From: Aequorivita sp. CIP111184
Lineage (GTDB): Bacteria > Bacteroidota > Bacteroidia > Flavobacteriales > Flavobacteriaceae
DNA length: 64,000 nt
NCBI RefSeq assembly: GCF_900489465.1
Contig: NZ_UEFQ01000013.1
Location: 496,001 to 560,000 of the forward strand
Reading direction: 5' to 3'
This document shows, in pieces, positions 1-64,000 of this stretch. Both the position numbers and the translations under genes were made by a program. The notes under the pieces are model-generated. The model saw nothing but the letters and a program-made list of their open reading frames with translations. It had not been told where the DNA came from and did no database searches. The stretch's first letter is position 1. Every line of letters begins with the position of its first letter.

Positions 1-205
1 TGAATTGTTGGATGAAATGCTTCCTAGGGATGCTTCCTATAAAGAACAAATAACATTCGTAAAAGACCGTCCTGGCCATGATTTTAGATACGCTATTGAC
101 GCTTCAAAAATTGAAAACGAGTTAGGTTGGAAAGCGAAGGAGAATTTTGAAACTGGTATCAAGAAAACGATAGCTTGGTATTTGGATAATAGAGATAGAT
201 TATAA
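1..205 (+). CDS. rfbB: dTDP-glucose 4,6-dehydratase, C-terminal end (5' partial)
   Basis: Only about the last 67 residues are present, because the gene begins before the window; the reading frame is open from base 2. The tail contains a [12 protein letters not shown] stretch followed by E-LGW, which is the typical C-terminal signature of RmlB/RffG short-chain dehydratases. The enzyme converts dTDP-glucose to dTDP-4-keto-6-deoxyglucose. It is followed after 13 bases by rfbA, so it belongs to the same operon. Its product is the branch point for both dTDP-rhamnose (rfbC, rfbD) and dTDP-Fuc4NAc (wecE, wecD), and both branches are encoded downstream. Confidence 0.9.
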
Positions 206-218
206 TTTTAAGCCACAT

Positions 219-1076
219 ATGAAAGGAATAATTTTAGCAGGAGGTTCAGGCACACGTTTGCACCCCATCACTTTGGCAGTCAGCAAACAACTTATGCCTG
301 TCTATGACAAACCGATGATATATTATCCGTTATCAACACTTATGTATGCTGGTATTCGGGATATTTTAATTATTTCCACTCCGCAGGATCTCCCTCTTTT
401 TAAACAACTTTTGGGCGATGGAAAAAAACTGGGCTGCAACTTTGAATATGCAGAACAAGCAAACCCAAATGGACTGGCAGAGGCTTTTATTATTGGCAAG
501 GAGTTTATTGGCAATGATAAAGTTGCCTTAATTCTTGGCGACAACATTTTTTACGGTTCTGGTTTGAAGGAACTTTTGCAATCAAATAATAATCCTGATG
601 GCGGAGTAATTTATGCATACCATGTGTTAGATCCTGAAAGATATGGCGTTGTGGACTTTGATAAAGATGGAAAAGCACTTTCCATTGAAGAAAAGCCAAA
701 AAACCCCAAATCAAATTATGCAGTTCCCGGAATCTATTTTTATGATAATAGCGTCGTGGAAATTGCCGCGAACATAAAACCCAGCGCTCGAGGCGAACTC
801 GAAATAACCGATGTGAACAACGTGTACTTAAAAAAAGGTAAATTAAATGTTAGTATTCTTGATAAAGGCACAGCGTGGCTGGACACGGGCACCTTTGCTT
901 CCTTAATGCAAGCAGCACAATTTGTTGAGGTTATTGAAGAACGACAAGGCTTAAAAATTGGTGCCATTGAAGAAGCTGCTTATGAAATGGGCTATATTTC
1001 AAAGGAACAGTTAATCGCCTTGGCAGAACCTTTATTGAAAAGCGGATATGGAAAACATTTACTTCAACTCGATTAA
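219..1076 (+). CDS. rfbA: Glucose-1-phosphate thymidylyltransferase
   Basis: Nucleotidyltransferase of 285 residues, the normal length for RmlA. The nucleotide-binding loop GGSGTRLHP lies at residues 8-16, followed by [18 protein letters not shown]. It makes dTDP-glucose from dTTP and glucose-1-phosphate in the cytoplasm, the first step for rhamnose and Fuc4NAc donors. It sits between rfbB and rfbC in a tightly packed operon; only 2 bases separate it from rfbC. The family assignment is secure, and the same enzyme could serve as RffH for the ECA-like pathway downstream. Confidence 0.97.
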
Positions 1077-1078
1077 AT

Positions 1079-1624
1079 TTGGAACTACAAAAAACTCCTT
1101 TAAAAGATTGTTTTATACTCAAACCGGATGTTTTTAGGGATGAACGGGGTTTATTTTATGAAACCTACAATCAAGCCTCATTTGAAAAAATCACGGGATT
1201 AAAATTTAATTTTGTCCAAGACAACCAATCTGTTTCATCAAAGGGTGTACTGCGCGGGCTTCATTTTCAAAATGGAGAAATGGCACAGGCCAAGCTTGTT
1301 CGGGTTGTGAAAGGCGAGGTTTTAGATATAGTGGTTGATCTTCGGAAAGATTCCGAAACTTTTCGAGAATCTTTCTCCCTTATTTTGAACGATAAAGAAC
1401 ATCTTCAACTTTTTGTGCCTAGAGGTTTTGCGCATGGCTTTATTACACTTTCTGAACAATCTATATTTTCTTATAAGTGTGATAATTATTACGATAAAAC
1501 TTCAGAAAGCGGAATCATCTATAATGACGCAACCTTAGCATTAGATTGGCATCTTCCAAAGGAAGAATTCATTATTTCAGCAAAAGATTTGGAACTTCCC
1601 ACTTTTGAGGAAGCGATTTCATGA
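1079..1624 (+). CDS. rfbC: dTDP-4-dehydrorhamnose 3,5-epimerase
   Basis: RmlC family cupin-fold epimerase of 181 residues. The conserved RGLHFQ motif carries the catalytic His near residue 62, and FVPRGFAHGF lies further on. It converts dTDP-4-keto-6-deoxyglucose to dTDP-4-keto-L-rhamnose. The start is taken as TTG two bases after the rfbA stop, since no ATG exists before the conserved N-terminal FxDxRG(L/F)FxE region. The stop overlaps the rfbD start (ATGA), indicating translational coupling. Confidence 0.95.
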   Translation: MELQKTPLKDCFILKPDVFRDERGLFYETYNQASFEKITGLKFNFVQDNQSVSSKGVLRGLHFQNGEMAQAKLVRVVKGEVLDIVVDLRKDSETFRESFSLILNDKEHLQLFVPRGFAHGFITLSEQSIFSYKCDNYYDKTSESGIIYNDATLALDWHLPKEEFIISAKDLELPTFEEAIS

Positions 1625-2484
1625 AAAAAATATTGGTTACAGGCGCTAACGGACAACTGGGAAGATGCATAAAAGATGCTGCACCCGATTTCCTCGACCT
1701 TGAATTTATCTTCCTTTCAAAAGAAGAGTTGGATATTGAAAATTCGGCGTTGCTTGCAGATTTCTTAAAAAAAAACACTTTTAATTTTTGCATAAATACA
1801 GCTGCTTACACTAACGTTGAAAATGCGGAAAGTGAGTCTGAAAAAGCATTTACAATCAACGCCCAAGCAGTGAAAAATTTAGCTGAAACCTGTAAGGAAA
1901 ATCACGTTGTTCTGCTTCATATTTCCACTGACTACGTTTTTGACGGAAAAAAAGAATCTCCTTACTTGGAATCCGATGCAACAAACCCCCTCAATGTTTA
2001 CGGTGCTTCAAAACTCAAAGGAGAAGATTATATTCAAGAAATTTGCGATAAATTTTTTATTTTCCGCACTTCTTGGCTCTATTCGCAATACGGTCATAAT
2101 TTTTTGAAAACAATCTTGAGGTACGCTAGAGAAGGAAAGCCGCTTACTATTACCACCGAACAAATTGGAACTCCTACAAATGCAAATGATTTGGCAAATG
2201 CGCTATTACAGACAATTTCACAAAATTCAATAGATTATGGCGTTTATCACTATAGTAACTATGGGGAGACTACTTGGTTTGGCTTTGCAGAAGCGATACT
2301 CCAGCTAACGGAAAAATTAAAAGATACAAATCTTGCAAAAACCAACCATTACCGTACTTTTGCCGCAAGACCAAAGTATAGTGTTCTAGATAACACAAAG
2401 GCACAGAATACGTTAAAATTAAAGCATATAGACTGGCTGGAAAGCTTAAAATCTGTATTAATAAAGACAGTCAATAATTTATAA
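1621..2484 (+). CDS. rfbD: dTDP-4-dehydrorhamnose reductase
   Basis: Extended short-chain dehydrogenase of 287 residues. The Rossmann motif GANGQLG is at residues 8-14, STDYVFDG follows the central strands, and the catalytic YxxxK pair is Y127/K131 in YGASK. It performs the NAD(P)H-dependent last step of dTDP-L-rhamnose synthesis. It overlaps rfbC by 4 bases and ends the rhamnose block; the Wzz-like gene follows after 12 bases. Confidence 0.96.
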   Translation: MKKILVTGANGQLGRCIKDAAPDFLDLEFIFLSKEELDIENSALLADFLKKNTFNFCINTAAYTNVENAESESEKAFTINAQAVKNLAETCKENHVVLLHISTDYVFDGKKESPYLESDATNPLNVYGASKLKGEDYIQEICDKFFIFRTSWLYSQYGHNFLKTILRYAREGKPLTITTEQIGTPTNANDLANALLQTISQNSIDYGVYHYSNYGETTWFGFAEAILQLTEKLKDTNLAKTNHYRTFAARPKYSVLDNTKAQNTLKLKHIDWLESLKSVLIKTVNNL

Positions 2485-2496
2485 TAATAGTTGTTT

Positions 2497-3459
2497 ATGG
2501 CACAGCAAAATTCATCAGAAGAGGTTGATTTGGGGTATTTGTTCCGAAAATCTAACAATTTTTTTAAACACTTGGCAAAAGCCTTGTTTCAAGCTTTAGA
2601 CTTCCTAAGAAAATACTTTGTTATCCTAATCATTTTAGTACTCATCGGGTTCGCTTATGGATATTACAAAGATTACAATACTGAGGAAACCTATAAAACC
2701 GAAGTCATTGTAATTCCAAATTTTGAAAGTGTTGATTATATGTATGGAAGAGTGGAAGCAATTAATCTCAAAATTGCTCAAGGTGACACTCTTTATCTCA
2801 AGAATATCTTTGGTAAAGATTTTGGAAAGCTTCAAAATATTGAATTAGAAGCAATCGTTGACATTTATAATTTTATATCTAAATCTTATAGAAATTATGA
2901 TGTGTTAAGGCTTATAGCTGAAAATCAAGATTTTTCAAAATATGCCGAAGACCTTTCCACAAGCAAGTATTACAAGTATCATCGCATGATTATTTCAATA
3001 AAAGGAGGCAATTCTTCCGAAAATATTGTTACTGACCTTCTTGCTTTCCTTAACGAAAACAATCATTTCAAGGATTATCAAAAAGTTTACAAAGAGAATA
3101 ACGAGCTAGACATTCAAGAGCATTATTTGATGATATCACAGATAGACTCCGTTATGAAAGCAAATTCTAATTTAAATAATACAGCGACTAATGTTTCTAT
3201 CAATAACGGAACCGATTTGTTTAATCTTATTGACAGGAAAAGACAATTGATAAAAGAAATTTTAGAACTTAAAATGGAAGCTATAGACTTTAGCGTGCCT
3301 ATCAAAATTGTAAGTGCTGATTATAACTTGGAATCCTCAAAAATAATACAGATACCAAACAAAATTAAGTATCCATTACTTTTAGTGTTTTTGTTTTCAC
3401 TCGTATTTTTTATTATATATCTTTTTAAGAGTCTAAAAAAATATTCGTCTTTAGAGTAA
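2497..3459 (+). CDS. Wzz-like polysaccharide chain-length determinant
   Basis: About 320 residues with two membrane segments, near residues 40-57 and 290-311, flanking a large predicted periplasmic region. This is the topology of Wzz/polysaccharide co-polymerase proteins without a fused kinase. The ATG at 2497 is preferred to the TTG two codons earlier. Sequence conservation with classical Wzz is weak by eye, so the call rests on topology and position between sugar-nucleotide genes. It probably regulates polymer length with one of the Wzy-like proteins downstream. An unusual point is the long hydrophilic central region rich in Asn, Lys and Tyr. Confidence 0.65.
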   Translation: MAQQNSSEEVDLGYLFRKSNNFFKHLAKALFQALDFLRKYFVILIILVLIGFAYGYYKDYNTEETYKTEVIVIPNFESVDYMYGRVEAINLKIAQGDTLYLKNIFGKDFGKLQNIELEAIVDIYNFISKSYRNYDVLRLIAENQDFSKYAEDLSTSKYYKYHRMIISIKGGNSSENIVTDLLAFLNENNHFKDYQKVYKENNELDIQEHYLMISQIDSVMKANSNLNNTATNVSINNGTDLFNLIDRKRQLIKEILELKMEAIDFSVPIKIVSADYNLESSKIIQIPNKIKYPLLLVFLFSLVFFIIYLFKSLKKYSSLE

Positions 3460-3511
3460 AGACGCTACTAATTTATTTATTGTAAAAATCCTTTTTTCAA
3501 AGAAGAATTTC

Positions 3512-4636
3512 ATGAAAAAGAAGAACTTAATTGTTTTTGGAACAAGGCCAGAAGCTATAAAAATGGCTCCTTTGGTTCAGAAATTTATAGAGAATAAAAA
3601 TTTTGATACTAAAGTATGTGTTACTGCACAGCACCGTGAAATGCTTGATCAAGTATTGGATTTCTTTGAAATAACACCAGATTTTGATTTGAATTTGATG
3701 AAACCAAATCAAAATCTTTACTCTCTAACAGCCTCCATAATTGAGAATATGAAACCCGTCCTTGATGAGGTTAAACCAGATTATGTATACGTTCACGGAG
3801 ATACAACAACATCTATGGCGGTAGGTATTGCTGCTTTTTATAGTGGCGCTAAAATATGTCACGTAGAGGCAGGCTTAAGAACTTTTGACAGACAATATCC
3901 TTTCCCTGAAGAATTCAACCGTCAGCTTACTGGAAAAATTGCTGATTTTCATTTTTCGCCTACTGAGCTTTCTAAGAGAAATCTTTTAGTGGAAAACACT
4001 AAAGAAGACAACATCCTAGTTACCGGCAATACTGTAATAGATGCACTTCTTTATGGAATTGAAAAAGTAAATGCTGAAAACTTTATTGATGAAGAAATTG
4101 AGAGTTTAAAAACTATTTTGAATTTTCAGAAAAAAATTATACTTGTTACTGGACATAGACGAGAAAATCATGGAGATGGGCTAATAAACATTTGTACAGC
4201 TTTAAAAACAATTGCACAAAACAATCCAGATGTTGAGATAATTTATCCAGTTCATTTAAATCCGAATGTAAAAGGACCAGTGAACGAACTTCTTGGCGGG
4301 ATTGAAAATATACATTTAATAGCCCCATTGGCATACCCTGCGTTTATTTGGCTAATGGAGAAATCCTATTTAATCATTACAGATAGTGGCGGAATTCAGG
4401 AAGAAGCACCAAGCTTGGGGAAACCTGTTTTGGTAACAAGAACCACCACCGAGCGTCCAGAAGCTGTTGAAGAAGGCACTGTAATTTTAGTAGGGACAGA
4501 TTCAAATAGAATTATTGACGAAACCGAAAAATTATTGATTAATAAAGAATATTACGAAGGAATGAGTATGCTTCACAACCCGTATGGGGACGGAAAAGCA
4601 ACCCAACGAATTGTAAATTTTATTGAAGGATTATAA
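3512..4636 (+). CDS. wecB: UDP-N-acetylglucosamine 2-epimerase (non-hydrolysing)
   Basis: Protein of 374 residues, matching the length of the WecB/MnaA family. Diagnostic motifs are FGTRPEAIKMAPL at the N-terminus, VHGDTTTSMA, HVEAGLRTFDRQYPFPEE, TGHRRENHG and the nucleotide-binding TDSGGIQEEAPSLGKPVLV near the C-terminus. It interconverts UDP-GlcNAc and UDP-ManNAc in the cytoplasm. It is followed after 2 bases by wecC, which uses its product, so the pair forms the UDP-ManNAcA module of an ECA-like pathway. Confidence 0.97.
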   Translation: MKKKNLIVFGTRPEAIKMAPLVQKFIENKNFDTKVCVTAQHREMLDQVLDFFEITPDFDLNLMKPNQNLYSLTASIIENMKPVLDEVKPDYVYVHGDTTTSMAVGIAAFYSGAKICHVEAGLRTFDRQYPFPEEFNRQLTGKIADFHFSPTELSKRNLLVENTKEDNILVTGNTVIDALLYGIEKVNAENFIDEEIESLKTILNFQKKIILVTGHRRENHGDGLINICTALKTIAQNNPDVEIIYPVHLNPNVKGPVNELLGGIENIHLIAPLAYPAFIWLMEKSYLIITDSGGIQEEAPSLGKPVLVTRTTTERPEAVEEGTVILVGTDSNRIIDETEKLLINKEYYEGMSMLHNPYGDGKATQRIVNFIEGL

Positions 4637-4638
4637 AA

Positions 4639-5856
4639 ATGAAGAACAAACCCACTGTGGTAATGATGGGCCTAGGCTATATTGGTTTACCAACAGCAGC
4701 TTTAATTGCCAGTAAAGGAATAAAAGTAACAGGAATTGATATAAATCAACATGTTGTAGACACTATAAATGAGGGCAAAATACACATTGTTGAGCCAGAT
4801 CTAGATGGACTGGTTCATCATGTGGTAAAGCAAGGCTATCTAAACGCCTCCATAAAGCCCGTAGAAGCAGATGTCTATTTAATTGCGGTACCAACCCCTT
4901 TTAAAGATAATCACGTGCCAGATCTCTCTTATGTAGAAAGCGCGGTAAAAAATATTATTCCAACATTACAAAAAAATGCACTTGTTATCTTAGAATCAAC
5001 AAGTCCAGTCGGAACAACCCATAGTATTCAAAAAATAATTTTTGAGGCACGACCTGACTTAAAAGGCGAAATCTTTATTGCATATTGTCCAGAACGGGTA
5101 TTACCAGGAAACGTTATTTATGAACTAGAACAAAATGATCGTGCAATAGGCGGAATTGATGAAGCATCCACCGAAAAAGCCATTTGGTTTTACAAGCATT
5201 TCGTTAAAGGTGAATTGCATAAAACCAATTCTCAAACTGCTGAAATGTGCAAATTGGTTGAAAACTCCTCACGCGATGTTCAGATAGCATTTGCAAATGA
5301 GCTTTCAATGATCTGCGATAAAGCTAATATCAATGTGTGGGAATTGATTCGTTTGGCAAACAAACATCCTCGAGTAAACATATTGCAGCCAGGAACTGGC
5401 GTTGGCGGCCATTGTATCGCTGTAGATCCGTGGTTTATAGTTTCTGAATTTCCTGAGGAATCAAAAATAATACGTTCTGCGCGCGAAATAAATAACTATA
5501 AAACTGAGTGGGCCATTGAAAAAGTAAAAAATGCCGCACTTCAGTTTAAAATTGATAATGGTAGAGATGCTATTATAGCTTGTATGGGTCTTGCATTTAA
5601 ACCAAACATTGATGATTTAAGAGAATCTCCCGCACTTCACGTAGCTGAACAGTTACAAACAGATGGTTTTAAAGTATTATTTGTGGAGCCAAATTTGAAT
5701 ACACACACCAAATACCAGCTAACAGAAATGAATAAAGCAAATGAAAAAGCCGATATCATTACCTATTTGGTAGCTCACAAAGAGTTTAAAGGCTTAAAGC
5801 TGAACGCTGAAATAAAAGTTTTTGATTTTTGTGGTGTGCTTAATACAATCAAATAA
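4639..5856 (+). CDS. wecC: UDP-N-acetyl-D-mannosamine dehydrogenase
   Basis: UDP-glucose/GDP-mannose dehydrogenase family protein of 405 residues. The NAD-binding motif GLGYIG is at residues 11-16, and the catalytic Cys (about C259) sits in GVGGHCIAVDPWF, where HCIAVDPWF is typical of WecC rather than of UDP-glucose dehydrogenases. It oxidises UDP-ManNAc to UDP-ManNAcA. Its immediate position after wecB supports this substrate. A second, distinct enzyme of the superfamily (ugd, 27.0 kb) uses UDP-glucose. Confidence 0.95.
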   Translation: MKNKPTVVMMGLGYIGLPTAALIASKGIKVTGIDINQHVVDTINEGKIHIVEPDLDGLVHHVVKQGYLNASIKPVEADVYLIAVPTPFKDNHVPDLSYVESAVKNIIPTLQKNALVILESTSPVGTTHSIQKIIFEARPDLKGEIFIAYCPERVLPGNVIYELEQNDRAIGGIDEASTEKAIWFYKHFVKGELHKTNSQTAEMCKLVENSSRDVQIAFANELSMICDKANINVWELIRLANKHPRVNILQPGTGVGGHCIAVDPWFIVSEFPEESKIIRSAREINNYKTEWAIEKVKNAALQFKIDNGRDAIIACMGLAFKPNIDDLRESPALHVAEQLQTDGFKVLFVEPNLNTHTKYQLTEMNKANEKADIITYLVAHKEFKGLKLNAEIKVFDFCGVLNTIK

Positions 5857-5944
5857 ATTATTGAATCTGTGAAAGATGTAGTGAACATACTACCACTATA
5901 AAATCATAGAGCCTTTTTAGATGAACCTATAATTTTAAAATAGC

Positions 5945-6640
5945 ATGCCTATAGAAAAGGTAAATTGGGATAGTGAATTTTTTGGTTACAATGTAGGCAA
6001 ATTGATGCTATCGAAAGGTTCTTCCTTTAGCTTGCAAGAATTTCTGAAAGAGAGTGAAAGCTTTAAATTGGTCTACATTTTTTCTCAGGATAAATTGGAT
6101 GATGCTCCATTAAGATTGATGGATGAAAAGGTGGTATTTAAATACAATCTTAATCAATGGAAAAAGAGAGCTTCCAATAAAAACTTAACTTCTTTTAATT
6201 TTAGTATAGACGGTTACGAACAGTTAAAACAACTTTCCTTAAAAAGTGGGCTATATTCTAGATTCAGCAGAGACGAAAATTTTAGAAATGATGAATTTCA
6301 AAGAATGTATCTGCAATGGATTGAGAATCTGGTCATCAAAAAAGAAGCTTTTGAAATAATTGTCTATATAGAGAGCAACGATATTCTAGGTTTTGCATCT
6401 TTAAACACAAAGGAGGATAATACCGCAAATATTGGCTTAGTAGCAGTAAGCAATAAAGCTCGGGGAAAAGGAATTGGTTCTCAACTAATCGAAGAAGCAA
6501 TAAATATAGCGGCCGCGAAAGGATTTAATAGTATTGAGGTAGTAACACAAATGGAAAATCAAGCTGCCGTCGGACTTTACAAAAAATGTGATTTTGAGAT
6601 AAAATCAATTACAAATATTTATCATTACTGGAATCTATGA
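5945..6640 (+). CDS. wecD: WecD-like dTDP-4-amino-4,6-dideoxygalactose N-acetyltransferase
   Basis: GNAT protein of 231 residues. The N-terminal half has the WecD pattern W-x-SEFFGYNVG, then RFSRDENF and YLQWIEN. The C-terminal GNAT core carries KARGKGIGSQL (acetyl-CoA loop, about residues 170-180) and VTQMENQAAVGLYKKC. In ECA synthesis WecD acetylates dTDP-Fuc4N to dTDP-Fuc4NAc. It overlaps wecE by 4 bases, and wecE makes its substrate. The 88-base gap after wecC contains no recognisable gene. Acetylation of another amino sugar is possible, but the WecD-specific N-terminal region and the neighbours favour Fuc4N. Confidence 0.85.
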   Translation: MPIEKVNWDSEFFGYNVGKLMLSKGSSFSLQEFLKESESFKLVYIFSQDKLDDAPLRLMDEKVVFKYNLNQWKKRASNKNLTSFNFSIDGYEQLKQLSLKSGLYSRFSRDENFRNDEFQRMYLQWIENLVIKKEAFEIIVYIESNDILGFASLNTKEDNTANIGLVAVSNKARGKGIGSQLIEEAINIAAAKGFNSIEVVTQMENQAAVGLYKKCDFEIKSITNIYHYWNL

Positions 6641-7767
6641 TACCTTTTAACAAACCCTTCCTTTCAGGAAACGAACTTCAATATATTTCGGAAGCAGTAA
6701 CCTCAGGCAAAATTTCTGGAAATGGCATTTTTACTAAAAAATGTCAAACTTTTTTTGAAGAAAAATTCAGCTTTAAAAAAACACTGTTGACTACCTCTTG
6801 TACAGATGCGCTAGAAATGGCAGCCCTGTTAATTAATATAAAACCGGGAGACGAAATAATTGTACCCTCATATACCTTCGTTACCTCTGCTCTTGCATTT
6901 GTGCGGGAGGGAGCCAAAATAGTTTTTGTAGACAGCAGAGATGACCATCCGGGCATGGATGAACAGAAAATTGAAGCTGCCATTACCAATAAAACTAAAG
7001 CAATTGTAGTGGTTCATTATGCAGGAGTTGCTTGCGATATGGATGTTGTAATGGATGTGGCATTACGTAACAATTTATATGTAATAGAAGATGCCGCTCA
7101 AGGAATAGACTCATATTATAAACAGAAACCCTTAGGAGGAATTGGACATTTGGGCGCTTTCTCCTTTCACGAGACCAAAAATATTATTTCAGGCGAAGGA
7201 GGATTGCTTTCCATTAATTACAAGGATTTTTTAGATAGGTCCGAGATTATTTGGGAAAAAGGAACCAATCGCTCTGCTTTCTTTAAAGGAGAAGTAGATA
7301 AATATGGATGGGTAGATACAGGATCTTCCTTTTTACCATCAGATATTATAGCAGCATTTTTATATGCTCAGCTGGAAAATCTTGATAAAATACAAACCAA
7401 AAGGAAGATTTTGTGGAATACTTATTACAAAGGTCTTCAAAATCTTCAAGAAACCGGACAAATTAAACTTCCCAGTATTCCTGATTATGCAACAAATAAC
7501 GCCCACATGTTTTATGTGGTCACAGAAAATCCGGAACATCGGGATAAACTAATTTCTTTTTTAAAAGAAAAGGGTGTGCACGCGGTTTTTCATTATCTCT
7601 CGTTGCATAAAAGCTCATATTATGAAGGCTTATACGGTAAAACAGAACCACTAAAAAATGCTGATAGATATTCTGAGAATTTAATACGTCTTCCGTTGTT
7701 CTTTGAACTTGAAACTTCTCACGTGGAATATATTGTACAATGCATTGCAGATTTTTATAAAAAATAG
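6637..7767 (+). CDS. wecE: dTDP-4-amino-4,6-dideoxygalactose transaminase
   Basis: DegT/DnrJ/EryC1/StrS aminotransferase of 376 residues. It opens with MIPFNKP, and SCTDALEMAALL, PSYTFVTSALAFV, VHYAGVACDMD, EDAAQG, then FHETKN (PLP lysine about K181) and WEKGTNRSAFF follow in the order seen in E. coli WecE. It transaminates dTDP-4-keto-6-deoxyglucose to dTDP-Fuc4N using glutamate. The close similarity over the whole length makes the WecE subfamily assignment strong. Confidence 0.93.
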   Translation: MIPFNKPFLSGNELQYISEAVTSGKISGNGIFTKKCQTFFEEKFSFKKTLLTTSCTDALEMAALLINIKPGDEIIVPSYTFVTSALAFVREGAKIVFVDSRDDHPGMDEQKIEAAITNKTKAIVVVHYAGVACDMDVVMDVALRNNLYVIEDAAQGIDSYYKQKPLGGIGHLGAFSFHETKNIISGEGGLLSINYKDFLDRSEIIWEKGTNRSAFFKGEVDKYGWVDTGSSFLPSDIIAAFLYAQLENLDKIQTKRKILWNTYYKGLQNLQETGQIKLPSIPDYATNNAHMFYVVTENPEHRDKLISFLKEKGVHAVFHYLSLHKSSYYEGLYGKTEPLKNADRYSENLIRLPLFFELETSHVEYIVQCIADFYKK

Positions 7768-7805
7768 TCCCAACTTTGCCGTAGCACTTCATAAATTTAT
7801 ATCCA

Positions 7806-8969
7806 TTGAGAATACTTCATATAACTTCAGATGAAAAGTTTATAAATAGTATTTACTGGCAGTTCGAAAATGTATTTCCTGGAAGTAATGAGTTTGTGGT
7901 TTTTTTAGCCAAAGGAGTTAAAGAACCAAAATATGTTTCTATTGAAAATAATCTTCAAATAATTTCTGAAAATTCGAAAGGCCTTAAATTTTGCTTAGAC
8001 CAAATAAGTAAGTTCGATTTAATAATATTTCACGGACTTATGTATTTCCAAAGTATGGTTTTTTTGAAGGCGAAAAATCCAAATAAATTTATCTGGTTTT
8101 TTTGGGGCGGTGAACTTTATGACAATCCCCGCGCCAATTTTAATAACACTTTGGGAAAGAGAACGAGCAGAACGCAAAGCCCTGAAAGTATTAAGAATAA
8201 AGTAAAGGCAGCGATTAGACCCTTCTATTATCAGCTAAAAAATTCATCTTTAACTCCCGAAAAATCTGTTTTAAAAGCTGCGCGCCAAATAAAGTATTTT
8301 GGAGTAATTCACGAAGAAGAAGTGGCTTTGTTGCAATCAAAACATTTATTATCTAAGGATGTAGTGCACATAAAGATGTCTTATTATCCCATTGAATTTA
8401 TTTTTAAAGGCATTGAAAAAAATATAGTCACACACGAAAATATTCTGGTAGGCAATTCTGCTTCTCGAACAAATAATCATTTAGAAGCGTTTGATATCTT
8501 AAAAAAGATGCCGCTGAAAGATAGAAAAGTCATTGCCCCACTCAATTATGGTGATATGGAGTATGCAAATATCATAGTGGAAGAGGGAAAAAATCTTTTT
8601 GGTGAAAATTTTCAGGCTATTACCACCTTTTTGCCATTACAGGAGTATAATAAATTTATTACGAAATGTGGCATAGTGGTTATGAATCATTATAGACAAC
8701 AGGCCATCGGGAATATTTTGGCCATGTTGTGGATGGGAGCGAAAGTGTATTTAGATGAGAAAAATACCTTTTATCATTATTTGAAAAGAAAACAGGTTCA
8801 TGTTTATTCTATAGAAAAAGATTTAAAGCTAGAGAATACCCAAGCTTTAAAAAAATTGGAAGCAGATAAAGTTGCCCACAATAGACAAATTTTAACAGAC
8901 GAAATAAGTTTTGAAACTTTAAAGACAGATCTTAAAAATCAATTGACGGCTTTAGTTCATGAGTATTAG
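7806..8969 (+). CDS. wecF: WecF-like Fuc4NAc transferase (GT56 family)
   Basis: Protein of 387 residues resembling TDP-Fuc4NAc:lipid II Fuc4NAc transferase. Seen features are MRILHITSDEKF at the start, FIWFFWGGELYD, VLVGNSASRTNNHLEAFDIL and VVMNHYRQQAIGNILAMLWMGAKVYL, the last two being characteristic of the family. The start must be a TTG, since no in-frame ATG occurs early. It would add the third sugar of an ECA-type repeat on the inner leaflet of the cytoplasmic membrane. It overlaps the flippase gene by 11 bases. A CAACTTTG at 7771 is a weak promoter-like element. Confidence 0.85.
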   Translation: MRILHITSDEKFINSIYWQFENVFPGSNEFVVFLAKGVKEPKYVSIENNLQIISENSKGLKFCLDQISKFDLIIFHGLMYFQSMVFLKAKNPNKFIWFFWGGELYDNPRANFNNTLGKRTSRTQSPESIKNKVKAAIRPFYYQLKNSSLTPEKSVLKAARQIKYFGVIHEEEVALLQSKHLLSKDVVHIKMSYYPIEFIFKGIEKNIVTHENILVGNSASRTNNHLEAFDILKKMPLKDRKVIAPLNYGDMEYANIIVEEGKNLFGENFQAITTFLPLQEYNKFITKCGIVVMNHYRQQAIGNILAMLWMGAKVYLDEKNTFYHYLKRKQVHVYSIEKDLKLENTQALKKLEADKVAHNRQILTDEISFETLKTDLKNQLTALVHEY

Positions 8970-10272
8970 CAAACAGGCAATAAATGGCGTAAAATGGACC
9001 ACGGTAGCAACCGCGACAATTGCTATTTGTATGTTGCTAAAAATTTCCGTTCTAACGCGTTTTTTAGATAAATCAGACTTTGGGCTGATAGCATTGGTTT
9101 CTTTTATTCTCGGGTTTATGGATTTGTTTATGGATATGGGGATAACCTCTGCAATTCTTCACAAACAAAATATAAAAGAAAAAGAATATGCAAGTTTGTA
9201 TTGGCTCAATGTTTTTTTTAGCTTAATTCTCTTTGCCCTCATTGTGTCTTTGGGTCCTGTTTTAGCCGACTTCTATAATGAGCCTCAGTTAGCGCAACTT
9301 GTTTCCGTTATGGGAGTAGGGATAATATTTTCAGCTATAGGAAGACAATACAAGACCATTCTTCAAAAGGAAATTGAATTTAAGACCATTGCCCTAGTAG
9401 AAATTATTGCGGCTGTTATATCGTTGATTTTGGCAATCCTGTTGGCCATAGAAAATTTCGGAGTTTATGCCTTGGTCTATTCAGCATTAGTACAATATTT
9501 TTTGAGCAATGTTTTATTTTTTATTATTGGCGTTAGAAAGCAGGCATTACTATTCCATTATAACTACGCTGAAACCAAACCTTTTTTGAAAATAGGGATT
9601 TATCAGGTGGGAAGTCAAGTAGTGAACTACTTTAATAGAGATTTGGATATTTTAATTATTGGTAAGTTTTTTGGGGCAGATTTATTGGGTGGCTACAGCC
9701 TTGCCAAACAACTTGTATTTAGACCTGCACAGATATTGAATCCTATTTTTACCCGAGTGGCGACCCCAATCTTGGCCAAAATGCAAAGTGACATAAAATT
9801 ATTGAAAACAAATTATTTGAAATTATTAAACGCCGTGAGCAGCATAAATGTTCCAATATATACGGGTATTATTGTTTTTGCGCCCCTAATAGTAACCATC
9901 TTATACGGCGAGCAATACCTCAACATTGTACCCGTTGTAAGGATACTTAGTGTTTATATGATATTTAGAGCCATCGGAAACCCTGTGGGTAGTTTGGTTA
10001 TTGCTACCGGAAGAACAGATTTAGAATTTTTCTGGAATATTTTTACCCTAATCTTTTTACCAATTGCTATAATTCTTGGGGCACAGTTTTCAATAGAAGC
10101 TGTAGCAATAGCAATTACAGTTGCAATGGCAATACTGCTAGTGCCCAGCTGGCGTTTTTTGGTTTATAGATTAACGGGTGCCTCGCTTAAAGAATATCTA
10201 GTTGCTATAATCCCAAAGTTTAAATATGCTGAAATAAAGGCACTTCTAAAAAGAAATAAAAGTACAGATTAA
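8959..10272 (+). CDS. Wzx-type lipid-linked oligosaccharide flippase (MOP family)
   Basis: Hydrophobic protein of 437 residues with about 12 predicted membrane segments. The N-terminal region (ARFLDKSDFGLIALV-like pattern, then DMGITSAILHKQ) and a central YQVGSQVVNYFNRDLDILIIGKF stretch are typical of the WzxC/TuaB branch of the MOP superfamily rather than of WzxE. It should translocate undecaprenyl-linked repeat units to the periplasmic face. It overlaps wecF by 11 bases and is the last gene of the forward-strand operon; the next genes run in the opposite direction. Confidence 0.88.
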   Translation: MSISKQAINGVKWTTVATATIAICMLLKISVLTRFLDKSDFGLIALVSFILGFMDLFMDMGITSAILHKQNIKEKEYASLYWLNVFFSLILFALIVSLGPVLADFYNEPQLAQLVSVMGVGIIFSAIGRQYKTILQKEIEFKTIALVEIIAAVISLILAILLAIENFGVYALVYSALVQYFLSNVLFFIIGVRKQALLFHYNYAETKPFLKIGIYQVGSQVVNYFNRDLDILIIGKFFGADLLGGYSLAKQLVFRPAQILNPIFTRVATPILAKMQSDIKLLKTNYLKLLNAVSSINVPIYTGIIVFAPLIVTILYGEQYLNIVPVVRILSVYMIFRAIGNPVGSLVIATGRTDLEFFWNIFTLIFLPIAIILGAQFSIEAVAIAITVAMAILLVPSWRFLVYRLTGASLKEYLVAIIPKFKYAEIKALLKRNKSTD

Positions 10273-10309
10273 GCTTTTGAATGGAATAATCAATAGCTAG
10301 CAATTTTCA

Positions 10310-11479
10310 CTAATCTACAGCTTCATATTCTAAATCTATTACTACATTTTGCTGAGGTATGGTTATTTTACTAGGATAATTGGCAGCATTGTATTCATAT
10401 TGAAAAGAAGTAACTACCTCCCCGTTCACTTTATATGCTGTGGGATTATTTTTATTGTTGAAATTAAAAAAATATGGAATTTGATTTAGCCAATATAAAG
10501 TATTAGGATAATATATAAATCCTCCAATATCTCTAGCAGCAGGACTATAGAAACTGGGATTAAATCCACTTCTATAGGTATGCCAATTATTGGCCTCATC
10601 ATAGGTTATTTCTGTAATATTAGAGCCATTGGTTAATTTGGTTAAGTTTCCATTATCATATTCAAAATAGACTCTGTCTACATGTGAATCATCAGTATTG
10701 AGACGAGTATACTTTGTAATTTTGTTATTGCTGTCAGTTTCAAGAGTTACCTCATAATTATAGTTAAAGACCTCTGGCGGACCGCCAGTTAAGATTTCTC
10801 CGTTAACCGTATATCTATAATTTAAAGGGGCATCAAATTGGAAGTCGGAGTCCGCAGAAAAATCTTCCCCAGTTTGTTGTATTGTAAGACCGGTTAAAGT
10901 AGTATTGGAATACTCATAAGTTAATATACCTTTTGGGTTGCCAGTAGCATCTCTATATTTTGAATTTTCGGTTAAAATCTCGTTGTTTTGGTTGTAAGTA
11001 AAATCAATGTTTGTATATCCAATAGGGCTTGGATTGCCTCTATAGGTCAATAAACCCTGGGCGTTATAATTCAATATAAATTCATAATTGCCCTGATTAT
11101 AACTTTTAAGCCTCAAATTAGTTGGCTGCAGGGTCGTAAAATCTTTTGAAGCGCTTGTAGTGCTGTATTCATTTTTGGCTTCCACTTTTACCGTGTAGGT
11201 TGTAGCGATGGCTAAGTTGGATAAATTATAGGTTGTTTCGGTAAGGTTTTCAATAAGCAACGAATCATTAAGGAAAATAGCATATGTAATGGTGGTCGGT
11301 ACTCCGGTAGTAGACGCCGTCCAAGCTACTTTTGATGTAGTATTTCTTATTTCAGTAATAGTAACTTCAAATGCACTGGGCGTTGTATTTCCAGTGTTTG
11401 GATCGTCTTCGCTGCAGGCTGCAACAAATAAGAGTAATATGCATGACCAGATTAAATTATAGGTTTTTGAAGTTTTCAT
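10310..11479 (-). CDS. Fibronectin type III domain lipoprotein
   Basis: Predicted lipoprotein of 389 residues: the hydrophobic signal ends in VAAC with Cys22, followed by SEDD, the acidic export-type start of many Bacteroidota surface lipoproteins. Residues about 35-115 form a fibronectin type III domain (ITEIRNTTSKVAW, TTYTVKVEAKNEYSTTSASKDF). The rest contains tyrosine-rich, RHS/YD-like strands such as LTYEYSNTTLTG and KYTRLNTDDSHVDRVYFEYDNG. No catalytic motif is visible. It is the last gene of a four-gene reverse-strand block, 16 bases after an LRR gene, so it may bind carbohydrate or protein at the cell surface. Confidence 0.75.
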   Translation of the reverse strand: MKTSKTYNLIWSCILLLFVAACSEDDPNTGNTTPSAFEVTITEIRNTTSKVAWTASTTGVPTTITYAIFLNDSLLIENLTETTYNLSNLAIATTYTVKVEAKNEYSTTSASKDFTTLQPTNLRLKSYNQGNYEFILNYNAQGLLTYRGNPSPIGYTNIDFTYNQNNEILTENSKYRDATGNPKGILTYEYSNTTLTGLTIQQTGEDFSADSDFQFDAPLNYRYTVNGEILTGGPPEVFNYNYEVTLETDSNNKITKYTRLNTDDSHVDRVYFEYDNGNLTKLTNGSNITEITYDEANNWHTYRSGFNPSFYSPAARDIGGFIYYPNTLYWLNQIPYFFNFNNKNNPTAYKVNGEVVTSFQYEYNAANYPSKITIPQQNVVIDLEYEAVD

Positions 11480-11495
11480 AATAAATATTTTAGGG

Positions 11496-12623
11496 CTAAG
11501 ACTTTATAAACTTTTTTGTGATGGATTTCCCCTGAATAGAGGCACTTAAAAAATATAATCCAGAAGCTAAGTCTGAAATGTCCAAAGTAGTATTTGAGGT
11601 AGTTCTAATAAGCATACCCGTGGTAGTGTATATTTGAATAAGTTCCGGAGTTTCTTTGGCTTTGATAATTAAAATATCTTTTGCAGGGTTAGGAAATAAA
11701 TCAAAAGTTGCTAAATTTTGTTCGTCAATTCCAAGTACACATTCTTCACTGAAACTTGCTGTTGCATCTTTGCACCAACCCACCATAGGATCGCCACGGT
11801 AACACTGTCTGTTATTTGCATTTACAACATTATCAACTTTTATACATTGTAGATTTGGATTATTTTCCGCATCCATATATGGCATATTTATATTATTACC
11901 ATTTTTAATATTCAAATATATTAATTGATTATTATAACAATCTAAAGCAATTAAATTTGGGTTTTGACTGAGATCTAAATGTGTTAGGTTTGCATTACTA
12001 AAAGTTATGTATCTGAGTTTAAAATTTTGGGTCACATCTATGTTAGAAAATTGAGTGTCTTTAAAACTAAGGCCTTCGAGATTTGAGTTTTGACTAACAT
12101 CTAGACTGGTTAATTGTGTTGAATCACAATGTAACTTTTTAAGACTGGAGTTGTGCGTTACATCAAGAGAGGTCAATGGGTTTATAGAAACCCATAACTC
12201 TTCCAGGTTTGGGTGCTGAGTTACATCTATATTGGTTAATTCATTGTGATAACAAACAAGCAACTCCAGATTCAAGTTCTGCGATATGTCTAAATTCGTT
12301 AATTGGTTCCATGAGCAACGTAATTTTTTTAGGTTTTGGTTTTGTGAAATGTCAAGGACCGTCAATGAATTGTCGTGACAGTTTAAATCTTCAAGATTCA
12401 CAAAACTTTGAATACCATTTAAGGATTGTATTCCTTTGTGTTCAATAGTTATTATTAGAGTAGCTTCAGCTTCAGTTACTTGTATTTCTCCATCACCATT
12501 AGTATCAATTATGGGCGAATGGTTTAATAATGCGTTTTTAAAATTCGCATCTGGAATATTTACAATTTGAGCTTGAGCAATACTGCTTAAAAGGAATAGC
12601 GTAATTATGTAGTAAATCTTCAT
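11496..12623 (-). CDS. Leucine-rich repeat protein with T9SS sorting domain
   Basis: Secreted protein of 375 residues: signal peptide (residues 1-18, ending AQA), a short DTNGDGEIQ segment that looks like a calcium or dockerin-like loop, then eight consecutive 21-residue leucine-rich repeats of the pattern NLxxLxCxxNxLTxLDxSQNx. A Cys-containing cap follows. The C-terminal ~75 residues are a type A T9SS sorting domain (LFPNPAKDIL, then TTTGMLI, LASGLYFLS, ITKKFIKS). It should be exported across the outer membrane and anchored or released. It is a paralogue of the next upstream gene; the function of these LRR proteins is not known. Confidence 0.88.
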   Translation of the reverse strand: MKIYYIITLFLLSSIAQAQIVNIPDANFKNALLNHSPIIDTNGDGEIQVTEAEATLIITIEHKGIQSLNGIQSFVNLEDLNCHDNSLTVLDISQNQNLKKLRCSWNQLTNLDISQNLNLELLVCYHNELTNIDVTQHPNLEELWVSINPLTSLDVTHNSSLKKLHCDSTQLTSLDVSQNSNLEGLSFKDTQFSNIDVTQNFKLRYITFSNANLTHLDLSQNPNLIALDCYNNQLIYLNIKNGNNINMPYMDAENNPNLQCIKVDNVVNANNRQCYRGDPMVGWCKDATASFSEECVLGIDEQNLATFDLFPNPAKDILIIKAKETPELIQIYTTTGMLIRTTSNTTLDISDLASGLYFLSASIQGKSITKKFIKS

Positions 12624-12639
12624 TTTGAATTTTTTTTGA

Positions 12640-13587
12640 TTAATCTTTTAAAACCTTTTTGACTACGGTTCCTTTACTAGTTTGGATTTTTAAATAATAT
12701 ATTCCAGCGGAAAATGATTTAAAATCTATTTTCTCAAAATCAATATATAACGTTTTAAGTTTTTTACCAAATATGCTGAAAATGGTTAGTTCTTTAATGT
12801 ACAATCCATTTGCAGTCTTTATGTTTATAAAGTCAATTATGGGATTAGGATATACTGCTAAATTTTGAATTGAAAAGTTATCTTCCATACCCAACAATTC
12901 GCATTCTGTCTGCCCTTCCACTTCTACAAAAATAGTATTTGGATCAATATTGGTCCAGTTTATCGTACTATAATTACAATCGTCAACATAAATATACGGT
13001 AGATTTGGGCTATTTAGTACAACAAATTCTTGAATCACGGGATTATTGCCATTTCTTACATCAACATTTACTAACGACGTATTTTGCCCAAAAAGACGGA
13101 CTTCCCGGAGATTTGGGTGGTTTGACACATCGAGTTCTGGAAATGTATTTTCGCCAGCTGTTAAGTACATTAAATTTGTATTTTGACTTAAATCCAAACT
13201 TGTAATTAAATTGTTGGCACAAGTAAGTTCGGTTAAGTTTGTATGTTGGCTTAAATCAAGTTCAGTTAATTGATTGTTGTTGGCTGTTAAAGCATAAAGA
13301 TTTGCATTTGGATGCAATGGAATGTAGGAAAAATGATTGTTACTGGCATCAAAATATCTTAAACTTTCAAAGTCTTGAAGACCAGTGAGGTCACTAACAT
13401 TTTGGCTTTGAAGATCGAGCATGGTAAGACCTGAAATATTACTGGTTAAAACGTAATCGTCCAAAACATCATCTAAGCCTAAAACGATTAATCGTTGCTC
13501 AAAATTATTATCGGGAACATAAGTAGACTGAGAATACAATGTTAATAAAGGCGTTGTGATAATGAGAAATACAAACTGAAATTTCAT
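12640..13587 (-). CDS. Leucine-rich repeat protein with T9SS sorting domain (paralogue)
   Basis: Secreted protein of 315 residues counted from the ATG at 13587; a TTG three codons earlier is less likely. It has a signal peptide ending at a Ser-Gln-Ser region and about five 21-residue LRRs of the same NLxxLxxxxNxLTxLDLSQ type as its neighbour. The C-terminal T9SS type A domain runs from LAVYPNPIIDFINIK through FGKKLKTL and SAGIYYLKI to VVKKVLKD. It lacks the DTNGDGE segment and has three fewer repeats than the neighbouring gene, consistent with duplication and divergence. It lies 46 bases after the broken heparinase gene. Confidence 0.87.
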   Translation of the reverse strand: MKFQFVFLIITTPLLTLYSQSTYVPDNNFEQRLIVLGLDDVLDDYVLTSNISGLTMLDLQSQNVSDLTGLQDFESLRYFDASNNHFSYIPLHPNANLYALTANNNQLTELDLSQHTNLTELTCANNLITSLDLSQNTNLMYLTAGENTFPELDVSNHPNLREVRLFGQNTSLVNVDVRNGNNPVIQEFVVLNSPNLPYIYVDDCNYSTINWTNIDPNTIFVEVEGQTECELLGMEDNFSIQNLAVYPNPIIDFINIKTANGLYIKELTIFSIFGKKLKTLYIDFEKIDFKSFSAGIYYLKIQTSKGTVVKKVLKD

Positions 13588-13633
13588 TATATTCAAATTT
13601 AATATGAATATACTAATTTTATATTTATTAATT

Positions 13634-15463
13634 TTAGATTTTTGGGGATAAAGGTAAATGATATTTTTCTCTGCCTTTTAAAAATTGAATTATACCGTCC
13701 TTTATCCGGATATTAGAAACAGAATTTTTGTATAATTCGGATTGTACTTCAATTATGGTGGTTAACTTATTGCCTTCCTTTCGCACTTTTACTTGTGGTA
13801 TAGGCGTAAGCGAATATTGAATCCTAGATCTGGAAATTTCTTTTGCTGTAATTTTATCATTGTCGCTAAATGATTTTACAACTGCCTTAATGTTTTTTGG
13901 AAACAAAACCGTGGCACTATTCTCTGAAATGGTAACATTTAAATTCGCCTTTTCACTAAAATTAAATTGTTGGCTTATACTTTTAATGAGATTTGCATCT
14001 TTAGATTCTGCCCAATCCTCGAGCACAATAACATTTGGTTTTATAAAATACAAATTGCGTTTTACAGTAATGGAATCGTACATAGTATGTTCGGCAGAAA
14101 TAATGTCTACATCGTCACTTGTATAATATCCCGTAAGTTTTGAATATTGGCCCTCTTTACCCAATTTATAATCCGCATCGTTAATAGCAATGGAATTATG
14201 CGCAAAAACGGATGTTAAAAATGGTCTGTACTTATCTTCATAACCATAATAACCTTGATCTGTAAGAATATCAACTCCAAGTGTTTGAAAGATGAATTGT
14301 AAATCATCATTGTGTTTATGGGTCAGGGAGTAATAATTTGCAAAAAGTGCTACATAACTGCTGTCATCTGCTTGAGTGCGTAACGTAGCAATGTTGTTTT
14401 CAAAATTAACCATGGATGGCAATCTTTTGCCAGACATAACGTCTAAAATGCGTTGGTCATTACCAAAACTTTCTGCCAAATGTTGGTTTAAATACTCAAT
14501 ACCACTATCGCCCCAAATAGGAAAAGTAAGGTCTGGCTTCACCAATTGCAAGAGCACATCATTCTTTTTCAATAATTTAAGTTGAAAAGCAGGATTGATA
14601 TCTTCTTTTTCAATAAGGTCTATTATTTTTCGGTCCAAATTGTGATTATAGATGTGGTAAGTTGTGGCATGTTCTTTTGCCAAACCACTATCATCAATTA
14701 TATAATCAATATTTTTTAATGTACGGGTAACAGTGGGCTCTTAAATAGCTTTGTATAATTGAGTGTTCGCTTTTGTAATTTTTGCCAGCGTTAAAAGGCT
14801 TCTATCCATTATCAATGCATGGTTGGTGGGATGATAATTTTTAGGATCTAACATATACGTGGCATTGAGAGACAGGAGATCAAAAGCCTTTTGAATAAAT
14901 TCAGTATCTGGATCATCCTGTTCTAATTCATTATATACAGTTTGTAAAAGATGTGCAGTCCGCATGCCCACCGCACCCATTTCCCAAGTTTGGTCTGAGG
15001 TTTTTTCCGCAAGAGATTTGTGTGCCGCAACATAGCTTAAAACATAGGCTTTCGCTTTTTCATGATATTGCTTGTCGCCATAGCTGTGGTAAGTATGGTT
15101 TAAAATAGAAACAAAAAATAGGTTTTCAAAATACGCTTGCCAACTAGCATTGTTCTCTGGATTTTCTGTCCACGTAATTTTATCTAATGGAATAAATTGG
15201 GGTTTAAAGGAATGTAGAACAACTATTGAATCCTTTAAAATTAAATCTGCATATTTTTTTGCTTGAATAGAATCATAGGGAACTGTTCTAGGTATTTCTT
15301 CAAAATCTAACGACTCAGAAATATCGTATAAGCCAAGAGCGTAATTTTTTTCACCTAGGCTGATATTGATGGAGGTATCTTTTAATTTTTCTGTTCTTTG
15401 ATTATTACAAGCAAGAAAAATAAGTGGAAGTATAAGAACGAAGTAAAACTTGTAAGAGGTCAT
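13634..15463 (-). pseudogene. Heparinase II/III-like polysaccharide lyase, interrupted by an in-frame stop
   Basis: Two open frames in the same register are separated by one TAA (plus-strand positions 14741-14743). The first, 15463 to 14741, encodes a lipoprotein signal (FLAC, Cys19) and an alpha-helical heparinase/alginate-lyase type domain with WEMGAVGMRTAHLL and HPTNHALIMDRSLL. Immediately after the stop the frame continues EPTVTRTLKNIDYI and then SGLAKEHATTYHIYN, with the C-terminal beta-sandwich motifs HKHNDDLQF, DILTDQGYYGYE and FAHNSIAIND. Joined, the product is about 609 residues, the usual family size. No frameshift is needed; one base change (or a sequencing error) explains it. A TTG at 14683 could restart translation of the second part but would yield only half an enzyme. 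Confidence 0.85.
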
Positions 15464-15503
15464 AATTGTTAATGGGGCCGAAAGTTGTTTTCTGTTTTTA
15501 TTT

Positions 15504-15511
15504 CAAAGCTA
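15504..15511 (-). promoter_or_regulatory. Bacteroidota-type -7 element for the heparinase block
   Basis: Reads TAGCTTTG on the minus strand, a full match to TAnnTTTG, 40 bases upstream of the heparinase start. No clear TTG -33 element is seen. It faces a second -7 element at 15592 on the other strand, so the 180-base gap is a divergent promoter region. Confidence 0.5.
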
Positions 15512-15591
15512 CATAAAATAATAGCTTTAAAATTTTAAGGTTATTTAATTTTTATAATTCGTGCTCCCTTAGGGTAAAATTTAAAAAAAAG

Positions 15592-15599
15592 TATCTTTG
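15592..15599 (+). promoter_or_regulatory. Bacteroidota-type -7 element for the FkbM gene
   Basis: TATCTTTG matches TAnnTTTG and lies 45 bases before the ATG of the methyltransferase gene. The -33 region is not a clear TTG. It probably starts the second forward transcript of the polysaccharide locus. Confidence 0.5.
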
Positions 15600-15643
15600 T
15601 TGCAACTCTCAAAAAACTAATCTAACCATAAATTTCTTAAATA

Positions 15644-16510
15644 ATGTCCAGTAGGAAAACAATCAACTCATTAGTGAAAAAGGGGATTAGTAATTTTAAT
15701 TTTACCACAAGGAGCAAGGTAAATGGAAAGTATTTTAAAATACCCATTCAAGGTAATGTAGGTATATCTAACCTATCCATTAGTGAACAATGGATGGTCG
15801 ATCTGCTTAAGGTTTTATTAAAAATAAAAGGTGAAAAATTTGTGGACGTTGGTGTTAACGTAGGGCAAACACTTTTAAAATTGAGGAGTGTTGACAACGA
15901 TGTTAAATATCTGGGTTTTGAGCCAAACCCTACGTGTATATTTTATGTAAATAAATTGATAAAAGCCAATTCAATTAAAATTACCTCGCTATATCCTGTG
16001 GGAATTTCAAGCAATACTGAGCTGGGTGAACTTAACTTCTTTTATGAAAGTGAAACTGATGGTTCTGCCTCCATCTTAAATAACTTTAATCATACTAAGG
16101 TAAACCGTAAAGAGTATATTCCTTTGTTTGATGTACAAACTTTAAAAGCCAATATAAATTTTGATGGCATGTCCATTCTTAAGATTGATGTAGAAGGCGC
16201 AGAACTGGAAGTGATAAACAGTTTTAAAGATGAAATATTAAAAAGCAGCCCTTTTATAATTACCGAAATATTACCTGTTTATGATAAATTAGAAAATCCA
16301 GAACGATATGATAGACAAAACAAACTTCAAGAACTTCTAATGTCGCTTGAATATACTATGTTCCGAATTATCAAAAATAATAAAGATCTTACTGGCATAA
16401 AGGAACTGAAGACAATAGAAATTCATTCAGATATGAATAATTGCGAATATTTATTTGTCCCTAAAACACAGCTTGCAAATTTAAAAGCTTCTAATCTCAA
16501 TTTTAAATAA
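15644..16510 (+). CDS. FkbM family methyltransferase
   Basis: Protein of 288 residues with a class I SAM-binding fold: KFVDVGVNVGQTLLKL (motif I), GFEPNPTCIFYVNKLI, NTELGELNFFYE and the FkbM signature LKIDVEGAELEVINSF. FkbM proteins O-methylate sugars or small molecules; here a sugar residue of the polysaccharide is the likely acceptor. The first ~55 residues precede the SAM domain and show no other motif. It starts the forward-strand block after the LRR insert. Confidence 0.85.
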   Translation: MSSRKTINSLVKKGISNFNFTTRSKVNGKYFKIPIQGNVGISNLSISEQWMVDLLKVLLKIKGEKFVDVGVNVGQTLLKLRSVDNDVKYLGFEPNPTCIFYVNKLIKANSIKITSLYPVGISSNTELGELNFFYESETDGSASILNNFNHTKVNRKEYIPLFDVQTLKANINFDGMSILKIDVEGAELEVINSFKDEILKSSPFIITEILPVYDKLENPERYDRQNKLQELLMSLEYTMFRIIKNNKDLTGIKELKTIEIHSDMNNCEYLFVPKTQLANLKASNLNFK

Positions 16511-16603
16511 TAAAAACTTTTTCGGTATAGGTTTTATGTATTTACATCCAGGGCCTTTAAATTTTTAATCCATTTCTTTTTCACGAGAAAATTTTAAAAA
16601 CAG

Positions 16604-16611
16604 TAGCTTTG
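16604..16611 (+). promoter_or_regulatory. Bacteroidota-type -7 element before a Wzy-like gene
   Basis: TAGCTTTG matches TAnnTTTG, 42 bases upstream of the TTG start at 16654, inside the 143-base gap after the FkbM gene. No clear -33 TTG is visible. Confidence 0.45.
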
Positions 16612-16653
16612 TGGCATCACTGGAAGGGGATAGTCCATCCATAAATTCATACA

Positions 16654-17799
16654 TTGAAGTCTATATATCAAATAATACTGGTTGTCCTTTTTTTAAGTGT
16701 TGGCACGCTCAGCTTCAGTAGTTTAATGGCACTTTGCTTAGTGGTGTTGCTTTTTGGAGCATGGGTAGCTACTAAAAAGGGAAAGTTGGAAGTGCCCCAT
16801 TATGTTATTGTTGTGGCTTGTTTTTATATTCCTTTTTTAATATTAGGATTAATACACGAATATCCAAATCCAACTATTGATATAAAATTTCAGTTCTACG
16901 GACTTATTTTTTATCTTTTTCTGGTAAACGTTAAAGATCTAAAAATACTCCGCGTACTTTTTATTTTAAATGCCGTAGTCGCAATTGTTTATATATTAAG
17001 TTATTTAGGCTTTGTACCCAGCTTGTGGAATATAGATACTACCGGAAAAGGAGGCCGCGTATACGGCCCGGCAATTATACCAATTGTTCTTATTGGTTTT
17101 TACTATCTATACAACAGAATGTCTTTTGATTTGCCGCTTGCTGTCTCGTGGGTAATTGCATTGATTTATTTGTTTCTTACTTCAAATTTAATGAACCTCG
17201 TTACAGCAGGTGTCTTGCTTTTATTGATTGTAATAAATGTGAGCAAGATTTTCAAACCAGTTTTTATTTTAGGTTTTTCCTTAATGATTGTTGTTTCTAT
17301 AGCATTCTTTAATTCAAAATATGCTCCTGAGGCAATTAAGGAAAAATTACCGTACGTGCTTAAACCATGGGAATATGATAGTTTGAAAATTAGAATACAG
17401 GATTTAAACACAGCACTATTGACAGAAAATTTTACTTGGTCCGAAAAATTAATTGGAAAAGGTTTTGGTGTAACCACAACGGTATATCGTGAGAATAAAA
17501 TAGCACAATTTTTCAGCGGGAAATTTACATTTCTGGAAATAGATAACGGATTTTATTATGTCTATCACCGAGGTGGGTTTTTGTTGCTCTTCATATTTTT
17601 AATAGCTCATATTTATCTAGTTTTTAAAATTCCTTCCATGAAGGCAAAACTTGGGTTTATAGCATTAGTTCTTTTTACAAACCTTCTTTCTATCCATTAT
17701 TTTACAAACATGTTCTATTTAATAGTGCCATTTTTAATTCTTGAAACTGAAATAAGAAGTAAAAAGCAGCTCTCCAAAAGCATAAGTAATGAAGAATAG
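16654..17799 (+). CDS. O-antigen polymerase/ligase-like membrane protein (first of three)
   Basis: Very hydrophobic protein of 381 residues with about 10-11 membrane segments and one larger hydrophilic loop (around residues 220-290), the layout of Wzy or WaaL-type proteins. A GKGFGVTT stretch before the loop end and a late NGFYYVYHRGG resemble the GxGxG...HN region of Wzy_C proteins, though the usual HN pair is not clear. The TTG start is needed because no earlier ATG is in frame. It overlaps the next glycosyltransferase by 11 bases. It could be the Wzy of this locus; sequence alone does not say which repeat unit it joins. Confidence 0.65.
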   Translation: MKSIYQIILVVLFLSVGTLSFSSLMALCLVVLLFGAWVATKKGKLEVPHYVIVVACFYIPFLILGLIHEYPNPTIDIKFQFYGLIFYLFLVNVKDLKILRVLFILNAVVAIVYILSYLGFVPSLWNIDTTGKGGRVYGPAIIPIVLIGFYYLYNRMSFDLPLAVSWVIALIYLFLTSNLMNLVTAGVLLLLIVINVSKIFKPVFILGFSLMIVVSIAFFNSKYAPEAIKEKLPYVLKPWEYDSLKIRIQDLNTALLTENFTWSEKLIGKGFGVTTTVYRENKIAQFFSGKFTFLEIDNGFYYVYHRGGFLLLFIFLIAHIYLVFKIPSMKAKLGFIALVLFTNLLSIHYFTNMFYLIVPFLILETEIRSKKQLSKSISNEE

Positions 17800-18790
17800 T
17801 TTATACGTTGTGCCTAATCTGAATAAAATTTCCGGAGGGCCCATTACAAGAATTAATTTATTTAAAAAAGCGTTTCAAAAAGAAGGCGGACAAATAATAA
17901 CTGAAGAGAATAAACTTAAATCAATATTTCAGAAACGGGATATTTGCTACATAGAATCGGCCACAAACAGAATAGCGCTAATAGATTTATTGCCTCTTTT
18001 CTTTATAAAATTTAGATCCAAAAAAGTAATTGTTTTTATACGAGATATTTACATCGAACTTTTTCCGGAGGATTACAGTGGTTTTCGCAAAAAAATTACA
18101 TTCTATCTAAATAAATTTAGCAACTTTTACCTTACTTGGGTTTCTACTTCTATGGTATTTCCCACAAAGGAAATGGGTGAGGTTTTCTTTCAGAAAAACA
18201 AATTTTTTCCCAAGAGGCCTTATTCCGATTTGCCACCCGGAACCTATAATATCACACAAAATATAAAACTTCCAGATTTTTCAAAGAAACTTGGACTACT
18301 ATATTTGGGAAGCATTGACTATAAAAACTCTGGTTTTGATGCTTTTATTTTATTCGCAAAAAAATATTCTCAGAACTATAATTTCTTTGTGCTATCTGGA
18401 GCCACAAATATTAGCGAAATGCTTCAAGGAACAACTATTAAAGCCTCAAAAATTCCACGTGCTGATATTGCAGCCTTTATTCAGAATAATAATATTGCGT
18501 ATGCGCTACATACCCGACCACGAAATATGTATGACGATCTCACGTTTCCTATAAAAGTGTTCGATTTTTTAAGTTTTCAACTCCCCTTTTTTACTGAAAA
18601 ACATATTCCACTAGAAAACCTTTTAAGCAACGATTATCCCCTTTTTGCATCTTTTGAAAATAGTGATCAAATAAATCAAAAAATTATCAGTATTGGAGCC
18701 CCAGAATATAAAGATTTGCTCCATTCCCTAAAAACAATAGCCCTTAACAATACGTATGATAAAAGGTATCAGAAGTTACTGGAACAATAA
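17789..18790 (+). CDS. Glycosyltransferase, GT-B-like
   Basis: Protein of 333 residues. The start VPNLNKISGGPITRINLFKKAF resembles the N-terminal acceptor loop of family 4 enzymes, and the C-terminal half has GLLYLGSIDYKNSG, FVLSGATNISEML and PIKVFDFLSFQLPFFT, the last being where GT4 enzymes have their donor-binding E-x7-E motif, which is not intact here. It overlaps both neighbours (11 bases upstream, 35 downstream). It probably adds one sugar of the repeat unit; donor and acceptor cannot be told. Confidence 0.65.
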   Translation: MKNSLYVVPNLNKISGGPITRINLFKKAFQKEGGQIITEENKLKSIFQKRDICYIESATNRIALIDLLPLFFIKFRSKKVIVFIRDIYIELFPEDYSGFRKKITFYLNKFSNFYLTWVSTSMVFPTKEMGEVFFQKNKFFPKRPYSDLPPGTYNITQNIKLPDFSKKLGLLYLGSIDYKNSGFDAFILFAKKYSQNYNFFVLSGATNISEMLQGTTIKASKIPRADIAAFIQNNNIAYALHTRPRNMYDDLTFPIKVFDFLSFQLPFFTEKHIPLENLLSNDYPLFASFENSDQINQKIISIGAPEYKDLLHSLKTIALNNTYDKRYQKLLEQ

Positions 18791-19997
18791 TTCACCAAGA
18801 AGGTTGTTTTTTGAAGCCAGCACCTGTCTTTTTGTTGCTACCTTACCTTTATGGGAAAACCTGAATACTATTGTATTGTGGATTTTTGTTGCTTCCTCAG
18901 TATTTTTAATAGCGCCAAAAGAGCGTTTGCAGAATCTCAAAAAAAATAATATTGCTTTTTATTTTTTAGTCGCCCTCTATTTACTGTTTGTAATGGGTTG
19001 GTTTTTTTCTACCAATGTAAAAGATGCTCTCAGGGATATGGAACGCACCTTGACCTTGGTTTTAATTCCACTCATTATACTTTCCCATAAACGAGAAGAT
19101 TTTAACCTTAAAAGAATCTATATTTCTTTGGGCACAGGACTTTTTATTGGAATGCTAATTTGCTGGGCATATATTATTAAATCAATTGTAACCAATGCTA
19201 CCCCTTGGGTTCAGGCAGGATACTTTTTTAAATGGATATACAACGGGTGGAATGCCCTAATACCCTTAGAAGGTCACCCAAGCTATTTTGCAATAATGAT
19301 TGTAATCTTTATCTTGGGTATTATAAGAATGCCAGAATTCATCAATTTAAGGAAGAATAAACTGAAACTTATTCTTTTGCTAATTCCTTTCTTTCTTTTT
19401 TTAATAGAAACGAGCAGCAGAATTGGAGTTATTTGTTTAATCGTGATGATTGTTGTTACTATATTTAGAAAACTGGAAATTAAAAAGATCTTCTACTTAA
19501 TTGGTTTGGTTGCAATCTTGGCCATACTTTCCATAAAATTTGATTATTTGGGCTCCAAATTTGCCACAATTGTTGATACCCAAGGAAATGTAACATTGGA
19601 CAGATATCCGCGTTGGATAGCTATTCTTTCAGATTTTAGTAATCGGGGAAATTGGATTTTCGGAATAGGTACAGGGGACTCGCAGGCATTATATGATATG
19701 GCCTATAGCAAGAGCGGATTTACAATAGCACTGGACAATCACTATAATGCACATAATCAATATATAGAATTTCTCATTTCAACTGGATTATTGGGGTTAT
19801 CCATCTTTATTATTGTTTTGCTTATCTTTTTTAGGAATACAAATTTAAAAGGGGAAGCGATGAGCTTTTTTATAATAATAGCGCTATTTTCATTTTCGGA
19901 AAGCATTTTTGGATTAAGTAAAGGAGTGTTTATTTTTGCTTTTTTCTATTCCCTATTTATTCTTTGGTACCCAAATAAAGCCATAAAATTTAAATAA
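18756..19997 (+). CDS. O-antigen ligase family protein (second of three)
   Basis: Membrane protein of 413 residues with about 10-12 segments. It has a Wzy_C type region: ETSSRIGVICLIV, then after a large loop FGIGTGDSQALY and DNHYNAHNQYIEFLISTGLLGL. The GxGxG and H-N-Q-(Y/F) pattern is characteristic of O-antigen ligase/polymerase enzymes that use undecaprenyl-linked glycans on the periplasmic side. The ATG lies 35 bases inside the preceding gene. Either ligation to lipid A core or polymerisation is possible. Confidence 0.8.
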   Translation: MIKGIRSYWNNNSPRRLFFEASTCLFVATLPLWENLNTIVLWIFVASSVFLIAPKERLQNLKKNNIAFYFLVALYLLFVMGWFFSTNVKDALRDMERTLTLVLIPLIILSHKREDFNLKRIYISLGTGLFIGMLICWAYIIKSIVTNATPWVQAGYFFKWIYNGWNALIPLEGHPSYFAIMIVIFILGIIRMPEFINLRKNKLKLILLLIPFFLFLIETSSRIGVICLIVMIVVTIFRKLEIKKIFYLIGLVAILAILSIKFDYLGSKFATIVDTQGNVTLDRYPRWIAILSDFSNRGNWIFGIGTGDSQALYDMAYSKSGFTIALDNHYNAHNQYIEFLISTGLLGLSIFIIVLLIFFRNTNLKGEAMSFFIIIALFSFSESIFGLSKGVFIFAFFYSLFILWYPNKAIKFK

Positions 19998-20017
19998 AAC
20001 GAAGCTAACAAAAGCCT

Positions 20018-21850
20018 ATGTGTGGAATAATTGGTTCAATAAACAAATCATACAATTTAAGTGCCCTCAAACTTATAGAACACCGAGGCCCTGATGCCTC
20101 CGAAATTGAAACTTTCAAGGTAGCCCAACACGACATTAGGTTGGGTCTTGTACGTCTAGCAATTGTTGAACTTTCTGACGCTGGGAGACAACCCATGATT
20201 TCTTCCTGCGGGAAATTCGCAATTACTTTTAATGGTGAAATTTACAACCACCTTGATTTACGGGAAAAACTTAAGGAAGTTGAATTTAAAGGCCATTCAG
20301 ATACCGAGACCATTCTTTATTACCTTAAAAAATTTGGTATTGACAGCGTTGTAGATTTCAATGGAATTTTTGGATTTTCCTTTTTGGATATTGAAAACGA
20401 AAAGTTGTATTTGGCCCGGGATCATTTTGGAGTGAAACCAGTTTACTATTTTCAAGACGAGAAAAGTTTTATTTTTTCCTCAGAAATACGCCCAGTTAAA
20501 AATTTGCAGGATAACCCAGAACCAGATTTTGAAAATCTTCCAACCTTATTACGTCTGCGTTATCTTCCGTCACCATTAACGCTTCACAAAAATATTCAAA
20601 AACTAAAACCAGGTCATTATATTGAAGTAGATCTAACTTCTGAAAAACTGCATTACACTGAAAAATATTTCGTTAAAGAGCAACCATTAGCGCAAACTCC
20701 AAGAAAAGGGAATGCTTTAAAAGGGTATGAAACTTATATTGAAAACGCGGTTAAAAGACAATTAATGGCCGATGTGGAAATAGGAGTTTTGTTAAGCGGA
20801 GGGGTAGATTCCGCAGTTGTTGCTGCAATAGCACAGAAACATTCCGATAAAAAACTTAAGGCTTTTACTATTGGTTTTGAAGGCTTGCATAAAGAAGATG
20901 AAATTGATGCAGCAAAGGAAACCGCCGAAATTTTAGGGCTGGAACATTTTTCAAAAAAAATAAATTTTGATAATTTTCTGTCCATCTTTGAAGAAACTAC
21001 AAGGATAATTGAGGAACCACTGGCCACAACCTCCGTTATTCCCATGTATTACCTTTCACAATTGGCATCTAAGCATGTAAAAGTTGTACTGACAGGACAA
21101 GGGGCCGATGAGCCTTTGGGAGGGTATCAAAGATACCAAGGCGAGGTTATTTCAGAAAAAATTCCCCGAGGCCTTATACATTCTTCTAATAAGCTCATTC
21201 CCCATATTGGCATTAAAAATGAACGCCTACTGCGCTCTGCAAATGCACTGGGAGAAAGAGATGATGTACAACGTTTTTTAAACGTCTATTCTATTTTTAC
21301 ACAAAATGATATACTCAAGTTGCTCAATGTAAAAGAGGATAAGGCATTTGGATTGATATCCTATTTTTATGAAACTCTTAATTGCGAGCGTAAAAAGACT
21401 GCGGCAGAAAGGATGATGGCTATAGACGTTCGTATGAATCTTCCAGATGATTTGCTGCTCTATACCGATAAAATTACAATGAACTTTTCCTTGGAGTGCA
21501 GAGTGCCAATGTTAGATACCGAATTGATAAAATATATTGAATCATTGCCTGCAAAAGAAAGATTGGCAATTAGAAAGACCAAAATTATACACAAGGAATA
21601 CGCCAAGAAAATTTTACCTGAACGAATTATTAATAGAAAAAAATTCGCCTTTCAATCCCCAACAAAAATTTGGTTTAAAAATTATAACGAACAAATTTTG
21701 GAACTGCTTCTAAAACCAAGTCCATTTACAGAGATATTTAATAAAGAAGCCATAAAGAATGTTCTCGACGAGCATTTAAAAGGTTATAACAGAGAAAAGC
21801 AAATATTTCTTTTGCTTAGTATTTATTATTGGTTGCAGGATAACAAATAA
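20018..21850 (+). CDS. asnB: Asparagine synthetase (glutamine-hydrolysing)
   Basis: Two-domain enzyme of 610 residues. Cys2 (MCGIIGS) starts the class II glutamine amidotransferase domain with RHRGPDA-like EHRGPDASEIE and NGEIYNH; the ATP-pyrophosphatase loop LSGGVDSAVV is near residues 260-268, followed by TGQGADEPLGGYQRY. Free asparagine synthesis is one option, but similar enzymes inside polysaccharide loci are thought to amidate uronic acids, and this locus makes ManNAcA and GlcA donors. It has its own 20-base gap from the ligase-like gene and is co-directional with the GT4 gene that follows. Confidence 0.88.
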   Translation: MCGIIGSINKSYNLSALKLIEHRGPDASEIETFKVAQHDIRLGLVRLAIVELSDAGRQPMISSCGKFAITFNGEIYNHLDLREKLKEVEFKGHSDTETILYYLKKFGIDSVVDFNGIFGFSFLDIENEKLYLARDHFGVKPVYYFQDEKSFIFSSEIRPVKNLQDNPEPDFENLPTLLRLRYLPSPLTLHKNIQKLKPGHYIEVDLTSEKLHYTEKYFVKEQPLAQTPRKGNALKGYETYIENAVKRQLMADVEIGVLLSGGVDSAVVAAIAQKHSDKKLKAFTIGFEGLHKEDEIDAAKETAEILGLEHFSKKINFDNFLSIFEETTRIIEEPLATTSVIPMYYLSQLASKHVKVVLTGQGADEPLGGYQRYQGEVISEKIPRGLIHSSNKLIPHIGIKNERLLRSANALGERDDVQRFLNVYSIFTQNDILKLLNVKEDKAFGLISYFYETLNCERKKTAAERMMAIDVRMNLPDDLLLYTDKITMNFSLECRVPMLDTELIKYIESLPAKERLAIRKTKIIHKEYAKKILPERIINRKKFAFQSPTKIWFKNYNEQILELLLKPSPFTEIFNKEAIKNVLDEHLKGYNREKQIFLLLSIYYWLQDNK

Positions 21851-21866
21851 ATTTCAAAAATTAAAT

Positions 21867-22949
21867 ATGAAGATTTTCCTAGTTTCAAATATGTATCCTT
21901 CTTCGAAAGATTCGCTCTTTGGTGTGTTTGTGAAGAATTTTAGGATAGAGCTTGAAAAAAAAGGAGTTATTTTTTCCGCAATATCTGTTATAAAAGGTAA
22001 AAGAGCTGATAATTTTAACAAATCAATTTCTTATTTAAAATACTATTTTTCAGTTTCTTATAATTTTATTTTCAAAAAATACGACCTTTTGTATGTTCAC
22101 TTTATGTCGCATAATACTCCGGTATTAGCTTTTTTATTTTTTATATTCAAAAAAAAGAAGCCTTTGGTTATGAACGTCCACGGCGATGACGTTACAAATT
22201 CAAAAGGCAGAAAAATTGATATATTAAATAAATTTGTTTTAAAGAAAGTAGATTTGGTAGTTACACCCTCTGCCTATTTTAAAACGATGATGCTAGAAAA
22301 TTATCCTTTTTTAACACAGGAACAAATTTTTGTCTCTCCCTCTGGCGGTGTGGATGCTACAAGATTCTACCCCATTGAGAAAGCCCCAAATTCAATCCCA
22401 ATTTTGGGAATGATTTCAAGAATAGATGAAGGAAAAGGTTGGGATGATTTTTTAAAAGCCTTAAAGGTTTTAAATGAAAAAAATATAAGCTTCACAGCAT
22501 TAATTGCAGGACAAGGACTTCAGGAAAAAGAAATGAAATCCATGATAGTCGATTTTAATTTGCAAGACAAAGTAGAATTTTTAGGACTTATAAAACAAGA
22601 ACAGTTAGTTCACCTTTACAATAAAATGGACGTAATGGTGTTTCCTACAAAAAGGGAAGCAGAAAGTCTTGGTCTAGTTGGTCTTGAAGCTATGAGTTGT
22701 AAAACTCCTGTAATTGGAGGAAATATTGCCGGATTGAAAACATATATTGAAAACAATATAAACGGAATGTTATTTGAGCCTGGAAATGTTTCCGAATTGA
22801 CTATTAGTATTGAAAAATTTCTTAATTTTTCACTTCACGAAAAACAAAATATGAGGAATGCCGCTTTTGAAACTGCTAAAGAATATGAAAGCGAACATGT
22901 TATGCAGATGCTTTTGGATCAACTTAAAAAGGTATGTACAAAAAATTAA
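21867..22949 (+). CDS. Glycosyltransferase family 4
   Basis: GT-B enzyme of 360 residues: N-terminal [19 protein letters not shown], central NVHGDDVTN and [13 protein letters not shown], then [25 protein letters not shown] and the donor-site motif [21 protein letters not shown] with the E-x7-E pair. It is a retaining transferase of the cytoplasmic face, assembling the oligosaccharide repeat. It overlaps the acetyltransferase gene by 16 bases. Donor specificity is unknown. Confidence 0.88.
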
Positions 22950-23449
22950 CGCTAATAATTTATTATGGCATTATATATCACTTGCCACATTCAAGATTTA
23001 TTTCTTTTACCAGGGCTATACGTGTATGGTATGTTTCAAGGGTGCTAAAATTTATACCCAATGGAAAGAAAAGCTTTGTTGAGAACAATGTTTACTTTTC
23101 CAATGGAAAAAATCTTAAAATAGGATCAGGTTGCCAGATCAACGAAAATGTATTTATCCAAGGGGCTCATATTGGAAATAACGTGATGATTGCACCCAAT
23201 GTTTCTATATTAAGTACTTCCCACAATCATGAAAACACCGAGATACCAATGGTAAATCAAGGTGAAACAAAACCCAACCCACCAGTTATTGAAGACAATG
23301 TTTGGCTGGGAAGAAATGTAATAGTAATGCCAGGGATTATTATAGGCACGGGCTCTATAATAGGGGCTGGGGCAGTGGTGACAAAAAACGTAGCTCCTTA
23401 TTCTATAATGGGCGGAGTTCCAGCAAAATTTATAAAATCTAGGAAATGA
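22934..23449 (+). CDS. Hexapeptide-repeat acyltransferase
   Basis: LbH-fold acyltransferase of 171 residues. Isoleucine-patch hexapeptides run from about residue 55 to the end ([33 protein letters not shown] with the likely catalytic His, and the C-terminal [29 protein letters not shown]). Members O-acetylate sugars with acetyl-CoA. It overlaps the GT4 gene by 16 bases and the esterase-like gene by 4, so addition and possible removal of acetyl groups are encoded side by side. Confidence 0.88.
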
Positions 23450-24141
23450 AAAAGGGTTGGATCATAATTTTTTCACTCATATTTTTCGCCTCATGTTCTA
23501 AGCCCAAAACCATGTTTGCGCTTGCGGGACAGAGTAACGCCGTGCCATTAAAAGATACCCTTGCATATAACTATAAAAAATTAACAGGTAATGATGCCTA
23601 TATCATTCAGTGTGCAAAAGCCGGAAGTGCACTAAATGCAAAAGCGGAAACAAACGATTGGGGAAATTGGAGTCCCAATGGAGATTTGCTGAAAAAAAGT
23701 TTTAAAGAAATCGATAAACGTTTGAGTATTTTCTATCCTCCTTACAATAAAGAAGAAACCATTAAGGCTATAATATGGTCACAAGGTGAAAATGATGGTG
23801 AGTCAATTGGAAAGGGTATTTTAACTGCGGAAGAATATAAGGAAGATTTGAAAAATTTAATTTCAGAATACAGAGAACGATATGGTTCAACTTTGCCGTT
23901 TATTATCATAGAAACAGGAAGGCACACAGTTTGTAAAGAATGTGATGAAGGTTATGCTGTGGTTCGAAAAATTCAGGATGAAGTGGCCGAAGAAGATAAG
24001 TACACTTTCATTGGCTATAACGAAACCAAAGATTTTATTGAAAGAAAATGGTTGATAGATCCAGTTCATTACAACAAAGAAGCATTGAATGATATTAGCG
24101 AGAAATTGGTTAAATTTATGGTTTACAAGGGGATAAACTAA
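23446..24141 (+). CDS. SGNH/sialate O-acetylesterase-like lipoprotein
   Basis: Lipoprotein of 231 residues: signal ending FFASC with Cys17. The esterase core begins FALAGQSNA with the likely nucleophile Ser30, continues with [18 protein letters not shown] and ends with [10 protein letters not shown], which provides the catalytic Asp/His. This is the SASA (carbohydrate esterase) arrangement. It would deacetylate a glycan in the periplasm or at the surface. It overlaps the acetyltransferase stop by 4 bases, pointing to a linked role in acetyl decoration of the polysaccharide. Confidence 0.82.
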
Positions 24142-24252
24142 GTTCCTAAAACGATCGTATAAAATTTAATTCAACCAGATATTTCCGTGAGTATAAGCCA
24201 TTTGAATTTTATTTTATGAAATCATTTTTTACAATCTGGCCAACCTATTTTT

Positions 24253-24618
24253 ATGAAACTTAATTTAGATACCTCCACTCTTAGCATTTTTAATATTTCT
24301 GATAGCTATTCAAGTATTTTTATAACAACTACGGAAAGAATATTTGGAGTAAAATCTTTGGGTGGTGATGAGCACGAAATTGTAGAGATTGACAAAGCTT
24401 CAGGAAATAGTTTATCCATCTTAGCAACTATTTCAACAAGAGAGGTTCGAAATATTGATTATTCGCTTTCATCAAATAGGATTTTTGCGCTCCTTAATAA
24501 ATCTTTTAATAACCAATTCCTTTATACATTAAATCTTAATGATGGCACATCAATAACCACCCCTTTAGATGTAGAAGATCAGCATTTGGATTTTGAAGGA
24601 ATCTATTTAAACAATTAG
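24253..24618 (+). CDS. Hypothetical protein, possible beta-propeller fragment
   Basis: Open frame of 121 residues with no signal peptide. Repeated short strand patterns (ERIFGVKSLGGDEHEIVEID, NRIFALLNKSFNNQFLYTLNLNDG) look like blades of a YncE or NHL-type propeller, which would need several times this length. In frame, a stop lies 36 bases upstream of the ATG, so the N-terminal part is missing. It may be a remnant of a longer lipoprotein gene, or a small real gene. The 111 bases before it hold no clear promoter. Confidence 0.4.
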   Translation: MKLNLDTSTLSIFNISDSYSSIFITTTERIFGVKSLGGDEHEIVEIDKASGNSLSILATISTREVRNIDYSLSSNRIFALLNKSFNNQFLYTLNLNDGTSITTPLDVEDQHLDFEGIYLNN

Positions 24619-24632
24619 TATGTTATAAATAC

Positions 24633-24640
24633 TATCTTTG
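24633..24640 (+). promoter_or_regulatory. Bacteroidota-type -7 element for the wecG-like gene
   Basis: TATCTTTG, a full TAnnTTTG match, 17 bases before the GTG start of the WecG/TagA-type gene. The short distance fits the brief leaders seen elsewhere in this window. Confidence 0.5.
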
Positions 24641-24657
24641 CTCGCTAAAAATAAATT

Positions 24658-25404
24658 GTGAGTACCCACCAAAGGATAAAAATCCTAAATACACCCATTG
24701 ATAATCTCTCCATGCAAGAAACCCTTGCCTTGGTTGAAGAAAAAATACAGACCGGCGAACAACTCCACCACGTTGTTGTAAACGCCGGAAAAGTTGTGGC
24801 GATGCAAAAAGATGCAGAACTGCGCCACAGTGTAAATCAATGCCACATTATCAATGCAGACGGTCAAGCGGTGGTTTGGGCTTCGAAGTTTTTAGGAAAA
24901 CCACTTAAAGAGCGGGTTGCAGGTATAGATTTAATGGCGAGTCTCGTAGAAATGGCACACAAAAACCACAACAAAATCTTTCTTTTTGGAGCAAAAGAAG
25001 AAGTGGTTAAAAATGTTGTTCAGAAATACTCTGAAATCTATAGTCCTGAGATTATTGCTGGTTACAGAAATGGTTATTTCAGCCCTTCCGAAGAGGAAGC
25101 AATTGCCCAACAGATAGCAGACAGTGGCACTCAAATGCTTTTCGTTGCAATCTCCTCACCTATCAAAGAAAATTTTCTTTACAAATACCGAGACATCCTT
25201 AAAGACGTAAACCTAATTATGGGCGTTGGCGGCAGTTTTGACGTAGTTGCCGGAAAAACTAAGCGAGCTCCAGCTTGGATGCAAAACGCAGGTTTGGAGT
25301 GGTTCTATCGCTTTGCACAAGAGCCAAGACGTATGTGGAAACGCTATTTGGTCGGAAATTCGAAATTTATCTTTTTAGTTCTAAAAGAAAAATTCTCTAA
25401 ATAA
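24658..25404 (+). CDS. wecG: WecG/TagA/CpsF family glycosyltransferase
   Basis: GT26 family protein of 248 residues with the GTG start. Family motifs are VVNAGKVVAMQKDAELR (catalytic region; here NAGK replaces the more usual NAxK), INADGQAVVWASKFLG, ERVAGIDLMASL, FLFGAKEEVV, and MGVGGSFDVVAGKTKRAPAWMQNAGLEWFYR. WecG adds ManNAcA to undecaprenyl-PP-GlcNAc in ECA synthesis, and TagA adds ManNAc in teichoic acid linkage units. Because wecB and wecC are at 3.5-5.9 kb, ManNAcA transfer is the best guess. The gene stands alone, with its own promoter-like element and a 286-base gap behind it. Confidence 0.85.
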   Translation: MSTHQRIKILNTPIDNLSMQETLALVEEKIQTGEQLHHVVVNAGKVVAMQKDAELRHSVNQCHIINADGQAVVWASKFLGKPLKERVAGIDLMASLVEMAHKNHNKIFLFGAKEEVVKNVVQKYSEIYSPEIIAGYRNGYFSPSEEEAIAQQIADSGTQMLFVAISSPIKENFLYKYRDILKDVNLIMGVGGSFDVVAGKTKRAPAWMQNAGLEWFYRFAQEPRRMWKRYLVGNSKFIFLVLKEKFSK

Positions 25405-25481
25405 ACTACTTTCATTTTCTAACCAAAAAATAGCTGCTCGATAGCACCATTTTCGCTTCTAAAACCCCAGCCACGGATACT

Positions 25482-25514
25482 CCATAGCAAAGCCATACCA
25501 AAGCCATAGCAAGG
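25482..25514. repeat. Three tandem copies of an 11-bp unit
   Basis: CCATAGCAAAG, CCATACCAAAG and CCATAGCAAGG follow each other without a gap in the 286-base gap after the wecG-like gene. The differences are single bases. No protein-coding sense was found, and the copies are too short and too close for CRISPR. Confidence 0.8.
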
Positions 25515-25523
25515 TCCTTAGAA

Positions 25524-25551
25524 TGTAGGAAAGAGGGCGTTTTTTCCTACA
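25524..25551. other. 9-bp inverted repeat, hairpin or terminator-like
   Basis: TGTAGGAAA (25524-25532) pairs with TTTCCTACA (25543-25551) around a 10-base GC-rich loop. A run of A follows on the plus strand and T bases lie in the right arm, so it is not a standard terminator for the forward direction. The remaining gap to 25690 holds a small AGACT-ACT-AGTCT inverted repeat (25598-25610) and nothing else recognisable. Confidence 0.6.
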
Positions 25552-25690
25552 AAAAGAAATAAGTACTTTAAGACAATCAATTTAGGCTCAACCAAACAGA
25601 CTACTAGTCTAATATCTACTCTACCAAAAGATGTTTTTTTGCCAATAGTTTTTTATCTTCCCCTAAAATTTTTAACATTTCCATTTTATT

Positions 25691-26920
25691 ATGAGGATAC
25701 TGCTATCAGCCATATACCCTTATGCTTTTTTACTGCTTTACCTCATTATTCCTTTTGATAACTACATAAGAGCACTTCCAAATATACTTATGGCAATTTT
25801 GGTGGTCGCTTTTCCTTTTATCATAAAAAAACAGGATTTTCGGAAATTGAAATCACTTCCCATTTTTATATTTTTTGGGCTTTTTGCATATCTCTGTATT
25901 GATTCATTCCTTGCAGGAAGATGGCAGGAAGATTATAAAATTATCAATAAAGTAATGATTGCTTTAGGGCTCGCAATTCTTTACATTCCTGTTGCTGATA
26001 TAAAAAAAATAAACAGCGCCATCATTTTTTCGGCATTGGCGGCTATTATATTTTCAATTTATAATTTTGTTTTAATTACGGATGCTACAGGCAGTTTTGC
26101 TTTGGGTGAGTCACCTCAAGTGGTGGAGTCGCTGTTAATTGATAGACTCTATTTAGGTCTTCTTAGCACTTTTAGTATTTTGATCTCCTTTCAAGCTATT
26201 CAAAAAAAGTATCATCCCAACAACAACTATTATTTGGCAAATATATTAATCAATGCACTCTTCATAATTTTGATCGCCTCAAAAATTGCCGTTATTTCAT
26301 TAGTTGTTTTACTGTTGATTCGTCAATTTTATGGCCAACGGAAAATTTGGAAAGTTGCAATTGCTGTATTCGCTGTAGCGGCTTTAGTAGGATTATTTTT
26401 TCTTATGAAAAATGAAAAAGGCAATCAACTTTACGAAACCAAAGTTTCAGATAATAATACTACTCCAAGGTTTATTGAAAATTCTATGACCTATGAGCTT
26501 AGAGCGGTGACATGGAAATGTGCTATAAATATTATAAATGATGAAGGTTTTAACTTAACTGGCATTGGTTTTGGCGAAACAAAGGATAAATTGGTTTCCT
26601 GTTATGAAAACAAAATATCCAACCCCAAGAAAAGAGAAAAATTTGTAAGCGAGCGATATAACACCCACAATCAGTTTTTGGATTTTTATATAAGCGCTGG
26701 ATTTATTGCCCTCTTGCTATTTCTCCTTTTTATTATTGTTAGTTTTTTAACAACAAAAAAACAGTTTTTGCCCACAGCAATGATTACCCTTTTAATAATG
26801 TACAGTTTGGTTGAAAATGTATTCCAAAGACAGATTGGAGCATATTATATAGGCTTCATTTTGATCGTGCTTATTGCAAGCGCTCAAAACAAGGAAAACA
26901 ACAGTATAAAAAACATATAA
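25691..26920 (+). CDS. O-antigen ligase-like membrane protein (third of three)
   Basis: Membrane protein of 409 residues with about 11 segments. After a large hydrophilic loop (about residues 240-325) it has TGIGFGETKDKL and RYNTHNQFLDFYISAGFIALL, the GxGxG and H-N-Q-F pattern of Wzy_C/WaaL proteins, as in the gene at 18756. It lies between the wecG-like gene and ugd and is separated from both by gaps of 286 and 79 bases. It may polymerise the repeat unit or ligate it; the pairing with a specific glycan is not visible. Confidence 0.75.
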   Translation: MRILLSAIYPYAFLLLYLIIPFDNYIRALPNILMAILVVAFPFIIKKQDFRKLKSLPIFIFFGLFAYLCIDSFLAGRWQEDYKIINKVMIALGLAILYIPVADIKKINSAIIFSALAAIIFSIYNFVLITDATGSFALGESPQVVESLLIDRLYLGLLSTFSILISFQAIQKKYHPNNNYYLANILINALFIILIASKIAVISLVVLLLIRQFYGQRKIWKVAIAVFAVAALVGLFFLMKNEKGNQLYETKVSDNNTTPRFIENSMTYELRAVTWKCAINIINDEGFNLTGIGFGETKDKLVSCYENKISNPKKREKFVSERYNTHNQFLDFYISAGFIALLLFLLFIIVSFLTTKKQFLPTAMITLLIMYSLVENVFQRQIGAYYIGFILIVLIASAQNKENNSIKNI

Positions 26921-26936
26921 AAAGAATTGCAAATTG

Positions 26937-26944
26937 TACTTTTG
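26937..26944 (+). promoter_or_regulatory. Bacteroidota-type -7 element for ugd
   Basis: TACTTTTG matches TAnnTTTG, 55 bases before the ugd ATG. No clear TTG at the -33 position. It is likely to drive ugd, the decarboxylase gene and wcaJ. Confidence 0.5.
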
Positions 26945-26999
26945 CCCATTAATAACAATTAATATCCTTTTCAGTTTTTGAAAAGATAGAAGAAGATAA

Positions 27000-28313
27000 A
27001 TGAAAATTTCAGTAATAGGAACAGGCTACGTAGGTCTCGTAACGGGAACTTGTCTGGCAGAAACAGGAAACGAAGTAGTTTGTGTTGATATAGACAAAGC
27101 TAAAGTCGAGAAAATGCGCAATGGAGTGGTACCAATTTATGAACCACATTTAGATGTTCTTTTTGAAAGAAATATTAAAGCAAATCGCCTAAAATTTACT
27201 ACCTCTTTGGAAGAAGGTTTGGAGCATGGCGACATTATTTTCCTTGCCCTTCCAACCCCTGAGGATGAAGACGGCTCTGCAGACCTTTCATATGTTTTGA
27301 ATGTCTCCGAAGAGATTGGTAGAAAAATTAAAGAATATAAAGTAATCGTTGATAAAAGTACCGTGCCAGTGGGTACGGCAGAAAAAGTGCATAACGTAAT
27401 CGCCAAAAATGCTTCCTGTGAATTTGACGTTGTATCAAATCCAGAGTTCCTTCGAGAAGGCTTTGCAGTAGACGATTTTTTAAAGCCTGAACGCATCGTT
27501 GTTGGTTCCAGTAGTGAAAGGGCCACGGCAATGATGAAAAAGCTTTACGGACCTTTTGTACGCTCTGGAAACCCAATCATCGTAATGGATGAAAAGTCAG
27601 CTGAACTTACAAAGTATGCTGCAAACTCATTTTTGGCTACTAAAATCACTTTTATGAATGAGATCGCTAATTATTGCGAAAAAGTAGGTGCAGATGTAGA
27701 CATGGTCCGCGCTGGAATGGGCACCGATAGCCGCATTGGCAAACGTTTCCTTTTCCCCGGAATTGGGTATGGAGGTTCTTGCTTTCCAAAAGACGTAAAA
27801 GCCCTTCAGAAAGCTGGAAAAGACAAAGATTACAATTTCAAAATCTTAAATTCGGTAATAGAAATCAATTCAGCTCAAAAAACAATATTGATACCCAAAA
27901 TTGATAATTATTTCAACAATAATTTAAATGGGAAAACAATCGCTATTTGGGGATTGGCTTTTAAACCCGAAACGGACGACATTCGCGAAGCGCCATCAAT
28001 AGACATGATGCAAGCACTGTTGGATAAAGGTGCGAAACTTCAGGTTTTTGATCCCGAAGCGATGCCAAATATTGAAAAACGTTTTGGCGATAAATTAAAT
28101 TATTCAGAATCAATGTATGCAGCTCTTGAAGAAGCTGATGCCTTGTTAATATGCACAGAATGGAGCATTTTCCGCACTCCAGATTACAACAGATTGAAAA
28201 GTCTATTAAAGAATCCAGTTATTTTTGACGGGAGAAACCTGTACAACATTAACGATATGGAAACAGAAGGCTTTACCTATGTTTCTATTGGAAGAAAGTC
28301 AATAAATTTATGA
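27000..28313 (+). CDS. ugd: UDP-glucose 6-dehydrogenase
   Basis: Protein of 437 residues. NAD-binding GTGYVG at residues 7-12; [39 protein letters not shown]; and the catalytic Cys261 in [12 protein letters not shown]. The C-terminal UDP-binding domain has [17 protein letters not shown]. It oxidises UDP-glucose to UDP-glucuronate. It overlaps the decarboxylase gene by 4 bases, so UDP-GlcA is the expected feed for UDP-xylose synthesis, while also supplying GlcA itself. Confidence 0.96.
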
Positions 28314-29296
28314 AGAAGCGTGTTCTAATTACCGGTGCTGCTGGATTTTTAGGCTCGCACCTCTGTGATAAATTTATTGCTGAAGATTTCCACGTAATCG
28401 CAATGGACAATCTTATTACAGGCGATCTTAAAAATATTGAACATCTTTTTAAATTGGAGTCATTTGAATTTTATCACCACGACATAACTAAATTTGTGCA
28501 CGTTCCAGGAAAGGTAGATTACATTCTTCAGTTTGCTTCGCCTGCAAGTCCGATTGATTATTTAAAAATACCCATTCAAACGCTAAAAGTTGGATCTTTA
28601 GGCACACATAATCTTCTAGGTTTAGCAAAAGAGAAAAACGCCCGAATTTTGATTGCCTCTACTTCTGAAGTTTATGGAGATCCTTTGGTACATCCACAAA
28701 CAGAGGAATATTTTGGAAATGTAAATACCATTGGACCTCGTGGAGTTTATGATGAAGCAAAACGCTTTCAGGAATCAATCACTATGGCCTATCACAGATT
28801 CCATGGTCTGGACACTCGCATTGCCCGCATTTTTAATACCTATGGACCAAGAATGCGATTGAATGATGGTCGCGTAATCCCCGCTTTTATTGGACAATCA
28901 TTGCGCGGAGAGGATTTGACGGTTTTTGGCGATGGATCGCAAACGCGTTCATTCTGTTATGTTGATGACGAGGTTGAAGGACTCTACCGATTGCTAATGA
29001 GCGATTATCCATTACCAGTAAACATAGGTAACCCCGAGGAAATTACTATTCTTGATTTTGCAAATGAAATTATCAAGCTAACCGGAACTGAACAGAAAAT
29101 TATTTTCAAACCATTGCCACAGGATGACCCTATGCAACGCGAACCGGATATTTCAAAAGCAAAGGAGATATTGGGGTGGGAACCAAAAATTTCTAGAGAA
29201 GAAGGAATGAAGAAAACCTTTGAGTATTTTAAAAATCTATCAAAAGAAGACCTATTTAAGAGTGAACACAAAGATTTTTCAAAGCATAATAAATAA
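28310..29296 (+). CDS. UDP-glucuronate decarboxylase (UDP-xylose synthase)
   Basis: Extended SDR enzyme of 328 residues: GAAGFLGSH at residues 9-17, the UXS marker [30 protein letters not shown], and the catalytic YDEAK pair Y147/K151 within [31 protein letters not shown] and [14 protein letters not shown] follow. It decarboxylates UDP-GlcA to UDP-xylose, so the polysaccharide probably contains xylose. It overlaps ugd by 4 bases and wcaJ starts 5 bases later. Confidence 0.93.
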
Positions 29297-29301
29297 AGAA
29301 A

Positions 29302-30654
29302 ATGTTTAAGAGCGGAAGATATTCAGGATTTTTAAGGCCTATTTCTTATGGAATAGACCTTTTCTTTATCCATTTTTTCGCATTTGAATTTTTTGGAGGG
29401 CATTTTCCATATTTTAATTATATTGTTTTTCTTACTGTCGCCTGGCTATTGCTTTCATTACGTTCTGGTTTTTATGAAATCTATAGGTTTACCCATCTTG
29501 CAAAAATTATGTCCTTAATTGGAAAGCAAGGCATTGTTTTCATACTGATTGTTTTTTCCTTTTTTGGCTTTTATAATGAATTAACAACATCGGCTTCAAT
29601 AATCTTCCAGTATATTTTTTTGGTATTGTTGAGTATAACCATTGTAAAGCTGGGAATCTATTTTCTGCTCAAAAAATACCGATTGCACCTAGGAGGGAAT
29701 GTGCGGAAAGTTGTTATTATTGGACTTAACCAAAAAACAGATCAACTCCGCAAGTTTTTCACAAACAATCCAGTATATGGCTATAAACTTTACAGAACCT
29801 TTGACTTAAAAGGATCTGACAAAGTTTCCATTGAAGAATGCATGGACTATATTTTAAAGGAAGAGATAGATGAGGTCTATTCTTCTGTTGGTGAAATTGG
29901 TAATAGAGACCTTATAAAGTTGATTGATTTTGTAGACAATAATCTCAAAATTTTAAAATTCCTTCCTGATAATAAAGAAATTTATAGCAAAAAGCTGGAT
30001 TTCACCTATTACGGAGTACTCCCCATTCTTTCAATGCGGAAAATTCCAATAGATGAACCTTTTAATAAATTTATAAAAAGGAGCTTTGATATAATACTTT
30101 CACTACTGATTATTGTAGGAATTTTATCTTGGTTGACTCCGTTACTTGGATTATTAATAAAATTAGAATCAAAAGGCCCTGTGTTCTTTAAACAAAAAAG
30201 AAATGGCTTGGACTATAAAGAGTTTTACTGCTATAAATTCCGAAGCATGATACCAAATCCAATGGCGCATCTTCATCAAATTTCAAAAGGAGATATACGA
30301 GTGACTAGGGTTGGAAGAATAATCCGAAAAACCAGTATAGATGAGCTACCACAGTTTATTAATGTACTTAAAGGAGATATGTCTGTAGTAGGGCCAAGAC
30401 CACATATGGTTAGCCACACTCATATGTATGCAGAACGAATAGATAAATTTATGGTACGCCATTTCATAAAACCTGGAATTACTGGCCTAGCTCAAGTAAG
30501 TGGATATCGCGGAGAGGTAGAAGATGACAATCATATTATCAACAGAGTTAAATACGATATTTTTTATCTTGAAAACTGGAGCCTCTTTCTTGATATAAAA
30601 ATTGTTTTCCAAACTGTTTATAACGCTCTTAGGGGAGAAGAAAAAGCCTATTAA
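29302..30654 (+). CDS. wcaJ: WcaJ-type undecaprenyl-phosphate sugar phosphotransferase
   Basis: Polyisoprenyl-phosphate hexose-1-phosphate transferase of 450 residues. The N-terminal ~130 residues form four membrane segments, followed by a CoA-binding-like domain (KVVIIGLNQKTDQL). The C-terminal catalytic domain starts KRSFDIILSLL and has FFKQKRNGLDYKEFYCYKFRSM, TSIDELPQFINVLKGDMSVVGPRPH and KPGITGLAQVSGYRGE. It starts repeat-unit assembly by moving a sugar-1-phosphate, usually glucose, to undecaprenyl phosphate. It is the only initiating enzyme seen in this window, and it ends head-on against the reverse-strand gene that follows, overlapping it by 4 bases. Confidence 0.92.
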   Translation: MFKSGRYSGFLRPISYGIDLFFIHFFAFEFFGGHFPYFNYIVFLTVAWLLLSLRSGFYEIYRFTHLAKIMSLIGKQGIVFILIVFSFFGFYNELTTSASIIFQYIFLVLLSITIVKLGIYFLLKKYRLHLGGNVRKVVIIGLNQKTDQLRKFFTNNPVYGYKLYRTFDLKGSDKVSIEECMDYILKEEIDEVYSSVGEIGNRDLIKLIDFVDNNLKILKFLPDNKEIYSKKLDFTYYGVLPILSMRKIPIDEPFNKFIKRSFDIILSLLIIVGILSWLTPLLGLLIKLESKGPVFFKQKRNGLDYKEFYCYKFRSMIPNPMAHLHQISKGDIRVTRVGRIIRKTSIDELPQFINVLKGDMSVVGPRPHMVSHTHMYAERIDKFMVRHFIKPGITGLAQVSGYRGEVEDDNHIINRVKYDIFYLENWSLFLDIKIVFQTVYNALRGEEKAY

Positions 30655-31814
30655 ACATTATTGATTGAAACCGTAAATGCTTCAAATTGCTTTTGGAAAT
30701 CAAAAGCGGAAATGGAATTCTTTTGAACAACTTCTTTCGGAAAACTTTCTAATCCTGTCGTAGAAATTGTATTTATAAAATCTTGCAGAGCCTTAAAATC
30801 GTTTACAGGAACTACCCACCCCAACGATTCTTTTTCAACAATATCTCCGCCCTCACCACCTGCAAAATAAAGTACGGGAAGCCCCAAACGTGTATATTCA
30901 AATATTTTTGATGGTACAGATCCGTATATTCGTTTTATCAAAGGGATAAAGACAATATCATACTCCTGTAGTTCTTGGTGCAAAGTATCCCTCTCTAGTT
31001 CACCATAAAAGTGAATATTTTGTTTTTGAAAAACTTTTATTTTTTCCACTTCTGGACCCGCACCATAAATATGAAAACTCACATTCTCTGGAAATGTAAG
31101 CCGCTGGCAGATTTCGAAAATTCCTTGCGCAACTCCCAATAAACCTGCATATACTATTTTTATTTCTTTGGAAGATTTTTGAATTGTGATTGCAGGTGCT
31201 TCAAAGTTGGGAATATTTCGATATAAAAAGAAAGGTTTTTCTTTTTCAAAATTTGAAATATGCTGAAGAATCTCATTAGATTGACCCACAATCAAATCTG
31301 AATGCCGATAGCAGTAGCGTTCCATTTTCACCAAAAGTGAGTAATACCATCCCTTTTTTAAAATGCCCATCTCCAAACCCGCCAATGGCCATAAATCTGA
31401 AATATTTAAAATAATTTTCTTAGAAAATAAACGCCCCAAACAAACGGCTGTAAACCCAACAAATACAGGCGAATATTGAATAAATATCTTTTTCGAGGTT
31501 TTGGTAAAAATGAAGAAAAAAACCAAACTAATTGAAAAAGAAAACATAGACAGCAACCGAAAAAACTTATTGGCAGAATTGCTGGACCAAACCCACAATC
31601 GGGTTATTTTTCCAAAGGAAACGTTTTCAGCTAAATATATTTTTCTCTTATAATCTTTAAAAATTTTCCCCGTGGGATAATTGGGTAACGGACAAACAAC
31701 CTTTACTTTAAATCCTGCATTTGCTAATCCTTCTGCTAAGCTGAACATGCGGTTGGATGCTGCACCTTTTTCAGGTGGAAAGTAGTTTGTTATTAGAAGG
31801 ATTTCTTTTTGCAC
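30651..31814 (-). CDS. Glycosyltransferase family 4, WbuB-like
   Basis: Protein of 387 residues with GTG start. It opens with LLITNYFPPEKGAASNRMFSLAEGLANAGFKVKVVCPLPNYPTG, typical of WbuB-like enzymes, and ends with YAGLLGVAQGIFEICQ, YGAGPEVEKI, and VPSKIFEYTRLGLPVLYFAGGEGGDIV. It is a GT-B transferase, probably adding GlcNAc or FucNAc-type sugars. It follows the CapK-like gene by 11 bases on the reverse strand and meets wcaJ head-on. Confidence 0.88.
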   Translation of the reverse strand: MQKEILLITNYFPPEKGAASNRMFSLAEGLANAGFKVKVVCPLPNYPTGKIFKDYKRKIYLAENVSFGKITRLWVWSSNSANKFFRLLSMFSFSISLVFFFIFTKTSKKIFIQYSPVFVGFTAVCLGRLFSKKIILNISDLWPLAGLEMGILKKGWYYSLLVKMERYCYRHSDLIVGQSNEILQHISNFEKEKPFFLYRNIPNFEAPAITIQKSSKEIKIVYAGLLGVAQGIFEICQRLTFPENVSFHIYGAGPEVEKIKVFQKQNIHFYGELERDTLHQELQEYDIVFIPLIKRIYGSVPSKIFEYTRLGLPVLYFAGGEGGDIVEKESLGWVVPVNDFKALQDFINTISTTGLESFPKEVVQKNSISAFDFQKQFEAFTVSINNV

Positions 31815-31825
31815 GTATCCAAAAA

Positions 31826-33136
31826 TTAGGATTTAACCAAGGAAACAAACTGCTTCAATTTACCGCTTTCAGATCTGTCCAACTGCTCTTTTCTTTGGAA
31901 TATAAAAGTTAATCCAGTCTCCAAGAATTGCTCAACTGTTTTTGTAATAAAGGTCCTCTTTTCTGCCGTCAATTCTTCCACACTCACATAATTTATTTCA
32001 AAAGTATCAATCTTTGTCTGTACCACTTTAAACTCTTTAATGTTTCCGCTCTCCTCCATTATTTTTTTCGTGATAACATAAAAAGTCATTCCTGCTGCTT
32101 TTTTTCCGCTTGGAAGAATTGCAAAATCATTCGTTCTGCCTGCCAGCTTTTTTAAAATAGGTTTTTTAAAGGTACTTTTTTCACTCAATGCACCATAATC
32201 CCCAATGTCATAACGTATAAATGGATGTGCTTTGTTATGTAGCGAAGTAATTATAATTCTACCCTCTTCTCCCAACGGAACTTCCCGATCCTCTTCATCC
32301 AAAATCTCAACAAATAGTGTTTTGGAATCAATTTCCCATTCGCCATTGGGGTTGGTAAAAGCAATTACCCCAGCTTCGGAGCAGCCGTATTCATTAACCA
32401 CAGGAATACCCAAATGTTTTTCGAGCAAGATTTTATCATCTTCAAAAAGCATCTCGGAAGTTACAATACAGACTTTCAAAGTAGGACAAATAGCTTTTAA
32501 AACAATATTTTTTCCCTTTAAATATTTCGCAAAAAGTACAATGCTGCTGGTATATCCATTTATATAATCAAATGGCTTTGTTGAATAAACAGTAAGCATT
32601 TCGTCCAGTGCTTTTTCCGAAAGATCGTTTATTGAAAATCTGTGACGTTTTGCAAGAAAATCCTTCAACCGAACTGTTTTGTTTTCAATAATATCTAACG
32701 GAATTCCATAATAACGCGCCTGCAACGAACTATTGAAATCGATGCCGTACCACCCAAATCGCTCCATATGGTACGCCCAAGTAATGGCATGGCTAAATTT
32801 ATCCTTCGCAAAACGTATTGGATTACCGCTGGAACCCGAAGTTTTGTTGATGTATACATTTTTTTCTGAAAATCCAGCTGACAGCCTTTTGCCCAAAGGA
32901 ATTTGATAATCTTCCTTTTTCATTATAGGAAGCGATTCCCAGTCCACAAAATCCTCTTTCACTTTACTGCGATAAAAGGAATTGTTTTTTAAATGATAAT
33001 TGACAATTTCAGATTTTTTTTGATTTAAAAATGCTTCATAATCCGCTTCTTTAATATTTGAAATTTGAAACAATTCCTCCTTTGCCCTTTTAATAGGGAA
33101 ACGTTTCAGAAATAATGAAATATCGAAGAGTTTCAA
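31826..33136 (-). CDS. CapK-like phenylacetate-CoA ligase family protein
   Basis: Adenylate-forming enzyme of 436 residues with TTG start. Visible motifs are INKTSGSSGNPIRFAKD (P-loop-like S/T-G-rich motif), VTSEMLFEDDK, VNEYGCSEAGVIAF and ITSLHNKAHPFIRYDIGDYG with the conserved RYDxGD. Relatives in capsule loci are called CapK; their substrates are mostly not known, but they may activate an acyl or amino acid group attached to the polysaccharide. It pairs with the adjacent GT4 gene in a two-gene reverse operon at the edge of the locus. Confidence 0.82.
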   Translation of the reverse strand: MKLFDISLFLKRFPIKRAKEELFQISNIKEADYEAFLNQKKSEIVNYHLKNNSFYRSKVKEDFVDWESLPIMKKEDYQIPLGKRLSAGFSEKNVYINKTSGSSGNPIRFAKDKFSHAITWAYHMERFGWYGIDFNSSLQARYYGIPLDIIENKTVRLKDFLAKRHRFSINDLSEKALDEMLTVYSTKPFDYINGYTSSIVLFAKYLKGKNIVLKAICPTLKVCIVTSEMLFEDDKILLEKHLGIPVVNEYGCSEAGVIAFTNPNGEWEIDSKTLFVEILDEEDREVPLGEEGRIIITSLHNKAHPFIRYDIGDYGALSEKSTFKKPILKKLAGRTNDFAILPSGKKAAGMTFYVITKKIMEESGNIKEFKVVQTKIDTFEINYVSVEELTAEKRTFITKTVEQFLETGLTFIFQRKEQLDRSESGKLKQFVSLVKS

Positions 33137-33223
33137 AAGCTGATTTTTTTCTTTAAATGCAAAACAAAATTTCCCTTAAGTAAATTCGCTTTAAATAAAT
33201 TAGCGGTTCAAGGTACAAACAAT

Positions 33224-33231
33224 TATTTTTG
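33224..33231 (+). promoter_or_regulatory. Bacteroidota-type -7 element for purD
   Basis: TATTTTTG matches TAnnTTTG, 24 bases upstream of the ATG at 33256. It overlaps the TTG at 33229, which would otherwise extend the frame, so the ATG is the better start. Confidence 0.55.
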
Positions 33232-33255
33232 ACAACGAAACAAAACATTTCAATT

Positions 33256-34527
33256 ATGAATATTCTAATCCTTGGTTCCGGCGGTCGCGAACATACATTT
33301 GCCTACAAAATCTCACAGAGCAAACGCTGTGATAATCTTTTTGTAGCACCCGGAAATGCAGGTACTGAACCCATTGCAACAAACATTGCTATTCAGCCCA
33401 CTGATTTTGAAGCTGTGAAAAAATGTGTTTTAGAAAATAATATTGAAATGATCGTGGTAGGTCCCGAAGATCCTTTGGTACAAGGAATAGCTAATTATTT
33501 TGCCGAAACTCCGGAATTAAAAAATGTGATGCTCATAGGCCCATCAAAACGGGGTGCATTATTAGAAGGCAGCAAACAGCGCGCTAAGGAATTTATGATG
33601 CAGCACAACATTCCTACGGCAGCTTATGAAAGTTTTACAGCTGAATCTTTAGAAGCTGGAAAAATATTTTTAGAAAAACTGAATCCCCCGTATGTTTTAA
33701 AAGCTGACGGGCTGGCTGCCGGAAAAGGCGTTTTAATTTTAAACGATTTAAACGAAGCAAAACAGGAGCTTGAAAATATGCTTGCGCACAGTAAATTTGG
33801 CGAAGCAAGCTCTAAAGTAGTGATCGAGGAATTTTTGGATGGAATAGAATTGAGCGTTTTTGTGCTAACAGACGGCAAAAATTATAAGATACTTCCCACG
33901 GCAAAAGATTATAAACGCATAGGTGAGGGCGATACAGGATTGAATACTGGTGGAATGGGCGCTATCTCTCCAGTACCTTTTGCAGATGAGGCATTGATGA
34001 AAAAAATTGAAGACCGAATCGTTAAACCAACGGTCAATGGACTTGCTGAAGAAAAGATAGACTATAAAGGCTTCGTTTTTATCGGGTTGATAAAAGTGAA
34101 TAATGAACCATATGTAATAGAATACAACGTTCGAATGGGCGATCCTGAAACAGAAGTTGTACTTCCTCGCATAAAAACAGATTTGGTAGATTTATTTGAA
34201 GCAACCTTTAAACAAACATTAAACAATATCACTATTGAAATTGATGAAAGAGCTGCAACTACGGTGATGCTCGTTTCTGGAGGCTATCCCGAAGATTACG
34301 AAAAAGGAAAAGAAATTTCAGGGTTGGAAAATGTAGAGGGTTCAATTATTTTTCACGCGGGAACAAAATCTGAAAATGGTAAAATACTTACTAATGGTGG
34401 GCGTGTCTTGGCTGTAACTTCTATGGATACTGATTTCAAAAAGGCACTAAAAAAATCCTATCAAAACATAGAAAAACTATCTTTTGACAGGATGCAGTAT
34501 CGTAATGATATAGGTTTCGACCTTTAA
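33256..34527 (+). CDS. purD: Phosphoribosylamine-glycine ligase
   Basis: ATP-grasp enzyme of 423 residues. Opens MNILILGSGGREHTFA, then FVAPGNAGTEP, VVGPEDPLVQG, GPSKRGALLEGSK, LKADGLAAGKGVLI and EYNVRMGDPETEVVLPR, all standard for PurD. It makes glycinamide ribonucleotide in purine synthesis. The ATG at 33256 is chosen over a TTG nine codons upstream because that TTG lies in a promoter-like element. It marks the return to housekeeping genes after the polysaccharide locus. Confidence 0.97.
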   Translation: MNILILGSGGREHTFAYKISQSKRCDNLFVAPGNAGTEPIATNIAIQPTDFEAVKKCVLENNIEMIVVGPEDPLVQGIANYFAETPELKNVMLIGPSKRGALLEGSKQRAKEFMMQHNIPTAAYESFTAESLEAGKIFLEKLNPPYVLKADGLAAGKGVLILNDLNEAKQELENMLAHSKFGEASSKVVIEEFLDGIELSVFVLTDGKNYKILPTAKDYKRIGEGDTGLNTGGMGAISPVPFADEALMKKIEDRIVKPTVNGLAEEKIDYKGFVFIGLIKVNNEPYVIEYNVRMGDPETEVVLPRIKTDLVDLFEATFKQTLNNITIEIDERAATTVMLVSGGYPEDYEKGKEISGLENVEGSIIFHAGTKSENGKILTNGGRVLAVTSMDTDFKKALKKSYQNIEKLSFDRMQYRNDIGFDL

Positions 34528-34531
34528 GAAA

Positions 34532-34759
34532 TTATGGTTTCTCGTCGTAAGTATAAGTGCTTTCTGTGTTTTCGTTGAAATCTTTTAACTTGATCATCCA
34601 ATAAATAAATGCTGCAGAGCCAATAAGCAACAATATCCAGGAAATAATATTTGCGCCCCACCAAGTTTGATCTTGAAACAAACGAAGTGCATCGTAGGGA
34701 ATAAAAAGAACATTTTCAAAAAGAGAAGCTATTCCTTCCCAAAAACCTATCCAAGTCAT
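34532..34759 (-). CDS. Small membrane protein, DUF6341-like
   Basis: Protein of 75 residues from the ATG at 34759 (MTWIGFWEGIASLFENVLF). It has one clear membrane segment near residues 35-57 (IISWILLLIGSAAFIYWMIKL) and a charged C-terminus. Flavobacteria carry a similar short protein beside purD. The longer frame from 34810 is rejected, since its first codons overlap a promoter-like element and the start of the divergent gene. Function unknown. It ends 4 bases from the purD stop, in opposite orientation. Confidence 0.75.
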   Translation of the reverse strand: MTWIGFWEGIASLFENVLFIPYDALRLFQDQTWWGANIISWILLLIGSAAFIYWMIKLKDFNENTESTYTYDEKP

Positions 34760-34778
34760 ATCTTTAATCTTTAGAGTG

Positions 34779-34810
34779 CAAAAATATAAAATAACCCCGT
34801 ATGCTAACAA
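34779..34810 (-). promoter_or_regulatory. Promoter-like pair for the small DUF6341-like gene
   Basis: On the minus strand TTG (34810-34808), 21 bases, then TATTTTTG (34786-34779), 19 bases before the ATG at 34759. Both elements match the Bacteroidota TTG / TAnnTTTG arrangement. It overlaps the first codons of the divergent membrane-protein gene. Confidence 0.5.
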
Positions 34811-35754
34811 GCTTTTTTGGAAAATCTAACCCAGTAAATTATTTAATTCTGGGAGCCTTTATAATTGTGGGTTATTTATTGGGTGCAATTTCGGGATCTT
34901 CAATTGTTATTACCCCAATTCTGTTCCTCGATCATGGATTTTTTATTGTGCTAAGTATATTGACTATGTTGCTGTTGGATTTTATTATTCGTAAAAACCA
35001 TTTGACAAAAAACAATACTTTTGCAATTCTTTTTTTTAGTTGTTTTTTGGTAATGCTGCCGGTTATTTTTCTTCAACACAAAATACTTTTGGCAAATGCC
35101 TTTCTTTTACTTGCTTTAAGAAGAATAATGAGCCTTCGAAGTGATAAAAACTCTTCAAAAAAAATTCTTGATGCCGGTATTTGGATAACCGTGGCATCTC
35201 TTTTTTATTTTTGGAGTCTTTTGTTTTTCATTCCGCTATTTATCGCGATAATTCAAAAACCAAATACAAATTACAAGCAAATATTGATTCCGTTCACCGG
35301 TTTTGCGGCTGTTTTTATTATTTATACGGCATATCAACTATTAGCTAATGATTCGCTTTTTTGGTTTTCAAATTGGCGCGAAGCTATAAGCTTTGATTTT
35401 TCAAAGTACAATTCAGCTTCGGTTTTGGTGCCAATAACCGTAGTACTTGCATTTTATATTTGGGCGGGTGTGTATCGCGTTTTAAAGATTTCATTAATTC
35501 CATTAAAAGAAAGACCCAACTATCTTTTACTGTTGTATTTAAGTTTTACAGCATTATTTGTTGCCTTGGCAGGACCAGAAAAAACAGGTGGCGAGATACT
35601 TTTTGTTTTAGCGCCCATTGCTATTATAACCTCTAATTATATTGAAAATTTTGAAACCGAACGTTATGTTGAAAAGGATGTAGCGGAGTTTTGGTTTAAA
35701 GAAATTATGCTTTGGCTGGTGGTAATTCTACCTTTTGTGTTTCTATTTTTATGA
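34801..35754 (+). CDS. DUF6427-like polytopic membrane protein
   Basis: Hydrophobic protein of 317 residues with about nine membrane segments. It starts MLTSFFGKSNPVNYLILGAF, the usual opening of the flavobacterial DUF6427 family, and has RRIMSLRSDKNSSKKILDAGIWI in a cytoplasmic loop. These genes are found beside purD and the small DUF6341-like gene in this family; no function is established. Its stop overlaps the ATG of the next gene (ATGA at 35751), so the nuclease-like gene is translationally coupled to it. Confidence 0.8.
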   Translation: MLTSFFGKSNPVNYLILGAFIIVGYLLGAISGSSIVITPILFLDHGFFIVLSILTMLLLDFIIRKNHLTKNNTFAILFFSCFLVMLPVIFLQHKILLANAFLLLALRRIMSLRSDKNSSKKILDAGIWITVASLFYFWSLLFFIPLFIAIIQKPNTNYKQILIPFTGFAAVFIIYTAYQLLANDSLFWFSNWREAISFDFSKYNSASVLVPITVVLAFYIWAGVYRVLKISLIPLKERPNYLLLLYLSFTALFVALAGPEKTGGEILFVLAPIAIITSNYIENFETERYVEKDVAEFWFKEIMLWLVVILPFVFLFL

Positions 35755-36395
35755 GTGCGCTGAACCTTGAAAATATTGAAAAGGAATTAAAAAAAAGACA
35801 CCAATATTCCTATAATTGGTTTCGTAAGCAAAATGATCAATGGGACCGCTACACGCAGTTTATTTATAAAACCTCTAATTGGGAAGTACTTATAAAAAAA
35901 ATTGCAACAGTAGCCGAGACACAAGATATAGACAAACAACACATTTTTCAATACGCTGCTAATAGATGGTACAATTTCTGGAGCGCACAAGCTGTAGAAC
36001 ATATTTTTACTAATATTACCGGGATTGAATCTGTAGTAGAAATAAAAGATTCTGAAAAGGATTTTTATCTCTTCGGAATTCCTTTTGACCATAAAACGTC
36101 AGTCTTTCCGAAACAATTCAAAAAAACTTTTGAATATGCACAAAACCACAAAACCGAACTGATTGAATGGCTTTACCAAAACCAAAGTACCCAAAAGCGA
36201 CATCATTTTAAAAATCGTCTTTTTATCGTGGTTTATGCTGAAAATGGCGAACATTGGAAATTGAAAGCTGAAATTTCATTGCTCAAAAAAGCAATTGAAA
36301 AATATGTTGCAGGTTTTAATCCCGAACAATTACATTCCTTTATTTTTGCCGAAGATCAAACAACTTTGAGCGATATTATCTGGGTTTCCAAATGA
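35751..36395 (+). CDS. Candidate type II restriction endonuclease (PD-(D/E)XK-like)
   Basis: Protein of 214 residues not recognised by family name. Residues 66-88 (FQYAANRWYNFWSAQAVEHIF) and 103-117 (KDFYLFGIPFDHKTS) suggest a PD-(D/E)XK fold: Glu83 in the first helix, Asp104, then Asp113-His114-Lys115 as the (D/E)xK pair. A later SFIFAEDQTTLSD may be part of the core. The ATG at 35751 is chosen because it overlaps the preceding stop and the longer frame starts inside the previous gene. It overlaps an adenine methylase gene by 4 bases. The size and pairing fit a restriction enzyme; this is inference. Confidence 0.6.
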   Translation: MSALNLENIEKELKKRHQYSYNWFRKQNDQWDRYTQFIYKTSNWEVLIKKIATVAETQDIDKQHIFQYAANRWYNFWSAQAVEHIFTNITGIESVVEIKDSEKDFYLFGIPFDHKTSVFPKQFKKTFEYAQNHKTELIEWLYQNQSTQKRHHFKNRLFIVVYAENGEHWKLKAEISLLKKAIEKYVAGFNPEQLHSFIFAEDQTTLSDIIWVSK

Positions 36396-37390
36396 ATTAT
36401 ATAGGCAGCAAACATAAACTCTCCAACTTCATTTTTGAAACAGTTACTGAAATCTGTGGAAAAGAACTTTCACAAAAAACATTTTGCGATCTTTTTGCAG
36501 GAACTGGAATTGTTGGTCGAAATTTCAAACCCTTTGTAAAACAAGTAATCGCAAATGATGTTGAATATTATAGCTATGCGCTCAACCGAAATTACATCGG
36601 CAATCATATTTCTTTTGAATATGATGATTTAATGAATGAATTGAATTCGCTCAACGGAAAAAAGGGATTCATTTTTCAGAATTATTCCGAATCTGGAAAA
36701 GCAGGTAGAAACTATTTCACTTCAGAAAATGGGGCGAAAATTGATGCCGTTCGAATTCAAATTGAAGAATGGAAAAAGTCTTCAAAAATAACCCAAGACG
36801 AATATTTCTTTCTTCTTGCTTCGTTGCTTGAAAGTGCAGATAAAGTTGCAAACACCGCTTCGGTATATGGTGCGTATTTAAAACATATAAAGACTTCCGC
36901 AGCTAAAAAAATCATCATTAAACCTGCAAATTTTCAGCAAACAGAAAGTGTCCATAAAGTTTTTCAGCAGAATAGCAACGAGCTGATAAAGAATATTGAA
37001 GGTGATATTTTATATTTAGATCCACCTTACAATGCGCGCCAATACGGCGCCAACTATCATTTGCTAAATACTATTGCAAAATATGATACCTTTGTACCAA
37101 GAGGCAAAACCGGCCTGCGCAATTACTACAAAAGCGATTGGTGCAGAACAGGAGAAGTCCTTAAAAGCTTTGAGGAATTGATTGAAAATGCACAATTTCC
37201 CTATATTTTCCTGAGTTATAACAACGAGGGATTGATGAGCCAAAAGGAAGTTGAAAAGGTAATGGAGCGCTTCGGAAAATATTCTTTGAAAACTAAAAAA
37301 TACCAACGTTTTAAAGCGGACAAAACCGAAAATAGAAACCACAAAGCCTCAGAAACTTTTGAATATTTACACATTTTAGAAAAAAGATAA
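36392..37390 (+). CDS. DNA adenine N6-methyltransferase (D12 class)
   Basis: Methyltransferase of 332 residues. N-terminal NYIGSKHKL is the D12 motif X; FCDLFAGTGIVGRNF (about residues 31-45) is the SAM-binding motif I; and DPPY at 210-213 in LYLDPPYNARQYGANYH is catalytic motif IV. The RQYxANYHLLNTIAKYD extension is shared by a subgroup of type II enzymes. It should methylate an adenine in the recognition site of the linked nuclease-like protein. It overlaps that gene by 4 bases and ends 3 bases before the DUF4254 gene. Confidence 0.9.
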   Translation: MNYIGSKHKLSNFIFETVTEICGKELSQKTFCDLFAGTGIVGRNFKPFVKQVIANDVEYYSYALNRNYIGNHISFEYDDLMNELNSLNGKKGFIFQNYSESGKAGRNYFTSENGAKIDAVRIQIEEWKKSSKITQDEYFFLLASLLESADKVANTASVYGAYLKHIKTSAAKKIIIKPANFQQTESVHKVFQQNSNELIKNIEGDILYLDPPYNARQYGANYHLLNTIAKYDTFVPRGKTGLRNYYKSDWCRTGEVLKSFEELIENAQFPYIFLSYNNEGLMSQKEVEKVMERFGKYSLKTKKYQRFKADKTENRNHKASETFEYLHILEKR

Positions 37391-37393
37391 ATT

Positions 37394-38002
37394 ATGTTCA
37401 GCGACAAAGCCAACAAAATCTTCGCAGAAGTTATAGACAAATATCACGAACTGAATTCCGTGGATCAACCATTCAGTAATCCGTACGATAAAGACAGTCA
37501 TTTAATTGAACATTTATTATATCGTAAATGCTGGATAGACACAGTGCAGTGGCATTATGAAGACATTATCCGCGATCCTAATATTGACCCTGTCGGGGCA
37601 TTGAAACTGAAACGTCAAATAGATGCTTCCAACCAAGACCGCACAGATATGGTTGAGTATATTGATAGCTATTTCCTTGAAAAATTCAAGGATGTAAAAG
37701 TAAATGAAGGCGCTACCATAAACACCGAAAGCCCTGCTTGGGGAATTGACCGTCTTTCTATTTTAGCTTTGAAAGTGTATCATATGAACGAAGAAGCCAA
37801 TCGTACCGATGCTTCCCAAGAGCACCAAATGGCCTGCAAAGCAAAACTGAATGTGCTATTGGAGCAGCGTGTAGATTTAAGCACCGCCATTAACCAATTA
37901 TTGGAAGATATAGCTCACGGCAAAAAATATATGAAAGTCTATAAACAGATGAAGATGTATAATGACGATGAGTTGAACCCTGTACTTCGTGGGAAAAAAT
38001 AA
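37394..38002 (+). CDS. DUF4254 domain protein
   Basis: Protein of 202 residues, mainly alpha-helical, with the family segments LIEHLLYRKCWIDTVQWHYEDIIRDPNID, ALKLKRQIDASNQDRTDMVEYID, and TESPAWGIDRLSILALKVYHM. DUF4254 genes are often next to glycosyltransferase family 9 genes in Bacteroidota, as here; function is not established. No signal peptide or membrane segment. It follows the methylase by 3 bases, although that gene is likely a later insertion. Confidence 0.85.
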   Translation: MFSDKANKIFAEVIDKYHELNSVDQPFSNPYDKDSHLIEHLLYRKCWIDTVQWHYEDIIRDPNIDPVGALKLKRQIDASNQDRTDMVEYIDSYFLEKFKDVKVNEGATINTESPAWGIDRLSILALKVYHMNEEANRTDASQEHQMACKAKLNVLLEQRVDLSTAINQLLEDIAHGKKYMKVYKQMKMYNDDELNPVLRGKK

Positions 38003-38038
38003 ACCTTTTTTTAAACTAAACAGGTTTTAAAGACATCA

Positions 38039-39070
38039 ATGCCTAAACCCACACACATACTTGTAATTCGCCTTTCCGCAATGGGCGATGTGGCAATGAC
38101 GGTGCCCGTGCTTCAGGTTTTGACACAAACCTATCCTGAACTAAAAATAACGGTACTTTCACGTCCATTTTTTAAACCATTTTTTGAAGGAATTCCCAGC
38201 ATTGCCTTTTTGGAAGCTGATGTTTATGGAGAACACAAACGTTTCGGATTGATAAAATTAGCAAATGAAGCGAAAGATTTAGGAATAGATGCCGTTGCAG
38301 ACCTTCATAATGTGATTCGTTCCAAAATCATCACAAAATATCTGAAATTTAAAGGATTGGAAACTGCAACGATTGATAAAGGGAGAGCAGAAAAAAAAGA
38401 ATTGATTTCTTCAAAAGGTAAAAACATTTCACAACTAAAAACCACACATCAGCGCTATGCAGATGTTTTTGGAAACCTTGGTTTTTCAATTGATCTCAAA
38501 AAATATATTGCTCCGTCAAAGAAAAGATTATCCCCTAAACTTAATGGACTTTTAGGAATAGAGCCGAAAAAACTTATCGGAATCGCTCCTTTTGCAGCCT
38601 ATAAAAGCAAAATGTATCCTTTAAGTCTAATGGCCGAAGTAATCCGTGAGCTGGATAGAAAGGACAAATATAGAATCTTTCTTTTCGGTGGCGGAAAGAA
38701 GGAAATTGAACTACTCAAGAAACTTGAAAATCCATTTGCAAACGTGACCAACGTTGCAGGAAAACTAACTTTTGAAGAAGAACTTGCATTGATTTCAAAT
38801 TTAGATTTAATGCTTTCAATGGACAGTGGCAATGGCCATCTAGCCTCAATGTATGGCGTGCCAGTGGTTACCCTTTGGGGGGTGACGCATCCATCTGCAG
38901 GTTTCATTCCATTCAATCAGCCCGAAAACAATCAATTGGTGGCTGATCGTGAGCAATATCCGTTAATTCCTACTTCTATTTACGGGAATAAATTTCCGAA
39001 AGGTTATGATGAAGCGATGAATACTATCACTCCTGAAACAGTGGTTCAAAAAGTGCAAGAATTGCTTTAA
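38039..39070 (+). CDS. Glycosyltransferase family 9 (heptosyltransferase-like)
   Basis: Protein of 343 residues. The opening ILVIRLSAMGDVAMTVPVL, then ADLHNVIRSKI, IGIAPFAAYKSKMYP, LFGGGKKEIELLKKL and SMDSGNGHLASMYGVPVVTLWGVTHP are typical of ADP-heptose:LPS heptosyltransferases. It probably adds a core sugar to lipopolysaccharide on the inner membrane. It starts 36 bases after the DUF4254 gene, the usual partner. The last part converges on the PaaE-like gene. Confidence 0.88.
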   Translation: MPKPTHILVIRLSAMGDVAMTVPVLQVLTQTYPELKITVLSRPFFKPFFEGIPSIAFLEADVYGEHKRFGLIKLANEAKDLGIDAVADLHNVIRSKIITKYLKFKGLETATIDKGRAEKKELISSKGKNISQLKTTHQRYADVFGNLGFSIDLKKYIAPSKKRLSPKLNGLLGIEPKKLIGIAPFAAYKSKMYPLSLMAEVIRELDRKDKYRIFLFGGGKKEIELLKKLENPFANVTNVAGKLTFEEELALISNLDLMLSMDSGNGHLASMYGVPVVTLWGVTHPSAGFIPFNQPENNQLVADREQYPLIPTSIYGNKFPKGYDEAMNTITPETVVQKVQELL

Positions 39071-39086
39071 ATTTCTTTGAGAAATT
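39070..39086. terminator. Weak hairpin between convergent genes
   Basis: AATTTC (39070-39075) pairs with GAAATT (39081-39086) around TTTGA, with A/T bases on both sides, in the 18-base gap between the GT9 and PaaE-like genes. The stem is short and AT-rich, so a terminator role is uncertain. Confidence 0.3.
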
Positions 39087-39088
39087 AT

Positions 39089-40129
39089 TTAAACATCATC
39101 ATAATCCACCACTACCGTTGGGGTTGTAGGATGTGCTTGGCATGTAAGTATTAAGCCTTCCGCAATTTCAGACTCTGTTAAAATTTGGTTTTTACGCATT
39201 TCAGCTTTGCCTTCTTTTAATCGTGCAATACAGGTACTACATATACCACCTTGGCAAGAATATGGCGGATCTAAACCTTGGTCTAAAGCTGCTTCAAGAA
39301 TAGATTTGGTTTGCGGCATTACAAAAATTTCCACATCATCATCTAAAGTGATGGTAATATTTGTGTTCCCATCATGTTTTTCTACCAAAAGTCCTTTTTC
39401 CGCAGTAGAAAAAAGCTCGTGATGAATCTGTTTTGAATTGATACCGTTATGCTTCAATGTTGCGGAAACTTCGTCAATCATTTCTTCGGGCCCGCACAAA
39501 TAGAAAGCTTCGTGTATGGTTTCGGCATATTTATTTTTCAGAAAAAAGTTCACGATAGAGCGGTCAATTCTTCCAAATTTAGCATTTTCGGCTTCTTTTC
39601 TGCTAAAAACAAATTCTGCATAAAACCTATTCGGAAACAGTTTTTGAAGTTCCAAAATTTCATTATAGAACATGGTTTCTTCAACATTTTGGTTGCCATA
39701 AACCAAGAGGAAAGTGCTGTGCGGCATTTCTTCTAAAGTGCTTTTTACCAAGGATAATACGGGTGTTATCCCGCTACCAGCTGCAAAAGCCGCATAGTTT
39801 TTTAAATTGGGCTCCAAAATAAATTTCCCCATCGGAGGCATTACTCGTAGTATATCGCCAACCTTCAAATCTTTATTTGCGTATTCTGAAAAAGCGCCTT
39901 TCTCCACTTTTTTTACGGCTACTTTTAGCAAACCGCTTTTTGGGGAAGAGCAGATGGAATAGGCACGACGTAAATCTTTTCCGTCATTTTGATGTTGGAT
40001 GGTTATATATTGGCCTGCCTTAAAGGTGAAAAGTTTTTTTAAGTTTTCAGGAACTGAAAATGATATAGAAACTGAATTCGGGGTTTCTTTTTTTAGTTCG
40101 GAAACGGTAAGCGCATGAAATTCGCTCAT
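39089..40129 (-). CDS. PaaE-like FAD/NAD-dependent 2Fe-2S oxidoreductase
   Basis: Protein of 346 residues from the ATG at 40129. Domain order is FAD-binding (RRAYSICSSP), NAD-binding (AAGSGITPVLSLV, YLCGPEEMID), then a plant-type ferredoxin domain with SCQGGICSTC and ILTCQAHP. This is the arrangement of the phenylacetyl-CoA epoxidase reductase PaaE, although no other paa genes are in the window, so it may serve another oxygenase or desaturase. The start at 40129 sits below a good promoter; the longer frame from 40168 is unlikely. Confidence 0.85.
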   Translation of the reverse strand: MSEFHALTVSELKKETPNSVSISFSVPENLKKLFTFKAGQYITIQHQNDGKDLRRAYSICSSPKSGLLKVAVKKVEKGAFSEYANKDLKVGDILRVMPPMGKFILEPNLKNYAAFAAGSGITPVLSLVKSTLEEMPHSTFLLVYGNQNVEETMFYNEILELQKLFPNRFYAEFVFSRKEAENAKFGRIDRSIVNFFLKNKYAETIHEAFYLCGPEEMIDEVSATLKHNGINSKQIHHELFSTAEKGLLVEKHDGNTNITITLDDDVEIFVMPQTKSILEAALDQGLDPPYSCQGGICSTCIARLKEGKAEMRKNQILTESEIAEGLILTCQAHPTTPTVVVDYDDV

Positions 40130-40147
40130 AATCTTGAAATTTTTGTG

Positions 40148-40176
40148 CAAAAGTACGAAGGAAATCAAGGAAACAA
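40148..40176 (-). promoter_or_regulatory. Promoter for the PaaE-like gene
   Basis: On the minus strand TTG (40176-40174), 18 bases, then TACTTTTG (40155-40148), 18 bases upstream of the ATG at 40129. It is the best complete TTG / TAnnTTTG match in the window and excludes the longer reading frame. Confidence 0.6.
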
Positions 40177-40322
40177 AGCTTCAAAAGCTTTAAAGTACTG
40201 CAATTTTTTGGACGTTTCTTTAAGCAGATATTAAAAAGAAATGTATTTTTACCGCTCTTTAGTGATTCTACATACTAAAATAGAACCTTTTAAGTTACAA
40301 TATTATATAAACTGAAACCATT

Positions 40323-42866
40323 TTGAAGGGCACATATAAAATTACATTATTCATTCTGGCTGTTGTTTTTTTGGCAGCTTGTTCACGCAAAAAAAATACT
40401 TTTTTAAACCGTAACATTCATGCGGTCACCACTGAATACAACACTTTGTACAATGGTGATATGGCTTTTACAAACGGGAAAGAGCAATTGGCTTATGGTT
40501 TTCGCGATAATTTTTGGGAAATACTTCCGGTAGAACGTATCGATATTGCCGAAGAAGAAACAAAATCACCCGGCGCATCTAAAAATGCCGATTTCAACCG
40601 AGCTGAAGAAAAAGCAGCAAAAGCAATCCAGAAACATTCCATGTATATAAACGGCAAGGAATACAACCCACAGATAGATGAAGCCTATATGTTGCTTGGG
40701 AAAGCACGTTATTATGACGGCCGTTTTATTCCTGCTCTAGATGCTTTCAACTTTATTTTGGACCGTTACCCATCAAGTAATAATATAAACGTTGCCAAGG
40801 TATGGAAGGCAAAAACCAACATTCGTTTAAAAAATGAAGAATATGCTATCGAGAACCTCAAAAAGATGTTTGAGTCGGCAGAATTAAATGAAGATGAAAT
40901 TGCCGACGGTGCCGCAATGATGTCTCAGGCGTTCATTAATTTGGATTCATTACAGCCAGCGCTGGAATACATAAAAATGGCTACTGAGAATGTAAAGGAC
41001 AAAGAATTGAAAGGAAGATATACTTTCATAAAAGGTCAACTTTACAACCGTTTGGGTGAAAAAGATAGCGCCAACATCGCTTTTGATCAGGTTATTGAAA
41101 TGAACCGCAAAACCTCTCGGGCTTATATGATTAATGCCTATTTAGAAAAAGGAAAAAATTTCGATTACGAAAAAGGTGACCGTACTGCGTTTTTGGAACT
41201 GTTACAAGACCTTGAAAAAAATCGTGAAAACCGTCCTTTTCTTGATAAAATCTATAACCAGTTTGGAGACTATTACCGCAATAGCGACAGTACTGAAACA
41301 GCTGTTAAGTATTACAATAAATCTATAAAAGCCTTTAAACAAGACAGAATCCTTCAGTCCGTAAACTATCAAACACTTGCGGTAATAAATTTTGACAATG
41401 CGCAATACAAAACTGCTGGAGCCTATTATGACAGTACGTTAACTTATCTTGAAGAAAAAAGCCGCCAATGGCGCCGCGTTACAAAGAAGAGAGAAAATCT
41501 TGATGACGTTATAAAATACGAAGATATTGCCACAAAAAACGACAGTATTCTAAAATTAACAAAAATGAGCGAGTCTGAACAGCTTGCCTTTTTTACCGAT
41601 TACACTTCAAAATTAAAAGAGCAAGCTATAAAAGATTCCTTGGAAGCTATTAAAATTGAACAGAAAATCGCGAATAAAGAATTCTTTCAAAAAGGAAAAG
41701 CAGCCTCAGGGCCAAACAAAGGCAGTACGTTCTATTTTTACAATACATCTACGGTAGCTTATGGAAAGGGAGAATTCCGAAAAATATGGGGCGACCGAAA
41801 GTTGGAGGATAATTGGAGACTTTCCAGCAAAAAATCATCTTTGGAAAACCTAGATGAAGTAGTTGCACAGCAAACACCCATCGCCGAGAATGAGCTTTAC
41901 ATGCCACAAACTTATATTAAAAGAATACCTACCGAACAGAAATTAATTGACAGTTTGGCGATGGACCGAAATTTTGCTTATTATCAACTAGGGTTGATTT
42001 ATAAAGAAAAATTCAAGGAATACAATCTCGCGGCTAATAGACTTGAAAAACTTCTTACCTATAATCCTGAGGATCGATTAGTGGTTCCTGCCAAATATAA
42101 TTTGGTGAAGATTTATGAAATTTTGGAAAATCCTTCCGAAGCAGACAAATACAGAAATGATGTATTAACAAACCATGCCGATACACGTTATGCGGAAATA
42201 CTTCGCAACCCAAATTCACAGTTGCCCACAGATGAGTCTAGCCCAGAATTTAAGTACAAACAATTGTATAAAGAATTTGAAGCTGCAAAATATGCTGAGG
42301 TTATTCAAAAAAGCGATGAATATATGATGGTGTATAACGGCAATGATATCGTACCAAAGTTTGAATTATTGAAGGCCACTGCCATAGGCCGTCAGCAAGG
42401 TTTTGAAGCCTATAAAAAAGCGTTAAACTTTGTTTCACTGAACTATCCAAACAGCGACGAAGGAAAACAAGCACAGCAAATTTACAGCAACGTACTCCCG
42501 CTGCTTGCCATAAAAGATTTTGCGCCCGAAACCGAAACAGATAGCTGGAAATTGATTTATAAATTTACAAGTGAAGAAGGTGAAGCTGCACAAAAGCTAA
42601 AAGAACAATTGGATAAAGCTATCAAGGATTATAGATACACCAATATGTCAAGCTCTATTGATTATTACAATCCACAAACCAGATTAGTAATCGTTCACGG
42701 ATTGAACACAAAGTTGGGTGCTCGTGGTTTTGGAGAAGTTTTAAAAGAGAACAAAGAGTTTAAAATAAAACGTCCTTTTTTCGAAATTTCATCTCCAAAT
42801 TATAAAATTATTCAGATTCATAAAAATCTTAATGATTACCTTGATAAAAATGAAATTGACCAATAG
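40323..42866 (+). CDS. sprE: SprE/PorW-like gliding motility and type IX secretion lipoprotein
   Basis: Lipoprotein of 847 residues: signal ending LAAC with Cys20. The N-terminal part has TEYNTLYNGDMAFTNGKEQLAYGFRDNFWEILPVE, a SprE mark; several TPR-like helix pairs follow (for example EAYMLLGKARYYDGRFIPALDAFNFIL and QLGLIYKEKFKEYNLAANRLEKLL). SprE is needed for T9SS function and gliding in Flavobacterium johnsoniae. It is the only T9SS component seen here and would serve the two LRR cargo proteins. The TTG start at 40323 is the only one fitting the signal peptide. Confidence 0.9.
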   Translation: MKGTYKITLFILAVVFLAACSRKKNTFLNRNIHAVTTEYNTLYNGDMAFTNGKEQLAYGFRDNFWEILPVERIDIAEEETKSPGASKNADFNRAEEKAAKAIQKHSMYINGKEYNPQIDEAYMLLGKARYYDGRFIPALDAFNFILDRYPSSNNINVAKVWKAKTNIRLKNEEYAIENLKKMFESAELNEDEIADGAAMMSQAFINLDSLQPALEYIKMATENVKDKELKGRYTFIKGQLYNRLGEKDSANIAFDQVIEMNRKTSRAYMINAYLEKGKNFDYEKGDRTAFLELLQDLEKNRENRPFLDKIYNQFGDYYRNSDSTETAVKYYNKSIKAFKQDRILQSVNYQTLAVINFDNAQYKTAGAYYDSTLTYLEEKSRQWRRVTKKRENLDDVIKYEDIATKNDSILKLTKMSESEQLAFFTDYTSKLKEQAIKDSLEAIKIEQKIANKEFFQKGKAASGPNKGSTFYFYNTSTVAYGKGEFRKIWGDRKLEDNWRLSSKKSSLENLDEVVAQQTPIAENELYMPQTYIKRIPTEQKLIDSLAMDRNFAYYQLGLIYKEKFKEYNLAANRLEKLLTYNPEDRLVVPAKYNLVKIYEILENPSEADKYRNDVLTNHADTRYAEILRNPNSQLPTDESSPEFKYKQLYKEFEAAKYAEVIQKSDEYMMVYNGNDIVPKFELLKATAIGRQQGFEAYKKALNFVSLNYPNSDEGKQAQQIYSNVLPLLAIKDFAPETETDSWKLIYKFTSEEGEAAQKLKEQLDKAIKDYRYTNMSSSIDYYNPQTRLVIVHGLNTKLGARGFGEVLKENKEFKIKRPFFEISSPNYKIIQIHKNLNDYLDKNEIDQ

Positions 42867-42915
42867 TCTACTAATAAACCGAACAACAGAATAGTAACCT
42901 TTAAAACAAACTGCT

Positions 42916-43392
42916 ATGTTTTCAGACAAAAAAGAGAAACGAATTGCCGCTGAACCAGGTTCTGCCCAAAACAGAATCAATGAAGGCACCAAGTTAAAAG
43001 GAGATGTATCGTCAACAGGTTTCTTTAGAATTGATGGCATTGTTGAAGGTAATGTAAAAACTCCCTCGAAAGTAGTTTTGGGAAAAACAGGAGTAATTAT
43101 TGGAACTCTTACTTGTGAAAATGCTGATATTGAAGGCAAATTTGAAGGTACCCTTCAGGTTTCTGGAACACTTTCTTTAAGATCTACAGCAGTAATAGAA
43201 GGAGATGTAACAGTTGGAAAATTAGCAGTTGAGCCCGGTGCCACAATGAATGCCTCTTGCGTGATGCAGGACGGAAAAACAAAAAGCGCGGTTACCACAA
43301 ACCAAACGCCTATAGAAAATTCTAAGACACACCCTTTTGATCGCCAACAACGCATTAAAAAAGCTACCGTTGATAGCGATCTAGACGATTAA
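42916..43392 (+). CDS. Bactofilin (polymer-forming cytoskeletal protein)
   Basis: Protein of 158 residues with a central beta-helix of repeated short strands (GDVSSTGFFRIDGIVEGNV, GVIIGTLTCENADIEGKFEGTLQV, TAVIEGDVTVGKLAVEPGA) flanked by disordered charged tails, the bactofilin layout. It forms membrane-associated filaments in the cytoplasm. In Bacteroidota it is commonly just ahead of the ATP synthase genes, as it is here, with AtpZ 11 bases downstream. Confidence 0.92.
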   Translation: MFSDKKEKRIAAEPGSAQNRINEGTKLKGDVSSTGFFRIDGIVEGNVKTPSKVVLGKTGVIIGTLTCENADIEGKFEGTLQVSGTLSLRSTAVIEGDVTVGKLAVEPGATMNASCVMQDGKTKSAVTTNQTPIENSKTHPFDRQQRIKKATVDSDLDD

Positions 43393-43403
43393 ACTTCTCT
43401 AAA

Positions 43404-43622
43404 ATGGCCGATAAAAAAGATAATGGAATAAAAAGATGGGCCATTTTGTCTGGCATCGGTATACAGATGGGCGTTATTATTTATCTTTTTGTGAAATTGG
43501 GACAATGGCTAGATGGCAAATATTCTGAAGGCGGAAAAACATTTCTTATCATTTGTACGCTCGTGGGCGTTGCAGCGTCACTTTTTTTGGTAATAAAACA
43601 GACCAATAAACTCAACTCATAG
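43404..43622 (+). CDS. AtpZ/AtpI-like protein
   Basis: Protein of 72 residues with two membrane segments (about residues 13-30 and 43-62) and GQWLDGKYSEGGKTFLIICTLVGVAASL, the AtpZ/AtpI family pattern. It is a small membrane protein encoded ahead of F-type ATP synthase genes, thought to help c-ring assembly or Mg handling. It lies 11 bases after bactofilin and 10 before the DUF6168-like gene. Confidence 0.85.
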   Translation: MADKKDNGIKRWAILSGIGIQMGVIIYLFVKLGQWLDGKYSEGGKTFLIICTLVGVAASLFLVIKQTNKLNS

Positions 43623-43632
43623 ATTTTTTTTG

Positions 43633-44022
43633 ATGAAAAAAACTACTTTCAAATTTTTGATGGTTCTTTTATTGGTAGTGACAATAGTCTTTGTTGCACA
43701 CCTATTTATACTTCAAAATATGGGGTTGCAAATTTTTGCAGATAGAATTGTACTTTCTTATTTAGTAAATTATGCCTTGGCAGCTAGCATTTTAATCTTC
43801 ATCCAATCAAAGTTCAACAAAAAAGCTTCACATACTGGGTTTATGTTTCTTGCAGGCAGCGGAATTAAATTCTTGGTTTTCTTTCTTGTATTCTATCCTT
43901 TTTATAGAGAAGACGGAACGATGTCAACATCTGAATTTGCTGCTTTTTTTGTGCCTTACGCCACTTGTTTGATTTTAGAAGTTGCATTTCTTTCAAAACA
44001 GCTTAATAATCAGGAATCTTAG
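43633..44022 (+). CDS. Membrane protein, DUF6168-like
   Basis: Protein of 129 residues from the ATG at 43633, with four membrane segments (about residues 8-28, 41-58, 70-90 and 100-120). Flavobacteria carry this type between AtpZ and atpB. It may stand in for AtpI, which has the same position and topology, but no function is established. Confidence 0.7.
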   Translation: MKKTTFKFLMVLLLVVTIVFVAHLFILQNMGLQIFADRIVLSYLVNYALAASILIFIQSKFNKKASHTGFMFLAGSGIKFLVFFLVFYPFYREDGTMSTSEFAAFFVPYATCLILEVAFLSKQLNNQES

Positions 44023-44091
44023 CAGATTTCTTCCGAAGAAAAAAACTCAAAAAATAGTTTTTTCTTTCTCAGAAAGAAATGTATTTTTGCA

Positions 44092-44099
44092 CCGATTTT
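44092..44099 (+). promoter_or_regulatory. Bacteroidota-type -7 element for atpB
   Basis: TATTTTTG matches TAnnTTTG, 24 bases before the ATG at 44124. It makes that ATG a better start than the codon at 44079, which lies upstream of the element. Confidence 0.5.
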
Positions 44100-44123
44100 A
44101 AGGACACCGTTATTTGTTCAAAG

Positions 44124-45287
44124 ATGCAAAGAAAAACATTGATTAGAATACTCTCAGTTTTATTGTTTATTGTTTCTTTCTCAGCCATAGCCCAAGAAGA
44201 GCACGGCATGGAGGTTAAGGAAGTAGCTCCGGGTGAAACTGGAAGTAAAACAAAAAAAGAAGAAATAAAGGAATTTATCAATCATCACTTGCTAGATTCG
44301 CACAGTTTCAACCTATTTGGATCTACCAATGAAGAAACAGGTGAAACACACCATTATGGTTTTCCGCTTCCAGTAATTATCTGGGATGAAGGGCTTCATA
44401 CCTTTATGTCTTCAGAATTTGGGCATGGCGAAGAAATAGTTGAATCTAACGGAAAATACTACGCCCTTCACCACGAAAAAATTTACCGAACTAATGCTGA
44501 AGGCACTTTAAATTATGATGCCGAACACGGCGATCATCCAACAAACGTGCGTCCGGTAGATTTCTCAATCACCAAAAGTGTTATAATGATGCTTGTGGTT
44601 GGTCTTTTGCTTATTTGGTTATTTCGTAGTCTTGCAAAAAGTTATGCGAAAAACGGAAGTATTCCAACAGGTATGGGCCGTTTCTTTGAACCTATCGTAC
44701 TTTACATTCGCGATGATATTGCTATTGCAAACATTGGAGAGAATAAATACAAAAAATACATGCCATTCCTATTGACCGTATTTTTCTTTATATGGTTTTT
44801 AAATATGTTTGGCCTTACGCCACTTGGTGTAAACGTTACGGGAAATATTGCGGTTACAACAGCTTTGGCGCTAATCGTTTTCTTGATAACAACTTTTACC
44901 GGCACAAAAGATTACTGGAAACATATTTTTGATCCACTTGGCGACGGAATGCCGTGGGCTGGAAAAATATTAATTTACATCATTCTCGTTCCTATTGAAA
45001 TTTTAGGGCTTTTCATTAAACCTTTTGCACTACTTATACGTTTGTACGCAAACATGACAGCGGGCCACGTAGTATTGATGAGCTTGATCGGGTTGATATT
45101 TATTTTTAAAAGCTGGATTGGCGGCCCATTGTCTTTTGGACTTTCTTTTGCCATTTCACTTATTGAATTATTGGTAGCATTGCTACAAGCATATATTTTT
45201 ACAATGTTGGCAGCCTTGTATTTTGGTTTTGCAAGCGAAACGCACGCAGAGCACGAAGCGCATGAAGGCGAAATTCAGCATTTATAA
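44124..45287 (+). CDS. atpB: ATP synthase F0 subunit a
   Basis: Protein of 387 residues. A signal-peptide-like start (MQRKTLIRILSVLLFIVSFSAIAQ) is followed by a long hydrophilic region of about 120 residues, then the six-helix core with LLIRLYANMTAGHVVLM, which carries the essential Arg. The length exceeds the E. coli subunit (271) because of the N-terminal extension, a feature of Bacteroidota. It forms the stator channel with the c-ring. The start at 44124 is chosen for the signal peptide and the promoter. Confidence 0.95.
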   Translation: MQRKTLIRILSVLLFIVSFSAIAQEEHGMEVKEVAPGETGSKTKKEEIKEFINHHLLDSHSFNLFGSTNEETGETHHYGFPLPVIIWDEGLHTFMSSEFGHGEEIVESNGKYYALHHEKIYRTNAEGTLNYDAEHGDHPTNVRPVDFSITKSVIMMLVVGLLLIWLFRSLAKSYAKNGSIPTGMGRFFEPIVLYIRDDIAIANIGENKYKKYMPFLLTVFFFIWFLNMFGLTPLGVNVTGNIAVTTALALIVFLITTFTGTKDYWKHIFDPLGDGMPWAGKILIYIILVPIEILGLFIKPFALLIRLYANMTAGHVVLMSLIGLIFIFKSWIGGPLSFGLSFAISLIELLVALLQAYIFTMLAALYFGFASETHAEHEAHEGEIQHL

Positions 45288-45297
45288 AAGACGGTTG

Positions 45298-45326
45298 TCT
45301 CCTCGAGCGCAGTCGAGAGGTTTTTT
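45298..45326. terminator. Hairpin with T-run between atpB and atpE
   Basis: CTCGA (45302-45306) pairs with TCGAG (45313-45317) around GCGCAG, with a further imperfect CT/AG match outside, then six T bases (45321-45326). CTCGAGCGCAGTCGAG-type palindromes are common in flavobacterial spacers. It could attenuate transcription from atpB into atpE. Confidence 0.5.
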
Positions 45327-45351
45327 AAAACGAGTGTTTAATTTTTAATAA

Positions 45352-45552
<201 letters not shown>

Positions 45553-45563
45553 TCAAAAAAACT

Positions 45564-45600
45564 AACAAACGGCTGTGACGGTTGGTTACAGCTGTTTGTT
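45564..45600. other. 13-bp intercistronic hairpin after atpE
   Basis: AACAAACGGCTGT (45564-45576) pairs with ACAGCTGTTTGTT (45588-45600), with one G-T pair and an 11-base loop. No T-run follows. It lies just after the atpE stop, where a stem can protect the c-subunit message or reduce read-through into atpF. Confidence 0.75.
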
Positions 45601-45639
45601 AAAATTTAAAATTGAGCATAAGGTTAAATTAAATAAATA

Positions 45640-45653
45640 TCCGCCACAGCGGA
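45640..45653. repeat. Short hairpin ahead of atpF
   Basis: TCCGC-CACA-GCGGA, a 5-bp GC-rich stem, 7 bases before the atpF ATG. It could hide or delay ribosome access to atpF. Confidence 0.45.
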
Positions 45654-45660
45654 CGTTGAT

Positions 45661-46161
45661 ATGGAAAAATTAATTAACGACTTTTCATTCGGACTTTTCA
45701 TCTGGCAAATAATCATATTTGTGTTGTTGCTTTTTTTGCTTCGCAAATTTGCATGGAAGCCCATCTTGAACGCGGTTAACGATCGTGAAGAAGGAATTAA
45801 AAATGCATTGGATTCTGCTGAAAAAGCAAAACTTGAAATGCAAAACCTTCAAGCAGATAACGAAAAATTATTGCAAGAAGCACGTGTAGAACGCGAAATG
45901 ATGATGAAAGAAGCGCGCGAGATTAAAGCAAAAATGATTGCTGACGCTAAAGAGGATGCCAAAACTGAGGCTGACAAAATGGTAGCCCAAGCTCAAGCAG
46001 CTATTGAAAGCGAAAAGAAATCTGCTATCGCAGAATTGAAACAACAAGTAGCAAGCCTTTCATTGGAAATTGCAGAAAAAGTAGTAAAACACGAACTTTC
46101 CGATAAAGACAAGCAATTGAAACTTGTTAATGAAATGTTGGGCGACGCTAAATTAAACTAA
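45661..46161 (+). CDS. atpF: ATP synthase F0 subunit b
   Basis: Protein of 166 residues with one N-terminal membrane segment (residues about 10-28) followed by a long charged helix (LDSAEKAKLEMQNLQADNEKLLQEA, ADAKEDAKTEADKMVAQAQAAIESEKK), the usual dimeric stalk. It ties F1 to the a subunit. It ends 7 bases before atpH. Confidence 0.96.
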   Translation: MEKLINDFSFGLFIWQIIIFVLLLFLLRKFAWKPILNAVNDREEGIKNALDSAEKAKLEMQNLQADNEKLLQEARVEREMMMKEAREIKAKMIADAKEDAKTEADKMVAQAQAAIESEKKSAIAELKQQVASLSLEIAEKVVKHELSDKDKQLKLVNEMLGDAKLN

Positions 46162-46168
46162 TACCCAA

Positions 46169-46705
46169 ATGAGCAGAGCAGCGATACGATACGCGAAAGC
46201 AATTTTGCAGAAAGCAAACGAAAACAACACAGAAGCTGTTTTGTTTGGCGATATGCAATCTGTTTACTATACCATTGAGGGAAGTAGGGAATTGCAAACA
46301 GTACTTCAAAGTCCTGTAATAAAAGCCAATGATAAAAAAGAGGCTTTATTAAAAATTTTCAGTGGGCAATCAGAAATTACCCATTCACTTATCACTTTAT
46401 TGGTGGCAAACAAACGTACGCCATTATTAGGAAAAGTGGCTAAAAGCTTCGTTGATCTTTACAATGAACAAGAAGGAGTTAAAGTAGCAACCGTAACTAC
46501 AGCTGTTCCACTTTCTGATGAATTGGAAAGAAAGGTAATGGACAAAGTAAAAGAATTGACCGGAAGTGAAAAAGTTACACTTAGAAGTGAAATAGACCCA
46601 GCTATTATTGGAGGGTTTATCCTTCGCGTTGGTGATATTCAATACAACGCGAGTATCGCGAACCAATTAGGAAATATAAAAAGAGAATTTAGTAAATCAA
46701 TATAG
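46169..46705 (+). CDS. atpH: ATP synthase F1 subunit delta
   Basis: Protein of 178 residues. The N-terminal helical bundle (RYAKAILQKANEN) and C-terminal PLSDELERKVMDKVKELTGSEKVTLRSEIDPAIIGGFILRVGD are typical of OSCP/delta. It caps the F1 head and binds subunit b. The TAG stop is the first codon of a hairpin (46703-46729). Confidence 0.96.
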   Translation: MSRAAIRYAKAILQKANENNTEAVLFGDMQSVYYTIEGSRELQTVLQSPVIKANDKKEALLKIFSGQSEITHSLITLLVANKRTPLLGKVAKSFVDLYNEQEGVKVATVTTAVPLSDELERKVMDKVKELTGSEKVTLRSEIDPAIIGGFILRVGDIQYNASIANQLGNIKREFSKSI

Positions 46706-46729
46706 TCCTTCGCGTAAAGCTTCGGACTA
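46703..46729. other. Hairpin containing the atpH stop codon
   Basis: TAGTCC (46703-46708) pairs with GGACTA (46724-46729); an inner GC pairs with GC across a GTAAA loop and a TTC/TTC internal loop. The first three bases are the atpH stop. It lies in the 103-base gap before atpA. Confidence 0.5.
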
Positions 46730-46772
46730 CAAATATTAAGTCAAGTTATAGTACGATGTGAAGTTGAGGATG

Positions 46773-46807
46773 AAATCTGAAATCTAGCATCTAAAATCTA
46801 AAATCAA
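46773..46807. repeat. Five tandem 7-bp repeats ending at the atpA start
   Basis: AAATCTG, AAATCTA, GCATCTA, AAATCTA, AAATCAA follow without gaps and end one base before the atpA ATG at 46809. The unit is AAATCTA with a few changes. No SD site is visible; the repeat forms the whole translation-initiation leader of atpA. Confidence 0.75.
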
Positions 46808-46808
46808 A

Positions 46809-48389
46809 ATGGCAGAAGTAAAACCAGCTGAAGTATCAGCAATATTAAAGCAACAACTTACAGGCTTTGAAGCAACTGCTTCCCTGGATGAAGTAGGAAC
46901 TGTTTTAACCGTAGGTGATGGTATTGTTCGTGCATACGGACTTTCAAACGCTCAATATGGCGAATTGGTAGCTTTCGATAGCGGTCTTGAAGGTATTGTA
47001 TTGAACCTTGAGGAAGACAACGTAGGTATTGTACTTTTAGGTCCTTCAAAAGGAGTAAAGGAAGGTTCAACTGTTAAACGTACTCAGCGTATTGCTTCGC
47101 TTCAAGTAGGTGAAGGTATCGTTGGCCGCGTAGTAAACACATTGGGTCTGCCTATTGACGGAAAAGGACCAATAACTGGTGAAACTTATGAAATGCCTTT
47201 GGAGCGTAAAGCACCAGGAGTTATTTATCGTCAGCCAGTAACTGAACCACTTCAAACTGGTATTAAGGCAATTGATGCAATGATTCCCGTAGGTCGTGGC
47301 CAACGTGAGCTTGTTATTGGTGACCGTCAAACAGGTAAATCTACCGTTTGTATCGATACCATTTTGAACCAAAAAGAATTTTACGATGCAGGTGAACCTG
47401 TATATTGTATATATGTTGCGATTGGGCAAAAAGCTTCAACAGTTGCAAACATTGCACAAGTATTAGAAGAAAAGGGCGCTTTAGCATATACTACAATTGT
47501 AGCTGCTAACGCTTCAGATCCTGCTCCAATGCAGGTTTATGCTCCATTTGCAGGTGCTGCAATTGGTGAGTACTTCCGTGATACTGGTCGTCCAGCGTTA
47601 ATCGTTTTTGATGATCTTTCAAAACAAGCGGTTGCCTACCGTGAAGTTTCCCTTTTGCTTCGTCGCCCACCAGGACGTGAGGCTTATCCTGGAGACGTTT
47701 TCTTCCTTCACTCAAGATTGTTGGAGCGTGCTGCGAAGGTAATTGCTGATGATGGTATTGCAAAAGAAATGAACGACCTTCCAGAATCATTGAAAGGAAT
47801 TGTAAAAGGTGGTGGTTCATTAACCGCACTGCCTATTATTGAAACACAAGCGGGTGATGTTTCGGCGTATATCCCTACAAATGTAATTTCGATTACCGAT
47901 GGTCAGATTTTCTTAGATGGAGATTTGTTCAACGCGGGGGTTCGTCCAGCTATTAACGTAGGTATTTCGGTATCGCGTGTGGGTGGTAACGCTCAAATTA
48001 AATCGATGAAAAAAGTAGCAGGTACCTTGAAACTGGATCAAGCAGCTTTCCGTGAATTGGAAGCGTTTTCTAAATTCGGTTCAGACTTGGATGCAGCAAC
48101 TTTAAACGTAATTGAAAAAGGTAGACGTAACGTAGAAATTTTAAAGCAAAATGAAAACGATCCTTACACGGTAGAAGATCAAATTGCGGTTATTTATGCA
48201 GGTTCTAAAAACTTGATGCGTAGCGTTCCTGTAGATAAGATTAAAGAATTTGAAAGAGATTACCTTGAAATGCTAAACGTAAAGCACAGAGATACGCTTA
48301 ACGATTTGAAAGCAGGTAAACTTACTGATGATGCAATTGATGTATTGACGTCTGTTGCCAACGATCTTTCAGCGAAATATAAAAAGTAG
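46809..48389 (+). CDS. atpA: ATP synthase F1 subunit alpha
   Basis: Protein of 526 residues. The P-loop GDRQTGKST is near residues 171-179, with [50 protein letters not shown] and the [32 protein letters not shown] region downstream. It forms the non-catalytic nucleotide sites of F1. The beta and epsilon genes are not downstream, as is usual in Bacteroidota. Confidence 0.98.
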
Positions 48390-48395
48390 TTAGAT

Positions 48396-48442
48396 TTTAG
48401 TATTGAGTATTGAGAATTTTAGTCTCAGTACTCAATACTAAA
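48396..48442. other. 20-bp hairpin between atpA and atpG
   Basis: The arm 48396-48415 pairs with 48423-48442 over 20 positions with only one G-T pair, leaving a 7-base loop (ATTTTAG). The arms are built of 7-bp units: TATTGAG twice at left, and CTCAGTA, CTCAATA, CTAAATA, CTCAATT from 48424 to 48451. It lies 7 bases after the atpA stop and 20 before atpG. No T-run follows. Confidence 0.8.
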
Positions 48443-48461
48443 TACTCAATTCTATAAAAGA

Positions 48462-49337
48462 ATGGCGAATTTAAAGGAAATTAGAAACAGAATATCATCC
48501 GTTGGTTCAACGATGCAGATTACCAGTGCCATGAAAATGGTATCTGCCGCCAAGTTGAAAAAGGCGCAAGACGCCATTACCGCAATGCGTCCCTATTCTG
48601 AAAAACTTACCGAACTTTTGCAAAACTTAAGCGCCACACTTGATGCCGATACCGGAAGCAAGTATTCTGACCAGCGCGAGGCGAACAAAATTTTGGTTGT
48701 TGCCATTACCAGTAACCGTGGTTTGGCGGGAGCTTTCAATAGCAATATTATAAAACAATCTCGTAATTTGGCGTTAAATACTTACGCTGGTAAGCAAGTT
48801 GATTTTATGACTCTTGGAAAAAAGGGTAATGATATTCTTAAGAAAACTGGAACTATATTCGAAAATAACAACGGTATTTTTGATGATCTTTCTTTTGAAA
48901 ATACTTCAGAAATCGCTGAAAAATTAATGCTGCTCTTTTCCGAAGGAAAATATGATAAAATTGTAATTGTGTATAACAATTTCAAAAACGCCGCGACTCA
49001 AGTAGTGATGACAGAGCAGTTTTTGCCAATTCTACCTCCAAAACTAATTGAAGGTCAAGAATCAAAAACATCTGAAACCTTCTATATTTTTGAACCTTCA
49101 AAAGAAGAAATTGTTGAAGCGTTGATCCCAAAGAGCTTAAAAACACAATTGTTTAAAGCACTTCGTGATAGCGTTGCCAGCGAGCACGGTGCACGTATGA
49201 CTGCCATGCACAAAGCAACAGATAACGCAACGGAGCTTCGCGATGCATTAAAACTTCAATACAACAAAGCGCGTCAAGCCGCTATTACCAATGAAATCCT
49301 TGAGATAGTTGGTGGTGCAGAAGCATTGGCCGGATAA
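48462..49337 (+). CDS. atpG: ATP synthase F1 subunit gamma
   Basis: Protein of 291 residues. N-terminal NLKEIRNRISSVGSTMQITSAMKMVSAAKLKKAQ and C-terminal ASEHGARMTAMHKATDNATELRDALKLQYNKARQAAITNEILEIVGGAEAL are the coiled coil of the rotating shaft. The last atp gene here, followed by a strong terminator. Confidence 0.97.
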   Translation: MANLKEIRNRISSVGSTMQITSAMKMVSAAKLKKAQDAITAMRPYSEKLTELLQNLSATLDADTGSKYSDQREANKILVVAITSNRGLAGAFNSNIIKQSRNLALNTYAGKQVDFMTLGKKGNDILKKTGTIFENNNGIFDDLSFENTSEIAEKLMLLFSEGKYDKIVIVYNNFKNAATQVVMTEQFLPILPPKLIEGQESKTSETFYIFEPSKEEIVEALIPKSLKTQLFKALRDSVASEHGARMTAMHKATDNATELRDALKLQYNKARQAAITNEILEIVGGAEALAG

Positions 49338-49356
49338 TAAATTATAAATACTCTTT

Positions 49357-49387
49357 TAAAAGCCTTTCGTTTTCGAAAGGCTTTTTT
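49357..49387. terminator. Rho-independent terminator of the atp operon
   Basis: GCCTTTCG (49361-49368) pairs perfectly with CGAAAGGC (49373-49380), loop TTTT, stem extended by A/T pairs on the outside and followed by seven T bases. Confidence 0.9.
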
Positions 49388-49429
49388 TATGGTGAAATAT
49401 TTTAATTATCTTCATTAAAAATTTGACCA

Positions 49430-49963
49430 ATGAAAACACTACTTTTTCTTTTCACTTTTCTTTTTTGTTCCATAACATTCGCTCAAAATCAAAAAAGCGA
49501 AATGATTCTCTCTATAGCACTTTCTCCCTATCCAACCACAACCAACAATGAAGACGATTTTGGAGCAATCGGTTTGGCTAGTTTTGAGTTTTTTGTTTCA
49601 AATAAAGTTTCGCTGTCAGGAAGTTTTTTTACTTCAAATAATACTTTAGTAAAAGATAATAGCGGTGTTACAATCCATTCCTATGGGTTTATGCCTTCTA
49701 TTCACTATTACTTCGTAAACAAAGAAAAATGGAATGTTTTTGCACAAGTAGGCTACGGTTTCGGATTTGAAGATCAAACACAGGGTTATATTGAAAACAG
49801 TGCGCTTACCATTTATAATATTGGTCCTGGAGCACACTATAGAATAGGAGAAAAGTTATATTTAAAGCTTCTCTTACCTTATTTTAATGCACAAAATATT
49901 ACCTTAAATGTCGATGCTGCAGATGGAATTGCGGTATTTTTAGGTCTCGCGTTTAAATTGTAA
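49430..49963 (+). CDS. Outer-membrane beta-barrel protein
   Basis: Protein of 177 residues with a signal peptide ending FAQ (residues about 1-19). The rest alternates hydrophobic and polar residues in short strands (FGAIGLASFEFFVSNKVSLSGSFF, FMPSIHYYFVNKEKWNVFAQVGYGFGFE, YNIGPGAHYRIGEKLYLKLLLPYF) and ends AVFLGLAFKL, the aromatic-terminal pattern of small outer-membrane barrels. It follows the atp terminator; no specific function. Confidence 0.75.
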   Translation: MKTLLFLFTFLFCSITFAQNQKSEMILSIALSPYPTTTNNEDDFGAIGLASFEFFVSNKVSLSGSFFTSNNTLVKDNSGVTIHSYGFMPSIHYYFVNKEKWNVFAQVGYGFGFEDQTQGYIENSALTIYNIGPGAHYRIGEKLYLKLLLPYFNAQNITLNVDAADGIAVFLGLAFKL

Positions 49964-49972
49964 TTTTAAGGA

Positions 49973-50491
49973 ATGATGAAAAACCTAAAAATATTAATCA
50001 CGCTTTTTGTGGTGCCGTTATTTTTGTTCAGCTTTTCCAACTGTGGTGGAACACAGGAAGTGTCTATAAAAAAAACATTGACTCAAAATCCACCATTTAA
50101 AATAGCTGACGCATACTATCAAAATTGGGTTGCAGGGGTAAAAGACGGTGGCTCCGGAACTAACATTCATATTACTTTTAATGAATTAGATCCTGATGTG
50201 ATTATTCAAAACATCTATTTCAGAAATCAAATGCTTGAGGCAAAAGGCAATATCAATGAACCCTCTAACTATGTTGGTTATCTTAAAAATGATGCTCCAC
50301 GCGACGTTATTATGGACGCTGATCCAATGAAAGAAGCGCAGAACACGCCTATAAAAAAATTTTCTTTTGAATTGGAAAATAACCAAGCAGTGGTGGAATA
50401 TTGGTTTAATGGGAAGAAGAGTTATTATAAAATTTTAAATCTTTCCCAAAAGGAAATGATTCCATATCCACAAGCCAATCCGCACGAATAA
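49973..50491 (+). CDS. Hypothetical lipoprotein
   Basis: Protein of 172 residues starting at a double ATG (49973 or 49976). Signal ends FSNC with Cys24 followed by GG. The remainder has no recognised motif: KIADAYYQNWVAGVKDGGSGTNIHI and FELENNQAVVEYWFNGKKSYYKILNL suggest beta strands. It lies 9 bases after the barrel gene and 2 before the cupin gene, so the three may be co-transcribed. Confidence 0.65.
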   Translation: MMKNLKILITLFVVPLFLFSFSNCGGTQEVSIKKTLTQNPPFKIADAYYQNWVAGVKDGGSGTNIHITFNELDPDVIIQNIYFRNQMLEAKGNINEPSNYVGYLKNDAPRDVIMDADPMKEAQNTPIKKFSFELENNQAVVEYWFNGKKSYYKILNLSQKEMIPYPQANPHE

Positions 50492-50493
50492 TT

Positions 50494-50859
50494 ATGAAAA
50501 CAATTAATCTCCAAGATAAGTTTTCAACTTTTAAGCAACATTGGCATCCACATCAAATAGCGATTGTAGACAATATGCAAGTGCTTTTGGCCAAATTGAA
50601 AGATGAATTTGTTTGGCACAAACACGAGGAAGAAGACGAGCTATTTTTTGTGCAAAAAGGAACTTTGGAAATGCATTTTCGTGATAAGATTGAAATTGTA
50701 AAAGAAGGTGAAATTATTGTAGTTCCCAAAGGAGTTGAGCACTGTCCAAAAACTTTAAAAGGAGAAGAAGTGCACGTACTTCTATTTGAAAAACTTTCCA
50801 CAAAACACACTGGTAATGTAACTTCGGAAAAGACCGTTGCCGAATATCCTAAAATCTAA
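50494..50859 (+). CDS. Cupin domain protein
   Basis: Protein of 121 residues with a single cupin domain: WHKHEEEDELFFVQKGTLEM gives the first metal-binding motif (two His and a Glu) and GEIIVVPKGVEHCPKTLKGEEVHVLLFE the second. Cytosolic. It may bind metal; substrate unknown. It is followed by a dehydrogenase after 3 bases. Confidence 0.8.
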   Translation: MKTINLQDKFSTFKQHWHPHQIAIVDNMQVLLAKLKDEFVWHKHEEEDELFFVQKGTLEMHFRDKIEIVKEGEIIVVPKGVEHCPKTLKGEEVHVLLFEKLSTKHTGNVTSEKTVAEYPKI

Positions 50860-50862
50860 ACT

Positions 50863-51804
50863 ATGAAAATCCTTCACCTCGATAACAACCATTTTTTATT
50901 ACTGAAAATGCTGGAGGAAGCTGGTTTTTCAAATGAAGAAAATTACAAAGCCTCAAAACCTGAAGTGGAAGAAATAATTTCTAATTACGATGGAATTGTA
51001 ATCCGAAGCCGCTTCAATATTGACAAACAATTTCTTGATGCTGCCAAAAACTTGAAATTTATAGCTCGCGTTGGCGCCGGTTTGGAAAGCATCGATACAG
51101 AATATGCAGAAAATCTTGGCATCACATTAATAGCCGCTCCCGAAGGCAATAGAAACGCTGTAGGCGAACATGCTCTGGGAATGCTTCTTTCGCTATTCAA
51201 CAACCTAAATAAAGCCGACAGAGAGGTTAAAAATGGTCTATGGAACCGTGAATCAAACCGTGGCGTTGAACTGGAAGGAAAAACAGTCGGAATCATCGGT
51301 TACGGAAATATGGGGAAAGCTTTCGCAAAAAAACTGAAAGGTTTTGATTGCGAAGTGCTTTGTTACGATATTCAAGAGAATGTAGGTGACGAAAATGCCA
51401 AACAAGTTTCTTTAAAAGAACTGCAACAAAAAGTTGATGTTTTGAGCCTTCACACGCCTTGGACGCCATTGACCGACAAGATGGTAGATTCAAAATTTAT
51501 CAATTCCTTTTCAAAATCATTTTGGCTTATAAATACCGCCCGTGGGAAAAGCGTGGTTACTGCTGATTTGGTTTCAGCATTAAAATCTAGAAAAATTCTA
51601 GGTGCCGGACTTGATGTTTTGGAATTTGAAAAACTTTCTTTTGAAACACTTTTTGATTCTGATAATATGCCGAATTCTTTAAAAGAACTATTCACGATGG
51701 ACCATGTAATTTTAAGTCCGCATATTGCTGGATGGACTTTGGAAAGCAAAGAAAAACTCGCAAAAGTAATTGCTCAAAAAATTATTCAAAATTTTAAAAA
51801 CTAA
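50863..51804 (+). CDS. D-2-hydroxyacid dehydrogenase family protein
   Basis: Protein of 313 residues related to phosphoglycerate dehydrogenase. Substrate region FIARVGAGLESIDTEYA and NRNAVGEHALGMLLSL, NAD-binding IIGYGNMGKAFAKKL, then LHTPWTPLTDKMV, LINTARGKSVVTADLVSAL and HIAGWTLESKEKLAKV with the catalytic His. It is shorter than full PGDH (no ACT domain). The substrate could be 3-phosphoglycerate or another 2-oxo acid. Confidence 0.82.
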   Translation: MKILHLDNNHFLLLKMLEEAGFSNEENYKASKPEVEEIISNYDGIVIRSRFNIDKQFLDAAKNLKFIARVGAGLESIDTEYAENLGITLIAAPEGNRNAVGEHALGMLLSLFNNLNKADREVKNGLWNRESNRGVELEGKTVGIIGYGNMGKAFAKKLKGFDCEVLCYDIQENVGDENAKQVSLKELQQKVDVLSLHTPWTPLTDKMVDSKFINSFSKSFWLINTARGKSVVTADLVSALKSRKILGAGLDVLEFEKLSFETLFDSDNMPNSLKELFTMDHVILSPHIAGWTLESKEKLAKVIAQKIIQNFKN

Positions 51805-51808
51805 TAAA

Positions 51809-52195
51809 ATGAAAAAGAGAGTAACTGGTATTGGCGGAATTTTCTTCAAAACAAAAGATCCCGATAAAACACGAGATTGGTACAAAACACACTTGGGATT
51901 TGACACGAATGACTATGGTAGCACTTTCAATTGGCAGAATGAAAATGGTGAAAAATGCACAACGCAATGGAGCCCGTTTAAAGCTGATACCAAATATTTT
52001 GCTCCCAGTGAAAAAGAATTTATGATGAATTATCGTGTTGAAAATTTAGAAGAACTGCTGAAAGTATTAAAAGAAGAAGGGGTTACAATAGTAGGTGAAA
52101 TGGAGACTTATGATTATGGAAAATTTGGATGGATTCTCGATCCCGAAGGAAACAAAATTGAACTTTGGGAACCTGCAGATGAAACAATCTTATAA
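51809..52195 (+). CDS. VOC family (glyoxalase-like) protein
   Basis: Protein of 128 residues from the ATG at 51809; the longer frame from 51770 would overlap the dehydrogenase end. GIFFKTKDPDKTRDWYKTHLGFDT, MMNYRVENLEELLKVLKEEGV and FGWILDPEGNKIELWEP are the two halves of the VOC fold with a likely metal-binding Glu. Substrate unknown. Confidence 0.8.
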   Translation: MKKRVTGIGGIFFKTKDPDKTRDWYKTHLGFDTNDYGSTFNWQNENGEKCTTQWSPFKADTKYFAPSEKEFMMNYRVENLEELLKVLKEEGVTIVGEMETYDYGKFGWILDPEGNKIELWEPADETIL

Positions 52196-52239
52196 TTTTT
52201 ATACATTTATTACCCTTTAAAAATCAGATAATTAAAACA

Positions 52240-52596
52240 ATGGAACAACAAAATTCAGAATACGATAGCACCAAAAAGCGCAGGGAAGATGCCACAGATA
52301 GTTTTGAGCAACAGGCAAAGCATACCGCCAATGAGTTTAAGGAAGAGTGGAATAAAATTTCACACTCACAAGAAAATAAAAAAATTCTGGCTGGGGTTTT
52401 AGCTTTGGTTGTTGGATACTTTGGAATTCACAAATTTATTTTAGGCTATAATAAAGAAGGATTTTTGCAAATTGTTTTAACATTCATGTGTGGAATAGGT
52501 GCAATTATAGCACTAATTGAAGGAATTTTATATCTCACAAAAAGCGACGAAGAATTTTACCAAACTTATCAAATAGGGAAAAAAGGATGGTTCTAA
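52240..52596 (+). CDS. TM2 domain protein
   Basis: Protein of 118 residues: a charged, mostly helical N-terminal ~45 residues, then the TM2 domain ILAGVLALVVGYFGIHKFILGYNKEGFLQIVLTF and GIGAIIALIEGILYL, with the GxHxFxxG-type pattern. Inner-membrane protein of unknown role. Followed by a strong terminator. Confidence 0.85.
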   Translation: MEQQNSEYDSTKKRREDATDSFEQQAKHTANEFKEEWNKISHSQENKKILAGVLALVVGYFGIHKFILGYNKEGFLQIVLTFMCGIGAIIALIEGILYLTKSDEEFYQTYQIGKKGWF

Positions 52597-52602
52597 AAAT
52601 TT

Positions 52603-52633
52603 AAAAGCCTTTGGATTTTTCAAAGGCTTTTTT
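52603..52633. terminator. Terminator after the TM2 gene
   Basis: AAAAGCCTTTG (52603-52613) pairs with CAAAGGCTTTT (52621-52631), loop GATTTTT, followed by T bases. Confidence 0.85.
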
Positions 52634-52654
52634 ATATACTTAAATGAAAATAAT

Positions 52655-53071
52655 ATGAGCAAGTATGGAGTAATACCCGCAATGAGCTATAAAGATGTCA
52701 ACGCTGCGGTTGATTTTTTAACCAATGCTTTTGGGTTTAAGGAACACTTCGTTTATAGAGATGAAAATAATTTAGTACATCACGCTGAACTTTCTTTGGG
52801 TAATGCGATGGTTATGATTGGTCCGCAACGTGCAGAAAGTGAATTCGGAAAAATGACGGGCACGCCTGCACAAGCCAATGGATTGAATACCCAAACAGCA
52901 TATATTATTATTGATGAAGTTGACGATCATTACAACAATGCAAAAGCAAATGGTGCCCAAATAGTTATGGATATTAAGAATGAAGACTACGGTGGTCGTA
53001 GCTACAGCTGCAAAGATCCCGAAGGTTACATTTGGAGCTTTGGAAGCTATAATCCCTACCAATCAAAATAA
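52655..53071 (+). CDS. VOC family (glyoxalase-like) protein
   Basis: Protein of 138 residues: ISMSYKDVNAAVDFLTNAFGFKEHF-like start (PAMSYKDVNAAVDFL), HHAELSLGNAMVMIGP, and GGRSYSCKDPEGYIWSFGSY, the PhnB/VOC single-chain pattern. It overlaps nothing and precedes DoxX by 5 bases, so the two may form a small operon. Substrate not known. Confidence 0.8.
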   Translation: MSKYGVIPAMSYKDVNAAVDFLTNAFGFKEHFVYRDENNLVHHAELSLGNAMVMIGPQRAESEFGKMTGTPAQANGLNTQTAYIIIDEVDDHYNNAKANGAQIVMDIKNEDYGGRSYSCKDPEGYIWSFGSYNPYQSK

Positions 53072-53076
53072 AAGAT

Positions 53077-53460
53077 ATGATTTTTGATACAGCTTTTCTT
53101 ACCGGTTTCGCCCTTTTGTTGCTCAGAATAATTATTGCCATCGTGTTTTTCTCAAGTGGAAAGAGCCATGTTCAGAAACCAAAAGAAAGAGGAGAAAGCA
53201 TCGGGATGTCGCCAACCGCAACCACTATTTTAGGACTTGCCGAAATAGTTGGCGCCGTTTCAATTGCCTTTGGAGTTTTTACACAAATTGGTGCATTACT
53301 AATTATGGGCGCGATGTCCGGAGCTCTGTATAAAAAGATCTTCGTGTGGAAAACGGGTTTTTATGAGGATAAAGGCTACGGCTGGCATTACGACCTTCTT
53401 TTATTTCTTGGTGCTTTCGTGATTTTCGCTACACACGGCGGAAGTTTGATTCTTTTTTAA
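53077..53460 (+). CDS. DoxX family membrane protein
   Basis: Protein of 127 residues with four membrane helices (about residues 8-25, 48-65, 70-85, 105-122) and ILRIIIAIVFFSSGKSHV, TTILGLAEIVGAVSIAFGVFTQIGALLIMGAM, the DoxX pattern. It overlaps the last codon of the converging DUF5995 gene by 4 bases. Confidence 0.82.
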   Translation: MIFDTAFLTGFALLLLRIIIAIVFFSSGKSHVQKPKERGESIGMSPTATTILGLAEIVGAVSIAFGVFTQIGALLIMGAMSGALYKKIFVWKTGFYEDKGYGWHYDLLLFLGAFVIFATHGGSLILF

Positions 53461-54209
53461 TCCTTCTTAAGAACTGCCACTATTTGAGATACATTTTTAT
53501 TTTCAAAAAAATAAATTGTTTTCACCAAATATTTCAGTACCCAACTTTTTTGGGTAATCAATTTCTCGGCAAGTATTGCTATAATTGTATCGCGGCTATT
53601 CAGTTCATCTATTTTATTTGGCGAAATATGATATTGGTTTGCGAAAAGCCAAGCTCCATCCCGCGCGATGTTTATACTGAAACTAACTAACTTATCTTCA
53701 CGACCTTTTCCAAATTTGTCTAACAAACCAAACAAAGGTGAAACGGAAATAATTTTTGATTCTACATTCGCAATCATAGAACCCAAAATAGCGTTAATCT
53801 TATTGAAATCGTTTTCAAAATCCATTAACTCACCATCGTCACCAACGGTCTGTGCAACGGCAATTCCCAAATCTAAATTTATATGCGCGTTGATGCCTAG
53901 GAGCAGATGTTGCATAACCAATAGTTTTCCATTTTTCGCAGCTTCAAATGCATTTTTCCAGCTTTTTGTGAAAGAATTATTAGCGCCCAAAGATTCGTAA
54001 GCATCAATATATCTATTGGCGAAAAGCACGTCCAGTTTTTCCATTCGTGGGTTATTTTCAAATTCATTATTGTGAATTCCTTCTTTTATGCGAATGGTTA
54101 CTTTTCTGTATAAAATAGGAAAATAGGCCATGCAGGAATTATTGACACATTCTTTTTCAATAATTGAATCGAGGGCTGAAATTACTTCATCTATGGTTTT
54201 AGGTAGCAT
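53457..54209 (-). CDS. DUF5995 family protein
   Basis: Protein of 250 residues, mainly alpha-helical, with MAYFPILYRKVTIRIKEGI, FANRYIDAYES, LLVMQHLLLGINAHINLDLGIAVAQ and the conserved HINLDL segment of DUF5995. No signal peptide. The His/Asp set near residue 110-116 suggests a metal site, but no activity is established. It ends converging on DoxX. Confidence 0.8.
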   Translation of the reverse strand: MLPKTIDEVISALDSIIEKECVNNSCMAYFPILYRKVTIRIKEGIHNNEFENNPRMEKLDVLFANRYIDAYESLGANNSFTKSWKNAFEAAKNGKLLVMQHLLLGINAHINLDLGIAVAQTVGDDGELMDFENDFNKINAILGSMIANVESKIISVSPLFGLLDKFGKGREDKLVSFSINIARDGAWLFANQYHISPNKIDELNSRDTIIAILAEKLITQKSWVLKYLVKTIYFFENKNVSQIVAVLKKD

Positions 54210-54282
54210 ATTTAAATAGTTAGCATTTACGAAGTTATGCTATTTTGAAACTATTTTTTAAAGTGAGGAAAGAAAGTTGAAT

Positions 54283-56097
54283 TTATTTATCTCCGTTTTG
54301 GGAGTCTGAATATTTTTTTTCCAGTTCTGCTTGAAATTCTTCCATAACAGGTTTCACGGTACTTTCCGGTAAATCTGCAATGCGAATGTACATTAAACCA
54401 TCTACCGCATTGTTGAAAAGTGGATCAACATTAAAGGCCACAACTTTGGCATTTTGCTTGATGTATTTTTTTATAAGCACAGGCAAACGAAGATTTCCTG
54501 GCTCCACTTCGTCAATTATTTTGTCAAATTTATTAAGGTCTGCCTCGCTTTCATCAAAAATGAAATCCTTATCGGCATCTTTTAATTTTACTTTGTATTC
54601 CTTTTTCGGATTAATGTATTGCGCTACATACGGATCATAATAGTTTGATTTCATAAACTCAATCATCAAACTTTTAGAGAACTCGGAAAACTTGTTGCTT
54701 ATGCTTACGCCACCAATTAAATATCTGTGTTCGGGATAACGAAGTGTTGTGTGCACGATTCCTTTCCATAGCAAGAATAGCGGCATTGGGCGAAGTTGAT
54801 ATTCCTTAATAACGAAAGCGCGACCCATTTCGATGGATTTGCTCATCATCTCGTACAATTCGGGCTCAAAACGAAAAAGATCCTGCAAATAAAAACCATC
54901 AATCCCAAAACGCGGAAAAATTTCAGAACCTAAGCCCATCCTATAAGCTCCAGCCATTTTATGTGCATCATTATCCCAAAGAAACATATGGTGATAATAA
55001 CTATCAAATTTGTCAAGGTCAGTACTATTGTTGGTGCCTTCACCCACCTCACGGAATGTAATTTCTCTTAGCCGACCAATTTCTTGAAGAATGTATGGAA
55101 TTGAATTTGCTTCTGCCAAAAACACTTCATAATTTTTGCTTACAAGCAAGCGCTTGTCATTTTCGCGGAGCTTTTCTATTTCTGCTTCCATCGCCTTTAG
55201 TGGAATTGGACCCGCTATTTTTTTCGGAGGTTTCGGGAATTTTAGTGTTTTAGGAATATTGTCCAACAATTTTTTCTTCTGAAAAGCATTCGAAAGCATA
55301 TAGGTTTTCTTCCGCAAAAACTCAGTAAATACAGACAATGTCGGGTGTTCTTTTTGATCTTCAACCGAAATAGCGTTTCCTATCCGCACTTTTATTAACC
55401 GTTCTTTTTGAGTCAAAAGCTCCGAAGGCAATTTAGCGGTTCGCAAAGTGTCGCTCATTTTTGCCAATCTATAGAACAGTTTGCTATTTTTTGCGTGGAA
55501 ATATATTGGTACAACGGGTACTTCAGCCTTTTTCACCAATTTCATCGCGGCTTCTTCCCAAGGTTTATCAACCAATAATTTGCCATCTCTATAAGTGGAA
55601 ACCTCACCTGCTGGAAAAATCCCCAGGGGATGACCATCCTGTAAATGCTTCAGTGCAGATTTAAAACCTGTAATGCTTGATTTTACATCTTTTCTGTCCT
55701 CAAAAGGATTTACAGGCATCACGTAAGGTTTCAGCGGTTCAATGCGATGCAAGAGGAAATTTGCAACAATTTTGAAATCTGGACGATGCTCCAATAATAA
55801 TTTAAGTAATAAAATACCGTCAATTCCTCCAAGCGGATGGTTTGAAATTGTTATAAAAGCGCCTGTTTTCGGTATGCGGCGTAAATCTTCTTCTGGTATT
55901 TCAAATTTTATTTCAAACTCTTCAACTAGTGCATTTATGAATTCCAAATCATGTAAATGTTTGTTTTTATCATAAATTTTGTTGAGGGTTGTAATGTTCA
56001 AAATTTTCATTAAAGACCAGCCCAAAAAGGTGCCAAAAAAGCCGAATCTATCGACGTTTATTGTTTTTGCAACTTCCTTTGCATTTACTAATCCCAT
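54283..56097 (-). CDS. OlsF-like bifunctional acyltransferase (PlsC domain plus GNAT domain)
   Basis: Protein of 604 residues from the ATG at 56097. The N-terminal half is a PlsC-type acyltransferase with ISNHPLGGIDGILL (the NHxxxxxD motif) and FPAGEVSTYRDGKLLVDKPWEEAA. The C-terminal half (about residue 300 on) is a GNAT/OlsB-like domain with REITFREVGEGTNNSTDLDKFD and GAYRMGLGSEIF, then YLIGGVSISNKFS. Ornithine-lipid synthase OlsF has exactly this order, and N- and O-acylations are done by its two parts. A GTG at 56124 would extend the protein but overlaps a promoter-like element. Confidence 0.75.
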   Translation of the reverse strand: MGLVNAKEVAKTINVDRFGFFGTFLGWSLMKILNITTLNKIYDKNKHLHDLEFINALVEEFEIKFEIPEEDLRRIPKTGAFITISNHPLGGIDGILLLKLLLEHRPDFKIVANFLLHRIEPLKPYVMPVNPFEDRKDVKSSITGFKSALKHLQDGHPLGIFPAGEVSTYRDGKLLVDKPWEEAAMKLVKKAEVPVVPIYFHAKNSKLFYRLAKMSDTLRTAKLPSELLTQKERLIKVRIGNAISVEDQKEHPTLSVFTEFLRKKTYMLSNAFQKKKLLDNIPKTLKFPKPPKKIAGPIPLKAMEAEIEKLRENDKRLLVSKNYEVFLAEANSIPYILQEIGRLREITFREVGEGTNNSTDLDKFDSYYHHMFLWDNDAHKMAGAYRMGLGSEIFPRFGIDGFYLQDLFRFEPELYEMMSKSIEMGRAFVIKEYQLRPMPLFLLWKGIVHTTLRYPEHRYLIGGVSISNKFSEFSKSLMIEFMKSNYYDPYVAQYINPKKEYKVKLKDADKDFIFDESEADLNKFDKIIDEVEPGNLRLPVLIKKYIKQNAKVVAFNVDPLFNNAVDGLMYIRIADLPESTVKPVMEEFQAELEKKYSDSQNGDK

Positions 56098-56123
56098 GAA
56101 ATATTTTGGTTGTTTATATCCCA

Positions 56124-56131
56124 CAAATATA
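56124..56131 (-). promoter_or_regulatory. Bacteroidota-type -7 element before the OlsF-like gene
   Basis: TATATTTG on the minus strand, a TAnnTTTG match, 26 bases before the ATG at 56097 and in the gap after lysC. It favours the ATG start over the GTG at 56124. Confidence 0.45.
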
Positions 56132-56147
56132 ACGAAAGCAAACGATA

Positions 56148-57407
56148 CTATTCCTTAATTACCAACTGTACCGTTTCCTTGCTTTCCTGTTTTAAAAGAA
56201 TGTTTTTATTTTCCGCAAGTGCCTTTACTTCAGTGGGGTTAAAATGGCGAATGGTGTAAAGTGTTACGTTTTCATTCCATTTTACACTGAATTTTTCTCG
56301 AAGCTTTGCAAGCAATGCCTCTAAATTGTTGAATTTGTCATTAACACAAACCGAAAAGCTAATGGCGGAATTTTGAATCATTTCAACTTTCATTTTGTGT
56401 TTGTGTAGCCATTTAAAAACGTCGCCAATATTATCTTCCATCATAAAAGAGAAGTCTAAAGAAGAAAGGGAGATTAGTACCAAATCCTTTTTCAAAATAA
56501 AACAAGAAGTATGTGGATCCAGCGTAACTCCTTTCCCAACACAGGTTCCAGGCGCTGTGGGATCTAAAAATGATTTCACGTAAAGCGGAATTTCCTTACG
56601 CTGCAATGGCTGCAATGTTTTTGGGTGAATTACCGAAGCACCATAAAAAGCAAGTTCAATTGCCTCACGGTAGCTTATGTGGTTCAGCAGCATAGTCTGC
56701 GTAAAATAACGTGGATCTGCATTCAGAACACCGGGAACGTCTTTCCAAATAGTAACACTTTCGGCATTTAAACAATACGCAAAAATTGCTGCGGTGTAAT
56801 CACTTCCCTCACGACCAAGGGTAGTGGTGAAATTATTGGTGGTTTCTGATCCTAAAAAGCCTTGTGTAATGGTGATTCCCGTTAAATTCACTTTTTTCTG
56901 GATTTCCTTCTGAGTCGCCTCCCAATCTACATTTGCATCACGATAGCTTGCGTCGGTTTTAATACATTTTCGAACGTCTAAGAATTCATTCTTTAACCCA
57001 ATTTCAGAGAGATATTTGGAAACTATTGCGCTGGAAACCATTTCGCCAAAACTCACAACTTGATCATACACGAATGCATGGTTCTTAGATTTGTTACCGT
57101 CTAAAAAAGAAGCCATTTTTGTAAACAATTCTGAAATGTTTTGATAAACGGAATGATTTGTATTTTCAAAGAGACCTTTTAAAATTTCAAGATGATATTC
57201 TTTAAATTCGGAAACGTATTCTTTACATTTAGCGGTGTCATCATTTAGATATTCAGAAATAACCTTTTCGAGTAAATTGGTTGTTTTTCCCATTGCGGAA
57301 ACCACGATTACCAAGTTTTTCTCATTGGTGATTTTCAGTACCTCAGAAACATTTTTTACTCCGGCCGCATCTTTTATTGAGGCCCCTCCGAATTTGAAGA
57401 TTTTCAT
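56148..57407 (-). CDS. lysC: Aspartate kinase
   Basis: Monofunctional enzyme of 419 residues. KFGGASIKD is the N-terminal kinase motif; LGREGSDYTAAIFAYCLNAE and PGVLNADPRYFTQT follow. The C-terminal part (about residue 300 on) holds ACT-type regions (LVLISLSSLDFSFMMEDNIGD, KVEMIQNSAISFSVCVND) for feedback by lysine or threonine. First step of lysine, threonine and methionine synthesis. It lies between a GNAT gene (14 bases upstream) and the OlsF-like gene. Confidence 0.93.
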   Translation of the reverse strand: MKIFKFGGASIKDAAGVKNVSEVLKITNEKNLVIVVSAMGKTTNLLEKVISEYLNDDTAKCKEYVSEFKEYHLEILKGLFENTNHSVYQNISELFTKMASFLDGNKSKNHAFVYDQVVSFGEMVSSAIVSKYLSEIGLKNEFLDVRKCIKTDASYRDANVDWEATQKEIQKKVNLTGITITQGFLGSETTNNFTTTLGREGSDYTAAIFAYCLNAESVTIWKDVPGVLNADPRYFTQTMLLNHISYREAIELAFYGASVIHPKTLQPLQRKEIPLYVKSFLDPTAPGTCVGKGVTLDPHTSCFILKKDLVLISLSSLDFSFMMEDNIGDVFKWLHKHKMKVEMIQNSAISFSVCVNDKFNNLEALLAKLREKFSVKWNENVTLYTIRHFNPTEVKALAENKNILLKQESKETVQLVIKE

Positions 57408-57421
57408 TCAGATTATTTATT

Positions 57422-57892
57422 TTATGAATTCATATAATTATTCAGTCCTTTTTCATCCATATGAACAACCCGCCAAGTTTTTAAAACATTAGCTCCGCTG
57501 CGTTCATAGAAACGGATAGCACCGGTATTCCAGTCCAATACATCCCAAGCGACGCGTTTAAGGCCTTGATCGTGAGCAAATTTCATAACTTGCTTATAAA
57601 GTGCTTCGCCAATTCCGCTACCTCTTTTGGCTTCTTTTACGATTAAATCTTCTAAATGAAGGGTGCGTCCTTTCCAAGTTGAAAAGCGATAATAAACCAA
57701 AGCTGTTCCTACAATTTCTTCATCCATTTCTGCAACAAAACATATAAACAGAGGATTTTCGCCAAAACCTTCGCGTTCCAGATCTTGCACAGTTACTTCA
57801 ACCGCTTCGGGTTCTTTCTCAAAAATTGCAAGCTCTTTTATAAGTTCCAAAACTTGCGGCATGTCGTCCTTTATAGCTTCTCTAACTGTCAT
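57422..57892 (-). CDS. GNAT family N-acetyltransferase (SAT-like)
   Basis: Protein of 156 residues, full GNAT fold. VREAIKDDMPQVLELIKELAIFEKEPEAV at the start, YYRFSTWKGRTLHLEDLIV, and the acetyl-CoA loop RGSGIGEALYKQVMKFA. The first and middle motifs resemble spermidine/diamine acetyltransferases. Divergent from fbp across a 125-base gap that has no complete promoter match. Confidence 0.85.
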   Translation of the reverse strand: MTVREAIKDDMPQVLELIKELAIFEKEPEAVEVTVQDLEREGFGENPLFICFVAEMDEEIVGTALVYYRFSTWKGRTLHLEDLIVKEAKRGSGIGEALYKQVMKFAHDQGLKRVAWDVLDWNTGAIRFYERSGANVLKTWRVVHMDEKGLNNYMNS

Positions 57893-58017
57893 AATCGTTT
57901 TTTTTGTTGATTTTGGGTTTAGATTTCTATTTCTATTTTGTTTTACCCCAACAAATATCGGTTCAATTTCTTAAAAATCCCGATATTTGCGTGAAATTCA
58001 GGAACCACTACAATCCA

Positions 58018-59025
58018 ATGGCAAAAATAAATCAATCCCTCGGCGAGTTTATAATTGAAAACCAAAGTGAATTCAAATACTCTTCCGGAGAATTGTCGCG
58101 GCTTATCAATTCCATCCGTTTGGCAGCAAAAGTGGTAAACCACAAAGTTAACAAAGCCGGATTGGTGGATATTTTGGGAGCGGCCGGAGATATGAACATA
58201 CAAGGCGAAGACCAACAAAAACTCGATGTTTTTGCGAATGAAGTTTTTATAAACACCCTTACAAATCGTGAAATTGTCTGCGGAATTGCTAGCGAAGAGG
58301 AAGATGATTTCATTACTATTAAAGGAAGAAACGAGAAAAACGACAATAAATATGTTGTACTTATCGATCCTTTGGACGGTTCTTCAAACATAGATGTAAA
58401 TGTTTCCGTAGGTACTATTTTTTCCATTTTTAGAAGAATCACTCCTTCAGGAACCCCAGTTACCATTGAGGATTTTTTACAACCTGGCATTAATCAAGTG
58501 GCAGCGGGATATATAGTTTACGGCACTTCCACAATGATTGTTTATACTACGGGTTACGGCGTTAACGGTTTTACTTTAAATCCTGCTATTGGAACGTACT
58601 ATCTTTCGCACCCCAATATGAAATTCCCTGAAACTGGAAGTATTTATTCGGTAAACGAAGGCAATTATGTCCATTTTCCACAAGGGGTAAAAGATTATAT
58701 AAAATACTGCCAAAAGGAAGAAGAAGATCGTCCCTATACCTCAAGATACATAGGGTCTTTGGTTTCAGATTTTCATAGGAATATGATAAAGGGCGGCATT
58801 TATATTTACCCAAATACTTCAAAAAACCCCGATGGAAAACTAAGGCTATTGTACGAATGCAACCCAATGGCGATGATTGCCGAACAGGCAGGAGGTATGG
58901 CTAGCAATGGGTTTGAAAGTATTTTAAATATAAAGCCCACAAGTTTGCACCAAAGGGTTCCTTTTTTCTGCGGAAGTACTAAAATGGTAGAAAAGGCTGA
59001 GGAGTTTATGAGAAACGCCAAATAA
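58018..59025 (+). CDS. fbp: Class I fructose-1,6-bisphosphatase
   Basis: Protein of 335 residues from the ATG at 58018; the frame continues upstream but the extension lacks family features. The metal-binding motif DPLDGSSN is at 117-124, with IASEEEDDF before it, and [22 protein letters not shown] and [23 protein letters not shown] later, all typical of class I. It performs the gluconeogenic step from fructose-1,6-bisphosphate. Confidence 0.95.
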
Positions 59026-59027
59026 AA

Positions 59028-59058
59028 AACCCGAAGCTTTCACTACGGGTTGCTTATT
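59028..59058. terminator. Hairpin between fbp and the TerB-like gene
   Basis: AACCCG (59028-59033) pairs with CGGGTT (59046-59051), with a 12-base loop and T-rich bases after it. It lies between convergent genes and may serve both. Confidence 0.55.
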
Positions 59059-59072
59059 TCTTCAAGGAAGAA

Positions 59073-59501
59073 TTAATCTTTTCTATTTAGCAAATAACGG
59101 TAATCTTCAAGGCTTAAGCCTCCGCTGTATATCGCAACTGATCTTTTTATTAAATCTCGTGCAATCTCGGTAGTGTAACCAAGACCGATAGCATATTTTT
59201 CAATTAAAAAGCGTTCGTGGTTGTCAATTTCGTGATCGGCGAAAATCATTTCGAAAAGATCGTGAATTCGTTCCAATCTTTTTTCAGAATCATTGGGTGG
59301 GTTAATTGGATATTTCCCCGGGTTTTTTAAAATCTCGGTATATTCGGCCTCTTCAATATCAAGTTTTCTGGCAAAACGCTTTAGCATTTTCTCTTCCTCT
59401 GGATTCAGTTCACCGTTAATAGAAGCAATATTTGCAATAGAAGCAAAGTGACCTACATTTCGGGAATGCTCCCCACTTTCGAATAAATCTGTAAATGACA
59501 T
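59073..59501 (-). CDS. TerB-like protein
   Basis: Alpha-helical protein of 142 residues from the ATG at 59501. IANIASINGELNPEEEKMLKRFARKL and FEMIFADHEIDNHERFLIEKYAIGLGY form the two TerB-type halves with acidic metal-binding clusters. The longer frame from 59522 overlaps a promoter-like element. No other tellurite genes are near, so the role is unknown. Confidence 0.8.
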   Translation of the reverse strand: MSFTDLFESGEHSRNVGHFASIANIASINGELNPEEEKMLKRFARKLDIEEAEYTEILKNPGKYPINPPNDSEKRLERIHDLFEMIFADHEIDNHERFLIEKYAIGLGYTTEIARDLIKRSVAIYSGGLSLEDYRYLLNRKD

Positions 59502-59519
59502 AATTTGGTTTTTATGCTG

Positions 59520-59527
59520 CAAATATA
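59520..59527 (-). promoter_or_regulatory. Bacteroidota-type -7 element for the TerB-like gene
   Basis: TATATTTG on the minus strand, a TAnnTTTG match, 18 bases before the ATG at 59501. Confidence 0.5.
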
Positions 59528-59650
59528 AAATTTGTAATCCATTTTACCATTCTTATTCCTGCTGAAAAATATCACAACCTAAACTTTTCTTAATTGCTAA
59601 TAAATTATTTATCAAAAGTGTAATTTTATTGTGCTAGTGAAAAGAAATTT

Positions 59651-60673
59651 ATGACTCAACCACTTCTTGTTTTTAACGATAAAGGTATTTACTGCGAAAA
59701 AGCCAACGTTTATATCGATGCTTGGCGGCCTGTGGATAAATGCATAATCACCCACGGCCACGCCGATCACAGTCGTTGGGGGCATAAACAATATATTACA
59801 CACACCAACAATGTTCCCATAATTAAGCATCGCTTGGGAGATATTTCAGTCACTGGAAAGGCGTGGAATGAAACTTTCACAATAAACGGTGTTAAATTTT
59901 CACTGCATCCCGCCGGACATATTATTGCTTCGTCACAAGTTCGTGTTGAATACAAAGGTGAAGTTTGGGTTTTTACGGGCGATTTTAAAACTGAAGATGA
60001 TGGTTTGGCCGAAGTTTACGAACCGGTAAAATGCCACACGTTTATTACGGAATGTACTTTCGGTTTGCCTGCCTTTAAATGGGAACCACAAGCCGAAGTT
60101 TTTAAAGATGTAAACGAATGGTGGGCAACCAATAAAAGTGAAGGCAGAACTTCGATTCTATTTGGCTACAGCTTAGGAAAAGCGCAGCGAATATTGAAAC
60201 ATTTGGATACTTCCATCGGAAAAATTTACACACACGGCGCCGTTGAAAATATGACTGAAGTGGTTCGCCCTTTTTACGACTTGCCCGAAACTACTTTAAT
60301 AACACGCGATACCTCAAAAGAAGAAATAAGAGGAAACATAATCGTAGCACCGCCCAGCGCCCACGGTAGCACTTGGATTAGAAGATTCGTGCCATATGTT
60401 ACTGCTTCTGCAAGCGGATGGATGACTTTTCGCGGCGCACGAAGAAGAAGAGCAGTTGATCGCGGATTTGTGTTAAGCGATCACGCCGATTGGGAAGGTT
60501 TGCTTTCTGCAATTGAAGCGACGGGTTGCGAAAAAATTATCGCCACGCACGGATATACTGATATTTTTTCACGCTATTTAAGGGAAGAATTGGGTTACGA
60601 CGCTCGAACTGAAAAAACGCAATACGAAGAAGAAAGTTCTGAAACCGAAAAGAAAATAGATAACGAAGATTAA
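59651..60673 (+). CDS. Ligase-associated DNA exonuclease (metallo-beta-lactamase fold)
   Basis: Protein of 340 residues. The metal-binding motif THGHADHSRWG is near residues 34-44, with HPAGHIIASSQVRVE, FTGDFKTEDDGL, FITECTFGLP and a late LSDHADWEGLL and ATHGYTD in the beta-CASP part. It belongs to the 3' exonuclease type encoded beside bacterial ATP-dependent DNA ligases. It is 3 bases ahead of the ligase gene. Confidence 0.92.
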   Translation: MTQPLLVFNDKGIYCEKANVYIDAWRPVDKCIITHGHADHSRWGHKQYITHTNNVPIIKHRLGDISVTGKAWNETFTINGVKFSLHPAGHIIASSQVRVEYKGEVWVFTGDFKTEDDGLAEVYEPVKCHTFITECTFGLPAFKWEPQAEVFKDVNEWWATNKSEGRTSILFGYSLGKAQRILKHLDTSIGKIYTHGAVENMTEVVRPFYDLPETTLITRDTSKEEIRGNIIVAPPSAHGSTWIRRFVPYVTASASGWMTFRGARRRRAVDRGFVLSDHADWEGLLSAIEATGCEKIIATHGYTDIFSRYLREELGYDARTEKTQYEEESSETEKKIDNED

Positions 60674-60676
60674 ACT

Positions 60677-62269
60677 GTGAAAGATTTCGCCCAACTCATA
60701 AAAAAGCTTGACAGCACAAACAAAACCAATGAAAAAGTGGCGGCGCTTACTGCTTATTTTCAAAATGCAAATGATGAAGATAAACTTTGGACAATTGCCA
60801 TACTCTCGCATCGACGGCCGAAACGACCCGTAAATACTACATTACTTCGACTTTGGGCTACGGAAATTAGCGGTATTCCCCTTTGGCTTTTTGAGGAAAG
60901 TTATCATATTGTTGGCGATTTAGCGGAAACCATTGCATTGATTTTACCAACTTCCGAGGAGCATTCCGAGAAATCACTTTCACAATTCGTTTCAGAAATT
61001 ATAGAATTGCGAACCCTTTCCGAAGAAGAAAAGAAGAAATATCTGCACGATAATTGGTTGGCTCTTAATTATTTTGAACGTTTCGTTTTTAATAAAATTC
61101 TAACGGGAAGTTTTCGAATCGGCGTAAGCCAAAAACTAATGACACGCGCCCTTTCCAAAGCCACAGGAATTGATGAAGATATTCTCGCTTATAAATTAAT
61201 GGGCGATTGGACGCCAGAAAAAACTACTTATAAAAAGCTAATCCTCGAGCAAAATGAGGAAGATTACCTCAGCAAACCCTATCCATTTTATTTAGCGTAT
61301 GCTGTTGAAAATAATTTTCAAGAGGATTTGGGTCCAATTTCAGATTGGAGTTTTGAGCACAAATGGGATGGCATCCGAAGTCAAGTAATCATCAGAAATG
61401 ACGAGGTTTTTGTGTGGTCGCGCGGGGAAGAATTGGTGACTGATAAATATCCCGAGTTTCAAGAATTTTTGAAAGCAGTCCCAAATGGAACTGTAATTGA
61501 CGGCGAAATCCTTCCGTTTGGAGAAGGGGAAATTGGTAATTTCAATGCACTTCAAACTCGAATTGGAAGAAAGAATATTTCAAAAGCACTTTTACAGAAA
61601 ACACCTGTAATCCTAAATGCCTATGATTTGCTTGAGTGGAATGGCGAAGATATTCGGCAAAAACCATTTTCAGAAAGAAGAACGATTTTGGATGAATTAA
61701 TTCAGAATATAAATAGCGAAGAAATCGGAATCTATTTAAGCGAAACAATGAATTTTGAAACGTGGGAAGAAGCTGCCGCGGAAAGAGACCTCTCACGGGA
61801 AAAGCGCAGCGAAGGTTTGATGCTAAAACGAAAGGATTCACCGTATTTGGTAGGAAGAAAAAAGGGCGATTGGTGGAAATGGAAAATCGATCCATTTACA
61901 ATTGACGCGGTCTTAACCTACGCAATGCGCGGACACGGAAGGCGAGCCAACCTTTATACAGATTATACTTTTGCGCTTTGGGAAGATGGTGAATTGGTCA
62001 CCTTCGCAAAAGCCTATTCAGGTTTGACCGACGCTGAATTTCGGCAAGTTGATGCGTGGATAAAACGAAATACATTGGAACGTTTTGGTCCAGTTAGAAG
62101 TGTAACGCCAGAACACGTTTTTGAAATTGCTTTTGAAGGAATCGCTGAAAGTAGTCGCCACAAAAGTGGAATTGCAACACGTTTTCCAAGAATACTTCGT
62201 TGGCGAAAAGACAAACCTATAGAAGAGGCAAATACACTTTCTGACCTAAAAGCGCTAATACCAAAATGA
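60677..62269 (+). CDS. ATP-dependent DNA ligase
   Basis: Protein of 530 residues with GTG start. The N-terminal ~200 residues are the helical DNA-binding domain; the nucleotide-binding Lys229 is in EHKWDGIRSQ (motif I, KxDG); GTVIDGEIL and SEGLMLKRKDSPYLVGRKKGDWWKWK (motifs IV and V) follow, with an OB domain at the end. It seals nicks in double-stranded DNA, probably in repair together with the exonuclease and helicase. The stop overlaps the helicase ATG (62266). Confidence 0.95.
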   Translation: MKDFAQLIKKLDSTNKTNEKVAALTAYFQNANDEDKLWTIAILSHRRPKRPVNTTLLRLWATEISGIPLWLFEESYHIVGDLAETIALILPTSEEHSEKSLSQFVSEIIELRTLSEEEKKKYLHDNWLALNYFERFVFNKILTGSFRIGVSQKLMTRALSKATGIDEDILAYKLMGDWTPEKTTYKKLILEQNEEDYLSKPYPFYLAYAVENNFQEDLGPISDWSFEHKWDGIRSQVIIRNDEVFVWSRGEELVTDKYPEFQEFLKAVPNGTVIDGEILPFGEGEIGNFNALQTRIGRKNISKALLQKTPVILNAYDLLEWNGEDIRQKPFSERRTILDELIQNINSEEIGIYLSETMNFETWEEAAAERDLSREKRSEGLMLKRKDSPYLVGRKKGDWWKWKIDPFTIDAVLTYAMRGHGRRANLYTDYTFALWEDGELVTFAKAYSGLTDAEFRQVDAWIKRNTLERFGPVRSVTPEHVFEIAFEGIAESSRHKSGIATRFPRILRWRKDKPIEEANTLSDLKALIPK

Positions 62270-64000
62270 AACAAGCTGAACTCATTTCAATTGCGGAGGA
62301 TTGGTTTCATTCAAAAGATTGGAAATCATTTCCATTTCAACAAAAAACGTGGAAAGCCTTTCTCGATGGCAAACACGGCTTGCTAAACGCGCCAACAGGA
62401 AGCGGGAAAACGTATGCGCTATGGTTTCCAATTGTGTTGCAATATTTAAAGGAAAATCCTAATTACAAAACTAAACACACCAAAGGCATTAAAGCCATTT
62501 GGATTACGCCTTTACGCGCACTTTCTGTAGAAATTCAGCAAGCAGCACAACGTGTTGCGGATGATTTGGAAACGGGATTGACAGTAGGAATTCGTACCGG
62601 CGACACTTCACAAAGTGATCGCGCAAAACAAAAAAGGGAAATGCCCGATTTGTTAATCACCACGCCCGAAAGTTTGATGCTTTTACTGGCGTCAAAAGGG
62701 TATGATAAAACCTTTAAAACGTTGACCGCTATTGTTGTGGACGAATGGCACGAACTTTTGGGGAGCAAACGAGGCGTTCAAATGGAATTGGCGCTTTCAC
62801 GATTAAAAACTGTTTCACCACATTTAAGAATTTGGGGAATTTCGGCAACTATTGGAAATCTTGAAGAAGCGCAGGATGTGCTGTTGGGAATGGATCCAGA
62901 ATTCAGAAAAAATTCAATTTTAATTAAAGCAAATCAAAAAAAGAAAATCGAGGTACGATCAATTATTCCAAAAAAAATGGAAACTTTTCCATGGCGTGGA
63001 CATTTGGGATTGCACCTTTTGGAAGAAATTATTCCTATTATAAAAGCTAGTAAAACCACTCTAATTTTTACAAATACACGAGGCCAATGCGAAATTTGGT
63101 TTCAAAAAATTCTTGAAAAACATCCAGAATTCGCGGGTGAAATCGCGATGCACCACGGAAGTATCGGTAAAGACACACGACTTTGGGTGGAGCAGGCAAT
63201 TAGAAACGAATCTTTAACCGCAGTGGTTGCAACTTCCAGTTTGGATTTGGGAGTCGATTTTGCGCCCGTGGAAACCGTAATCCAAATAGGTGGGCCGAAA
63301 GGAGTTGCTAAATTCCTGCAACGGGCCGGGCGAAGTAATCATAGACCAGGCGAGCCTTCGGTGATTTACTTTTTGCCCACTCACGCTTTGGAATTGTTGG
63401 AAGCTTCCGCTTTAAAAAGAGCTGTAAAAGATGAAGTGGTTGAAGATAGAATCCCGTATTTACTCAGTTTCGACGTATTGATTCAATATTTGGTAAGCCT
63501 CGCTGTAGGCAACGGATTTTTTCCGAAGGAAATTTTCCCCGAAATTAAAAACACCTTTTGTTTTCAGGGAATTACCGAGGAACAATGGAATTGGTGCCTA
63601 AATTTTATCACTTTGGGAAGCCAAAGTTTAAAGGCTTACGATGAATATAAAAAAGTGGAAGTCACGCCAGAAGGCCTTTTCAAAGTGGAGAGCAGACAAA
63701 TTGCAATGATGCATCGGCTTTCAATCGGTACAATTGTGAGCGATTCGATGATGCTTGTAAAATACGTTTCTGGCGGTTTTATAGGCACAATCGAAGAATG
63801 GTTTATAAGTAAATTAAAGATCGGTGATAGTTTTGTGTTTGCGGGACGGACTTTAGAATTGGTTCGACTTCGGCAAATGCAGGCGCAGGTGCGAAAATCT
63901 ACAAAGAAATCAGGAAAAATAGCTAGCTTTTTGGGCGGTCGTTTACCGCTGTCTTCTCAAATGAGTAAAATTCTTCGGGAAGAAATGCAAAGCGAAGCAG
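62266..64000 (+). CDS. Ligase-associated DEXH-box helicase, Lhr-type (3' partial)
   Basis: The open frame has about 578 residues in the window and continues past its end. Walker A APTGSGKT with Lys48; motif Ia TPLRALSVEI; TTPESLMLLL; motif II VDEWHEL (D159-H162); GISATIGN (motif III); LIFTNTRGQCEIWF; VVATSSLDLGVDF; and QRAGRSNHRPGEPS (motif VI). DEWH in place of DEAH, plus the winged-helix-like and Lhr-core parts that follow, identify the Lhr-Core family. It overlaps the ligase stop by 4 bases and the three genes form one operon. A metallophosphoesterase gene often follows in this type of cluster and may lie beyond the window. Confidence 0.93.
   Translation, partial: MKQAELISIAEDWFHSKDWKSFPFQQKTWKAFLDGKHGLLNAPTGSGKTYALWFPIVLQYLKENPNYKTKHTKGIKAIWITPLRALSVEIQQAAQRVADDLETGLTVGIRTGDTSQSDRAKQKREMPDLLITTPESLMLLLASKGYDKTFKTLTAIVVDEWHELLGSKRGVQMELALSRLKTVSPHLRIWGISATIGNLEEAQDVLLGMDPEFRKNSILIKANQKKKIEVRSIIPKKMETFPWRGHLGLHLLEEIIPIIKASKTTLIFTNTRGQCEIWFQKILEKHPEFAGEIAMHHGSIGKDTRLWVEQAIRNESLTAVVATSSLDLGVDFAPVETVIQIGGPKGVAKFLQRAGRSNHRPGEPSVIYFLPTHALELLEASALKRAVKDEVVEDRIPYLLSFDVLIQYLVSLAVGNGFFPKEIFPEIKNTFCFQGITEEQWNWCLNFITLGSQSLKAYDEYKKVEVTPEGLFKVESRQIAMMHRLSIGTIVSDSMMLVKYVSGGFIGTIEEWFISKLKIGDSFVFAGRTLELVRLRQMQAQVRKSTKKSGKIASFLGGRLPLSSQMSKILREEMQSEA

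Follow-up and report, generated by a model that had tools for sequence, protein, structure and literature searches.

The enterobacterial common antigen (ECA) is a repeat of GlcNAc-ManNAcA-Fuc4NAc, and its assembly is initiated by WecA with GlcNAc-1-phosphate. The combination of Fuc4NAc and ManNAcA is already known chemically from the O-polysaccharide of Cellulophaga pacifica, both sugars being named in the title of the report (Perepelov et al. 2013). A genome survey describes Fuc4NAc as confined to Gammaproteobacteria (PMC7725333). In Caulobacter, HfsJ, a member of the WecG family, is thought to use UndPP-Glc, and E. coli wecG is described as unable to restore its loss (PMC11340318).

The window analysed here is a stretch of 64,000 nucleotides from Aequorivita sp. 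CIP111184 (contig NZ_UEFQ01000013.1, positions 496,001 to 560,000). We read the segment bounded by rmlB and the WcaJ-type gene, with a probability of about 0.72, as one O-antigen-type Wzx/Wzy locus directing a repeat with ManNAcA and Fuc4NAc on a primer other than that of WecA.

Gene content of the locus

Surface-polysaccharide genes of a first block fill positions 1–10,272 of the window, and the cluster is interrupted by unrelated genes on the minus strand.

1–205, plus: 3′ end of rmlB (dTDP-glucose 4,6-dehydratase); stop at 203–205, remainder upstream of the window
219–1076, plus: rmlA (glucose-1-phosphate thymidylyltransferase); TIGR01207 467.9 bits, cut-off 360.65
1079–1624, plus: rmlC; TIGR01221 220.9 bits, above cut-off
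1621–2484, plus: rmlD (L-rhamnose branch); TIGR01214 300.1 bits, above cut-off
2491–3459, plus: Wzz-like membrane protein, named from position and by eye
3512–4636, plus: wecB (UDP-GlcNAc 2-epimerase); TIGR00236 481 bits, cut-off 210.15; 57% identity to E. coli WecB
4639–5856, plus: wecC (UDP-ManNAc dehydrogenase); NF008286 556.5 bits, cut-off 459; 57% identity to E. coli WecC
5945–6640, plus: wecD-like GNAT N-acetyltransferase (exchangeable acyl slot); NF008212 best, below cut-off; best PDB match 2fs5
6637–7767, plus: wecE (dTDP-4-amino-4,6-dideoxygalactose transaminase); NF008687 568.7 bits, cut-off 375
7806–8969, plus: wecF-like GT56 glycosyltransferase (predicted Fuc4NAc transferase); PF07429
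8959–10272, plus: wzx flippase; NF007773 406 bits, above cut-off
10,310–15,463, minus: block of unrelated genes
16654–17799, plus: mem1 (membrane protein; candidate ligase or polymerase); 8 of the 80 named GT56 loci have a homologue
17789–18790, plus: glycosyltransferase-like GTx, role by synteny alone; homologue in the same 8 loci as mem1
18756–19997, plus: Wzy_C protein 1, polymerase or ligase; PF04932 48.9 bits
21867–22949, plus: GT4 glycosyltransferase; PF00534 116.4 bits
24658–25404, plus: GT26 glycosyltransferase of the Lys170 clade (predicted to transfer ManNAcA to a WcaJ-made primer); PF03808 201.5 bits, tree, Lys170, wecC association, TagA fold
25691–26920, plus: Wzy_C protein 2, polymerase or ligase; PF04932 55.2 bits
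27000–28313, plus: UDP-glucose dehydrogenase-like (ugd); TuaD model 560 bits, cut-off of 700 missed; TIGR03026 472 bits, above cut-off
28310–29296, plus: UDP-xylose synthase-like (uxs-like) epimerase; PF01370 and PF16363, models broader than the name, which was given by eye
29302–30654, plus: WcaJ-type polyprenyl-phosphate hexose-1-phosphate transferase (predicted initiator); PF02397 212 bits, above cut-off

The genes listed by an earlier sequence-only reading (rfbA/rfbB, wecB, wecC, wecE, wzx and Wzy-like genes) are real, with families above cut-off for RmlA, WecB, WecC, WecE and Wzx and with two Wzy_C proteins, although of rfbB (rmlB) only the last 205 bases lie inside the window; most of this gene is found upstream (locus L002, 17198–18205), and its product is 57% identical to E. 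coli RffG. Its Wzz-like gene likewise exists at 2491–3459, but the product has no family match at default thresholds; at E values up to 1 the sole Pfam match is PF22571, below cut-off, and weak relatives are located 5′ of wecE in several related loci. To that list rmlC, rmlD, the minus-strand block and, at 27.0–30.7 kb, the ugd-like, uxs-like and WcaJ-type genes are added. Neither mem1 nor GTx matched a family at default thresholds, and the uxs-like epimerase met no NCBIfam cut-off among the matches listed. A lyase gene in the window is split.

The interruption by 5 kb of minus-strand sequence, together with the second Wzy_C gene, might suggest that the operon at 1–10.3 kb makes one glycan and the block at 15.6–30.7 kb, with the GT26 and WcaJ-type genes, another. 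This is improbable, however: four relatives (L043, L044, L046 and L066) hold the same genes in one run, in the order wecE-wecF-wzx to mem1-GTx-wzyC1-GT4-wecG-wcaJ, and in their wzx-mem1 interval the scan picked up nothing beyond a weak match to asnB (L043, L066) and a lyase gene in reverse orientation (L046).

Sugar nucleotides and the predicted Fuc4NAc module

Judged from the genes, ManNAcA and Fuc4NAc are well-supported predictions as products, and rmlCD is predicted to add L-rhamnose. RmlA and RmlB would yield dTDP-4-keto-6-deoxyglucose, part of which RmlC and RmlD would convert to dTDP-L-rhamnose and part of which WecE and WecD would convert to dTDP-Fuc4NAc; WecB and WecC would provide UDP-ManNAcA. 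The claim that WecE and WecD match their E. coli counterparts throughout is strong for WecE (53.6% identity in a 379-column alignment spanning both proteins) and weak for WecD (27.8%, 72 bits), for which the curated model NF008212 is the best family at 114 bits versus a cut-off of 219 and E. coli WecD (2fs5) is the best solved relative. The combination had been called scarce outside enterobacteria; this agrees with the survey cited above (PMC7725333, as far as its statement on Fuc4NAc goes), but of 395 Bacteroidota genomes sampled, 58 have a WecE above its curated cut-off, and the Cellulophaga title points the same way.

The wecF-like transferase belongs to GT56 by Pfam (PF07429, 67.2 bits versus a gathering cut-off of 25) but misses the WecF equivalog cut-offs (best 173 of 457 bits). 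It is about 20% identical to E. coli WecF, with 13 columns invariant across the 16 aligned rows that include the latter, and in the tree it groups with Flavobacteriaceae sequences, apart from E. coli WecF, itself a long branch. Its structure model (pLDDT 94.8) has GT4-like PDB matches; querying solved structures at the sequence level with the WecF alignment gave nothing useful. Of the 80 named loci (80 of 85 were kept), 56 have a WecE-type gene at most 3.2 kb from the GT56 gene, and 14 of these 56 contain wecB plus wecC as well. Since the loci were retrieved by a pattern built from seven window-like proteins, the sample favours loci resembling that of the window. Among relatives, the N-acyl gene beside wecE is swapped between GNAT, formyltransferase-like, NeuD-like and hexapeptide types; this count excludes duplicates of named loci and rows below 300 aa, leaves uncounted 13 rows in which no acyl gene was recognised, and includes four hex2 rows assigned by eye. 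No literature on Fuc4NFo was found. That the WecF subtype tracks the primer is ruled out by Aquimarina (L045 with L259), which has a window-like WecF yet a WecA-WecG pair, and L082 shows the opposite mix.

Initiation of the chain

The sole PF00953 match in the 99.9% complete genome is MraY (TIGR00445, 319 bits; cut-off 192), adjoining murE, so the profile search found no WecA. The WcaJ-type gene lies 3.9 kb from the GT26 gene with three genes between; it scores above cut-off with TIGR03025 (357.7) and slightly below with TIGR03023, the glucose-transferase equivalog (401.9 versus 410.75). Four further PF02397 matches occur in the genome, all on another contig, which makes the identity of the initiator uncertain. 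As a different enzyme apparently starts the chain, the locus probably makes an O-antigen-type polymer rather than ECA.

A check for wecA had been suggested for neighbouring genomes; some flavobacterial relatives do have WecA-WecG pairs beside wecBCDEF. The pathway had been described as nearly complete for ECA, a description that is not supported: a WecA match is missing, the GT26 protein falls outside the WecG clade, the GT56 protein groups apart from E. coli WecF, and Wzx and Wzy are of non-ECA types. Could the true trisaccharide GlcNAc-ManNAcA-Fuc4NAc nevertheless be made, with GlcNAc-1-phosphate moved by some enzyme other than WecA? WecB, WecC and WecE above cut-off, the presence of GT56 and GT26 proteins, and a relative (L081, Maribacter huludaoensis) with WecA, WecG, WecB, WecC, WecD, WecE and WecF homologues in a single locus would fit this. 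The missing WecA match and the position of GT26 outside the WecA-linked clade tell against it, as does the failure of BLAST (E 0.01) to link any of the window proteins tested to E. coli WzxE or WzyE; moreover, rmlCD and the further transferases imply more sugars than the ECA trisaccharide holds. We consider it highly improbable. Of the proposed ECA-like di- or trisaccharide, the part that best fits the genes is a polymer with ManNAcA and Fuc4NAc.

The GT26 clade and its association with wecC

The gene at 24.7 kb had been called a wecG/tagA-type transferase. It passes the GT26 Pfam and superfamily cut-offs but none of the equivalog cut-offs, with nearly level scores for WecG (149 of 323 bits), TarA (156 of 350) and EpsA (144 of 500). 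In a tree of 131 rows the protein falls into a 55-row clade (SH-aLRT 99) whose neighbours, counted only on the same strand and within 8 kb, are a PF02397 initiator in 43 cases, none in view in 12 and WecA in 0, while E. coli WecG groups with 21 Bacteroidota rows (19 near WecA, 2 with none in view; one locus counted twice). Initiator labels change 4 times on the tree versus 23.8 times when shuffled, and 0 of 500 shuffles were as low. The trees are quick ones with SH-aLRT as sole support, and E. coli WecG, like WecF, is a long branch; 118 GT26 stretches were fetched, with weak partial matches G058, G178 and G379 left out and G229 represented through L032/L088. Such a tree had been named as the test of the ECA interpretation, and its placement of the protein outside the WecG clade rules out that the gene is an ECA wecG.

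Residue 170 is Lys in the clade and Gln in all 76 other rows, whereas Asp68 is invariant (131 of 131). Lys170 is excluded as a mark of WcaJ-type priming, since 25 rows outside the clade lie near WcaJ-type genes and keep Gln; nor does it mark the donor, since E. coli WecG, a ManNAcA transferase, carries Gln at the aligned position. A lyase gene was likewise rejected as a mark of Lys170 loci, occurring in 2 of 54, the window being among the 54 with its own split lyase unscanned. The two look-alike GT26 groups are told apart by partner enzyme and diagnostic residue, and the primer use of each enzyme is therefore clearly and cheaply testable.

Among the genomes tested, the dehydrogenase gene wecC exceeds its cut-off in 42 of the 47 that carry a Lys170-clade gene (five have none above it), in 2 of 47 with other GT26 proteins and in 10 of 80 without GT26. 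The first figure covers 47 of the 48 surveyed clade genomes, with G396, holding the clade's outlying sister, left out, and the last 80 of 281 genomes. Within genera, 11 of 11 contrasts agree with the link, with GT26 types assigned by hand and genomes with a WecA-adjacent WecG left out as partners; g77, the only genus with both these and Lys170-clade genomes, has wecC in both. In 33 of the 42 genomes wecC resides on the GT26 contig, at a distance of 1.6–21.6 kb. Because wecC scores are bimodal (at least 479 versus at most 246 bits), an over-strict model is ruled out as the cause of its lack in other GT26 genomes. Genes, missing WecA match, clade, initiator partner and wecC association are direct observations.

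The link could stem from another transferase of the same locus. The GT26 protein might then move ManNAc, Glc or another uronic acid, with GTx or GT4 adding ManNAcA and the wecC link being locus-wide; the level TarA, WecG and EpsA scores, TagA/TarA as the nearest solved structures, and the sugar moved by HfsJ, given as unknown in PMC11340318, are compatible with this. It is nonetheless unlikely, as wecC tracks the Lys170 clade and not the other tested GT26 genes, also within genera. The best reading of the sequences remains a ManNAcA transferase acting on a WcaJ-made primer.

Proposed pathway

In a first step, the WcaJ-type enzyme, instead of WecA, would load a sugar phosphate onto undecaprenyl phosphate. 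The second sugar, for which ManNAcA is the most likely candidate, would come from the GT26 protein; Fuc4NAc would be attached by the GT56 protein, and rhamnose and other sugars by the remaining transferases. Wzx would flip the unit, and a Wzy would polymerise it. Such a repeat would thus share ManNAcA and Fuc4NAc with ECA without its GlcNAc-1-phosphate primer; all substrates, the sugar order and the linkages are what we infer from the genes.

More tentatively, at somewhat less than even odds, the Lys170 clade may constitute a second line of ManNAcA transferases acting on WcaJ-made Und-PP-hexose rather than Und-PP-GlcNAc, with this module and the WecA-WecG module swapping in Flavobacteriaceae within otherwise syntenic ECA-like loci and the acyl slot near wecE (acetyl, formyl-type, hexapeptide) swapping separately. 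In that case, ECA would represent one version, found in enterobacteria, of a modular glycan present in other phyla too.

Comparison with known systems

The window shares with the wec cluster of E. coli K-12 the enzymes RmlA/RmlB, WecB, WecC and WecE at 54–58% identity, a WecD-like GNAT protein, GT56 and GT26 proteins and the Wzx/Wzy route. It differs in the absent WecA match, a GT26 of another clade, a GT56 of about 20% identity, added rhamnose genes and Wzx/Wzy of non-ECA type, Wzx scoring above the PRK10459 flippase cut-off. An "ECA-like" label derived from wecB, wecC, wecE and a wecG/tagA match is therefore unsafe without wecA. The TagA/TarA wall teichoic acid transferases (PDB 7mpk, 7n41, 5wb4) have the same GT26 fold (TM-score 0.93 on target and 1.7 Å for TagA), but TagA has Gln in place of Lys170, and the window protein scores below the TarA cut-off. 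The Caulobacter pathway from HfsE/PssY/PssZ to HfsJ resembles what is predicted for the locus in a WcaJ-type start followed by a WecG-family second-sugar transferase, although the polymer is another and the likeness is one of description, not of sequence (PMC11340318). The S-layer glycan of Tannerella forsythia, also a Bacteroidota surface glycan, contains WecC-dependent ManNAcA but is a protein-linked oligosaccharide with no Fuc4NAc in its published structure (PMC4030854). The locus speaks against limiting Fuc4NAc to Gammaproteobacteria, as the survey does (PMC7725333). By its title, the Cellulophaga pacifica O-specific polysaccharide has the same sugar pair in a member of the Flavobacteriaceae, and the locus, known from its genes alone, is a candidate genetic basis for that pair.

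Locus organization and predicted sugar nucleotides

The polysaccharide locus comprises two forward-strand blocks, separated by a reverse-strand segment, and a run of forward-strand genes 3′ of the GT26 gene:

1–10,272, forward: end of rmlB, rmlA, rmlC, rmlD, Wzz-like gene, wecB, wecC, GNAT-type wecD, wecE, GT56 wecF-like gene and wzx, tightly spaced
10,310–13,596, reverse: Fn3-like protein, plus two LRR proteins bearing T9SS sorting tails
13,634–15,463, reverse: heparinase II/III-like gene, interrupted by an in-frame stop
Second forward block: up to the GT26 gene (24,658–25,404)
3′ of the GT26 gene, forward: Wzy_C protein, ugd-like, uxs-like and WcaJ-type genes, the last ending at 30,654

UDP-ManNAcA and dTDP-Fuc4N are well supported as predicted products, because WecB, WecC, RmlA and WecE exceed their curated cut-offs. 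The GNAT protein falls below the WecD cut-off and finds E. coli WecD as its best match in both NCBIfam and solved structures; RmlC and RmlD would additionally supply dTDP-L-rhamnose. The GT56 protein and E. coli WecF have invariant columns in common, a GNS motif and an RQ pair among them. The GT56 tree places the window protein in one starred set, of 7 rows, and the long branch of E. coli WecF in a second, of 19. Among PDB entries, the predicted GT56 model (pLDDT 94.8) best matches GT4-like sugar transferases, for example sucrose-phosphate synthase, at a TM-score of about 0.6. These are retaining GT-B enzymes; an alpha-linked Fuc4NAc would require an enzyme of this kind. The sequence-only reading had described positions 1–25,404 as a nearly complete pathway resembling that of enterobacterial common antigen (ECA; GlcNAc-ManNAcA-Fuc4NAc). 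The observation itself is real, and known chemistry already explains it in part.

A scan of relatives' loci revealed one shared order, wecE-wecF-wzx-mem1-GTx-wzyC1-GT4-wecG-wcaJ (mem1, a membrane protein; GTx, a glycosyltransferase-like protein; wzyC1, a Wzy_C protein), in an uncultured Cellulophaga (L043), a Muricauda (L044), Cellulophaga sp. 20_2_10 (L046) and an uncultured Maribacter (L066), whose GT26 proteins are 68–70% identical to that of the window. Since these relatives carry the same genes in a single run, the extra genes of the window look like insertions. The wzx-mem1 interval holds a reversed lyase gene in L046 and a weak asnB-like match in L043 and L066. Intact heparinase II/III-like relatives of 596, 626 and 908 amino acids occur in L047, L046 and L037, respectively, and a uronic-acid lyase encoded at this site would be consistent with a ManNAcA polymer. 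Gene starts compared by eye place the same flanking genes, purD among them, around the window locus and loci L032 and L034. A 121-residue orphan reading frame 5′ of the GT26 gene (24,253–24,618, forward), matching no family, may be a remnant.

A GT26 clade partnered with WcaJ-type initiators

GT26 proteins were present in 116 of 397 Flavobacteriaceae genomes surveyed. From these, 118 GT26 neighbourhoods were retrieved, initiators near the GT26 genes were scored with named loci included, and a tree of 131 rows was built. E. coli WecG groups (SH-aLRT 84) with 21 Bacteroidota rows (starred 97), nearly all from Flavobacteriaceae. In 19 of the 21, a WecA-like gene (PF00953) is encoded on the same strand; with a single exception, it lies downstream. 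The window protein, read earlier as part of an ECA-like pathway, lies outside this WecA-linked clade and belongs to a clade of its own with 55 rows. Within 8 kb on the same strand, 43 of these have a WcaJ-type gene (PF02397), 12 have no initiator in view and none has a WecA neighbour. Mapping both labels onto the tree requires 4 changes, compared with 23.8 after shuffling (0 of 500 shuffles as low). The position of window residue 170 is Lys in 55/55 rows of the window's clade and Gln in all 76 others, including E. coli. In TagA the aligned residue is likewise a Gln, which we take to be an active-site residue; the predicted window GT26 model superposes on TagA with UDP-ManNAc at 1.7 Å.

In the window's own genome, a PF00953 search found no WecA, the single match being MraY, which lies 3′ of murE and scores 319 bits against an MraY cut-off of 192. 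PF02397 has five matches genome-wide, one of them at 29.3 kb within the window locus. The other four lie on contig C16 (49,062–52,565 and 500,234–500,779), three of them clustered and one of these partial; they probably belong to a separate glycan locus.

Association with wecC and the donor sugar

With wecC scored as NF008286 above cut-off, the gene was found in 42 of 47 tested genomes carrying the window's clade, in 2 of 47 with a GT26 outside both this and the E. coli-like clade, and in 10 of 80 without GT26 (Fisher p ~2e-18 for the window's clade against each comparison group). Within-genus contrasts paired one window-clade genome with a tested one having no GT26 or another GT26, WecA-adjacent WecG being set aside; with types assigned by hand, wecC tracks the window's clade in 11/11 genera. 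Both genes lie on a single contig, 1.6–21.6 kb apart, in 33 of the 42 genomes. This association favours ManNAcA as the donor of the window's clade, although the link could also run through a different transferase encoded in the locus. When the E. coli-like clade was divided by hand, wecC occurred in 7/9 genomes of the subclade whose WecG mostly adjoins WecA and in 1/9 of the other. The latter (L211, L212, L213, L217, L224, L225, L232, L241 and L253), also mostly near WecA, probably uses a donor other than ManNAcA.

Apparently exchangeable primer modules and acyl genes

Some relatives combine ECA-like gene sets with WecA. Maribacter huludaoensis (L081) carries homologues of wecB, wecC, rffG, rffH, wecD, wecE, wecF, wecG and wecA in a single locus, its WecG, WecA, WecD and WecF each scoring below their cut-offs. 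Its WecG reaches 190 with the WecG model versus 126 with TarA, an order reversed in the window type (149 versus 156). WecA-WecG pairs also occur in L088 and L106, loci with wecE-wecF, and in Aquimarina (L045 and L259, same contig) beside window-like wecF, mem1, GTx, wzyC1 and GT4 genes; primer modules therefore seem to be exchanged. Outside Enterobacterales, Pseudomonas sp. BN411 (L095) and Rheinheimera sp. UJ63 (L103) group wecB, wecC, rffG, rffH, a GT56 gene and wecE.

Variation also affects the acyl gene near wecE. A pattern built on seven window-like proteins picked out 85 named GT56 loci, of which 80 were retained; in 56 of the 80, a WecE-type gene lies no more than 3.2 kb from the GT56 gene. 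Within 2.6 kb of the WecE-type gene, these contain GNAT (22), formyltransferase-like (11), NeuD-like (5) or hexapeptide (4) genes, or no acyl gene recognised by the models used (14). Acyl labels are not clustered on the WecE tree, since they require 23 changes versus 24.3 shuffled (56/200 shuffles as low). The formyltransferase-like genes, mostly directly before wecE, are:

L027, 11,659–12,546, reverse
L034, 7,178–8,050, forward
15 other rows

The L027 protein, the only one tested, has both formyltransferase Pfam domains and ArnA as its nearest solved relative. The ArnA triad is Asn-His-Asp; Val replaces the aligned Asn in 17/17 rows (14 distinct loci), with the His and the later Asp kept, and formyl transfer by these proteins is thus only putative.

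Comparison with known systems

WecC-dependent ManNAcA is known in Bacteroidota from Tannerella, as excerpted from PMC4030854, and Perepelov et al. 2013 name Fuc4NAc and ManNAcA in their title as constituents of the Cellulophaga pacifica O-polysaccharide. Fuc4NAc is described as confined to Gammaproteobacteria in a passage of PMC7725333, and an excerpt of an ECA review (PMC7439462) states that other Gram-negative bacteria lack ECA, naming Flavobacterium among them. Among the matches listed from titles and abstract beginnings of the open-licence literature, no paper dealt with gene clusters of this kind in Flavobacteria or Bacteroidetes; in a passage of a Myroides paper (PMC11534234), wecC appears only as a listed virulence factor. 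What is new is a WcaJ-linked, wecC-linked GT26 clade together with exchangeable slots. A parallel is provided by the WecG-family protein HfsJ, which, in a passage of PMC11340318, is thought to use UndPP-Glc; there, E. coli wcaJ compensated for the loss of three initiators and E. coli wecG did not compensate for that of hfsJ. The arrangement proposed for the window locus would be the same, with WcaJ-type initiation followed by a WecG-family transferase.
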